64,000 nucleotides of DNA from Utricularia gibba. Taxonomy: Eukaryota > Streptophyta > Magnoliopsida > Lamiales > Lentibulariaceae. Position numbers and translations under genes: made by a program. The notes beneath the pieces are model-generated. The model did not search any database. It had not been told where the DNA came from and was given only the letters and a program-made list of their open reading frames with translations. Below are positions 1-64,000 of this stretch, in pieces (the first letter of the stretch is position 1; each line of letters begins with the position of its first letter). Location: the NCBI GenBank assembly GCA_002189035.1, contig NEEC01000021.1, positions 1,612,001 to 1,676,000 on the forward strand. Reading direction: 5' to 3'.

Positions 1-83
1 GGCGTCCATTGATTATTATTCCAGGCACCCACCCAATGCACACGACTCACTCTCTGTCTCCTGCATGTTGTGTATATCTCCAG

Positions 84-186
84 GGACATAACCTCCCGGC
101 AGCGGGAATTGATTGAGGAGTTTGTGAAGGAAGATGAGAGGCAGGATGAGAGGAGGGGCGTTACCGCCGCCGCAGCCTCCGGATAG
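84..186 (+). CDS. 3' terminal exon of a DnaJ-type chaperone (partial)
   Basis: Only the last coding exon is in the window. A pyrimidine-rich stretch ending in CAG at 81-83 is a good splice acceptor. The next 33 codons read DITSRQRELIEEFVKEDE and then an Arg/Asp-rich, Ala/Ser/Gly tail before TAG at 184-186. An SRQRELIEEF-type ending is what I recall from the C-terminus of plant mitochondrial DnaJ proteins (GFA2 group), just after the peptide-binding domains. These co-chaperones stimulate mitochondrial Hsp70. The assignment rests on a very short segment, so the family is probable and the paralogue is not known. The gene converges on FRIENDLY, whose stop lies about 870 bases downstream. Confidence 0.5.
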
Positions 187-1053
187 GCCGACCATTGCCC
201 AGGACGGCATCTACTAGTTTGGAATTTTTAGTACAAGAAACCTCATGTAACTCACCAACCAGCAAGACAGCAACCCAGAGGTAGCAGTAGTAATTAATTT
301 TATATTTTTTTCAATACAAAATCACACGGTTAAAACTTAAAAACTAAATCACAGGATTTTATAATCAATAAAAGAACACATGACTTGGGCCGAGCCTGGA
401 GTAACAAAATGGAGGCCCAAGTTATTTCCCTTCGATCCACTACCACCGTTTTTTTGAATTTGAGGCCGGTCAAAGATGGGCCGAAGCCGATAGAATGATC
501 GGGGCGCTGTCTGTGCTAAAATGGATTACTTTCCCGGAATCCATCTGAATTTGGTCTGACACTTCGACATGCGGCCCAATTCCAGCTGGGCAACCCAGCA
601 CAGACAGCGTTGGCCCGCTTATTGTATGAGCTAAAGAACTGGCGTCCCAGGCCGTGAATTCACAAACATGGTGGTGGATCGAAGGGAATGCGGATATGCG
701 GCCGTCGGAATCCCTTGGGATGGATTCTCTGGTGCGCTTCCCCATCTCTGGATGAACATAAATCGCTGCGATTCCAGGCATTAACAGGAGGGTGATGAAC
801 CATTTTGATGGAGAAACAGACCAGACGTCTACAGAAGATGCGCCTTCAGCGGGCTTCCCATGACCATATTTATTAAAAAGAAGAGAGGTATGTATCACTA
901 GGAGGAGCAATATCAAGGCTTACTCCTGAGGAGACCCAAAAATGGTGCCGCCGCCAACCGCAACCTTGGGTGTGATACTTCTTCTGGACTAGACAGGATT
1001 CCTCCTGTTCTAAGAATGAAGGAAAAATAATATCAGGGAGAAACCTAGTTTCT
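187..1053. other. Intergenic region between two converging genes
   Basis: It holds the 3' untranslated regions of the DnaJ gene (+) and FRIENDLY (-). A foldback element lies at 426-688. A 148-codon open frame on the minus strand (470-916) overlaps it but starts at TTG, has no recognisable domain, and follows from the inverted repeat. No gene is called. Confidence 0.6.
426..688. repeat. Imperfect foldback (inverted repeat) element, about 263 bp
   Basis: The outer 15-mer TTCCCTTCGATCCAC at 426-440 is the exact reverse complement of 674-688. An inner 14-mer at 503-516 (GCGCTGTCTGTGCT) matches the reverse complement of 596-609 at 13 of 14 positions. The segments between (456-470 and about 647-662) also pair imperfectly around GAATT and GGCC. 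Nested pairing about a centre near 557 fits a decayed hairpin-forming element such as a MITE, or an inverted duplication. No target-site duplication was recognised. Confidence 0.55.
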
Positions 1054-4000
1054 TCAAGAAGAGGCTTTTGCCTTCATCTTTTGCTTCTTGGCATCTAAGG
1101 AAGCCAGCCCCGAACCCAAACCCACCGGAGGCGGATCCTGTTGATCAGGTTTGCGTTGATCCCCTTCTGTGTCCTGTGAGCCGTTTGAGGCACGCTGACT
1201 TGATTCCTTATTTGGTACATCCGTTGCGCTGCTGCCTGGTGCAGCATCTGGTGTAGCACCTGTGTTGATGATGTTGATAAGCTGTTGGGTGAGTGGTATG
1301 CCATGGGGGCGAATGAGAAGCCCCCTTGCTGCAGCTTTCTTTCGCATTTCTGCCGCAGCTCGAGCACCTCTCTCGTCAACGCCCCTTCCACGGGGTAGTC
1401 CATCAACGGCAATTCCATTGAAAGGTCTGTTTGCTGAACCGGCGTTGACAGCACCGCCAGCAACAGCAGCAGCTTGAAAAGCTTGGATCAAGTCCGGGTG
1501 AGCCTGTCCCATAGCACGAGTTTACAACATCAGTTTTGAACCTCCCTTTGTAGCATCTCAGTACATAAACTTAAGTTTACTGTTTTTTTTTTTGGAAAAA
1601 TAGAGGGGCACACCACACGACATTGGTATACAAAGGAATACTTTTTTCTTCAGCTTCCCCAGAATTTAAAATTGAAAACCATGCAAGGAGAATGTAATCC
1701 CTTGGAACGTGTGAGTACCTTTAGTATATCAATCGCCTTTTGTGCAGAAGCAGTATCCAGAGAACCTTTCTGCTTCTGAGCATTGTTCTGCAAACGCATG
1801 GAGTTAGTGGCGGAAATTTGATGGCATATCCAAGGGGGAAATTGTTAACAATAATAAAAAATCTCACTTGTAGCTCGCGCATCTTAAATTGTTTCATCCA
1901 GTTGAGGGACTCCTTGGTTCGTGAATCCTCCTCACCCAATTGTTTCAAGAGAACATCGTATGTTTTCTTTTCGTGCTGGAAAAAAATGAAACATGAAGCA
2001 GCGACAGATATGGAATAATAGTATATAAGAAGTCACCAGAAGAACAGCTGCGACACATACCTGGTGAGACAGCTTGTACGCACCCATACAATTAAATGCA
2101 ATTGCTAGAGCATGATAGCAAACGGCAGTTTGAATGTGTTCCTCTCCAAGGAGTCGTTCGTTCATTTTCAATGCTTCTTGCAAATATCTGAGGGCCGTAT
2201 CCATCTTCCCGATGTCTTGATACATCATGGCAACATTTATGAAAGTAGCAGCAACATCAGGGTGATCGGGGCCTGATGATGAACTTAGCAGAAGTAAAGC
2301 TCGGGACATATGCTGCAATGCTAGCTCAGTCTGGTTGAGTCCATGATAGAAGAGGGCCATATTTCCATAACTACAATATAATTTCCACCTCAGAATAGGA
2401 ATAATGTCAAATGCAGAAATCTTAAGCTAAGGCTATCATCACGATACAAAAGCAAGCTTCATTCTTCAGAACTCTAGTTTACTTAATCATGAGTTGGGAT
2501 TTAGAGAGTTTGTAAATAAAGCTGCAAATAGACGTCCTGCTTCATTCTGATCCCAAAGGCAAAAAGCTGCCGTGACAGACAGACTTCACTAGCAAGCATA
2601 TCAAGGTGACAATGTGAGGGGGAGAGAGGTTTTGCCTGTGAGCGGTGTCCGGGTGATCGAGTCCAAGACAACGTTCATTTATGATTAGCTCCTTGTGCTG
2701 TTGCATTATGGCGCCTGCCATATCCCCAGCATGATACAGGACCATGGCTAGGTAGCTGTATCATTAATAGTAGTCGGAGCAAATACATTCGCTTTAGTTA
2801 TTTGTACGTTAGAAAAATGGAAAAGGAGTAGCATAAAAAAAGTTGAGGCAACTACCGGCAACAATTCGCAACCTCTCCATGCATAGGACCTGTGACCTGC
2901 ATTTTTTTATAGCTGGTTATCAACAAGAAATCACACAAATAGGGGGCTTCTGCACAACCTGCTGAAGCATTGTGAAAGCTTCCGAAAATAGAGCATATGC
3001 CTCATTCAGCATCCCCTGAGAAAACAATAGACGAAGGTTGAAGATAGCTTCTTGAACTTTGAACTAACTGGTTAAGCCATACAATGAAGTATATAGCATG
3101 ATGACGCAGACATTATACATACAACCTATCCACATTGTGAAGAGAATATTTAGATTCATTGTTGCCTTATCAGGACATTCTTCAATAAAACATAAAGTAA
3201 ATCTTACTTCGGCCAATTGAACTTTTCCAGTTTCCACCAGATTCTTGGCTTCAGAACAAACAGGGACGGAATGCTTAACAATTGGTTGGATATTCAGTAT
3301 GTCAGACACTAGGAAAGGTGCAGTTGCCTCAAAGTCATATTTTCGAGCTGCAACAGTGATTCCAACCTGTATAGGATTGGAAAACAGCACAGGTTTTAAC
3401 ATGCGGACTACTAAACCCAGATCCACATTTCCGATTGTAGTAAAAGTAATTCTTCTGGTCAAGCAAACTCATTATGGAAACCATGGTGAAAGGACTTCGA
3501 AAAATTGATGATTGCAACATGTGTGCTACAGTCACAGATACAGGATAGTAAAAGAAGTCATTTTTTTGTATGTAAATAGGATAGTCAACATAAACTCAAC
3601 CTTTTGACAAAAATTTCTCACGACAGAGACCCTTTTTACACGCTGCCTTGCATCTTCTGGCAAGTCAAACTGCAAGGACATAAATATTGGTTGCAGAGTA
3701 AAAATCTTGAGAAATGAAGTATCATAGAAATAAGTGATCATAGGCCATTAACCTGATATTTGGTCAGCGAAAACTCTTGAATATCAGACCACAAACTATC
3801 TGAGCACATACTTAGGTAAGAGGATTGTTTTTTCCTCACAAATCCCCCATCTCTTAACGTGGATTGTCCTTTTACAGATTTTTTCGTAGTATTATGTCCT
3901 GAATGTACCTGTAAAAAACCAAACCATGATGGTGTGATGATTCAATCAATAATTTTATAAAAAAAAAAAATCTTCACGACACGATGCTGTTGAGATTACG

Positions 4001-7000
4001 GGAATGTGGCACTTACTAGCTAACGTTGGAAGGAGGAGGAGGAAGGCGGGGGGGGGGGGGGGGTGTTCCAAAATAAAGCACATAAACTACCTTTTTTTGA
4101 GCTTTTGATTGTGAGCCATTTGCAGAACCTTTCCCGGAAATAGCCTGAACATTTCCAAAGAAACAGTTGAAAAAATGTGAAAGTGCATGGCCAAGATCGT
4201 GATCCTCCGTATCTCTAAGTATGTCCTGCAAATTGTGAAACAAAAGGATGATAAATAACAACAACAACAAAATTGAAAACGTGAAGGATAGAGTTCAGAC
4301 TTTTCATCCAAAAATTAAAGTTACAAACTCAGCCCAGAATCCAAGTGAGGTTGGAACAGTTCAACTGGAACATGTAACATTTACCCTAACAATATGCTTG
4401 GCAGATCTGACAACAATTTCGTTGGAACACAAATCCCATAAGTGAGGCATGGTTCTTGTTCCTTCAGCAACCTAACAGAAAATACCCTTCAATCAATTTA
4501 GGTAACCGATTATAATTCACGTGGACCCAGACAATATAATAGAAAATTATAATTCAAGCAGATGAGGATCTCTCTCTTACTTTACCGATATACCGAACAT
4601 TAATGCCATGTGCATGGAGTGCTTCAGTCAAAGTTTGCCCATCCATTGGAGAGACTTCAAGACTGCAAAGATCCTGTATAAATTTTGGAAGTACCACATC
4701 TTTTAGATGTAGACTTGCTCTTCGCACATTTTCCTCATCTTCCATGATCTCCTGTAATGAAGTGAAATAAGTAGGATTTCAAAAGAAATCTCCAGGAAAA
4801 AGATTGATTTTCCCACCAAAATTTACCTCTTGATCTCCAGCAAGCTTAACTTCCGTAAAGACATTAGGATTAAATAGCACCTCCTTCGTTCTATCTGCAG
4901 GATGATCATGATGACCGCATTCCTGAAAGTCAGATTGTTTAAAAACTGCTCTGGTACAAAATTTTCCAAACATAGATGAACAATTCCTGACAAGCAAATC
5001 AGGACTTCTAATTAAAAATCAATTCTTCCAAGGGAACTTGTTAAAACACAAGGCTATTTCAATGAAAAAGAGAACCTGCGATCCACTAGCTGCTGCAGCA
5101 GCTTGTTTTGTTTCAGTTCTCAGTTCTACAGAGCTGCTGGCATTTGGAGAAATATCACACTCTGACTGAACCTGATCCTTAGACTTCTCAGCTACCTCAG
5201 CCTTTTCATGATGAAAACAAAAGTTAGGCAAGCGTTAATTGTCAAACAAGTGGGCAGAAGAAGACTCACCTGGCAAAGAGCAGATATTAGTTCAGGTCTC
5301 AAAATGCAAAATCTGGAATTTGGCCCAGTATAATTTGCATCACGTGGAGTGATTCTCATTAGATCCAACAGATAATGCCTGGAGATAAACCACTCTCATA
5401 AAGTTAATGCAGAAGGTTGCGATCATGAAACTACATCAGATTCAGGGAGCCTGACAGAAATGAGAAAATAATATAAATTTCGTGGTAAGGTTTCAAAACA
5501 AGCCCCAGCAAGCCGGGATTGTTTCATGGACAGTGCAGCTGATCGTTGATTTTGCATTCATCTAATCTACGAGGCAATTACAAATGTTCAACTTAACAAT
5601 AGCAAAAATGGGAAAAAAATAAGGAAGAAATATTTGAAGGAAAAGGAATCAATGAAACATAAAACTGCAAAAGATGTGACGCACCAACTAGCAATGATAG
5701 TTTTCAAAGTAAATTGATATCAAACAACAGGAGAGATAAGATATTATATGTACATATCTAACAAGTTTCACCTGTCATCGCTGCCAACAATTCCCTTGGA
5801 CTCTACTGGAGCAGCTAGCTTAAAGACATTTCCTGATCCATCAAGCACACAATGCTCCTTCAGATGTAGACGTTTTGCAGCTTCTAGTACCTATACGATT
5901 GTTTCAGGCGTGATCAGCAACTAAGATGTGAAACTTCGAAAAGTGTCACCTGCATCATCAGTTTCTACCTTTGAATGGAAATCCTCTGACCAGCATATTT
6001 TCTTGCCATTGTCCACAGAGCCATACAGTAGTGAGTCTGACTTATCACCTTGAAGGATTCCTGGTAACACACTCTACAGGGGATGAAAAGTAAACATAAA
6101 TGGCATGAAAAGATTCAACCCAGAAACATTTAGCATTTTCTGGTTCAATACACATATAACAGTTGTGCATATGACGAAATTTAGCTCAATATCTGTTTGA
6201 ATCAGGACATATCAAAGTAAGTGGCACGATACTATCTGGTGCAGGATACATGGTGAAAGCATTAGCTTTTATGAGAAAGAAAACGGTCATTACTCAGATT
6301 AATTTAATCTTCTATATGGGAATAAAACAGCAGGAAATTTTCCAGATAAGAAACTGAAACATACAAGAAGGTAAACAACATTTTCCAGACGAGGCATCTC
6401 TTTTGTTAAAAGTATACATCATATACTTGGTGAACATGAAATTGACGAAAATCTGAAGTTAATTTACCTGGGCAACAACTCGATGGCCTTTATAATCAAT
6501 TATGGCCATTGCAAGATTATATAAGCCAGATATGTCGGCTTCCTGAAAGGCCTTGGTCCCTCTTAAGTCATTGTTAGAGCTTGCATACGTTGCTTGCTCG
6601 CCTTCAGTCAGCTGGGCCTCTGCACGAATATTGTCAATGGGCGAATGATTATTGGCGTTGTTGTCTTCCACATTTGAAACAGCAGGTTCATCAACTAATG
6701 GAACTCCAGAAGCTTCTTGTGGCAGGATGGCTCCTGACGTATCAGAATGATTCTGAGACAAATTGATGGACTCAACTTCGAGACTTTCCTCTAACACCTG
6801 CTTCTTAGACAACATCTGAAGGTCCGCATCAACAGCAAAGCTGAAGAATATGTTGTTGTGGACATACCTAAAAGGGAAATGGAAGCTATATCAATATAGC
6901 GCCGGACATATACCTATTAATAGCAAAAAAATCGACAGACAAGAAAAATGTTCATAAATGTCGAAACAAATCCACCTTCCTACTAAAAGTCCATATTTTT

Positions 7001-9603
7001 CAGATGGTACTCACATATGAAAGCACTCTGGATCAGTTGGATTAATAGGTGGAATACATCTACTTATTACTCCAATAGCACCTTTAGTTGCAGCCTCAAC
7101 AAAATCAGAGGTCACTTTGTACAAAGCCCTGTCTCTCAAAATCCTGCATAAGAGGAATTAGAACGTCAACAGAAAAACATAGGGTAATTGGCGCGCAGGA
7201 GCATATTTTGTTTCATATAGTAAATATGCACCTTTCCTGGTGGCTAGCATGAGGGAATTCTCGGCAAGACTGCATTTCCTCATTCCAGTCCCTCTGCATG
7301 CCAATCAGCTCACTTCCAAAAGTAAGCATCATTGAGTTTTCAGCTCTTGATGCATCACGTTTGTGATCTGATGGTGCCATCGTAAAAAGAGTGAAGAATC
7401 ATTATCATATGCTTTTACCGTGATCAGTTACCCAGTTATTTATTTAAGTATATAGCATACCACAAGGCCATCCTCAAGTCATGATAAAAAAGCATAGCAT
7501 AAGTTGACAGGACAAGATATTGACGCACCAGGTACAGGATATAATCCAAGCCATGAATTAGAAGGCAGCAGAGCTTGAACATTTTCAAATGGATGAGCAG
7601 ATGCTTTGCGCTCTAATATTTCACGAAAAGCTGAAAAAATAACCATGACACTGCAGATTTCAGCGATAACTTAATCCCAGTATTTCAGCAAACAATTTGT
7701 TACCTTTCTTGAATTTTGGGCTAATCTTATGTAGAAGCCCTACAAGGGATGATGCTTCTAAAGAAGCCTTATTTGGCCTTGGATCAAGAATGTTCCCGGT
7801 GCTTGAGTTTACATAAAAAGAATTTGTAGTTCCTGTAATACAATATTTACTGCCTTCAACCGTTGCCACATCCAGATAAATCAAGTCTCCAGAAAGCCTA
7901 ATTTCAACCAAACGAAGCAAGGTTAGCAAACCCAAGTCATTGACCCAAAAGTAAGAATGTAGAGGACCAAAACCCATGTAAAATAACTGCAAATTTGAAA
8001 CTCAATGCATCATATGAATAACAAAACCTTCTGTAGCTAGGAGGTGGATTGAATGACGAAAAAACAATGCTTTCAACACTCTTAATCTCCTTGCATGGCG
8101 AACTAAGTAATTTATTGAGTGAGGCAGAAGTGTTTTCCTTAAGTACCGGGCTGTCCAGCTCTTGCACTTCTATTTTCGCTGAATCTTCACACAACCAATA
8201 GAAAATAAACTACATACCAACTCATTATAGAAATTCAGGAAATACAGGAAAATTCAGAAGGACCAGACAAAAAGAGACAGAGAAGAAAATAAAATAAGGA
8301 ATCAGAGTTGGCACAACACAAAAATATCAGAGAGCCACCTCCTGTGTTTAAAGGTGTCGTTTTCCTGGTTTCATGTTGAAGTGCCAGTGTTGTAGACAAA
8401 GATGAGTGAAAAGTTGAGGCTGAAAGCAGTTCCCTAGTACGCTGAACATGAGCCCGGATGGATCTATCATCATATGGAGCTTCAAGAAATTGCTAAGATT
8501 TCAGGCTTTTGGAAAGAAGCATGACATTCAGGATTCTCTTCAAATTAACTAAAAATCAAACACACCAGAGATCATCTCCAAAAAGCAGCTCCCAGTAGTA
8601 ATATCTCCAGCTTCGGAGATGTCATTGTAATCTTCTAGAATATGAGAAGCACCTTCGTTCGTATGCAGAACTAGATCGTAGCAAGTAATGAAGCATGTTT
8701 CAGGGGCATCAAGAAGAAACTGCCTAACATCCATGACAGAATCTCCAGGGCTCAACTGCAAATACCAGTAAAATTAAATTTCTGGAAAGAAAAATTGGAA
8801 AACTTTCACTGATGTGAGATAATTCAGAACTAGCATGTGAAAAAAGAAAAATGTGACCTTGCAGGTTAAGATAGTGAAAAATTCAGGAGTTAAATTTCTA
8901 TGTTTATTCGAGATTAATCATAACACAAGGTATCAACTTACTTGTAATTGAAGCTTTTCCCCTCCAGGCGTTTTAACAGAAACGGGATAAAGATGAATAT
9001 CTGCTGTAAACAGAGAAAAACTTGTACTATCAGAAAAAGTGCACAACCTTTGAGTGCCAAAGGATAGTGATAGGTTTATTTGTCACTAAGTTGGGGAATG
9101 AGTGCAAGCGTTGCACGAGAGGTCAACTCAGACATGGAAATACAGATGAAACTAAAAAAACGCAATGTGTCCTCATTCTCAGTTCCAACTACAAGGACAA
9201 ACAAAAAACAATAACAAGATATATTATTTCATGTTCATTTTCACAAACTGGAGAATTCCAACAGTTCACTGAAATTTAAAGTCATTAACTCCACATAGCT
9301 ATTTTTCATATTTAGACTAACCAAAAAATACCAAAGCAACATGAACAGCCACAAAAAGGTTAAATTTATGATATCTGAGCATCATAAAACATCCTGTAAA
9401 CCACCTTGCTTTACTGAATTCTGCTCGGTTGCACTATCGTTCACTTTTTCCTTAGAATTTACATCAGTAACCCCATTAACAGAAGAAGCAAGTGAACTTC
9501 CAGGCAGGGACGTATCAGAAGATGATATAGCCTGCTCCGAAGAATTCTCAACAGCTTGTTGTGAACCCTTACGGTTCCTGCCCCGATTTAACTTCCCCGC
9601 CAT
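1054..9603 (-). CDS. FMT: FRIENDLY / clustered mitochondria (CLU) protein, 28 exons
   Basis: Cytosolic CLU-family protein that keeps mitochondria dispersed; loss clusters them. Spliced length is 1397 residues, usual for plants. Coding exons: 9603-9405, 9000-8942, 8755-8566, 8479-8339, 8184-8028, 7897-7704, 7630-7529, 7367-7232, 7143-7015, 6867-6468, 6073-5969, 5890-5772, 5378-5270, 5201-5076, 4922-4827, 4751-4581, 4471-4385, 4225-4091, 3908-3753, 3669-3601, 3366-3208, 3015-2959, 2896-2856, 2755-2636, 2370-2061, 1975-1868, 1787-1719, 1503-1054. The start [13 protein letters not shown], the N-terminal CLU region ([20 protein letters not shown]), the central CLU domain ([15 protein letters not shown]) and the TPR block ([36 protein letters not shown]) are all clear. 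All phases close without correction. The intron after 2636 has a GC donor. The basic Lys-rich C-terminus is typical. Confidence 0.97.
4048..4063. repeat. G16 homopolymer in a FRIENDLY intron
   Basis: An uninterrupted run of 16 G on the plus strand, just after a GGA-rich stretch, inside the intron between coding exons 4225-4091 and 3908-3753. The transcript therefore carries C16 preceding Pro-coding-like CCT repeats. Its length is probably unreliable in the assembly. Confidence 0.9.
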
Positions 9604-10263
9604 TCTCTAAACCCTGAAAATCATACTTTGATATTAGATAAATCAACGAAAACACACAAACAAATACTATAATGCGAGTAAGCCATAAAAAAAGTCGAAC
9701 AAATAAACCCCTGGTCGCCACTTGCAAAACCCATAACACCACAAAAGAATCAAATCCTGAACAACGATCACTTCATGCCAGTTAACCATGAAAAGTTCGG
9801 AACTTACTTACGAGCATCAATGCATGATGCTTCCGTACAAAACAAATAGCATGATTGCTTTCAACTTGAGTTAGATAGAAGAATACCACAAACACAAAAT
9901 TTACTGAATAGAAGTTTAACTCAATACACAAACACCGCTACCTCTAATAACAACGATTTGAGAATCCAAATCCAATCTTCCGACGAAACAGAAGAATGCG
10001 TAGGTTGTAAAAATCCTATCGTTCCGTCTCTAAATTGAAGATTTCTGGATTTCCCTATGAACCGAAGTAGGAGCGCCACCAAATGACGGCTGGCGATTGC
10101 TTCAATGTAAAACCCATTTCTTTTTCAAAGCTTTATCCCAGGGAGAGTTTTAGGGGGCAAATCAGTAAATGCATATTCACGGTTCCCATTTCGGCGTTTC
10201 GATTATTTGACGAATCATTTCATATTCAAGGCCGCCGGTGCCGGTACGGCTACCGGGAATCCA
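9604..10263. other. FRIENDLY upstream region
   Basis: 5' untranslated and promoter sequence of FRIENDLY. Pyrimidine-rich stretches on the minus strand would allow a 5' leader intron, but no unique junction can be fixed. No other gene is seen. Confidence 0.4.
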
Positions 10264-10659
10264 TGGAGATCGATTGTTATATGGAAGCTGCTGCTGCTGA
10301 ATTTGACGACTCATACCACATGATACCTTAGAAGAGAATTGTGTGGCGACTACCTTCCAGAACTCCTGACCGGAGTTCACCTTGAGCCGCCCGATGTCAG
10401 CCTCATCGATGCATATAACACCTTCATTTCCTTATTCCAATCCGTCGCTCCAGTAACTTCTCCGCTTACAGCTGCACCTTCAACTTCGACCTAGATTGCA
10501 CTGCAAATCTGCAAGTTACAGAGAATGGTATGCTCGTAGTGGGGACTACAGCAGTCCTCAGGTTCGGAAGGCCAATGATCACCACCCAGAGATCTTCAAG
10601 ATGTAAAGATTATGCCAAGAGCCTCTTTGACCTGTGGAGAGGCTAAGTATTTGATCACA
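10264..10659 (+). pseudogene. Broken coding-like stretch of unknown identity
   Basis: I do not recognise this sequence. From the ATG at 10264 the plus strand reads MEIDCYMEAAAAEFDDSYH and then soon stops. One frame over, about 10311 to 10490, is an uninterrupted run of protein-like text including CGDYLPELLTGVHLEPPDV and DAYNTFISLFQSVAP. A further frame change near 10480 opens a run with DCTANLQVTENGMLVVGTT to a stop at 10641. Adjacent runs in different frames, with natural-looking composition, suggest either a gene with indels or a decayed gene fragment. Chance open frames in GC-balanced DNA are the alternative. It lies head to head with FRIENDLY. Confidence 0.25.
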
Positions 10660-10794
10660 TTTGGCCGAATTTCAACTGTTACGGAGCCCCTTGTAGGAAT
10701 GAGATCATTTAAAAGACATGGCTTTGAAGTTCAGGACTATCTATTGTTGAATAACTGCTTACAGACAGAGAACAAACCAGCAAAAAGATGAATC

Positions 10795-11732
10795 CTACAA
10801 CGATGCACAGCAGCTGAGCTTGCTTCCACCGGTTGTAGGTTCTTGCCCAGGAACCACAATGTTCTTTCCCTTCAAAAGCGCTTCCTTCCCATCAGGTTCA
10901 ACTTCGGGCGCAGCCAGTGACTTCTTGCTGATCACCTTAAATATCTCAGACAGAACCGTGAGGAAAGCAGGCTCCACATTAGTCGCCTCAAGAGCCGATG
11001 TCTCCATGAAGAAAAGGCTCTCGCCCTCCGCAAAATCTTTCGCTTCCTGCGTCGATACCTCTCGAAGAGTCCCCAGATCGGACTTATTCCCCACAAGCAT
11101 GATGACAACATTCTTCTCAGCATGCTCCCTGAACTGCTCTAACCATCTGGCTACATGTTCAAAGGTCTGGCGTTTCGTGATATCATAAACCAGCAAAGCC
11201 CCCACTGCTCCTCTGTAGTAAGCGCTAGTCACAGCGCGGTATCTGAAACCATAAAGAACCAAGAAGTAACGCATCCATAATCAAAATTAGAACTTGAATC
11301 GGGATCAACCGGAGAGGCTGGCGTGTTAAATTTCTGGTGGATCTTAGTATAACAAAGTGAACTGGAATAAAGGAACTTCGTGAAATGCCTCCTCATTCAA
11401 ACACAGTCCAATCATGAGCCATAAATCGGTCCAACCAAAAGCTGGTCCATTTCATTTCTGAAGTCAAACGCAAGTAAAGCTGCGAGATTCGCGCACCTTT
11501 CTTGGCCGGCGGTATCCCAAATCTGCGCCTTGATGGTCTTATTGCCGATTGCGACGGTCCGCGTCTGAAACTCGACTCCGATCGTGGCCCTGGAGTCGAT
11601 ACTGAACTCATTCTTGGTGTATCTTGAAAGAAGCTGAGATTTGCCGACCGCGGAATCGCCGATGAGCACAATCTTGAAGACGTAGTCGATTTTACTGCTG
11701 AAGTCGCTGGAGTACATGGTTACCTCGACCAA
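10795..11732 (-). CDS. RABA-type Rab GTPase (RABA4-like), two exons
   Basis: Small GTPase of the plant Rab11/RABA clade, which acts at the trans-Golgi network in secretion to the cell surface. Exons 11732-11497 and 11242-10795 join in phase to give 227 residues. Visible motifs: P-loop GDSAVGKS, effector region [36 protein letters not shown], and ETSALE. The C-terminal double cysteine in KLSCCASL is the geranylgeranylation site. The split after GQE-R is the usual RABA intron position. The second Met, at residue 6 (MYSSDF), could be the true start, giving 222 residues. The phrases [12 protein letters not shown] and the [13 protein letters not shown] tail fit RABA4 better than RABA1, 2, 3, 5 or 6, but the subgroup is from memory. 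Confidence 0.93.
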
Positions 11733-12163
11733 GCTCCTTTCTCGTTAAGAGAGGAAAGAAGGAAAGTCATAAAGCCGCGAACAGCCTTTTTCGTCGATGG
11801 AGTCAAAGACTGTTTAACTCTGTCTGCATCGGCGAGGAGTCCGGTCCCATCCCTGGGACCAAAATCTAAGAACAATATGCGAAGCGCCCCCTTGGAGTTA
11901 CAATTTGATACGGACAGAGGAATTGCAAACGGCTCTTCTGATCCTCTTTCCATTTTTCTCGCGTAAACCCCAGATAATGACCTCCCATTTCAAGAAATCA
12001 ATAAGACGATTGTTAAGTGGTCATTCGATTTGCTTCACACACATGCCAAATCCTTGCTGTCGTTACCAGGAGGAAGGACACAACAAAAAGGAAAAAAAAA
12101 ACCCACAACAGCATCCGGAACCAGTGGCATTGCTTTAGGGGGGAGGATGCTTGCTTCTTCTCC

Positions 12164-14609
12164 TCAGTAATAGGCTTTGCGGGGATTGTTCTGCACAGGT
12201 AAAGAAGTTTCTCATGTGGGGTGAGTACTCTGCAGGGCAAGAACCGAGGGTGGTGCAGCAGGCACTTACCAGGGGATTTGGTCTATAGCGATACCCGAGC
12301 ATCATCCGCTTCTTGTACTGCTCATAGATGTCGTCCTCAGCGGTCACCTCACCAGGCGCATGAGCACCCACACCCAGGTTATCCTTTTTGATATCGCCTG
12401 CCATTATTGGATTCGCAATACCAGACTTTGAACTCCCAAGCCCCTCACCTGCAGTCGAGATTTCGTAATCAACTATTTGCATGTTCGAGAGACAAGTATT
12501 CGTGAAGACGAGTACGAGCAGTAGGCCAGTCTATGTGCCTAAACGGATTATTAAAATGCTATGCATCTGTACTCACCCTCCTTCCAGCCCATCTTGGACA
12601 ACAGCCTGTGACCAACATTATCGGCCTGGATCTTTGCCTTTTCAGCATATTCTTTTGCGTACTTGTGGGCAGATGCATCACTACAAGTAGCCAAGAATTT
12701 CTCAAGCTCCTCGGAAGGGATGTAGTCGCCCATGTGATGACCCTTCTTGGGTGCTGCATGAAAGGTTATACAAGTTATGAGGCTCTAAAGAACCGTGAAG
12801 CATATCCCATATGGAAAAATAATGAAGAGAAAATGCTGTAGTGCATAAAAACGGGACAGAATTGGGGGAAGGGAGGTGTCTTCAAGTAAAAATATACCTT
12901 GCATGGACTCAGGGGGTGGCATCTCATCCTTTGAGGCCTTTGGTGGCCTCCGCTTCTCTTCTTGAGCGGCCTTTTTCATGTAGTATTCCATCATGGCTAT
13001 GGGATCAGAGGCACTTGAAGTAGCAGGCTCGCCTACAAGCATGAATGTAAAGCATCAACATGATAAAAAAAAAAAATCTAAAATGGCCTGACTCATCATA
13101 TTTCCACAAAATCGAGTAAGGGCAACAAGCATACCATATCTTCCCCCATCTTCACTTGATGCAAGGGGCCGTGGATCTGAAGAAGTCTCATACAACGCTG
13201 AGGCTGGAGTTTCATATTTGGGTTGTTGACGATGTGATCTTTGAGAGCTGCTTGATGAATGTGGAACAGTATCTAAACAAATGGGGGAAAAAAAGACGCG
13301 AACATTATAGATCAAGATAACATAATGCATGGGAACTACAACGAAAACAAACCATTTTGTGATGACTGAGACTCTCTTGTTTGGCGCAATTCTTTTTCCT
13401 CTATACTTAAGCGATGCTCATAGTACTTATAGTCTGAACAGGTAATATCATATAAGAACCTGCAACATAGAGGGGATACCGATAATTGGATAAAACATAA
13501 ACAGGGATGGATGACTAAGAGTAAACACAAAATCTCGCAAAAAAGAGGGAAAGCCACAGAATAAACCGCTTACTTAAATGGAGTGTCCCCAGGGTTTTTC
13601 TGTCTAGTTACATCCTCAAACTGCCGCCCATTTTTTGCCACAAAACTTGCTAACTTGTCTGCAACTTTCTTTACGGTAGGATCACTTGGGGAAGGTGGTA
13701 CTGCATTTCACTTAAAGAACTGATTAAAACCAAGACCATGAAGAAGTCAATTGTAAACTACTCTTGCAGTAGGCGAGCCACAATCCAAATCTTTCACAGA
13801 ACAACTCTTCCCACCAATGTTGATAGGATAAGTAAAAGCTGCATTCATCAGTCGAGAGTAATTCAAGAGTGTTTTGTTCACACTCAAGATCGATCATCAG
13901 AAATCCCACGATGATTAGCCGAAGTACACACTGCTGCCCTTAGTATTTAACAAGGACTTCAGCACAAGCAGCGCAAATAGTTGCAAGAAGCACCAAGTAA
14001 TGCAAAATGGAGATATGACAGGAATTTTAGGAAGACTACGGTTTTAGCTTGTAGCCTCACTAAACCATTGTAGAAAGCAAGGTAACATTAACATTATCGA
14101 CATGCTGCCTCAAAGGATGGCCCGACTTCAAATTTCATCCTGTTTCTTGCCACGCTATGAAAGTATAAGCCACATAAGAAAGTCAAAAAAGCAAAGGAAC
14201 TACCATTATCATTTTGTTTAGATGATTGCTCAGACGACCCCATCTGGTCCAACTTTGCCCGCTTCACTGGCACATCATCTGAAGAATTCACATCCTCTTT
14301 GTCTTCCTCATCTTCATCTTCCACAAATTTTACAGGGGGAGAGACAAGTTTTGACTTCTGCTTCAGGCTGAAAGCGAGTTTTCCTCCTGGTTGACTTCGG
14401 CTTGTGTCTTGTGAGCTATTTCTTCGAAAATCTACCTTCATTTTGGCAATGATAGTCTTTGGAGCAGAATTCAAAGAGGCGTTAGAGGCTGACTTAGAGC
14501 TGCTATCCAATGCTTCATTTTTCTTTTCCTTTTCTTGTTGGAGCTGTTTGAACCTCTCTAAGAACGACCCGTCATTAACAAAGAGACCGGGAACTGTCGC
14601 CTTATCCAT
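12164..14609 (-). CDS. SURP and G-patch domain splicing protein (SUGP1-like), 8 exons
   Basis: Nuclear pre-mRNA splicing protein; in other eukaryotes SUGP1 links the branch-site complex to a DEAH helicase through its G-patch. Exons 14609-14204, 13700-13574, 13459-13353, 13272-13135, 13032-12898, 12753-12577, 12448-12270, 12190-12164; all phases close, giving 431 residues. The N-terminus has a coiled, charged stretch (FKQLQQEKEKKNEALD) and an acidic patch EDEDEEDKED. The SURP domain spans exons 2-3 (KLASFVAKNGRQFED to FLYDITCSDYKYYEHRL). The G-patch follows (VGHRLLSKMGWKEGEGLGSS). The last exon is only 27 nt and adds NNPRKAYY after RYRPNPL. The Arabidopsis homologue is, as I recall, close to FRIENDLY, matching the order here. 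Confidence 0.93.
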
Positions 14610-16161
14610 CCCTTAATTGCTATTGCTGTTCCAGCTTAACTGATTTGCTGCTTGGAGACACGAATTAGCAGTGAAAAGGACCAATAAAATACAAGGATCT
14701 CAAATTAACCCTAACGATAGTCCACTACTTTTTATTGCCAATCTAACTTAACCAGTTTCCTTTCCTACGAAGAAACATATTTTTCACGATATAAACGCCC
14801 ATAACCGAAGGCTTCGGCGGTAGGAACCCCTAAATCTGACCCATGTTCAGAAAACTGCTCGACAAAAGATTGTGTACAAAATACCCTCAAATAAAAAAGG
14901 TTGATGATATAAGAATTCTGAACAGAAGAGGATTCACAATATTACGCAACCCCATCCCCCTTCACCAAATTTCCGAAACTTGACACATGCAGAATCAGTA
15001 GAACAGAAATAAAACCCTAGAATTTGAAGAGTATCACTTTACAATCCACAACGATCTCTCTTTACACAGGAGACCATATAAACAAAAACTCAAAACAGAA
15101 AAAAAAAAAATCAAAGTTTCAACATCGTGAAATATACCGAATACGAGGATCATATAGAGAATTTAGAAGCTTCTTCGATCGGGATCGAAACCCTAATACT
15201 CCGTTCAATCTCCGATCTCCAGGATGAAATGCTTCATTCACCTACGTCGCCGTTTTGTTTTTCACGTCATTAATACCTGTGGAAATTGATGTAAAAGCCC
15301 TGGGCCGACATGGGCCGTTGAAAAAACTCATAGCCCAATGTATTTGCAACCAGCCCAATCTGAATTAGGAATCGAGGCCGGACAAAATTTGTCTGCTTGT
15401 GGCTGATGTTTCCCACTCCCTTTTCTCACTTCAATCGAAGTGGCGTGGAGTATCTCTATCTCCCATTAGAAGGCAAGAAAGTCAGAAACCTTACCAACTC
15501 GGATTTCTAGTTTCTGTTGTGTATTTCCTATGTTTTCCAAGGCTTTTTATCAACTGGATACCTTCTGATTCCCAATTTGCTTTTCTTGGGCTTCATCACC
15601 TTCCTGTAAAGTGGGTTGCTTGGCTTGTGCTTCTAGTACCTTTTTCTGCGACATAACATTGCTTTTCTTGTGGGTTCTGAGATGCCATATTAGGTGGGCA
15701 TGCTTGTTTTGTTTTCAATATACATGAGAAAACTATGGAGCTCCATGGTTGCTGTATACAAGGAGATTCTGGGGAATCTCCTCATCTCACTGGATGATCT
15801 TTAAATGCCACAGTTTTTTAGTGATTCTTGCATTAAAAACGCTTTTCTTGGAGGTGGTGCAGTTTATTCCTGAAAGTGGTGCAGTCTGTGAAGCGGTCAC
15901 CAAGACCACCCCAATTGGGAACGATGAAGGTTTGCTGTAGTTGATTGTTAAGCGGCAGAGTTTTATAAAGATTTAGCATACAGTAACGTTGCATACGAAC
16001 AAGTTGATGAAGAGAGTCGGATATCAAAAATCCGATACATTATTTTATTCCGAATTATTGCTCAAACGCCATAGCCGCTTCACCAGCAAGAATATCAGAA
16101 GATGCACTTAGGGTTTATTTCAAACTCGGATAGACAGGTCGTGCGGGGACGTAATAACCTC
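14610..16161. other. Intergenic; splicing-gene upstream region and unassigned DNA
   Basis: The first ~600 bases are the 5' leader and promoter of the SURP/G-patch gene, with a good TTGCAG-like acceptor signal making a leader intron possible. From 15240 to 16161, short open frames occur on both strands, without domains, codon structure or splice support. Nothing further is called. Confidence 0.4.
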
Positions 16162-16347
16162 CTAATGCATGTAAACCGCAAGGAAAGAGACGAGGGCTGC
16201 TCCGATGAAGGACAAGAAGGCCGGCAGCTGGGCGACCGATCCCGACGGCGCTGGGGCCGGCGCCTCCTCCTCGTGGCCGTGGGCGGCAACAGAACTCACA
16301 ACAGCGGCGGCGAAGAGGGCGGCGACGGCGATCTTTTTCATTTCCAT
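16162..16347 (-). CDS. AGP23: Arabinogalactan peptide, AGP23-like (61 aa)
   Basis: Tiny cell-surface proteoglycan precursor. It has the classic three parts: a start MEMKKIAVAALFAAAVV with signal peptide cleaved near SVAA; a very short mature region HGHEEEAPAPAPSGS whose alternating Ala-Pro would be hydroxylated and arabinogalactosylated; and a hydrophobic C-terminal tail (FLSFIGAALVSFLAVYMH) that acts as the GPI-anchor signal. The MEMKKIA start and the -YMH/-YYLH ending are those of AG-peptide 23, which is pollen-enriched in Arabidopsis. The mature part starts with His-Gly-His-Glu3, more charged than usual. It is a single exon, with a TATA box about 75 bases upstream. Confidence 0.85.
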   Translation of the reverse strand: MEMKKIAVAALFAAAVVSSVAAHGHEEEAPAPAPSGSVAQLPAFLSFIGAALVSFLAVYMH

Positions 16348-16420
16348 GACTGAGCAGAGCGTGCACTCGCCTCGTGAATCCGGTTATGGGAACGATGATG
16401 GTGTGTTGTTGGGCGATGGA

Positions 16421-16430
16421 GGTTTTTATA
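16421..16430 (-). promoter_or_regulatory. TATA box of the arabinogalactan peptide gene
   Basis: The minus strand reads CTATAAAAACC here, a near-consensus plant TATA element. It lies about 75 bases before the ATG at 16347, leaving a short leader of roughly 45 bases. Confidence 0.6.
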
Positions 16431-16763
16431 GCCCGTTGATGCCTTGTTTGAAAACAGGTAGAACCGTTGGTTTTATATGCTATTTTTGGAAGGATTAATT
16501 TCGAGTGGTTGGTCGGTCGGTCGGTCTCCTTTGTAAATTCTGTTATTTAAGGATTATAAATAGTAAATTAAGAGAAACCTTTTATTTATTAATTATTATT
16601 GTAATAAAACACAGTAATTAATTATTATTAAAATAAAAAAAAAGGACCCTAAACTTTTTTTTAATTTACAAGAATGAAATTCGATAAATACGAAAATTCT
16701 CCGCGCACACACACACAACACTTGGGCTCGCATGCAACAAGACGACCTCCCATCGGATTTTAG

Positions 16764-18000
16764 TCAAACCACCACGAACTCCGGCTCCTCCACCTCCGAC
16801 AGCCAGTCGCCGGCATCGTCCTCGGCATCGAGGTTGCCGCCATTGTTCCTCACACCGGCACCGTGGCCGTGGCCGAACGCCTTTATATGATCCTTGAGAG
16901 ATCGCTTATGCTTAAAATCCGACCCACAACAGCAGTACCAAACCTTCCCGCAGTTCTTCTCATGCGTCCGCCAATCACCTTTCACAGCGAACGCCTTGGA
17001 GCATCTCCGGCAGGCGAACGGCTTCGCACCATGCTTGCGCTTGTAGTGCGTCTGCAACGTGCGGAAGTCCTTCAAGGGCCGGCCACGTGGATCATCGACG
17101 TTGTGCTTGCAGCCCGGCCAACAGCAATAGCACGGCAGCCGGAGCATCGCCGACGGCTGCGTGCCGCGAAGTGATTCCGGCCCCTTCCGGTACTGGGATC
17201 CGTGCCCCCACATATGCATCTGCTTACAGATAAAGCACATTTTAGATAAGTAGCAACGAATCATCTCGTTAACACACATAGATCGAGATTACATGATTGC
17301 TCTACTATATCTGGGTTTCAATCTCATTGACAACATGCTAATCTATAACAATTGATTGGTTCTCTGAAATCTTGCTTTTGAAGAATAAATCATAGATCTG
17401 TTTCTTTCGGGAAAAAATGGGGTTTGACTACAGAAACAGTACTCTATCAAACCTTTCTTTGTAAACATCCTATTCAACACAAAAAAATAAGTAAAGCAAA
17501 CAAAGGCATTAAAGAAGGTGAAAAGAATTTCTGACTGAAAAGACCTAAACATGGAAACTGAATGACACAAACATGCAGTAACTGTTAGATCTGAAGCTTA
17601 GTTTTTTTATCAGCACTTGATATGGCTCTCCAACTACCAATCTTGTAGCACTACACTAGTAAGTTACCTGCAAATTGTTGTAGCGGTTGAAGGTCTTGAA
17701 GCAAAGAGGGCAGGAGAACTGTGTAGGGCCAATGAGGATCTGGGTAGGAGTAGGGATCCAGTACTGGCCACCCATGTTGAGCTTGTTCAAGGGCAATCCA
17801 GAGAGGATGTCGATCCCGTCTTTCTCTGCCGCCGTCTGATCGTTGGAAAAAACCCTTGATCTGTGATCATCTGGCTGGCTTCCAAGCCCTATCTGGAGAT
17901 CTACTTCTCCTCCATGGGAACTGGAATTGGGAACTGAAACATGGGGTTCCTCCGTGGAGGAATGGAGAGGGAGGAAGTTGAAGCATGTTTGGTTTTTCAT
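16764..18000 (-). CDS. WIP6: WIP-domain C2H2 zinc-finger transcription factor (WIP6/DOT5-like)
   Basis: Plant nuclear transcription factor of the WIP family (TT1, NTT, DOT5). Exons 18000-17668 and 17219-16764 give 262 residues, with the single intron inside the first finger, as in the family. The WIP motif region reads [21 protein letters not shown]. Four Cys/His fingers follow: [41 protein letters not shown], and [16 protein letters not shown]. The tail is acidic. [17 protein letters not shown] and [15 protein letters not shown] resemble WIP6/DOT5 (leaf vein and shoot development in Arabidopsis) more than TT1; the subgroup is from memory. The N-terminal half is short and Ser/Asp-rich. Confidence 0.88.
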
Positions 18001-18126
18001 GATTTAGGGATTCAGGAGAAGGAGACTGAGGGGTGTTGGGGTAGTGAGAGATGATGGATGACTTGTTGCTTTTGTCTTGGTGTTTTCTTTACTTAGCTTT
18101 TGGGCACCTTTGTCTTTCTCTAGGTG

Positions 18127-18134
18127 TATATATA
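18127..18134 (-). promoter_or_regulatory. Possible TATA box of the WIP gene
   Basis: TATATATA inside the palindrome GTGTATATATACAC, 127 bases upstream of the WIP start codon. The position is plausible for a core promoter with an ~95-base leader. Confidence 0.4.
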
Positions 18135-20466
18135 CACATAGATACAAGCTGTCATGATTGAAATGTGACATAGTGAGTATGAAAACATGATGCGGATGCT
18201 CCTCTTATGTCCACATGAGGCAGCAGCAAAAATACCAGCTCACTGCTTTGCATGATTCACTATAAACCATTCTCAATCTAAATCTATCTTAACAGAAAGC
18301 TCAGGGGGGTTGCGCCGACGCAGACTTTGCGGAGGAGGAGGAGGAGAAGGCTACAGAACCATGGCGTGCAGGATGGTCGATGGGGCTACTCCCACTCTGC
18401 AACTACCCGATCTTGAAGTGGTCCACTCAGTCCCTTCACAAGTCTTCATCGGTGCAACCAAGTGAAGAGTACGCCTTGTGATTGTTTCTAAGTTCTCAAG
18501 CTCGCTACTCTGGGAGCCATGATCATGATAGCTTATCCAGCTTTCCACGTCTTAAGCTTTTGAAGTGATCTGTGGCTTCCCTGTTTTCCTGCGAGCCATT
18601 GAGCCGATGGGTTTTCCAAGCATTACCCAAGACACTTAACCACAAAGAGCCAAAGGCGTGACTGGCCACAATTTCTTCATCGTGGAGCTAAGATTTGAAA
18701 GCAACAGCACATCCGTTTTATTGTTTCTCTACATGTTTTTTCATCATAAAAAATTACACAAAAGCCGAAAAAAATGGCAATAAAAACTGGGAGTAGGAGT
18801 AGAAGACAAGGTCTAATAAATAATTTTGCGTAGTACATTAGCATATTTAATTTGAATATGACAACAGTGGAAGACAGTGCCCCATGTGGTCATGATGCGT
18901 AGATATTGAGGTTCCCAAGGTTGCACGAGTGCCGCTCTGTTCTACTGCGTGCCTTCCCAGACACCATTCACCATCCTCTAACCATATGATCCAATCCATT
19001 CATGAATGCACGTAGAGCTGAAGGAGTCCTCCTGTCTTCTTCCTTTTTTCTGCGTAGTGTGAGATATTAATGATTCCAACGGATAACTCAGGTGTTAGCA
19101 GGATGTTATGCTTTGTACGACATGAATTCTCCCACTTGGCATCCTAAATGCTTGTGTTAGCCAAACACAGACCAGACAACATGTGTGTGGGTTTCATAAG
19201 CACCCCATCTCGCAATGGAACCGACTCGGGCTAGCCGTATATAAGCATGGTAGCGCACACACGGACCCGTCAGGGTGAGGTCCTCGTAATGGGAAGGGGT
19301 GGGCGGAGACAAGGAGAGGTTGGCATGTCAGGGGAGAAAGGGACCTATGAGGTGAAACATTTTTCGATGGGGTGGTGAGAAATATTGACATTAGTAACTG
19401 CGCGGTAAATGTGAAACCGAGAGTGTCACACTACTCCCCAGTGACAGCGACTGGTGATGGTGCATCAATGTTGGTTCCGGAAGCCTGGATCGTTGTATCC
19501 CTGCTCCATAACCCTCAGCTCAACCTGCGGAGATGAGGTAGGGCTGCTGCTCTTGAAGGAGGAGTCCCCATTTGCCCCATTGGGAGAGGAACCAACCAGG
19601 TGTACTTTTGAATTTTGTAGTATTATTAGTTGTGTTGTTATTGAGGGAAGGAGATGAGGTTTGTGTGTGTGTGTTGTTTCACTGTTTAGTAATAAAGACT
19701 GGCAGTGGGGCACTATCATTGCAGTGATTCAAAAGTGGGGTGAGAATTTTTGTTTGGATGTGTATTTATTTGTGTATGGGGTCAAGAGACTACTTTTGTA
19801 AGCACTGGCGTCATGTGGGAAACACGTGAGCGGGAAACTGCACAAGGGGCAGCGACAACAACTGCAGGCGACTCAGCGCCAGGGAGAAAACCAGCAGCTC
19901 TCTGGGAGGGGAGGGAGAGGAGGAGGAGGAAGAGGAGGAGGAAGAGGAGGAAGAGGAGGAGGAGGGCAGGCATGTAATTTCACAACAACCCACAACTCCT
20001 CAACTTGAGCTCAGCCCCCTTGGTACGCACGCGTCTTCTGGTTGCCAGACACATGGAGTTGAGCTAAGAACTGTACCTCAACTACTAGAACTCTACTCTG
20101 TTATCTGTGTTAGGGATGAAACTGGAGTGGTGGAACTACCTTCATGCACTCTTTGGTTCAAGTGAATTGTGTAATGTTGCTGCGTTGTATGATTGTCTGG
20201 TTGTTACTGTGACAAGGAACAAGCTTCTATTTTCATGGAAAACCAAGAACAAGCTTTTAGTTTCAGAGGAGGGAGCACAAAGAAGGACCAACTGTCTGGA
20301 AGAGCAGGATGCGTACTTTATCATGAGCATGAATGGTAGGATTCATTCCCATACACAAAGATGATATAATCAACAACATTGATGAAAGAGGCAGAGAAAT
20401 GTACTTCCAGGTTGCACTCCTACTACACCCCATGGCAATGCTTTCTGGAGACAAGAGTGGATGGCT
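18135..20466. other. Gene-poor region upstream of WIP
   Basis: No supported gene. Open frames here are short, overlap one another on opposite strands, and lack domains. A long purine tract at 19904-19966 is the only strong sequence feature. The region ends in the 3' untranslated part of MIA40. Confidence 0.5.
19904..19966 (+). repeat. 63-base uninterrupted purine tract, (GGA)n-rich
   Basis: Every base from 19904 to 19966 is G or A, mostly GGA and GGAAGA units. Such mirror-like homopurine runs can form triplex DNA. Overlapping frames encoding poly-Ser/Leu or Arg-Gly on the two strands are by-products of the repeat. Confidence 0.85.
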
Positions 20467-20835
20467 CTACGAACTTGGCTCTCCCTCTTGCTCGCCTCCC
20501 TCATCCTCTAAAACATCGCTCGAGAATGCACTGGGATTCTCTTTGATGCATTTCTGTAAAGCCACGAAAGGGTGGACACAGTCGGACCCCTTTTCATCAG
20601 CAGTGCTCTTGAGAAAGCAGAGAAAAGCATCCGAGAATTGAACTCCGCAGGGGCTGGAACGCAGGTGCGCTATGCAGGGGCACTCCAATGCCTTTTCAGC
20701 ATTTAGAGATCCATCTGTGTCCTGGCCACCGTACGCAGCAGCGTCGGCGATTGATGAGTGGAGATCCTGTGATGGGGTAGGAATTGATGCGGTATGATTC
20801 TCCTCGAGGGATGAAGAACTTTGTGCTTGCCCCAT
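20467..20835 (-). CDS. MIA40: MIA40, intermembrane-space import and oxidative folding protein
   Basis: Oxidoreductase that traps and oxidises twin-Cys proteins entering the mitochondrial intermembrane space; the plant form also acts in peroxisomes and is soluble. A single exon of 122 residues starts MGQAQSSSS, the usual plant MIA40 start without a membrane anchor. The redox-active CPC motif (ECPCIAHLRSSPC) is followed by a coiled-coil-helix fold with two CX9C pairs: CGVQFSDAFLC and CVHPFVALQKC. All six family cysteines are present. The C-terminal tail is acidic (EDEGGEQEGE). It is isolated, with more than 2 kb of gene-free DNA on both sides. Confidence 0.96.
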   Translation of the reverse strand: MGQAQSSSSLEENHTASIPTPSQDLHSSIADAAAYGGQDTDGSLNAEKALECPCIAHLRSSPCGVQFSDAFLCFLKSTADEKGSDCVHPFVALQKCIKENPSAFSSDVLEDEGGEQEGEPSS

Positions 20836-23800
20836 TTTTCAACTGAAACGTTGCAATCTCTCATCAGAACTAGAAAAACGGTAGCTTGTACACGGGAATC
20901 AAGAGTCTCAATTCATGTTGCAGATCGGATTACGAACAAAGTTAGGCTACAAATAAGATAGCCTCTAACTCATGGAATTCATCTCCCTGACCAGACTGTG
21001 AACGCAATGACCTCGATCATTTCATCGAACAGGTCGTGGCCATGCATCAAGATTCCGCAAATAACGATCAGTTGGTAAGAAAACAAGCCACTAAAACTAC
21101 CTGCCACCGTAGACCCCAAGAGAGGTTGGTTGGGATCAAGACTCTCCCTTTTTGCAAAGCAGCAGCTTCCACCGGTACCAAATTTCTCATGCGTGTTTTC
21201 ACTGGGTATATGCTCTCTGCATGAACCCTTTTCCTTCTGAGAATTTATTTAATCACCAAATAAAAATTCATAAAATAAGCCCGAGTCACAAGCCCATTTA
21301 GTCTCAGGCCTGACGTTGTATGGGCCATGCAATCCGCAGGCCCGATGACACATGGAAATCCTTGACCTTGTGGGCCATCCAAAATAGCACTAGACTTTCT
21401 TAATTACGTTTTGATGCATTGATTAGTGTTAAATCGGTCAAAACAAATAATATTGTATAAAAAGAATCTAATGTATATTACCATGGATTAGAGGATTGGG
21501 ATGGTTCTAATATTCATTCTAAAATGTTGATCTTGGAGTGGCCCCTAAAGTGAGACAACAAGACTTGACTTAAAAGGAGCAGTTGGGATGTCCAAAAACG
21601 GGATATGAACTGGGACTGGGAGGATTGGTGACTAGACAGTAGATACCAAACACCTCCACTACCAGCATGGGCGCTGCTTATGATCTGAAGGTGCAGGAAT
21701 CCCATTCATTTGAAACCTGAAGCCACCCCATTTCATTTTCTGCAAGTGGGTGCCAGTTGGGTCATTACAGCAACAAAGGGGAGAAAACCAGAAACATATC
21801 CTCGAAAGAGGCTGCAAGATCTAGCTATCGCATATGGGGGTATGGAGCTAGTTGGTCAAGGCATTGGTAAAGATGGATGGATGGAGGAACCGTTGTTGTC
21901 AGCATGCCCACCCACCCACCCACGTCGAATGTGCCGACACGGCGACACGCCGACTCCTATATGCTTTTACAGTAGTAATCTTTTTCTTTTCTTTTATGGA
22001 ATGATTGTCGGAGTTGGCGTGGTGCCATTCTGTATTAAGTGGTGCTGGTTTATCCACCTTCGCTTCACGTTAAATCAGTGTTTATGTGTCCCCTTTTTGC
22101 CCCACAAGATCAAACGTGTCTGCCATTTGTGATCTTCTTCCTCTGTCCAAGCTGTAAAAAGGCATTATCTTTCATGGTGATGGATGATGAATAAGCAAAG
22201 AGAAAATCTTCCTCCCTCACACGCACATGCTTGTCAGACCCCTAAAGGAACACAATAATAAAAACAAAACAGATGAACTGTGTTTTGTTGTAGATTCTGA
22301 CGAATAATGGTGTTGAGTTTCCTGGCGTTGGACTTCTTGGATTCTAAGGTATTGACTGTTTCCTCATCTTCTGTTGCCCCCTAAAATGTGTGTACCCACC
22401 CTTCCTGCATTAGCCCCTTCCATAACAACAGACACCATATGGAAGAAAGCCTGCGAGCACACAAGATGCCTGAATGAGCTTCCTCTTCTTGCTCTTATGC
22501 CTATTGGGCTCCGACTGCCATCCTGCCTCTGATGAGCACAAGACGGAGAGATCAGAACACCATACTCTGGGCTCTTTCTAGGAAGAAAAAAAAAAGTATT
22601 TAGTGGGAAGATTCTCTTTTGATGTTCCCAAAACTCATCAGTGTGCCCTGCGAAGCTTGAGCACCATCAGATATTGTGAAGATATGCTCTTGTTTTGTGT
22701 TGACAGAATCTTAGAAAAAAACAGGTGAGGGACAAAGAATCATAATTCTTTTTTAAGTATAATATTGTTCCATGGGATAAACACAACACCTACCAGAAGC
22801 CTTTTTGTGAACTGCCTGCTCCTCCTTGAAACTTATATCGACACAACAATGGAATCGTTTTGAACTTTTTTTAACTCCTCTCTTTTCACTTTATGCCAAC
22901 TCTTTTTCACCATCTCTGTACTGTACTTTCACTCCTTACCCATAACTCACCTTTGCTGCCTCTTTCTCCCCTTTTCTCCTACTTGTGTCACTCCCCTCCT
23001 GTCATTGCCATGTTCCATGCTGTAATCTAGTTGAACAGCCTTTGCTTGTACTAAAGGTCTGGATAGTGCACATTCCACCAGAGCTCTGAGATCAGCGACC
23101 TCACTAGAAAAACCAATGCATATCACCATATGGTCCTGAGCGCAAAAGGGTGCTTTGCTTTGCTTGCCTAAGATCCGTGGGTTATCAACCAACTAAAGCT
23201 TAAAGAGAACGAAGAGAATCAAACGTGTTAAAGATAAAAACTTGATCTTTCTTGGCCCATATGTCGGGAACGAGACACCACAGATGCTGAACCAGTCAAC
23301 AAAGGCAGGATGCATCCCACATCTAAACGTAACAAAGTTAAAGGAAAACTCTTTTTATAAGATTAAGTGACGTGACTAATAATCGAAACGCAGTTCATTA
23401 GATCATCTTTTTGAAGAGCCAAACATCTCCTTTTCTCACAAAGCAGGCGCACATTTCATCAATCTTCACGTATCTCCAACATCTCGTTGTTTCCCTTTCA
23501 TTGCTAAGTGACGCAGCATGAAAAGGATCTCAGTCTACGTCACCGTATCCACGTTCTGGATACGGTGATGTTTGTGCCTGAGGTGATGGATGAATGAGTC
23601 AGCTGATTCACTGCAGTAACTGGTAAACGGAACTGTTAGGAAAGTGTTACCTTTACACAAGGATGAGATCATATTTGGCTGTGCTGGTGAGATTTGCTAT
23701 TTTGTCCTTGTATGGACAAGCAAAAGCTGTGAAGTATGGCTTAAAAACTATGTTGAAAAGGCAGCAAGGAGATCTATGGAAATCTTGTCTTCGTAGTGAT

Positions 23801-24058
23801 GCCGTTTACCTTTTCTTGAAATGGGAATATCTCTTTGTTCCCCTGCGAAGAGAACACCTCAGAAACAAGTAATAAGGATGTTGAGATCAGCATAAAGTGT
23901 TGCCGCAAGTGGCCAGTCTTGTTACGGATATTTGTAATTTGACTTTCAAATCCAAAGCCGTCTTCTTTAAATCCCACATCATTTCCCCATTTCTTGCATT
24001 CAGCTTCCACATTTTTCTTCTCCCTTGCCCCTACTGTTTTTCACAGAAGCCACAGAAA
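20836..24058. other. Long gene-free region, about 3.2 kb
   Basis: This is the MIA40 upstream region and the cytokinin dehydrogenase promoter. A 140-codon frame at 21710-22132 (+) has no domain and poor composition and is not called. A (CCCA)n stretch lies near 21904 and a strong hairpin at 23537-23571. A non-coding RNA gene cannot be excluded, but no known miRNA sequence was recognised. Confidence 0.5.
23537..23571. repeat. Near-perfect 15-bp hairpin with 5-nt loop
   Basis: TCACCGTATCCA at 23540-23551 is the exact reverse complement of 23557-23568, with loop CGTTC between. The stem extends by a G-T wobble and two more pairs on each side. It lies about 490 bases upstream of the cytokinin dehydrogenase start codon. 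Confidence 0.85.
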
Positions 24059-25983
<1,925 letters not shown>

Positions 25984-26712
25984 CAGGAAAGCTCACAACA
26001 GAAACAGAACTACAAAACTATTAGATGACGCAGAAACTCAGCCTTGAAGCAACCCATTCCGCAGGGAAATGCTCTTATACAACTTACGAAGACGAAGACT
26101 TTTATGACCATCGAATAACTGTAAGTACAAAGTCAGGGTAAGACGCAGAAGATTTCAGTGCTTGTGATATGTGAAGAAACATGTACAAGATTAGGTAATC
26201 AATACCCTCATAGGGTTGAGATGAAGAGTATGATTATTTCAAGAACAAATTACCAATTCCCACATGAAAAGCGATGGAGTTGACCATGAAGCGCGTGAAG
26301 AGATTCTAATCTGATGCCATAGACCATGAGCAGAGTAATTGCACAACGAAACCTTGTACAACATTCTAAAATCTGAATGCGTATATGAAAACATGGAGAT
26401 TTTAGATTTTACTCGTACATCATTCCATCTGATTCTATATTTTCAAAAACATACATTCAAATATCAAATCGTCTTAAAAGAGCCCAGAAATCTTCTAGAA
26501 AAATCAATTCTTTCATCGAACAGATTATACAACAAGAATTAGAGAAAAGTGCACTATCTAGAGATCTGCACTGAGCACAGCTTTATGCAAAACAATCAAC
26601 CAATGGAACAACAACTCGACCGAATTCCAAAAACTACGTAAATGACAGGAGAAATCACAGCTACACGCGATTTCCCAAAATTCACCTAACCTGAAAAAGG
26701 AAACGATCCCAA
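25984..26712. other. Intergenic between converging genes
   Basis: It holds the 3' untranslated parts of CKX (+) and the Chz1-like gene (-), AT-rich with scattered polyadenylation-like motifs. Nothing else is seen. Confidence 0.6.
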
Positions 26713-27365
26713 TCATGCATCTTCACTCTTATCGTTAATGCGAAATCCAGTCTGAGATTTCGATCGCCTTGTTCTTGATGGCAAAATGTTGTTCAAATCA
26801 ACCTCAGCAAGTGGATCTTCGTCCACATCACTGCCATCGAGCCCATCAGAGAAATCTCCATCAGAGTCATCACTGGAATCATCAACGTCATCATGATCGT
26901 CATTCTGGCAGTCAGAATCTTCATCTTCTGAGTCCTCCATCATTTTTCCCTTTCCCTTCCTATCTACAGCTATCCCTTTCCCTTTTACATCAACCCTTCG
27001 TCTCCCCCATCCACATCTTCGTCTTGCTCAACACTGTAGTCCTCTTCATCCTCCTCATCATCATCATCGTTTTCTTCTAGGAAAGCATCGGCACCGTGGA
27101 GATGACCCTCTTCCTGAGGCAAAGAACCATTCTTTTCATCAATATTGTACTTCTTATTGGAAGCCGTTTCCTCTGGTTTCTCCAAATTCTCACCGGAGTC
27201 CGGAGACAGAGTTCCATTCTTCTCGGCTAAAGTTTCTTCTATCTTCCGTCTCTTGCCTGAGCCCGCACCCTCCGCTTCCGGCACTCTGCTCAAAGAAGTC
27301 GACCTATCGACCTTTCCCTCCCCTGAAAACTCCTCGCCTCCTCCAACGGATTTCACCTCCACCAT
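26713..27365 (-). CDS. Chz1-type histone chaperone, frame interrupted at 27004-27008
   Basis: Acidic nuclear protein that ends in a CHZ motif, known in yeast Chz1 to bind H2A.Z-H2B dimers. The start MVEVKSVGGGEEF is followed by a Lys/Arg patch GKRRKIEE (nuclear signal) and long Asp/Glu runs (EENDDDDEEDEEDY). The C-terminus reads DPLAEVDLNNILPSRTRR, the CHZ box. The two halves are in different frames. The upstream frame stops at 26985-26987, but the downstream frame runs back without a stop through RRVDVKGKGIAVDRKGKGK, a conserved plant segment. Adding one base in the run of five C at 27004-27008 joins them into 217 residues. There is no room for an intron. I read this as a sequence error. Confidence 0.8.
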
Positions 27366-27610
27366 TGGTTTCTGGGTTTTGTGAATTAGGGCGTTGAATT
27401 TACGGCTACCCAGTAGACATGAAAACCCGCAATTACCCCCGTGCTGAAGCGAGAAAATAATAAGAATAAAAAAGACAACTAAAAATCCCTAGTGAGAGAA
27501 TTTGCATCTCTTTGAGATCTTCGCAGAAACCTAGATCTGCAGCAACGATTTGCGATTCATATGTTTGAAGCTTCGCTCCGTCGATTGGTGGATTAGTGAA
27601 TCATTTTCAA
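27366..27610. promoter_or_regulatory. Shared (bidirectional) promoter, Chz1-like / SEC31
   Basis: Only 245 bases separate the two start codons, which face away from each other. The segment must hold both 5' leaders and both core promoters. No clear TATA box is visible, as is common for housekeeping pairs. Confidence 0.55.
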
Positions 27611-30600
27611 ATGGCGGGGTGCATAAAAAGTGTTAACAGATCGGCAACAACGGCGTTCGCGCCTGGAGGAGGCTATGTCGCCGCGGGAACGATGGCTGGG
27701 GCGGTTGATCTGCAATTCAGCTCGTCAGCCAATCTGGATATATTCGAACTCGATTTCGTTTCCGATGATCGCCAACTTAGATTGGCTGGTACGGTTCCTA
27801 GTTCCGAGCGATTCAATCGGCTTTCGTGGGGGAAGGGCCCTTCGGATTCGGAGGAATATGCCGTTGGTGTCATTGCTGGTGGACTTGTTGACGGAAGTAT
27901 TGGACTCTGGAATCCTAAACACTTAATCGGGTGAGTCCTCGTTATAAATTTTTTGTGGTATGGCCTTCGGAGATCTTGTTTTCTTTCTGCGTTCTTGATG
28001 CTAAATTCTATTGCGTAATGGATGGAAGTTATCCTGTTAGCTGTTTTTTAGGGTATACACAAATCACAAGACGTATTCTGCATGTTCCAGTCAGCATTTA
28101 AAAAAGATTGTCACAAGCCTTCTTAATGTATTTCACCCCATCTATTAAAATGGTTTCACTGTTGTTTCTGGACATTGCTGCAAATTTTATATTCTTTGAT
28201 AAGTATATGTATTACGTTCTGGACCAACTTTTTGTTCTCATATGATGCTATTTGTTTTTAATCCGGACATTTTGTAATTATCACGAGGAAGGTTTCTTAT
28301 AGTCAAAGCGTATGCTTTCCTTTGTTGTAATGGTCAAGTTTCATCTTTATTTTTTTGTTCAATTTGACAACTCTGGCTCTTTAATCCTCTTTTCCTAACC
28401 TAAGTTCCACTTTTTTGCCGCACTCATCTTGTTTTGCATGCATTTCCTTTCTAGTTATACACTTTTTTTCTTTTCTTTTCAGTTCTGATGTTAGTAAGAA
28501 GGGTTCTGAAACGATGGATAGTGCTTTGCTGTCAACTCTTTCACTGCATCGAGGACCTGTAAGTTTCTTCTTTTTTGGGGATGTACATGCATTTATCCAG
28601 TAATTGTTGGTTTCAAGCGTTTCTTTGTTATTCATTTGTGTGTCTCAGGTGCGTGGCTTGGAGTTTAATTCGCTTTCCAATTCCCCAAAACTTCTTGCCT
28701 CTGGTGCGGATGATGGCGAAGTTGTAATATGGGACTTGTCCAAACCGTCAGAGCCAAGTCATTTTCCTCCATTGAGGGTGGGAGTTTTGATAAAATGTCG
28801 AATTTATTCAGTTTTCAATTGGCTTTTCAAGCTTACTTTTATTTTATTTTTATCATTGTCTCGCTAGTTACGGTAAGTATTCTTGCTCCATTATGCATAT
28901 TTAGAATTAAATTGTAGGTTTAGGCTTCTTTAATATCAAAGAGTTCAAATTGTTTATATTCTTATTCAACTATTTTCAGGGCACTGGGGCTGCAGCACAA
29001 GGAGAGATTTCATTTTTGTCATGGAATAGTGTGGTTCACCATGTACTCGCGTCCACTTCATTTAATGGGGTTACTGGTAAGAAGTAGAAGGCTTATCAAT
29101 CCTTACTTTTGTAGCTCACGCTTTGGCTCTTCCATAACAATAATTGTTCTTCACAGCGGTGTGGGATTTAAGGAAACAAAAGCCTGCTATAAGGTAATTT
29201 ATTGCATGGCGAACATATATTGTGCTTTTATTTTTTCCAACTCTCAGCTTGCCTGATGTTTGACATGGCCCACAGTTTTTCGGATCCTGTCAGAAGACGG
29301 TGCTCTGTTTTGCAGTGGCATCCGGATGTTGCTACACGGCTTCTTGTTGCTTCTGATGAAGACAACTCTCCATCTCTGAAGGTAGGCACTACTGCGTATC
29401 TTTTATTGGTATCAAGACATGAATTGTGGTTATATTGGATAAGACAATGGACCGTGTTTTTACTTCAGATGTGGGATATGAGGAATATACTATCTCCAGT
29501 GCAAGAGTTTGTGGGGCACACCAGAGGTATGTTAGAGCTCTTGGGATTTACTTACAATAAAAGTCGTCAATATTAGTGTTGGTTACATTGTTTTCGTATT
29601 TTAATTGCTTCAATAAATATTCCCATGCTCAATACTTAATGGTGTTTTCTATGTTACGGCAGTGATGTGAACTGAAACTCAATTTTATATTTTTTGATGT
29701 GCATCAGGTGTGATTGCCATGTCTTGGTGCCCATTTGATAGCTCATATCTTCTAACCTGTGCAAAAGATAACCGTACCATTTGTTGGGACACAGTGTCTG
29801 GAGAGGTAATTTTAGTTCATTGCAAGGCAAATGCCCCAGTTATTCATATTTTGCATAAATGCTCTTGTTTTCTTAATAGTTTCTGTTTATGCTTAGCAAC
29901 GCATCTATTTACCCTTATTATGATTTTTCAGGTTGTTGTTGAATTACCTGCTGGGTCCAACTGGAATTTTGATGTACATTGGTATTCCAAGATTCCTGGT
30001 CTGATTTCTGCATCTTCCTTCGATGGAAAAGTGGGAATTTATAACATAGAGGTATTTATTTGTGAAATAGCACACGTTAATGCACTTTTATGTGTAATTT
30101 AGGATGCAGTTGGCTTTTTTTGTTAGTTTTTTTGTTTCTATGCAGTGTGCCTATGGGCTTATAGTTTCATGAATGCGGTGTTCCAGTGCCTTCTATGTAT
30201 TTGAATCTGTCATGTGCTCATTTCTTTTCAAATTTATTCAAGCTGTAATTGTGCCACAAATGATTTAACCTCAATTCCTCTAGAAATTTTGGGCCTTCCT
30301 TTTTACAGTTGTTTCATTTATGCTGTGGATCCAGGGTTGTGGTCGATCTGTTAGTGGAGAGGGCAATATTGGAGCAGGTATTTTCCGATTCACAGAATAA
30401 AAGCGTATGTTAGATTTTGTTGTGATTTCTTCATGAATTAAGTTCATTTTGCTGTTTTAAATTGCATTTAAATACATTGCAAGCTTGTCAACATCCAAGG
30501 TTTTACTGACATTGGCCATCTTCTATGCCCTCTTAGATACGAACTTACTGAACTAGCCTGTTCAAGTTTCGTGTTACATATTGATTTGTAAATATCCCTT

Positions 30601-33600
30601 TCTTTTCTCAACAGCACCACTGAAGGCACCAAAATGGTACAAGCGAAGGGCTGGAGTTTCATTTGGTTTTGGCGGAAACCTTATTTCGTTTCAGTCTGTT
30701 GGATCTCCTGCTGGATCTTCAGAGGTGCAAGCCAAGTTCTGCATTTCTTGAATTGTTCCACACCTTTTGGTTATTTATATATATTTATTTCTTTATCTAG
30801 GTCTATTTACACAATTTGAAATTGGAGAATGATCTGATCAATCGATCTTCAGAGTTTGAAGCAGCTGTGCAGAGTGATGATTCATCCGCCCTTATAGCTT
30901 TCTGCGAAAGGAAATCCAAAGAATCTGGGTATGAAATCTTCAGTTTAAACCCTGTCACACTTCTGGTAGTCTGCGTGTTGATTTAGGAATTTCTTTTTGA
31001 GCAATCATCACTTTTCAGGTCTGAGGAGGAAAAGGAAACATGGGCTTTCATCAAGGTTATGTTCAATGAGGATGGGAGTGCAAGGTCAAAGTTGCTCACA
31101 CATCTTGGATTCACTCCACCTGCAGAAGAAAATAATACTTCGCATGATGACATTTCACACCAATTAAGTGCTCTTGGTTTAGATGACACTGCAATCGTTA
31201 AGGGGCTACTGTAAACAGAGAAGCAGTGCTTCTTGACAACGGGGAAAGTTTCTTTGATAATCTCCCAAGCCCTCGGGTAGATACTCCTTTGTCAAGGACC
31301 AGCAATGAATTTATTCATGAAGACCCTGTTCCTAAAAAAGAGCAAGAAGACATACATGAAGAGAGCTCCGATCAATCTCTTGATGATGCTGTTCAGCGTG
31401 CTTTAGTTGTTGGGGACTACAAGGGTGCTGTCGCTCAATGTTTTTCTGCTAATAGACTAGCTGATGCCTTGATCATTGCTCATGCGGGAGGAGTGTCCTT
31501 GTGGGAGAGTACACGCGATCAGTACCTGAGAACAAGCCGTTCTCCCTATCTAAAGGTCATCAAGTACCTATTTTGCTATCCTTGAAATTCCCTTTATCAT
31601 TTTTTCATTTGTTGATATTTTAATGTTTAATCTGTTTTTTCAGGTTCTTCACTCCATCGTAAACCATGATCTCATTAGCATGGCAAACACCAGACCTTTG
31701 AAATTGTGGAAGGAAACACTTGCGTTATTTTGTGCTGTAAATCTCTTCCCTTGAATTATAAATTGCGTTTATTACCCTTCTCATGTGTAATTGTAGCATA
31801 TTTGTGATGTATCTATCAACAATAGTGTATTTTTTCTGTTAACTTGAATTACTGTTACACAGTTCGGGCAGGCTGATGAATGGACGCTACTTTGTAACAC
31901 ACTGGCTTCTCGTTTGTTGGCTGCTGACTATACAACCGCAGCTACACTTACTTATATATGTGCCGGGAATATTGATGAAACTGTGAAAATCTGGTCAAAG
32001 AATTTGTCAAAAGAGCATGATGGGAAATCCTATATGAGCCGTCTCCAGGTATGTGTGTAGCTGCTATTGGTTCTCTGATCATTATTTGCACTTGGATGAG
32101 CAGGGTCTTAGAAGTGTCATTTTTATTCAGGATTTGATGGAAAAGACAGTCATATTTGCTTTGGCTTCTGGTCAAAAGCGTAGTGCTTCATTATCTAAAC
32201 TAGTTGAGAAATATGCTGAAATATTGGCGAGCCAAGGGCTTTTAACTACGGCAATGGATTATTTGAATCTTCTTGGGACAGAAGACTTGTCAACGGAACT
32301 TCGTGTTTTGCGTGATCGTATTCTTCGTTCAACAGAGCAAGGTCCATCATTCTCTGCGAAGTTGCTTTCTTTTGTTTGCTGGATTCATCCTGATAACATT
32401 AATTACTAATATTTTCCCTTATGTCAAACGTCATGCTTTTCCTCTTAAATGTCTTCCGTTTTTTTGTCATTGAGATAATTAGTTCAATACAAACATGTAT
32501 CGATATTTCATGTGTTTGATTGATGTCTTTTGACAGAGCTCTGATTGGCATCATTATTAGTTATTCAAGTTCAATGTGCCGAAACAACTTTTTTATATGA
32601 TAATCTACCTCACTGGTAAGGCAAAATGCTTCATATAAATACTAACGTTCTACATATGCAGAGCAAGAGCCTGAAAATGTTGCAGCTGGAAATAGTCAAC
32701 TCGTAAATGGACTTGCACCTGGTTATCAACCGAGTTATGGACACCAGCATTATTATCCGGTATTTTTCCTCATTTTAATCACTGGAAATATTTATGTTTC
32801 ACGAATGCATCATATTTTAATCTGCGATAGGACTCAACGACAACCCAGCTGCAGCCAACAGTGCAAGCAGCTCCTTATGCTGATCCATATCAGCGAGCTA
32901 CTGCATATACGCCTGTTTCTCAGCCATATCAATCACAGCCTTCAATATTTATGCCGCAGCCCGTAGCCCCAGCTCCAGTGGTACAAGACTTAAATTGTCA
33001 TATTTTCCTTCACGTGTGCTGTGTTCATGTGCTGCTTGTCACCTTCATGCAGGGAGCAAATGTCCATCTTCCTCCTGTCAATACGCAGCCCCCTGCGAAA
33101 TTCGTGCCTGCAAATCCTCCCATGTTACCAAACGTGGATCAATATCAGCAGCCATCCACACTGCATTCTCAGTTATATCCTGTATGCTGCTTGACATTGG
33201 ATGTATCTTTTACTTGTAAATTTGGTCTGAATCATGACCTTTCCCCTGTTTATAATATAGGGTACTGCCAACACTGGGTATGCTCGTCCTCCTCCATATG
33301 GATCTACGAATCCTCAAATTGCCCCAATTCCAGGTCAACAAGTCCCGTCTTCTGTGCCACCTGTACAATTCACTACAGTGAATAATCCAGGGGTCCAGAG
33401 ACCTGGCATGAATACAATGCAACCTCCCAGTCCAAGCCGGTCTGCCACTCCAGTGCAGCCACATGTTGCTCCCGCCACACCTCCACCTACAGTGCAGACA
33501 GTTGATACTTCAAGTGTGCCTGGTAAATCTTTTCTACGCATGGTCTGCGGGGAGACTTCATATATCCATTCCTTTGATGTGCTGTATTCGTTAGCTGACT

Positions 33601-34041
33601 TTTATCTCTACAAAACTACAACAGCGGAACAGAAGCCTGTTCTTGCAACATTGACTAGGCTTTTTAATGAGACAAGTGAAGCATTGGGGGGAGCACGAGC
33701 CAATCCAGCAAAGAAGCGGGAAATAGAAGAAATGTCAAGGAAGTTGGGAGCCTTGTTTGCAAAACTCAATAGTGGAGACATATCAAAAAATGCATCCGAG
33801 AAGCTCATACAGCTCTGCCGTGCGCTTGATAACAGCGACCTTGCTACTGCTCTCCAAATCCAGGTGCGAAGAAGGAACACCATATCTACCTTGTTCTTGT
33901 CTCATATGTTTTCCACTTCCCTTCAACCTAATGTGATGAGATGATACGCAGGTCCTCCTCACCACAAGCGACTGGGAAGAATGCAACTTCTGGTTAGTGA
34001 CGCTAAAAAGAATGATCAAAATTAAGCAGAGCATGAGATAA
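27611..34041 (+). CDS. SEC31: SEC31, outer COPII coat protein; frame interrupted at 31202-31205
   Basis: With SEC13 it forms the outer cage of COPII vesicles leaving the ER. Exons: 27611-27930, 28483-28558, 28649-28777, 28980-29076, 29157-29193, 29276-29381, 29469-29526, 29708-29805, 29932-30051, 30335-30377, 30615-30724, 30801-30928, 31019-31555, 31644-31736, 31863-32048, 32131-32341, 32662-32759, 32831-32980, 33053-33181, 33261-33522, 33625-33863, 33952-34041. The N-terminal WD40 propeller starts [18 protein letters not shown]. Next come the alpha-solenoid ([19 protein letters not shown]), the Pro/Gln-rich linker that binds SEC23, and a helical C-terminus. Exon 13 reads to a stop at 31212 in one frame but continues as [15 protein letters not shown] in the next. 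One extra G in the run at 31202-31205 restores 1105 residues and correct exon phase. Confidence 0.96.
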
Positions 34042-34446
34042 AGTTACCAGTAGCCCCTGGCTATGCAATGCCAGATGTCCAGAATCCGGTGGCTCATACA
34101 TGTAACACAAGTGGCTTGGTATGGATAGATTTCCAGATTCTTGGTCTTCGTCTCCATGTTTTTTATTTTTCTGGTTTAAACATCTTCTGGGTTCTGCCAT
34201 ACGAAATACTCATCTGGGTTTTTCTCCCAAGGAGTTTGCCTTCAACATTTATTTGTGTCGATTGCATGACCTTTGTTTCTCAATTGCTGTTTTATTCCAG
34301 TGTAGGTTCCTCAAAACATTGCTGTAACTGCCCTCAGCCACTTGCTTAGTTCTAACATCATTATTACTGACATTACAAAAGGGATTTCAGTTGAGTTCAA
34401 TTCAATTCAATAGCTACCAAAGTCGTGTAGGAAGTGAAGGCAGGGG

Positions 34447-36444
34447 TTATCTTTGAAACTGCCTGGGGACCCTTGGTGTGGGTACGACTCCAGCACGACC
34501 CGATTTCAGGAGCTCCAGCCGGTCCTCGATTGTCTTGTCGAATGTCCGGTTCTCCGGATTCTCTGCATAGCAAACGTAGTAGCAGGCAACACAGGCCTGA
34601 GGCAACGCCATAGCAATTCTCGTCTGCAATACAACAAGATGCGCATTTCATTCTCAACTCCCAGAACCAGAATCGTTGGACAAGAGGGGATGGGGAACCA
34701 ACCATGAGGTATCCGATGAAGGCGGCGAGGGCGGACAGGGAAGCCAGGTAGCTCCGGTAGATGGCGGATGTCCAGGCAGCCACGGCGATGGTGCATATGG
34801 CACCGCTGCAAACTCCCGTCAGGAAGCAAATGGCGCTGGTTATGTCGGAGTCGACTATCTCCACCATTTCGCGCTTCTGGAAGAGCTCCCATGTGTCCTG
34901 TGATGCCTTGACGAACCCCTTTCCATAAGCCGCAATCTGAAACAGGGTCTCATCTCACATCACATCATGCCGCTCTCAAGAGTGATGTGATTGCAAGCAA
35001 TTCCTTACCTGAACATAGGCCCAGCCATTCCCTCGGCTGAAAATGGACTCCATGACGTTTAGACAACAATGAGCACAGGAGAACAAGAACTCGTCTTCCC
35101 CCTCGATGAGATTCAGTCCCCGGGCCACAATCCGGAGTGCTTCAATGGCGGGAACGAACAACGATCCCAGGCTTGCACTCCCAAGATTTCGTGTTACCGC
35201 TCGTTGGAAGGAGAAGTGAGTGCTGGACTGCATCCCTCTGAGGTAATAAAGAGCCATCACCCTGCTGACAGTAACGTTAGAGACATTCCTCATCACCTCC
35301 GCTGTCCAGGCCAGGCTTAGAATCAGTGCTATTATAACCAGCGGCGGGAGGAAGAAATTCAAGGATCCAATAACCGCAACAATCCATAACGACATCCATA
35401 AGAATCCTGCTCCGAGCATGTAGTAAGTAGGATGATTCAAGTCCCGGAATTTGGGTACAGGTTCAAGAGCCTTGATGAGTATCTTGGAGCAAAAGCCTGC
35501 TCTTTGTGATACCCAGCAAGCATATAGCCCGTTACCGATGGAGAAAATGATGAACAGGGCTCCCACGGCATTGGCTGCTGGAATCTGGAAGCAGATCAGA
35601 AGAATCCCTGCGGCTAAGGTGAGCACAAAAGAGCTCCAAATGATGAAATGGACCATGAATTTTGGCCACATTCGCACGGCCTTCTGCCAGATGAATGCCA
35701 ACGTAATGCTGAGAAGAGAAGCAACTTCAACCTGCGGAAGGAAGTACCTGAGCACTCTCTGCTCCCTAATCCGTGTCCCCTGCTGCACCATTGCTTGAAC
35801 TCCTTTGAATATCAAGAATCCCACCAATCCAACCACTGAAACAAGATGTACCACGAACAAAACCAGAGAGACCTTGTCCGTGTAGCACCTTGCGTTCAGA
35901 GAAACCACTAACTGCCGCTAGAGACACACACAAACACACAGAGAAACAGTAAACACACCATGAACAAGCAAGATAATGTGCAGACAGAGGTTGTTTCATT
36001 TACTTGTTGCGACGGGGCAGAGTAAGGGTCAGCGGACTGCGGCGGTGGCGAAGGGGAAGGGGGAGATTGGTGGCGAGGTGGCTGCATAAGAGAAGGAGAA
36101 ACGACGCGTGTGCCGCTATCCATGACGAGTCTCAGCGGATTTGTGGCGCTCAACCTCTGCATTCTCGACACGCCGTTTCCGGTATCCGGAGGAACAGATT
36201 GCACCGTTTCCTCGCGATTTGTCGTTCTCCCCCTTTCCAAATCCTCAATTTCTTCTTCCCTTCGTTCATCTTCGCCATTTCCTCGCTCCAGTTCTTCCTC
36301 CCCAATTACTTGCTCCGATTCCTTCCTCCTATCCAACACAACCTACACGTACCAGCAAAAACAACCAAATTGGGGCACAAGTGAAACCGAAGCTGGGTTG
36401 GTGGAGAGAATTGACGATCATACGGGTTCATCAGCAGAAACCAT
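34447..36444 (-). CDS. Choline-transporter-like (CTL/PNS1) membrane protein, 5 exons
   Basis: Multi-pass membrane protein of the choline-transporter-like family (PF04515 type); transport activity of this plant branch is not firmly known. Exons 36444-36424, 36342-36004, 35917-35009, 34936-34703, 34623-34447 give 559 residues. The N-terminal ~115 residues are acidic then Pro/Ser-rich (cytosolic), followed by about ten hydrophobic helices. Family phrases include NVTVSRVMALYYLRG, FQRAVTRNLGSASLGSL and CYAENPENRTFDKTIEDRL. The first coding exon is only 21 nt (MVSADEP). I infer it because the next exon has no upstream in-frame ATG, a stop lies just before its acceptor, and GTATGA/TGTAG junctions fit. 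Otherwise translation would start at Met in VSRMQRLSA. Confidence 0.9.
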
Positions 36445-37063
36445 CGACGACTGCGGGCGGCGCGTGTAATCAATCCCTCTTTCTGGTTCTAGAATCCGGT
36501 GAGGCGCCCCCAGTTCCGGCGATGGAGGCTACTCCGACACGCGCTGTTGTGACCGTGGAGAGGCGCATATCCAAACAGCATTCTTTTACACAAGAGGGAA
36601 AAGTGGTTTTGTCTATATCTGCGGAGCCTGAATTGTGTGCTCACAGGTCCACGTGCACCAGCAGGCCTCCACTTGTCACGTGCTTTTCTTGGAATTTTGG
36701 CGAATCTTTTTTTCCTCATATAACCTAAGCTCCTAGACCTAGAGTGGTGCAAATTAGGCCTATTAAAGGCATCTTTTCTGTATTTTTTCACCCAATAAAT
36801 AAATTAAAAATGTGTGTTTTAGGAGTGGGATAATCAAATTGAGGAAACCTTATAATCATACAAAAATACACGTGTGTTACTGCATTTATGGGCCTTCTGC
36901 GCGAGGACTCACTAGCCTAATTATTTGGGTCACAAACCAATGTAAGGCCCAAGATAAAAAAGCCCACTAGCAGCAGCTCCTCTATCTTTCTTTAAAAATT
37001 TGGATATGTTGGTCTGCCTGCACGTCGAGTTATCTCCGGTCATTAATCACTGCCAATCCTCCG
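36445..37063. promoter_or_regulatory. Divergent upstream region, CTL gene / RPL1
   Basis: 619 bases between two divergent start codons. The middle is AT-rich (about 36770-36880). No distinct element was fixed. Confidence 0.4.
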
Positions 37064-39126
37064 ATGGCGCTCGCCGGTCCACCATCCGCTCTCGGTCTCC
37101 CACCGACGCACCGTCTGGAACCTGAATGCGGTTCTTTTGGAGCTTCCTCCGTGACCTTTTCAAAGCCTAAAAATGAAACGGCGATGTTTTTCACGCTCGC
37201 GAGAACTTTCTCTCTGTATCCATTGGTTCTCAAGTGCGCGGGGTCGTTTGACTGTCGCACGATGAAATCCATCGCAGTTTCTGCTTTCTCTGCGGAAGCT
37301 GAAGTGGAGGAGGGTGTGGAGCAGGAGAAAGATGACGGTGGTGCTGTTGCCGTTGCTACGAAGCCAAAGAAAGGCAAGGCTGCGTTGCCTTTGAAGAGGG
37401 ACAGGGTAAAAACCTTGGCTGTGCACCTTTTGTTTGTTTGTTTGTTTGTGCTAGTATTTTGAGTGTAGTATCCTCTATTGTGATGGTTGGTGTTCTCCAG
37501 TCGAACCAAGTACTTGGGTTGGAGAAGGACATGCCGAAATATTGTGAAAATCGTGGTTGTATGGCTGTTTTTAAAGATTCGGGGATATGATTAGTAACTG
37601 GCTCCTCCATTTCATAAATTACATGAATTGGAGAATGTTGTGAAAAATGTGCGTATACAATTGCTTCAGTTGCTGCATTCGATGTAGATTCTTGTTATAT
37701 TTGCATCTCTAGTTGCCTTTTTTGCTGGGTTGATTAAAAAGTCATTCTTGTGTATTGGCGCTAACAGTCAAGGTCCAAGAGATTTCTGGAAATTCAGAAG
37801 TTGAGAGAGAACAAACAGGAGTACGAGTTGAAGACAGCTATATCATTGCTAAAGCAAACAGCAAACACCAAGTTTGTCGAAACAGTCGAAGCCCATTTCC
37901 GCTTGAATATTGATCCAAAGTACAATGATCAACAGCTTAGAGCAACGGTGAGTCTACTTATTTCCATGGTGAGATTAACTGAATATTTGCGCGATTAAGC
38001 GAGTAATGAAACAAATCTGTAGGTAAATCTACCCAAAGGGACTGGTCAGACCGTCAGAGTTGCTGTTCTCACACAAGGTATTCCAATATTTTGCAGGGAT
38101 ACTGAATTGCATCTACCTACCTCGAGTAAAGATTTCAAGACTCTGGCTTGCCCTTGACTATATGAGTCTACGAACCTAGAAAATGGTATTGCAGTCTTTC
38201 TGGACTCATTTCTGTGCAGTTGATTCTTTTATACAGGAGAAAAGTTCGATGAGGCAAAAAATGCTGGAGCAGATATAGTTGGCGGTGAGGACTTGATAGA
38301 TCAGATAAAGGGAGGATTCATGGATTTTGATAAGCTGCTTGCAACACCTGATATGATGCCCAAGGTATCGTTTTCACTGTCAACTTTCATATGCTAATAT
38401 GCATTTAATCTTTGATTGACACTTTTGTAAATTCTTCGCCATACACTCTTGGCTCATTCCTCTTTTCAACTACTTCTAACTCCTCTAAAAATGACCGTTC
38501 TTTCCATCAATAAGGTTGCAAGTTTGGGAAAAATCCTCGGGCCACGAGGGCTCATGCCAAACCCAAAGGCTGGCACAGTGACCACAAACGTACCACAGGT
38601 ACAGTTTGAGTAGTTCCCTCTTAGCTTTCTTCCTCCATTTCATGATCCCATCTGGAGTCATATCATGCCTTTCATCCAATTCATCCTCATCTACGTTCGT
38701 TTATTTACTTAGTGTTGTCTCTTAGAAAAATTTGAAATTGTTATCACAATCTTATAAATTGAGACATGAACTACAGGCTATAGCGGAATTTAAGAAAGGG
38801 AAAGTTGAATATCGAGCTGATAAAACCGGGATAGTCCATTTGCCTTTTGGGAAAGCAGAGTTTTCAGAGGAAGATCTCACCATAAACTTTCTTGCAGCCG
38901 TTGTGAGTCTTGGAATCCCCACTCTTCATCTATATTTTGTTCCCAAGACATAATGCTTGCTGGAGACGTGGTTGAAGATTTCTATCAAATTTTGCAGAGA
39001 TCTGTAGAAACAAACAAGCCTTCGGGGGCCAAAGGTGTCTACTGGAAAAGTGCACATATATGCTCGTCAATGGGGCCATCGATTCGGTTGAACATCAAGG
39101 ACATGCTAGACTTCAAGCTCCCTTGA
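37064..39126 (+). CDS. RPL1: Chloroplast 50S ribosomal protein L1, 7 exons
   Basis: Protein of the L1 stalk of the plastid ribosome, which handles exit of deacylated tRNA; nuclear-encoded. Exons 37064-37405, 37768-37947, 38023-38077, 38237-38364, 38515-38598, 38777-38902, 38998-39126, all in phase, 347 residues. The first ~90 residues are a transit peptide rich in Ser/Ala/Thr ([12 protein letters not shown]), then an acidic-basic linker. The L1 fold follows: [44 protein letters not shown], and the signature [16 protein letters not shown]. The C-terminal part returns to domain I ([19 protein letters not shown]). Intron 1 holds a (TTTG)5 repeat at 37428-37448. Confidence 0.97.
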
Positions 39127-39324
39127 GGCTGTGTGTACATGTAAAGTTTTGTTTGAACCTCCAAGTACTCTTCTGACATACAAAGTACAGCATAGGAATG
39201 ATCTTTGAAAACAGAGCAATGAGTAAGCCCTCTATCTAAATGCCTGCACCTGAATCTTATATGGAAAATCAATTTGTTTAACAGAAGAATGCATGTAAAC
39301 TAGGCGAGCCAGCCAAAATGCACA

Positions 39325-40847
39325 TCACATAAATTTGATGTCTGGTTCAGATTTGTGCAGATTGTGAAGAATATACAGGGAAGCTGATGACAAGAATACA
39401 CACAGAGAGTAGCTTAACAAGTCTAGTCCTGTAGAAATTGTAACCATTTTGCTCCTTTCGAACATTTTCACCAGAAGGATCATCACTATGACATGCCCCA
39501 CTTTAGTTTTCAGCTCATCAAGTGAGCTGATCTTCATCCACTTTGGCCTCTCCTGCAAGAAGGATAATGCATTTTCGAGCCATGATCATTGTATCAAATG
39601 TTTGCATAACACAGTAGTGTGATACCTTGAGGGCAAACATGCCGAATAACGAAGAAACTTGGAGGGCACGATCGAATGGAGGAGGTACATCATGGGGCAC
39701 GTTGGAGATGAACAGACCATACAAACCCATTCCAAATATCAGCATCACAGTTCCAGCAAGATACACATCTGTTTTGATACATCAGTTACTAGTGCAAAGA
39801 GAAAACCAAAGAAACCTGCCGTGGGAGCAGAAAATGTAGAGATTCAACAGGCGTTTACCAATGGCTTCTACCAGTCTAAGAACCATCTTTCCAGTATGAA
39901 CCCCTTTGACACAACTACTCCAGTATACTTTATATGCATCAACAATGTAAATGCATCCCTGCAAGTAGAACATGTATGCATATCAGAACATTTGCAAACT
40001 TATTGATCATGTTCCATGAATGCTGATCTCTCATATAGGACAGTGAACTGCTATCAGTAGAAGGGATGCCTGAGAACATACATTGAGAAAGCACAGCAAG
40101 GAACCAGCTAGCGAGCCCCCAACTGCAAGAAGTGCCAAAAAGCGGAAGTCGAAGATAACCTGCTTCGTCCAAGGGATCATTTATGAAGAGAAGGAACATA
40201 AAAACCAGTGAAAAGCAGCTTTGAAACACATTTGTTGCAGTCTAACCCATATATCCTGGTTCACGGCTACAAAATGATTCATAGGTTACAGTCACATGAG
40301 TAGTTAGATCGAAATGTTAACCTCCCAACCTCATCCTGAAAACACAAACGGCCATCCATACTTATATCTAGAAGTGTTTGTTTGCAGGGATATTCTACAA
40401 CTCACCAAAGATTCATCAATTCTTATTAGAAATATGAAGTGAGCGAGAATTGCGCTTCATTGGTTAAACGCAATCACCAACAATCTTACTCGCCCATCCA
40501 AACAATGAAAAGAAAAAAAAAAAAAAAACAACCCTACTTACTCTTTCGATCGTTGATTCGGTGCGTTGTACCAAACGCATAAAAGAGCTACTGCCATTCG
40601 GATTTTCCAAGGCGTGATTGTAAGACACGTCGATTGAGCTGACAGATGACCCCTTTGCTGAAACTGTAAAATTTTCACCTTTTGTGGGACCTTTAGATTC
40701 TTGGGATGATGTTGAAGGAGAATGAGGCGAAGAAGAAGAAGCACTTAAAGATACAGTCAAAGGCAAAAACTTTCTGGGTATTCTTTGTGAAGACGCGTAG
40801 AGGCAGAGGCAATTTGCCGGAACAGGGGAAGAGAAAATGGCCATCAT
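39325..40847 (-). CDS. UPF0114 (YqhA-type) plastid membrane protein, 5 exons
   Basis: Integral membrane protein of the uncharacterised UPF0114 family, shared with bacteria; its biochemical role is unknown. Exons 40847-40542, 40159-40082, 39958-39859, 39768-39626, 39552-39325 give 284 residues. The first ~95 residues are Ser/Thr-rich with few acids, a likely chloroplast transit peptide. Four hydrophobic segments follow: LALLAVGGSLAGSLLCFLN, YLAGTVMLIFGMGLYGLFIS, VGHVIVMILLVKMFE, and LDLLSYSLCVFLSSASLYIL. The phrase RPKWMKISSLDELKTKVGHV is a family hallmark. It converges on RPL1, with only 198 bases between the stops. Confidence 0.88.
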
Positions 40848-42446
40848 GTTAACGAAACCTCGAAAGCCAAACTCCTGTTGTGAGGAAAAAGAGGAATATT
40901 CTCAGCTTATATTTCTTCATCAACCCATTTCTCCAACGGCGTCGGCTGCGAGCAAGTGGGCTTAAACCAACGGTTCCTCAAGCTTCCTGTCACTTCAAAC
41001 AGAAAACATTGGCCACTCAAGTTGCAGCATTAAATTCTTTAATTTGATTCACAATACTCCATCCCGACCCCCAGTCCACACATATGGCTCTCACTGTGAA
41101 TAGAGATGATAGGATAAGAGAGTTGTTAACTTGCAATCACCAAAGGCCTGAACATCTCTGAACTCAGTTTAAATAAAATTTACTACAGTAATACTGACAC
41201 GTAATTCACCGAGCAAAGAATTAGAGTAGCACCTCCGGGACAAAACATCATTCGAGTGAACTTCTTCTGGGAGGAGGAAGCCTGGTATGGACCGTGCATA
41301 GCAAGCTGAAGGTCAATCTTAGATACACCCATTGCGGCCCAACGGGGCAGATGGAAACAAACCCATGTGAATTCTAAACACATGGGATTATGAACTCCCA
41401 AAGATTGTTTTTTTTTTATTGTTTGTAGCAATTAGAAGGCCTCACCCCGTGTTTATGTCAACCATCAAAGCACATGATTGACACTGATGGTACGTGTGGT
41501 TGACTTTGAAGTTAGGAAATATGTGACCCTTTCATGCAACAAGTTATTGGTGTTTAAAGATACACCAACTCATCGAGATATGTTTTCCTTCTCATGTTTA
41601 TGATCGTATTCTGATGTTTAGTGGGGAACTAACTGCAAAGTGAATTGGAATTTGACTACCAAATGTCATGATTTTTCTCCTTAAAGGTGATAAATGTGTG
41701 GTTGAGTGTGGACTAGAACTGGAGTGGCAGAGATGAAATAAAAAAAGACTAGTATCCGTGACACGTGGCGACGACCCAGTAATCCTCAACCACAAAGCCG
41801 CTCCGCCGCCGCCTTTTGTCTTTCCTCTTCTCGCTCATCTAATGATAATTTACTTTGCCATTGAAAAAAATCTCAGGGATTTGCTAATGGTACACATTCC
41901 CCTGCTATATATCTTCCACTGTTGTTCCCATTGCTTGTCCTTGTTCTGTTTCCTGGCCCCAAGTTTTTTTTTTGGCTTCGAATTTGAGGTTTTCGGCAAT
42001 AACATATTGAAATGTGTTGGGTAGGAAGAACAAATGCTAAGGTTTTTCTTATCTGTTGAATTGATTTGGCATTTGCCCTTTTCTCCTTTCGGCTTTGGGC
42101 ATTGGATGCGTTGCTAATGGGAAGATGATGCTCTCTTTGCCTGGGTGCATGCTTCCGACCCCGGCAGCTGCTTTGCTCGGCGGCTGAAGAACGAACAATG
42201 GATGGAGTAGGTACTCAGCAAGATGTACTACGGATCACTTTTCTCCCTGCAATTTTTTCAACTTCTCCTAACAGCATACGCATGAGATAAAACATTCGAT
42301 GATCGCAAACAGATAACGATGTGTTGTTGAACATTCGTCCAGGTAACGAGGGTCTCGCACAATGCAGCCCGAATCACCACCGTGCATGGTTCGGTTCATA
42401 GCAGATGTTCATAGCTGCTGCTGCCGCTGCATCCAAGTCCCTCAAC
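40848..42446. other. Intergenic, AGO1 3' side and UPF0114 promoter
   Basis: UPF0114 upstream region, then AT-rich unassigned DNA, then the AGO1 3' untranslated region. Short open frames at 41183-41431 and 41758-42024 have no domain. No gene is called. Confidence 0.5.
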
Positions 42447-45400
42447 TCAGCAATAGAACATTACCCTCTTAACGTTTTCTCGCAGCGGAGGCAGGGCTCT
42501 CACAGCAGCGCCACTGGAGCCTGCGCCTCTTGTGCTTCGTGAACCACCAACACTACTGCCACCACGACCTGCGGCAGCACTAGACATGGAGCCACTTTCC
42601 GAGGGTTCAGGCTCCATGTAGAACCGAGCACGGAATGCAGCAAGGTGGGCGTAGTATGCAGGAGGCACTGCAAACCACAACCACAAAGATTTCAAATAAA
42701 CGAATAGATACAAGAGGCGCGCCAATGGTCAATAAGACAATAACTACATACCAATGGAAACGGAGCGCGTACACCTTGCATAGCTGTAAAGCAAAAAACA
42801 ACGGATTATTGAGAATGACGACAACGATTATGCAGTGTATTCACGAGCAGATCTCACGTGTAACACAGGTTGTTCGTTAAAGTCTGCAGAGCATCGGCTG
42901 TAAACTTGTTTTCATCCCACAAGACATGATAATGTGCAGGGCGACTAGTACCCTGTAATTACAAGTGTGAGACGGTCTTGTGCCAAAAAATTATAATACT
43001 TGAGAAATCGAATAGATAACTACCTGTATGCCAGCATGGCTGCACAGGTAGAAATCAAATTCAGTAGGATGACAGATCTTTGAATCCACGACAGTGCCTG
43101 CAGCAAGATTACAAATGCCATAAATATGCCACTAGTCACTGGATTTGCATTAATAAAACAAGAATAGCCTGCTGAAATATACCAGGTAGAATATTTCCAC
43201 TTTTATCAACTGAACGTTTGTCATTGTGATTGTTTGCAAACAAGCGAGTATGGTGCCGCTTCTGGACTACAACAAATGTAACAGTAGGCTGGTAATTTGA
43301 TTCCAGGGATGCACATGCCTGAGATTGGGTAAGTCCAAAATCACTCAAATGAAGTCATTTACATACAAGTCACACTCAAAGAAGCACAAAAAAAGTTACC
43401 TTGCGTATAGCATCAAGTTCATAAAGTAAAACTTGATAAAACTGCCCTTCACTAACACCATCCCTGAGAAAAGAACACAACAAAGAAAAAGTAATGTTAT
43501 CAGCAACAGACATGCCCATATTCCAGCCGTCGTGATGCTGAACTCAGAAGTGCCAAATTTATCACCGATAAAATATAATTCTTTGAGGTTTCTGCCCAGT
43601 TGCTTTACGGAAGGATATAAGCAGCTCCCTGCCAATTCGAAAAAATACAATACTTCAAATTACAGCATGTCACCATGCGAAACAAACAAAATAAACACTG
43701 TAAATTGCTTGAAAATTAAACCCCACTTTATCATGCCACCATGCATTGTCCCCTTGACAGGATCTTGCCATGTTTTGTACAAGTCTTTTATGAGCTCTTG
43801 CCTATGTGCCTGGGCTGATACTAAACCAGCGTATTTTGTGACCTCAGGCCAATCTTGAGATGCAACCACCTTAACAAGGAAACAAAACTGGACTATAAGA
43901 AAAAAAAACTCAAAAAACTGCAAAATTTAAGAAAAAAAAACGCAACATATCAACATACTGCTGCAATCGATGGGCTAGCGTCCTCCCCAGGATGCGGGTG
44001 TGTAACATCAGCACCAAAAATGATAGTTGGCCGTTCACTGACAATAGGTATGCACCGTGAAATTGCATCACGAAGCACTGTGTTCCTTCCTCCAACCTTC
44101 ACATTAATCTTCAATGACACATTGGCAAGGTACTGCTTGTTCAGCTTGAAAACGTGTTTCTGCAGACAACATTGTGAAACAATGCCGAGTTCTGTTTCAC
44201 AAATACGCTTCAAATCACCTGAGGATATCAGAAGAGTTAAAACAAATAGCTTCACAAAATTGCGATTGATAAAATATGCATACCATATAGAGATCCATTG
44301 TTGTCTGGAAGCAGTACAATTAGCAAGTCGAGCTCCTTCCTATCAGGTGGCAACCTTTGCATTGCATCATGGTATCTTGCCTTGAGAACTTTCTCAAGTT
44401 GATCCGGTTTTGCAGAGATAACAGGCACGATAGGATCAGGATTAAACTCCTGCAAGAAAACACAATCTTTTCACCCCCGAAGGTATAAAAAACCAGACAC
44501 AAATTTACTTACCATTCCAGATGTAATGCACATTTGGACAAGTTCACGGCAGAAATTGCAAGCAGCAATGTTTTGTATACTCCTTGCAAAGTTAATGCAA
44601 GTCCAAGAGCTTACTGTGCCACCATTTACCACCCGCTACATCATATCACGCACAAAAAAATAATATCAAACGTAACATTCATAGAAAGCGCTTAACCGAT
44701 GCAATAAAAAACTACCTTGTTCATCATATTCCACTGCCCCACGATTGGAAGACAGTCTTTTTCTCCACCAGAATCATGATATTTGAGCTGGAAAACACAC
44801 TTTTAGGATTGAACATAGAAATAAGATAGGACTGTAAAAAATCCAAAAAATGACTTCATACTTACCCAAGGAGGACGCAAAACGCGAGCTTCAACTTGGG
44901 CTAAATCCGGGCTAATTTTTATTCCAAATTCCTTAGCATATTTGTCGTTCGCGTAACAATTGTGTTTTACAGTCTATTTGAAATTAGACAAGATTATCAG
45001 AATAATTCAATTATTTAGGGGCAACTACCATTCATATGCAAATAAAGGCAACTAACATTGTATATCTCCTCCTCCCTCTTTTCAGGCCGCTGGCAAGTGA
45101 CCTTCAACAGGGCAGTGATCTGTTTTTCACTTAATCTCTTAGAGTATCGTTGACCTTGGACAATCTTGCACACCTGAATATCCCAGAGAAATAATATCAA
45201 CATGAACACAATGCACTTTTATCAGATGAGGAAGTAACACAAACCTCCATAGGCAAATAGTTGGGCCTCTGAGTGCTACCAACTTGAAGACATGGCCATT
45301 GTGTGTGCTGAATAACAAAGCCATAAGTCTCACGGAAGTATTCAACCACAGACTTCATAGTTCCTCTTTCATCAACAGGAAATCTAAACAACAAAATCCA

Positions 45401-47206
45401 TTCAGCGCCAACAGACACAAGAAACTGGCTAAGAGTTAAGAAAAAGAAATATATTCAAAAGAGCACTGTTGCTAATGCATGTCAAAGAAGCACAACAGCA
45501 ACAACTCTCATCAAATCGCTCAAAGATATCTGATCAATACTTGAGAAGTATAATGAAAATAATTGCAAAACCATAACTAAATAAAAAAAAATGGGCGTTA
45601 CGTTAATTCTCGTGTTGCTTGAGAAGTTAAACCAGAGATGCGGTACTTTCTCCGCATATTCCCCCGGTGAGTAACTTCAACTTTAATGCCTCTAAGAGCC
45701 TTTTTTATCTGAAAAATAAAGGAGCAAAGAGTGTCATCAAATTTTGTTCAACAAAAACATTGAGAAGCACATACGGAAATTATCTCTCACCTTTACACGG
45801 TCGGCATCAGACAAAGGTCTGCCTGAGGCATCCCTATTCAGCAACTTTGCAACAAAATCAATCACTGGAAGTGACTCGATAAATGCGGTGGATGACATGT
45901 CTATCCAGGAAAATGGAAATGTTAGCTTGAAAAATCAACATTAGAACGTACTGGACACAATGAAAACTCACCAATATTCAAAGACAAGCCCATCTGTGTG
46001 GGTCGAATACTTTGGTAAAAACCACGCCAACTTTCGAGTCCGTCCCCTAAGGTCTGCTTTGTACCCAAGTAGGGGAATAAAAGGATCGGCCGACTGGACA
46101 ATAATTGGGACTGACATGATCATGAAAAAATTTAATTTCAGGATTAGAAAATAGCTGGAACTAATATTCAACAAATACCTTTTGGTGGGGAGTTCACGTA
46201 AAACAATGTCCAGGACCTGCAAAGCCTCCTGAGGTGCATCCGCTTGTCTTCCTTGTAAAAACATTGCCAAATGATGCAAGTCAGCACGCGCTGCGAACTT
46301 TATCACCACCTTGAAGTCCCTATCCCTCCTGTATTCAAGACTTGAATATGTGAATATCAGCATCTTGAGTTGCAACAAGACTAAGAAAAAGTGGTGTGTG
46401 TTTACTAAAAATCACAAAAACCTCGCACTGCCTTGGCCATCATCTTCATCAACTAGGGTGATCTTGAACTCCTTTAAAACAAAAGGCAACGGACCTGCTG
46501 TATAAAGACTCTTCCTGCCATCATAAGCAGGAAGCCTTTCTCCCAAGTGAGATCCTTGGTACAGGTCCACCAACTGCTGAATGACAGCTCGATTCACCCC
46601 ACGTGATGACACCTCAGGCGTAATTGTGACCTGAAAACCAATTATCAATTTTAATAGTATCAAAATACAAGGTCAAATGACGTGAAATAATGCTAAAGAG
46701 AAACACCTTACATCATATTGATGAAAGTCCTTGTCAGGCAACTCAGCAAAGAAGTGGTTGGCCTTAACTATGCATCTTGTACCTCTGACACCTTTCCCTG
46801 GCCTCAATTGGAATCTCATAGACTTGCTTGATGCAGGTTGCATCTGTTGCTGCAGTTGAATTTGATGCATTGGATCCGATAACTCAACATCAGCAGGTCT
46901 TGGGTCATGAGAAGAACTCGCTCCTCCATATGCCTGCTGCTCAACGGCAGACTGTGTAGCTTGGTGCAGGTCCGGAGCTGGTGGTCTAGATGACCCACCA
47001 GCAGCCTGATACTGTTGTGCAGGCCATCCACGGCCATCTCCACGGTACCCTCCCCGTGAAGGGCCCCGGCCTTGACCACCATATTGTGGCTGCTGGGACT
47101 GCTGCTGAAATGAAGGGGGCTGAACACCACCACGGCCACCACTAGCTCTCTGAGACTCGGATCCCTCACTGCTTCCAGCGTGGTCAGTTCTTTTCTTCCT
47201 CACCAT
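42447..47206 (-). CDS. AGO1: ARGONAUTE1, 21 coding exons; frame interrupted at 46072-46075
   Basis: Main miRNA effector slicer of plants. Exons: 47206-46712, 46630-46422, 46328-46179, 46110-45972, 45900-45791, 45708-45602, 45383-45245, 45173-45057, 44973-44866, 44787-44716, 44635-44513, 44449-44284, 44218-43959, 43869-43727, 43628-43566, 43463-43400, 43318-43183, 43097-43024, 42952-42858, 42783-42752, 42667-42447. The Gly/Gln/Arg-rich N-terminus starts [18 protein letters not shown] and PIWI domains follow. Slicer residues are visible: Asp in [15 protein letters not shown], Asp in [15 protein letters not shown], and His in [19 protein letters not shown]. It ends [10 protein letters not shown]. 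In exon 4, [10 protein letters not shown] and [19 protein letters not shown] lie in different frames; one more base in the four-G run at 46072-46075 joins them, restores exon phase and gives 1007 residues. Confidence 0.96.
46957..46977 (-). promoter_or_regulatory. miR168 target site in AGO1 mRNA
   Basis: The plus strand reads TAGCTTGGTGCAGGTCCGGAG here, compared with mature miR168 TCGCTTGGTGCAGGTCGGGAA as I recall it. Differences are at positions 2, 17 and 21 only, and positions 3-16 are identical, spanning the cleavage site between 10 and 11. The AGO1 transcript (minus strand) therefore carries the conserved site in exon 1, in codons for APDLHQATQ. This is the known negative feedback of AGO1 on its own level. 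Confidence 0.93.
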
Positions 47207-48710
47207 CGCTCCACGACTAACAAAAACACTTCACATAGCCAATTCACACACGCTGTCTCTAAACAGGAAACGCCTAAACAGAGTACCAAAAAATATAGCA
47301 TCTCCACGCCAACTCAAACACGACGTCACCAAAAAACCCTAAAGCATAACAATTGTCGGCATGGAAAACAGTACGCCATCAGGAAATCCGCGATTCAAGA
47401 CCACGGACTTGAAACCACGCACAGACACCAACACAAGAACACGAGCGAAGGAATGGAAGCCAAATTACCTCTCGTCCACTCTCTGTCAAAGCCCACAGCG
47501 TAATCACGAACTTGTATACCAAGAAAAGGAGGGAAGGTATAGTTTTTATAGTACAAAGAATGCCACGGCGCGTGATACCATTCCGTGAAAAGACAACTCA
47601 GCCCCTTTCCCCTTTTAAAAGCACATTTTGTATTTTTGTTTCTTTGATATAAACAATTACTATTCTTCTTTTTAAATGGGAGGGAAAAACTCTGACATGG
47701 AACAAAAAGAGGGGCACCTGCACCAATTAGGCAACAAACATGGGGCCTATGTGTAATAAATAACTTTAAAAAGTTCCATGCAGCGCATTCGCCTCAGGGC
47801 AGGCTGTTGAGGAGTATTTAGGAATGTGAGAAGCTGATAATATGAATTTTTGCATTTGTGAGAAAGAAAAAGGGAGGTCGATCTCAACTTTCACCTCATG
47901 TGTTCTTCATCCACCAGATGCCCCCTGAAGTTGGAAGGCAACTTACTGACATTCCCCAGTGATTCTGCTTTTAAAGATGATAATTATGGAAAATAAGTGC
48001 TTTTTTGTTGGGTTGTCAAGTTTATCATGCCAACCCATCGAAATTTTGGGGCGTAAAGGAAGAGCGCTGTGACATGCGTGGTTTAGTGGATCATGCCTTT
48101 TTTTCCAAATCCCTTTGGTGTGACATTAAACACAGGGCAGGGAATTATGTCTGCTTGTGTGTTGTGTCTCATGCTTCCTTGTTTTTTTTTTCTCTCTACT
48201 TGTGTACCATCGTTTTGTTTGGCTTTCATCGCGGGGAAGTTCGGTATAGTATAGCCTCAGGAGTCCAGGCGCAGAGGACATCGCCACCATATCTCAGGTA
48301 CCACCTTCTGCCATCAAAATTTGTTCTCCTGCCTCCGGAAGAAAATACCAAAATTTCTTTGATGTTGTGTGTACAAAAGAATGATGATGGAAGTGTTTCA
48401 GAAATGGAAGGTCCTTGCAGATGCAGCTGTTCATCAGCTTCTATTTAGTGGGGTGCCAGAGACTCAAGTTCAGAACAGAAAAAATGATATCAAATCATGC
48501 GATGGATTCTTGGAATTTTCCAAAAAGAAAGCTTTAATAGTGAAGTCCTTATGACAATGCTCGAACACCAGTCGAGAGGGTGGAAGCTGAATCTTTTGAG
48601 TAGCATCATACATTGGCTGTTGGGAAATACACCAGCCAAGATCAATGCATCAGAAAGCAAAAAAAAAAAAGGATGAAGAGAGCTAAGTATAAGTGAGGAC
48701 TCTTCCTCTT
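47207..48710. other. AGO1 upstream region and NAC 3' side
   Basis: AGO1 leader (possibly with a leader intron ending near 47210) and promoter, then AT-rich DNA without recognisable genes. Open frames near 48005-48554 (+) lack domains. Confidence 0.45.
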
Positions 48711-50538
48711 CTAGTTTATGAAATTAAGCTGAGAGACCTGTTCACCACACCACACATCATCTGTGATGAACTGCATCCACGATTCATCCTTATTTCCCTC
48801 TTCCTCCATGCTACATACTGTTGTTGATGATGCCACTGGGAAGTCTAGCAACAGCGTTTCGTGCGTGTTCGAGTACACTGGCCCTTGCAAGTAGTTGAGA
48901 AACGACATGTTCCTGGAATGGCCTTGCTCTTCTACTTTCGAGCTCAAAACATTTTTCTTGAACACGCGGCACAATACACACGAATCCTGCAAAGAGGACA
49001 CATGAACCGTGACACCTACTTAGTTTCTTCGCCATTCTCCCACACAGGGAAAACAAAACAAAACAACAACAAAAAAGAAAAAAAAAACAAGGCATGTCTG
49101 TGGTATTGGCTTGTGGGAGAGGACTGCGAGGGAATAAAGTGAAAAGCTCGCCGACAGGGCACCTTCTTACGAAAAAGAAGGTGGGGTAGTGTCACTTTTG
49201 GAAATAAACAAAAATAATTTCTTGTAAAGAGTCCATGATTCCTACTAGATCAGGAGAATATGATGAGCACCAAAGCAAAAGAGATGATGATTGGGGTGGG
49301 GTGCATAGTAAGACCAGGTTCAGTCTTGTGAAAGAATTGTACTTCTGTCTCAATCCCCGGTGAAAGACAAAGTGGCACCACATATATTCACTCAACAGGT
49401 CTGTATGTAATACCTCTGCAAGAAAAGAATCATGGACCTCCTCATTTTTCCTGTTTTATATGTCCTTACACACTGGTGAAAATGCGTATCACATTTACAA
49501 GCTTAAACTCAGTAACATATAAGAATGGATGCCATGGAGATCATGATGAATGAAAGTAAAAAAAAAATAAAGTGTACAGGAACAGACATGTGGGCTTGTA
49601 GTTTAGAGCAGGAAAACATGAGGGCATATGGATAAAAGCTAAGGCACAGTGTTCCTTTGTGCCAACACGTTGATGAGGGTGAAAAGAGATAGAAAAAATA
49701 GGAAAACAAATTGCTTTTCTTTCTCACTAAAAATTAGGGCCTCGAAATCAGCGCTCTTAAAGTCATAATCATGGAGAAACATAAAGAAAAAAAAAAGGGA
49801 AAGGAAGAGGGGGTGGATCAGAAGTACTGTGATGCAGACACAAGGTTTCTGTGTTTGGAGTCTTTCATGAAGGGAGTGTTCTACGCTTTTTCATCTGTTG
49901 AGTGATCGCTTAAACAGTAGGCGCTACCTGGATTACGGACGTCTCTTCGGAGTCCTTGTCATTCAGACGATACTCATGCATCACCCAGTCGGTCCGTACT
50001 CCATGTGGCGCTCTTCCTCTGTAATACACAAGAGTTTTCTTCATGCCAATGGACCTGTTCTGGCTACTCACTCTCCTGTCCTTCCCTGTAGATTTCCAAT
50101 ACCCAGCTCGCGTGGCACGGTTCGTGCGGAACCCGTTTGGGTACTTCCGGTCCCTAGGCCCGAAAAAGTACCACTCTGGATCCCTACTAGGCAAGAAAGA
50201 TTTCTCTTCAAGAAAAAAAAAGGAAGGAAGAAAATAAGTACATGGGAATCAGTTGATGAACTGCATTGATATTTGAATCCTTGATCTTGAAAAAAAATAC
50301 ATTGCATCACAGCTTATACGGTTGGCATTTGCAATTCTTAGGAAGGAGGAGAAGAGAAGAAAGTAAATTTTCTCTACTCACCAGCCAAATCCCAAGGTTC
50401 ACATTTGTAAAGATCAACTTCTGGTATGATATCAAGCTCAATTCCTAGGCCATGGATTTTCCTTCTGAGATAATAGTTCACCAGCTCTTCATCAGTGGGG
50501 TGGAATCTGAAACCGGGAGGTAGTCCGACCGGAGCCAT
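48711..50538 (-). CDS. NAC domain transcription factor (short, 236 aa)
   Basis: Plant-specific transcription factor. Exons 50538-50382, 50205-49928 and 48986-48711 join in phase. All five NAC subdomains are present: [52 protein letters not shown] and [38 protein letters not shown], and [13 protein letters not shown]. The activation tail is only ~80 residues and acidic near its end ([10 protein letters not shown]). The wording resembles the NAC045/NAC086/NAC028 branch, but I cannot fix the paralogue. The second intron is about 940 bases, unusually long for a NAC gene. No miR164 site was seen. Confidence 0.93.
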
Positions 50539-51242
50539 GATCACGAACGCCGTCTGCTGCGTTACTACTCACAACGGAAGAAACACAGCACAGCAACGCC
50601 AGAGTTGGGCCATTGATCAAGAGTTGTACTTATACCGAAGGATCCAAAGTCCCATGTCTTTGAGTCCATTCACACTTTTTCACTTTTGTAGATTCTAAGA
50701 AACGTTTCCTGAAAGCCCTTGCCTCAATTTCTAACGAGATAACAGAAACAAAATCACCATTGCCTAAGCTTGCTGATGATCACTCAACAGAACTCTTCTT
50801 TCGCATATGTGCTCGCTTTATTCATTCTTGCCACTCAAAAAGACATTTGAAAACTTAAAACACTATTAGGGAGAGCGTTTGGCCAAGTTTGGTAGTTCCT
50901 GAACCTCCATGCAAGTTCGATCCTTCTGGCTGCTGGTGATCGCCAGTATGGTGACTCATACCTTCAACAAAACGACACATAGCATGTGCTGGGTTGAGTT
51001 TTCAGATCGTGATTTGAAGTTATGTATGAACAACTTGTTCATGTTCACGTTCAGTCGAGTTGCAATATCTAAAATATCCTCGTTGTTAAAGTGGTGGTGG
51101 TCACTGTCGGTTGCGTTGGAGAAAGCAATCCTCGAGTAGTTCTATATTTGCTTGATGATGAAACATTGATCACAGTTCAATTCTTTGCTCAACGATACGA
51201 TTGAAATCCTGCTTCCAGAGTTTTGCTCAATCAAGAACGTAG
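50539..51242. promoter_or_regulatory. Divergent upstream region, NAC / arabinose-5-phosphate isomerase
   Basis: 704 bases between two divergent starts. A mixed-composition region with no distinctive element recognised and no coding support. Confidence 0.4.
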
Positions 51243-52528
51243 ATGGGGTCTCTCTCGATTCCACTATGTAGCGTCGTGGAAGACAAGAAACCGTCAGAGC
51301 CGAAACTGGATCCTACCCATTTGCTCGATCTCTTCAAATGTCAGCAGAAGTACATCAACTATTTCTTCCAGAATCTCGATCTCTCCCAGACGCTAATCTT
51401 CACGCAGACGCTGTTAGAAGCTAAAGGCACCATTTTTTTCTCCGGCGTGGGGAAATCCGGGTTTGTGGCCCAGAAAATTTCGCAGACACTCGTTTCCCTC
51501 GGGATCAAATCTGGGTTTTTATCCCTGTCGACGCACTTCATGGCGGTATCGGCATTTTGTCGGCCAAGGATTTGTTGGTTTTGTTCAGTAAGAGCGGCAA
51601 CACGGAGGAACTGCTGAGGCTTGTACCCTGCGCCAAGGCGAAGGAAGTCTATTTGATTTCTGTGACTTCGGTTAAGCCGAATGGGTTGACGGGTGTTTGT
51701 GATCTGAATGTGCATTTGCCGCTGGAACGTGAGCTTTGCCCTTTTGATCTTGCGCCGGTGACATCGACCGCGATTCAGATGGTTTTTGGAGATACAGTGG
51801 CGATTGCACTCATGGGGGCGAGGAACTTGAGCAAAGAAGAGTATGCAGGAAACCATCCTGCTGGGAGGATTGGTAGAAGTTTGATTTTCAAGGTCGGAGT
51901 TTTATCCTTTTACCTCTTTTGGGTGGAGATTTTTCTGAGGAAACATTGATCATACATGACATCATCAATGCATTTGGTGGACGTGACTTTCTAGAAAAGA
52001 AAGTCGCAGAAGCTTCCATCTGAGATCAAGACTTCCAGTTACTGCATTTCTGTTTTGGTCAAGTCCTTTTCTTATGACCTCAATCAACAGGTAAAGGATC
52101 TTATGAAGAAGGAAGAAGAGCTCCCCATCTGTAGGGAACATGATCTAATCATGGATCAGCTGGTGAACCTGACAAGCAAAGGCTGCGGATGTCTTCTTGT
52201 CGTAGACAGAGAGTACCATTTGCTGGGCACGTTCACCGACGGAGATCTACGACGAACACTGAAGGCCAGCGGCGAGGCAATCTTCAAGCTGCAAGTTAGA
52301 GAAATGTGCAACAGGTATGCTGACTGAAGCAAATATCAATGATCCTTGAGCTAAAAGGGGATCGATTTCAGGAACCCGAGAACCATACACCCGGAGGCGA
52401 TGGCGGTCGAAGCAATGCAGAAGATGGAGTCTCCTCCATCACCGGTGCAGTTTCTGCCGGTCGTCAATGGTGACAACGTGGTGATTGGTATCATTACATT
52501 ACACGGCTTGGTCTCTGCCGGACTCTAA
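51243..52528 (+). CDS. SETH3: Arabinose-5-phosphate isomerase (KpsF/SETH3 type); frame interrupted at 51523-51525
   Basis: Interconverts ribulose 5-phosphate and arabinose 5-phosphate, feeding Kdo made for pectin rhamnogalacturonan II; Arabidopsis SETH3 is needed in pollen tubes. Exons 51243-51892, 52091-52314 and 52372-52528. A SIS domain ([45 protein letters not shown]) is followed by two CBS domains ([57 protein letters not shown]). After LGIKSGFLS the frame breaks: the expected DALHG...[16 protein letters not shown] is one frame over. One more C in the run at 51523-51525 restores 343 residues and an in-phase exon end. Confidence 0.95.
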
Positions 52529-52850
52529 TCCCCCGTCGGAAAACTACATCTTTTTGTTACAGGGAGTGAAAGTATTTGACCTATCTCTTTCTGGCAGTCT
52601 ACTCCAGAAACAGTGTGTTAGTTACATTACAGAAAAAGCCATTAAAGCAAAAATTTCCACATAAATCTTTCCGTGACTTGGAACAGAGCAGAATGAAACA
52701 ACAAGAATCAATGAACTTCATTCATACAATTGAGTGATGGATGGGTATACAGAACTCTAAACCAAACCTCACGAACACATTTCTATCAGCTTTCTTTGGA
52801 GGATTATGCAAAGAATCAGTAGTAGGGAAAAAATGAGAATCTTGTATGTT
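52529..52850. other. Short intergenic between converging genes
   Basis: 3' untranslated sequence of the isomerase (+) and the methyltransferase (-). Nothing else is seen. Confidence 0.6.
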
Positions 52851-53582
52851 CTAGTATTTCTTCTTGCGGTAAACAACTTCCGTATCCAACCCAAATCCAT
52901 CTATTTCTCTTACCCCAACAAGCTCTGAACTTTTGAACAATTTCTTCAAAGGCTCCAAACTGTACAAGTCATTGGCCGAGTACTTATCCGCCCGCCGGGA
53001 GATCAGTACATGAAGAACGCATATGCCGCCGGGTTTCAGCGTCCGCTCGATCTCGCCAACAAACTTCCACGGATAAAGCGCGTGATCGAACACATTCGAG
53101 AACTCGAAATCGAATGTCCCATCATCAAACGGCTGGTGATGAAAATCCCCCTTCAACACCAACGGCGGCGACGGCGCGAGATCGATCCCAACAGAATCCT
53201 GAACTCCCACCCGTTTCAGGGCCGCAACCTCCTGCCCGACCCGCGCACCTATGCAGAGTGATTTCGATTCGTTAAACAGGAGACGCCTCTGCTTCAAGCT
53301 CTCGAAGAATCGTGAAAAGACCTTAACTTTCCGATCCCAATCTCGGGTCTTCCACACATCGCGCAGCTTCGGGTTTAGGGTCTTGTTGAGCTGCCGCTGG
53401 ATGTATGCGTCGTAGGACTGATATCCGGGCCGGATCTTGAGACCCGGAGGTAGTGATGGCGGCGAATGCGGCGGGTTTTTGAAGGAGAAGAGGGCGAATA
53501 AAGATACGCCGAAGAGGAAGAGGGCGAGGAACAAAGGCTTGAGGAAGCCATTGATGGGCAGTTTCTGAAGATCTGGAATCAT
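52851..53582 (-). CDS. Membrane-anchored SAM-dependent methyltransferase-like protein
   Basis: Single-exon gene, 243 residues. The N-terminus has one hydrophobic segment (LKPLFLALFLFGVSLFALFSF, residues ~14-34) after a short basic-poor lead, giving a type II membrane topology, then a Pro-rich stem. The C-terminal part is a class I methyltransferase fold: SLCIGARVGQEVAALK is a variant SAM-binding motif I (Gly-Ala-Arg in place of the usual Gly-x-Gly), followed by SVGIDLAP, DFHHQPFDDGTFDFEFSN and RTLKPGGICVLHV. Substrate unknown. As I recall, the Arabidopsis counterpart lies next to the STICHEL-like 2 gene, as it does here. Confidence 0.85.
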   Translation of the reverse strand: MIPDLQKLPINGFLKPLFLALFLFGVSLFALFSFKNPPHSPPSLPPGLKIRPGYQSYDAYIQRQLNKTLNPKLRDVWKTRDWDRKVKVFSRFFESLKQRRLLFNESKSLCIGARVGQEVAALKRVGVQDSVGIDLAPSPPLVLKGDFHHQPFDDGTFDFEFSNVFDHALYPWKFVGEIERTLKPGGICVLHVLISRRADKYSANDLYSLEPLKKLFKSSELVGVREIDGFGLDTEVVYRKKKY

Positions 53583-53809
53583 ATCTCCGCAACAACCCCA
53601 CCCAGAAGCGGAAAGAAGAGTCCGATAAAGACACGAAATTTCTTTCAGAAGAGGCTAAGAATTTGTATTAGTGAATAATATAGGGCCTGAAATAAATTAT
53701 TTTTCCGGTGTGAAATTTGCAAAGTTTCCCATCACAATTTGTTATTCGTAAATTGGCCTCACAATCTAACGAAGCAAATGTTGCAGCAAAGGACTGTTAC
53801 ATCATCGTA

Positions 53810-56800
53810 CTACTCTAGTGCAGCAACAAGATGCTTGTCATACTCATCCAAATGATGGCTTCTTCCCAGAATTCTTCTCTGCAATACCTGCAGAGAAATA
53901 AGCTCCTGATTTGGTGAGGGTGATAGGGAGGGGAGTTTGAATGGAGGGACATCACCTTCCAAAGAGGAAATGCAGTGGTCTTGCAGCAGTGTAACTTGAA
54001 CAACTCCCTCATACTGCTGTGGGCAACACAGAATCAGGGAAGTGAAACCAATCAAGTTTTGGATTCCTAGACATTGATTATAGAAACGAATTTCTACTTA
54101 CCCACGTTTGGCTTCATCTCTGGAGAATTCTCCATTAGCTTCGTGGGATCCCGCCATATCCTGTTTTGCTTCACACTCTGCACTTGTGCTGATTGCCAAT
54201 GCGTTCCCATTGCTGTCCCGGATGATCTTCAGAAGCCCTTTTCCATGGCAGCACGACGGGCAGTGTGTTTCAGGACAACTAGAGCCACTTGGCATGATAC
54301 CAGGAGATGAATCCGAGATAACTGATGAAGCATTGCTCCTACTACTCTGAGAGGCAAACTGTGACATGAGATGAACTCTTCTTGAGCAGTTAAACAAGCA
54401 GAACGTTGGCTTCTTCAACTGCCCATTTCTGCTGGAAGAAATACCAGCAAGGTTTACCCTCAGTTCCACGTTGTACCCCACCACCTGCTGTAGCGCACCA
54501 GCTATTACCTTCCATGACTTTTCAGCCTTCGCAACATAATCAGGGAAATCAAATTCTAGTTCAGCCACTGCTATTCCTGCATCTGAAGAAGAAACTTCAA
54601 TGAAGCAGTATGACGTTTTGCAGAACCCTCATTAGTATCTTTCTTCCCGTGGTAGGAATCAATGGTAAGGTTAGGGAAGAGTTACCATGGGCGATGCGAA
54701 TGGATACCAACTTTCCCCTTTTCTGGAGGAACTTCTTGAGGGAGTTGACTGTGCACAACTGAATGGCTCTCCTCCAAACAAATTCAAGAGTCTCTATGTC
54801 ATCTTGCAAACCAATTCCCGTTTCAATATCGTCAGAAGCATATGGGAAGATATGCTTTGAACTTTCAATGGTTGAAGATGTTCTCTGAAGGTTTCCATCT
54901 GCATAATCCAACTTCGACTCAGATAAAGGAACAAATCACCAGACTTCTCATCAAAGGATCAATGAGCTGCAAAGCTTGTTATTATGCTCACCTTGGCATG
55001 GTGATCTCACGCTGAATTTTGGACCATTAACATCGTGAGGAGATCCAACAGAGCTTAGCTGGAGAAGGGTTGCAGTGAGCCAAGTGATTTGATTCTTTGA
55101 AGCTCTCAACTGCTTCTCAGCTTGTGAGAGCATCTTCAGTGCCTGACTTAGCTGCTGCACATTGGCTTCAGCTGTTGAGGAAAAAAAACCATGCACAAAT
55201 TGAAAAGGTCAACGAAACTTCGAATACATTAATGGAATTGGGATTGAGAAACTTACAGACATCACTACCATAGACATTTGATGCCGGGCACACTTCTCCA
55301 TCTGTAGATTTTCCAGCAAGAATGTCCATTATGAGGTTGGCCAACTGTGCTATGAGTTGTAAAGGATCTATTCTAGAACTCATTAGCTCTCTGGCCTTCT
55401 TTACAGTGTTTGCAGCATCACGCGACAGAGCAGTGTGCAGCAAATCAAGCAATTCTTCATCAGAGACAGCCCCAATCTGCAGAGTGTTCAATCTAGACAA
55501 CGACAACGATAAAAAATAAAAGGTAAGGCAGGCTGATGAATTTGATGCTTACAAGTTCATGAACCAAAGGCAGAGTGATCTTTCTTCCAAGCAAACTCAG
55601 TTGATCAAGTGTCATTTCAGCATCGCGAAGTGAACCATTCGATTTTGCTGCAATGAAGTTAAGAGCTTGCTGATCGAACTCGAGGCCTTCTACAATACAT
55701 ATCTTATTCAACATTCTAGCAATTTCACTTTCTTCAACCTTTGAAAAATGAAACTTCAGAGCCTTAGTTACGACTGTCTGAGGGAGTTTGTCAAGGGTAG
55801 GAGCGACCATCAAGAAAACCACATGACGAGGGAGATCATCAAGAGAGGTCATGATAGCCGCCCATGCTTTTCGAGATAACATATGGCATTCTTCAAAGAT
55901 ATACACCTTAAATCTTGACTCAGTCGGAGGGATTCCAATGTCCTTGATGAAGCATTTACACTGCTCGAGTTTATTCACTCTCCTTGGCTCGATATGCTTA
56001 ACATCCCTACTCCTTCCTGAAAACAGCTTAGTACATTCTCGGCAACGACCACAGGGTCTGTTAACCTCATCAGAGAGACAGTTCAAGGCAGCAGCAAATA
56101 CTTTCGCCACTGATGATTTCCCTGTTCCACTTGGGCCGTAGAAGAGATACAAAGAAGATATCTTCTGATGAGAAATCGCACTCATCAGAGACGCTGCTAC
56201 ACCATTCTGCCCCACCAATTCCTTAAATGACTTTGGCATAAACTTTTGGCATAGATTTCTAGGACTTGCATTAGACACTGTACCCCCCTCATGTAGCACT
56301 AATTGTCCAGAATTTCCTAACAGTAGATTCCGTTCTTCAGCGTCATAGTCTCCAAACTTACTATTCCTTGACCAACAACTGCTTAAACCGCAGCCCTGAT
56401 GACAAGAATCCATGATAGCATCTCTGTTCCGGTAGGCATTAATCGAAGCTACAAGCATTGATCGTTGTCTCATAGGTTTACCAGTTGACAAGCAGGGACT
56501 TCCTGTGCAACTCATAACATCACCAGCTTTAGCTCCAAACAATGTGTCAAGCTTCTTATCCCAATCTCTGCACGTGGAATCCGTACACAGTTCCTTCTCC
56601 AGTTGACTCACTATTTCATCATGTTCATCACATGAAGCTCCACCTTCTTCACAATCAGCACCAAATGTCAGGCCATAATCCATCACATTTTCTTCATGCT
56701 CCATTTTTACATCAGAGATGGTAGCAGGCAGCGGCCTCGAGCCGAAAGACAGTTTATAGTCCGTCACCTTCTTCTCTAATCCTCTCCATCTCTGACCATT

Positions 56801-56968
56801 GGTTTCCTCTCCAAGAAGTCTATTTTCTGTTTCCAAATTCGAACTCTCGACTAAGGCTGAAAATTTGCTCATCGAGTTAGTCTCAGGATCACGAAGTGAC
56901 CTCACTCTCCGAAGTGCCACCAGTGTTTTAGTTATCGGAAGATCAATAGAATGGCGGCGGCCATCCAT
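53810..56968 (-). CDS. STICHEL-like AAA protein (DNA polymerase III gamma/tau-like)
   Basis: Plant AAA protein related to the bacterial clamp-loader subunit; STICHEL controls trichome branching, and this one looks like STICHEL-like 2. Exons 56968-55553, 55476-55257, 55171-54992, 54898-54686, 54582-54102, and a last exon from 54016. The start MDGRRHSIDLPITKTLVALR and the RVRSLRDP phrase are characteristic. The AAA core has Walker A YGPSGTGKS, zinc cysteines in CGRCREC, Walker B-like VYIFEECHML (Glu-Glu where Asp-Glu is usual) and a sensor region. Gamma-tau-like domain III follows. The last exon is uncertain: the in-phase reading (ending 53815) looks random, whereas a +1 frame (YEGVVQVTLLQDH..., ending 53810) looks protein-like; one extra G at the donor run 54101-54103 would select it. 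Confidence 0.88.
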
Positions 56969-57654
56969 TCCAACAAAATATTTTCAGATCCAGGAAACGC
57001 AGTAACAAATGCTGCAAGAAAACTTAAAACATGAACATCAAAGATTCAGATAACACATAATCAATGAGAGCAAAAAGGACAAAGGCACATGAAAGTTGAA
57101 ACTTAGGCATCAACATGAAGGTAACTCCCGTGGTCCATTCAATTATTGAACCACTTTCACTTCCACCAATCTAGAGTTCACCCCATTACAGCTATATCCG
57201 CCGATACATTGACGTTGGAAACAAATTTTAGTACCTTTGTTTCTTCTCAGAAGCACACAGCTGTAAAGCCGGAAGCCGGCGGGATACACCCAGAAAACAG
57301 AGCCACCGAGAAAGCTATCCAAAGCAAAACCGGCCAAGCATTTTCTACAATGTGGAAATGAGGGAAAGCGATGTGCAAAAACGCAGTCTTTTTGAAACGA
57401 AAAAGTCGGATTGAGCGAAAATGTCTGCTTTTTTGAAGCGATTTTTCCAAAGGAAACACGGGACCAAGAGCAGGAGCCTCTTCTCGCTATGAAAAAGAAC
57501 CCATTAATCGCATCTGTCAAGACATTCACCCGCCCTTGAAAATCAACACCACTGAAAAACAAGGTATATACTGCACGAGCAACCTCGGGCTGGGTGCTCG
57601 ACAGGGAGGTATGTTGCGACAGTAAATGTTATTAATGGGCAGGAGGGGTAAGCT

Positions 57655-57778
57655 GCATTGCTCATATTCAAATGCAAAGCAAAAGATTGTCTTTTTCCAT
57701 TCAAGAAGATAATCAGCATTGCTCATATTCAAATGCGAAGCAAATGATTTTGTCTTTATCCGCTGAAGAGGATAATCA
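57655..57778 (+). repeat. Direct tandem duplication, units of 61 and 63 bp
   Basis: Unit 1 (57655-57715) and unit 2 (57716-57778) both start GCATTGCTCATATTCAAATG and end in AAGANGATAATCA-like sequence. They differ by a few substitutions and two inserted bases in the middle. The units are directly adjacent, so this is a recent local duplication. Confidence 0.85.
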
Positions 57779-59577
57779 GAGGGCCGACATATTTGTAACT
57801 TGATTTTTTAATTAGGTTACTTGTTTGTACATTCAAATTCAGATTTCAGATGCAATCTCATCTCTTTTCAGGGCTTTACCCCATCCCTGTGGCTGTGTGG
57901 GTGTATGTGTATTTACCACTCCTTTGACTGCAAATTCAGACAGCGCTTTGGCCACATCTTCCTTATACCAGTCATGGCGTCTGGGCCTGCCTGCCTGCCC
58001 GCAGTAACATGAGTAGCAAAAACACCCGCGCCACCCTTTAAATTTGGTGAGCCGTAAATTTCTCCATTGCAGATAGTATGCAATAAAAAAAATAAAAAAA
58101 ACGGATCTTCAGCCTATTTTCATTGATGAAACGACACACTACGCAACATAATGTCGAAGTGATCTGCTCTGAATGGAGCAGGCAAAATTTACCCGCCTGC
58201 GTGAACAGTCACTGTATGGGCCTATATTTCTCTTGCATGCTGAACATCGCATGGCCCACACGTCGGCCCATTGAATCCCCTCCTTTATTTATTTTTTATT
58301 CTATCGAACATTTCTTTTCTTTTTTTTCGCTGAAAAAGTTGAATTTAAAAATCTGAAAAAGATCAATTTTTCTGTGCAGACAATCACAACAAGACATTAT
58401 GTTTTTCTTCCGGTCCAAAGCGGAAGTGCTCCCGCGCAGTGAATGTATTATAACTGAACAGTTGTTACCCAGAATCCATCCATCCATCCATCCCATCTCT
58501 GCGCTTGATTCCACAGACAAGTTACAGGCGGGGGTTGGTTGTCGTGGAAGAAGAACCTGGAAATTTTTCTGCTTAAAGATATGATCACAGAAATTCGTTG
58601 TGGTATGGGAGTTGCAATTGGGACAATCCTTCACTTTCAGCTGGTTGATTTAGAGTCCTCAGGACAACCATTTATGGCGGCACTGGCGCGATTCAGTTGG
58701 CGTTTTGGGGCCAACGCAACGCATGTGCTGTTGTTCTTTCACGTTTCCACGTTCAACGGGGAAGTCCCTGTTTCCATGCATAAAAACCCTAAAACCCCGC
58801 AAAGTCAAGATTCATGAATACATGCAAATTTTGTTGTTTCCTTGTTTATGCTGTGAAATCAACCCGATTGCCTTCATCGCAGACATATTTCGTGAACATC
58901 GAGGATACCAAAAAAAAAGAAAGAACTTTTGTCCGAAGATAACAACATTAATCTTAAAAACCATTTTTGAAAAGTTGGTGTTATGTGGCATGAATGAAAA
59001 GGGGGCTACTCCTTTTCCAAAGCAGAATAATTTGGCCCCATCCCCCAGGCGCATTTCCTTTCCATTCCCTGAACGCCGTGGTCAATAAGTCCCCTTGGAT
59101 TCTAGTTCTCCTTATCTGTTCAGGCGGCCACAATCCACCGGTCGGACGGGATTAGTATTAAAACAACAAATTTCATATCAGGATTTGAAATCGAAATAGA
59201 CAACTATATTAGAAATAATGTAATCTGTATTTATTATGTATTTAAGTTTTACATTATTCCACACATGCATCTTACACTTCATTTCAACAATTAGTAACAA
59301 TTAGTGGACACACAATCACACACACACAGAAATTAAAGCCTTAGTCAAGGGTCCGCTTTGCTTTTAGGGGAGTGGGAGTAATGACGGATTTATAAGGCTT
59401 CGACTTTTGTGTGTTGTTTTGCAAGGAAAGTGGCGATGGAGAATCTCCCTCATAATCTGGAGGGAATCCACCGACGCTCAGTTAATGGGGGCTCTCTCAG
59501 GGTAACCCACAAAAATCTTGGATTGCGGGGCCCATTCCCTCCCTTTTTTTTTCCATTAATTATACACAATAATTGTC

Positions 59578-59587
59578 ATTTATAAAT
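59578..59587 (+). promoter_or_regulatory. Possible TATA box of pectate lyase
   Basis: TTTATAAATT about 65 bases before the ATG at 59650, followed by a pyrimidine-rich leader (CTCCTCGCTTCCCTGCCC). Distance and sequence fit a plant core promoter. Confidence 0.45.
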
Positions 59588-59649
59588 TCCGGATTCCACT
59601 CCTCGCTTCCCTGCCCTGCCCTACCCGCTCTCTGAATCCTTCGTCTGCG

Positions 59650-61174
59650 ATGGAGAACCAACGCCTCCTCTTCCTCCTCCTTATACTTGTCTTCACGGCC
59701 ACCTCCGTCGCTGCAACTCGTCCAGATCCTGAGCTCGTCATTCAGGAGGTTCAGAGGAAGCTGAACGAGTCACGGAGGAGACTAGGGTTCCTGACTTGCA
59801 ACACCGGGAACTCCATCGACGACTGCTGGCGGTGCGACCCCAACTGGGAGCAGAATCGTCAGAGGTTAGCAGATTGCGGGATTGGGTTCGGGAAAGACGC
59901 CGTCGGAGGCCGCGACGGGAAGATTTACGTCGTCACGGATTCCAGCGACGACGACCCGGTGAACCCGAAACCGGGGACTCTTCGGTGGGGAGTCATCCAA
60001 GATGAGCCGTTGTGGATCATATTCTCCAGCGATATGGTGATACAGTTGAAGGAAGAACTCATAATGAATTCGTTCAAGACGATCGACGGCCGGGGCGCCA
60101 ATGTACATATATCCGGCGGCCCTTGCATCACTATTCAGTACGTGACCAACATCATCATTCACGGCCTGCATATACATGACTGCAAGCAAGGCGGGAATGC
60201 CATGGTGCGGGACTCCCCGAAACACTACGGGTGGAGAACGATATCCGACGGCGACGGCGTGTCCATCTTCGGGGCGAGCCACGTCTGGGTGGACCATTGC
60301 ACCCTATCCAACTGCGTCGACGGCTTAATCGATGCGGTGGCGGGTCGACGGCTATAACCATTTCCAATAACTATATGACCCATCACGATAAGGTCATGCT
60401 CTTGGGACACAGTGACGAGTACACAAAAGACAAGGGCATGCAGGTCACTGTTGCCTTCAACCACTTTGGAGAAGGTCTGGTACAAAGAATGCCAAGGTAT
60501 GCACTCATGCATGCACCACATACTGGTCAATCTGTCCCTGGGGTTTGGAAGTTGCAGGTGCAAGCCTGAACCTTGCCATGTTTTCAGGTGTAGGCATGGG
60601 AACTTCCACATAGTCAACAACGACTACACGCACTGGGAAATGTACGCGATCGGAGGGAGCGCCAATCCGACGATCAACAGTCAAGGGAATAGGTTTCTTG
60701 CTCCGGATGATGAATCCAAAAAAGAGGTTAGATGCTGAGTCTGACCAAATCTAGGATTGGGTAGGCGATGGAAGAACAGCAAAAACAAAACAACACAAAA
60801 AAAAAAAAACACACACACACACAGGGTTTTACTACGACAAAATATTGGTCAAAAAATCTAATAAATTATGACCTGCCCGTTACGCCAGGGCGCTCAAGTA
60901 AAGGGATGTACGTTAGGCAAATTCGGTTGACTACAAAAGTGTTGGGCGTGCAGGTAACGAAGCACGAGAACGCTTCCGAGAGCGAGTGGAAGAATTGGAA
61001 CTGGAGGAGCGACGGTGACTTGATGCTGAACGGGGCCTTTTTTGTTGCCTCAGGGTCTGGGTCGCCCGCTGCCTACCCAAGGGCGACGAGTATGACGGCG
61101 CACTCTTCCGCAATGGTGGCCTCCATTACTTCCAGCGCAGGCGCACTCGACTGTAAGAAGGGGCGCCCTGCTAG
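59650..61174 (+). CDS. Pectate lyase (PL1 family), two frame interruptions
   Basis: Secreted enzyme that cleaves de-esterified pectin by beta-elimination with Ca2+. Exons 59650-60496, 60588-60726 and 60954-61174. A signal peptide ([22 protein letters not shown]) is followed by the plant N-terminal motif [18 protein letters not shown] and the parallel beta-helix with [37 protein letters not shown] and [14 protein letters not shown]. Two breaks: after GLIDAV the [10 protein letters not shown] continuation needs one more G in the run at 60342-60344; and at the end one more C at 61166-61168 turns a read-through into CKKGRPC-stop, the usual C-terminal Cys. With both, length is 402 residues and all phases close. 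Without them the frame ends early at 60356 or reads into the poly-C tract. Confidence 0.95.
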
Positions 61175-61192
61175 CCCTGCCACCGCCCACCA

Positions 61193-61207
61193 CCCCCCCC
61201 CCCCCCC
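61193..61207 (+). repeat. C15 homopolymer
   Basis: Fifteen C in a row just after the inferred pectate lyase stop, followed by T5. The length is doubtful in any assembly. Confidence 0.9.
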
Positions 61208-61568
61208 TTTTTATTTTTATTTTTAAAAAAGTAAGCTTTTGACTTGCAATAAAGTACTTAGCTACAACCTCGACATGCTTCTCTCAAAGTGCGAGAGATA
61301 CATAAGCATGGGCTGAAGTGTTGACTTCATGTATTCTGCCTTCTCAGAAATATTATAGCCATTTACTAATGCGTTTTGGGTGTACGTTGAAATCATGTAT
61401 TACGATAATTAATCAGCAGCATCAGGATGATTAATCAGAAAGCTAAGCATCTCTTCGCGGGCTGCCGCGCGGTTCTTGGGACTTTTACGTGGCACGATAG
61501 AAAACTACCACGTGTTCGAACAAGGTCTCGTTGACCAAGTCAGAATAAATTTTGTCCGCGTACAGAGA

Positions 61569-61580
61569 ATATATATATAG
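61569..61580 (+). promoter_or_regulatory. TATA box of MsrA
   Basis: GAATATATATATAGAG about 52-63 bases upstream of the ATG at 61632, a position fitting a ~30-base leader. Confidence 0.5.
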
Positions 61581-61631
61581 AGAAGTTAAAAGTCATGGTG
61601 CAGAGGAGGTTGACGAAAACAATCTTCAGCA

Positions 61632-62280
61632 ATGAGCTCTGCAAACCCTGCTTCCGAGCCCGACGCGGATGCTCCGGTGGAGCCAAATCTGGAGTTAGCA
61701 CAATTCGCCGCCGGCTGTTTCTGGGGTGTGGAGTTGGCATTTCAGAGAGTGGAAGGTGTGGTGAAGACGGAAGTGGGTTATTCACAGGGCCACGTTCATA
61801 ACCCCACCTACACCTTGGTTTGCGCCGGACGCACCAGCCACGCCGAGGTTGTTCGTATCCATTACGACCCCAATCGTTGCCCCTACACCACCTTGCTCGA
61901 TGTTTTTTGGGGAAAGCATGATCCCACAACCCTCAATCGTCAGGTTTGTTCATCAAACCTCGGAAAGATGTAATCTTGATTGGGGAATCTTGCTGCGATG
62001 TATCAAGATCTTGTTTTGTGCCCAGGGGAATGACGTTGGAAGCCAATACCGATCAGGGATATACTATTACAGCGAGAAGCAGGCTGAATTAGCTCGTGAA
62101 TCACTGGAACTGAAGCAGAAAGAGATCAATAGAAAGATAATCGTGACAGAGATTCTTCCGGCAAAGAGGTTTTACAGGGCAGAGGAATATCACCAGCAGT
62201 ATTTGGAGAAGGGCGGAAGAAATGGGAGGAAGCAGTCTGCTGCTAAGGGCTGTGATGATCCAATCAGATGCTACGGTTGA
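61632..62280 (+). CDS. MSRA: Peptide methionine-S-sulfoxide reductase (MsrA)
   Basis: Repairs oxidised methionine (S-epimer), using thioredoxin. Exons 61632-61943 and 62026-62280, in phase, 188 residues. The catalytic motif is [18 protein letters not shown]; substrate-pocket residues appear in [38 protein letters not shown] and [10 protein letters not shown]. The C-terminus [10 protein letters not shown] carries two resolving cysteines. Only ~20 residues precede the domain and they are not transit-like (acidic [13 protein letters not shown]), so a cytosolic form is likely. Confidence 0.96.
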
Positions 62281-62650
62281 TCCTTGTGCATCTGGGGTGC
62301 GTTAGTATCATATGCTGCTATAAGAATCGTGTGGTCTCTATGTTTGCTGCATAAACGGTATACGTGCCTGTGAACTAACGCTGTCGTCAGCGTTTATGAT
62401 ATACTTATCATTCAGTATTTGAGGAATTTGAATTCTTGTTCAAGTACATGACCCTACTCAGTGTTCAGAGTTCGATATTCTGCGATGGTCCGCGGAGTTC
62501 TTCGTAATGCTTCCATAGTTAACCCTCATGAATATAAGAACCCCTATGCAGTATGAGCAAGAAACAGAAGCAAAAGAAACAAAAAAAGTTTTTCCAATGA
62601 GTTCGGTAGTGTAAAATGATAAGTAGGACTGACTGCACTGCCCGTTGGAC
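62281..62650. other. Short intergenic between converging genes
   Basis: 3' untranslated sequence of MsrA (+) and of the CP31-type gene (-). No other feature. Confidence 0.6.
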
Positions 62651-64000
62651 TCAGAAGCCACCACGCCTTGGCCGGGATTCGGCAACATTAACTCTGATGG
62701 CTCTCCCATCCAAGCTCTGTGAGTCATTCATGGAAAAGCATCAAAACCCACAATTCTAAATGATTTGATTTCAGTACAGGTGCAATACTATCATGAGAAA
62801 GATTCATGTGGAATTCCTAGAGTTGTGGATCTGAGTGATGAAATGGATGTTGTGTGACAATTGTAGAAACGGATACCTGTCCATCGAGATTAGCAATGGC
62901 ATCATTCATCTCGGATTCGCTGGCCATCACCACGAAACCAAAACCCCGTGATCTCCCAGTCTCTCTATCAGACACCACCAGAGCACTCACAACTTTCCCA
63001 TGTTCACTGAAAAGTTGCTCAAGGCGGTCCTGGTTGATATTCCACGGCAAATTGCCAACATATATTCTGTTAGAACCTTCAGAAACCCGAGGAGGACGCT
63101 CAACCCTTGATCCTTTGGGAGCAGCTTTGCTAACTGTAAGAAATCTGCCACCCAAATCCTGCTTGAAAGACACATGAATGAATGAATGATAGCCTACTTT
63201 GCTTTGCTAACTTTTTGAAATCTGCCACCCAAACCCCCAAAAAGGTGACACTTTGATGAATCGATACCAAACTTAGCAGATAAAACACAATCAAGTCAAC
63301 ATATGGAACTTACATATCGGTGGAACATTTCCACGGCCCTCTCAGTTTCTTCAGGCGTGCTCATTGTCACAAAACCGAAACCTCTGCTCCGGTCAGTATC
63401 TCTGTTATAGATAACCTGCAACGCAACAGTCATCCCAAGTAAATCCTGTACGTTTCTTGTTATCGAAAAGACTTTTGAACCAACTCTACATACTAAATTC
63501 AGGAACATTTTACTGCTAGATGAAAGAAACGCAAACAATGAAGCAAAAAATCCAATCCTAATGCTTACCTCAGCAACTTCCACCACGCCAGCCTCCTCAA
63601 AAAGCTTAGCTAGGCTCTCACTATCTACATCATATGGCAAGTTTCCAACATAAACCTTCAACTCTTCCGATGGCTCAGAAAACGCATCGCCCTCGTTGGT
63701 ATCCCCTGCATTTTCTTCTTGTTCCTCGGTCTCATTTTCCGGCTCAACCCAATTGAAGCTCCCTTCATACTCTTGCTCCTCCAGAAGAACGGGATTGCTC
63801 TCCTCCCGTTGAGCCGATATCACGGCAACTCTCATGATGGGTTCTTTCTTCATCAGAAAAGAGAGAGAAGGGAGAGAAAGCGAAGAAGAGTGCGAACAAG
63901 AGATTTGGAATTTAAGGGGCTTGGCGGGAATCCCGACATGCAATTGTGAGTGGAGAGCATTTGCCGCAGCGAACGGCGCTGGCGCCGATATCAGGCATCC
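62651..64000 (-). CDS. CP31: CP31-type chloroplast ribonucleoprotein (5' partial)
   Basis: Nuclear-encoded chloroplast RNA-binding protein that stabilises plastid mRNAs and supports RNA editing. Coding exons in the window: beyond 64000 to 63569, then 63415-63314, 63158-62877 and 62716-62651. The first is open to the window edge without an ATG start, so the start and part of the transit peptide are missing; the visible part is Ala/Ser/Leu-rich. An acidic domain ([15 protein letters not shown]) follows. Two RRMs are clear: RNP2 [12 protein letters not shown] with RNP1 RGFGFVTM, and RNP2 [12 protein letters not shown] with RNP1 RGFGFVVM. The linker [16 protein letters not shown] and the tail SRPRRGGF are typical. 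It lies beyond pectate lyase, as CP31A does in Arabidopsis by memory. Confidence 0.95.

Follow-up and report, generated by a model that had tools for sequence, protein, structure and literature searches.

Five conserved genes are interrupted by six single-base frameshifts within one 64,000-nucleotide stretch of the Utricularia gibba genome (the window; C321:1612001-1676000 in a plant assembly of 100.1 Mb and 516 contigs), raising the question of whether the breaks belong to the plant or to the assembly. It was found that the six frameshifts are almost certainly residual single-base consensus deletions of a long-read-only assembly. The broken genes are false pseudogenes resulting from an error of a known kind, not a real biological feature, and the actual genes of the plant are most likely intact. 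This is supported by the single direction of the changes, their run context, their dependence on run length, their recurrence across the genome and the purifying selection that continues past the breaks. For the published U. gibba genome, PacBio reads at 88x were assembled using HGAP, within which Quiver is the polishing step, and the contig N50 is 3.4 Mb (PMC5793159). In the passages of two papers that cite it (PMC8333044, PMC10663240), the PacBio genome is attributed to Lan et al. 2017, and as described there it resembles the assembly examined here in its size of about 100 Mb and its multi-megabase contigs. The eight Argonautes of the assembly also form a pattern consistent with the published set of three AGO1, one AGO10, two AGO7 and two AGO4-clade genes (PMC8333044).

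A block homeologous to the window was identified on contig C1 (~3.654-3.714 Mb), with 71-85% DNA identity over the alignable parts and a Ks of about 0.4-0.9. Homeologs of four of the five broken genes (AGO1, arabinose-5-phosphate isomerase [API], CHZ and pectate lyase) are present on C1. SEC31 aligned there over its first exon only, and the remainder seems, judging by this alignment, to have been lost after the duplication. An earlier note made from the DNA sequence had proposed that exactly one base is missing at each of the six sites, and each was confirmed to be one base short. The CHZ-type histone chaperone gene (26713..27365, minus strand) carries a CHZ domain near its C terminus, and its downstream frame matches Pfam CHZ with an E value of 1.4e-4, slightly short of the curated cut-off. 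Its deletion site, GATGGGGGAGAC (26988..27011, minus strand), aligns with a gap of 1 nt on the window side to GATGAGGTAAAA of the C1 homeolog, which is a single open frame (C1:3656849-3657205); the lost base could be either A or G. The SEC31-type COPII coat gene (27611..34350, plus strand, end approximate) has a Sec16/Sec31-type TPR domain in the frame downstream of the break, with no Pfam match for the piece upstream. A search of the genome for a second full SEC31 copy found none, with one weak 29% match elsewhere. The site in this gene, AAGGGGCTACTGTAA (31197..31214, plus strand), is defined solely by the window's own two open frames, which join at a GGGG run within one exon.

The AGO1-type Argonaute gene (42447..47206, minus strand) aligns to Arabidopsis AGO10 (PDB 7sva) over 851 codons at 75% identity, with 21 introns and exactly one frameshift, whereas its C1 homeolog needs no correction in the same alignment. 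The site CCCCT_ACTTGGG (46064..46079, minus strand) has a 1-nt gap relative to the homeolog, which reads CCCCGGATTTGGG. The homeolog has the codon GAT here and AGO10 an Asp, so the lost base was probably an isolated G, with T before and A after it, adjacent to the CCCC run but outside it. In the same gene, near 46110-46182, the splice acceptor used on C1, CCCAG, is CCCAA in the window, and splicing to an acceptor further upstream instead lengthens the product by two residues, giving KSPNYCPVG in place of KRYCPVG. The API gene (51243..52528, plus strand) has Pfam SIS and CBS matches as well as matches to phosphosugar isomerases in PDB, and its break, TTTTTATCCCTGTCGACG (51516..51533, plus strand), lies within the SIS domain at a position spanned by the alignment to solved SIS-domain phosphosugar isomerases; the C1 homeolog is broken likewise at TTTTTATCCCCGTTGACG. 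The pectate lyase gene (59650..61174, plus strand) belongs to a family of at least 22 genes, shares 84% identity with its C1 homeolog and has 1-nt gaps relative to it at two sites. The first, GCGGTGGCGGGTCGACGG (60334..60351, plus strand), was also recovered using a different paralog as the query, and at the second, GGGGCGCCCTGCTAG (61160..61174, plus strand), the frame of the C1 homeolog ends KGVRC-stop. Elsewhere in the window, the Rab11-type and plastid L1 genes needed no correction, nor did MsrA when set solely against its own translation.

Single-base deletions were sought beyond the window using a purpose-written protein-to-DNA aligner that allows frameshifts and GT-AG introns, with a sample of 22 pectate lyases, 8 Argonautes, HSP70 pieces, API, SEC31 and CHZ from many contigs. 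One of 28 raw deletion calls, at SEC31 position 174, was rejected as a query error, the exon being absent from the query. Across roughly 17,155 aligned codons, to which four HSP70 pieces contributed 449, this left 27 single-base deletions, and no insertion was confirmed; within the window, the claim that insertion errors are absent was likewise upheld. Three other events were scored, of which one (L077) is a net -1. The other two, in an AGO10-type (L070) and an AGO1-type (L073) gene, were rejected as frameshifts and are likely GC-AG introns. In-frame stops were found in only one of the surveyed genes, a divergent AGO. Pectate lyases carried 15 deletions in 8,033 codons, not counting the window's second site in the last codons, and Argonautes carried 3 in 6,725, or about 1 per 1.5 kb and 1 per 7 kb, respectively; at least one deletion was present in 9 of the 22 pectate lyase genes. 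The HSP70 pieces were excluded from these rates because they had been picked after a family scan showed breaks in them. Three of the four cytosolic HSP70 pieces are 95 to 99% identical to the query on either side of the break, and the fourth (L079) is 74% identical. A further HSP70 copy, on the small contig C241 (31 kb), was dropped as an independent check because it is uninformative, C241:16550-18560 being 100% identical over 2 kb to C304:2235500-2237500; C241 is probably a redundant contig. Tubulins, viewed in the family table only, showed no clear deletion-type break.

Deletions were concentrated at runs of G or C, as 24 of the 28 raw calls had a G/C run of at least 3 no more than 4 nt away, compared with a background of 21.7% (P = 9e-13), with no enrichment of A/T runs near the same calls. 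Estimated contraction rose from 0.3% of true G/C runs of 3 to 6, 17 and 40% of runs of 4, 5 and 6; these fractions are rough because they attribute every lost base to whichever G/C run lay nearest, and the length-6 figure comes from small numbers. A gene-model-free count over 217 kb found G/C runs of 5, 6 and 7 at 0.77, 0.59 and 0.49 of the dinucleotide expectation; A/T runs of 5 or longer, by contrast, exceeded it. The window contains a G16 run (4048-4063) and a C15 run (61193-61207), yet no G/C runs of 7 to 14. The suggestion in the earlier note that the errors are confined to homopolymers was thus borne out in part: five of the six window sites fit loss from a G/C run, as do most sites in the genome, but the lone G of AGO1 and a few events elsewhere (L063, in a T-run, and L082, at CCGG) do not. 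Long-read errors are recognized as deletions only, concentrated in homopolymers with a frequency that increases with run length, and distributed genome-wide irrespective of gene function, and the events found here follow this pattern with few exceptions, occurring in pectate lyase, AGO, HSP70, API, SEC31 and CHZ genes alike. Consensus calling would drop one base in or beside short G/C runs, and would do so more often as runs lengthen; PacBio chemistry together with the HGAP polisher is the presumed source, and accurate reads would be expected to show the missing base.

Fractionation has occurred, given the duplicate block on C1 and its apparent lack of most of SEC31, and it could be argued that the broken genes are real, recent pseudogenes arising after whole-genome duplication, with one copy decaying while its homeolog serves. 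Decay of this kind yields insertions, longer indels and stops, none of which accompanies the breaks, and C1 copies are themselves broken, API once and pectate lyase twice, as are HSP70 genes 95 to 99% identical to the query. Nor is selection relaxed, since Ka/Ks beyond the breaks, calculated between the window and C1, is 0.07 to 0.10 for API, 0.08 for AGO1, 0.12 for pectate lyase and 0.11 for CHZ; the downstream frames are under strong purifying selection. Recent pseudogenization is therefore very unlikely, and the proposal of long-read consensus error rather than gene decay is sustained by the genome-wide deletions and the run-length trend as well as by Ka/Ks values of about 0.1. The accompanying description of the genes as essential and single-copy in type proved incorrect, as AGO1, API, CHZ and pectate lyase have homeologs and the pectate lyases are a large family; the conclusion of artifact survives because it rests on the other evidence.

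The API homeologs are broken at an identical codon (TTTTTATCCCTG in the window; TTTTTATCCCCG in the C1 copy, L010:1493-1510), and for this break the sole biological alternative is a true frameshift that predates the duplication and is read through by programmed -1 ribosomal frameshifting. The break common to both homeologs, the strong constraint on the downstream frame (Ka/Ks of 0.07 to 0.10) and a T-rich stretch before the site are compatible with this. However, the in-frame sequence G UUU UUA departs from the canonical X XXY YYZ heptamer, no stable downstream structure was predicted (z of +1.5 and +0.1 relative to shuffles, with pseudoknots outside the model), and the run context matches that of the genome-wide errors. 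A real API frameshift in both homeologs, translated by -1 frameshifting in a nuclear plant gene, is thus extremely improbable. The shared deletion is best explained by recurrence at an error-prone run: given the first hit, the chance of a second, independent one is about 6 to 17%, which is not improbable, as this is the contraction estimated for runs of 4 to 5. A comparable recurrence was seen in the pectate lyases: three paralogs reading GGGCAT all have the break at one conserved Gly codon, while three others, with GGGC, are intact. The API deletion in both homeologs and the few events away from G/C runs count against consensus error, and that reading remains close to certain with both taken into account.

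That some of the breaks are unrecognized introns or wrong gene models is true of a STICHEL-like site and of the two GC-AG introns first scored as frameshifts, but has a negligible probability for the six sites, which lie within exons carried across by a homeolog or a solved homologue or, in SEC31, in coding sequence uninterrupted on either side. The STICHEL-like gene had been put forward as a possible seventh frameshift, which was rejected because a canonical 93-nt GT-AG intron (54899..54991, minus strand; CAAG|GTGAGC...TATGCAG|ATGG) closes the frame when removed. The donor and acceptor motifs of this intron recur in a paralog on C3 (L047). There, the counterpart of the intron is an open frame, and its retention would therefore give an in-frame insertion.

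Errors of PacBio continuous long reads assembled with HGAP/Quiver likewise remove single bases within or next to homopolymers and thereby produce false frameshifts, and a homopolymer single-base deletion has been found in polished PacBio genomes and corrected using Illumina reads (PMC5797582). Unlike in that known case, the density here is high in GC-rich coding sequence and biased toward G/C over A/T. No report of indel errors in U. gibba was found in the literature searched. For users of the assembly, this serves as a warning for annotation: about 1/16 of four-base and 1/6 of five-base coding G/C runs are apparently one base short, and at this density of errors, any tally of pseudogenes, split genes or lost genes has to be backed by short reads or transcripts. 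The published truncation of DCL3 in U. gibba, for which the authors used 5' RACE (PMC8333044), was considered as an instance of the same artifact, and the domains of the locus did not support this. The DCL3-like locus (C213:2761967-2762970) has two RNase III matches and no Dicer_dimer match nearby, fitting the published truncation, whereas each of the other three paired RNase III loci has a Dicer_dimer match.
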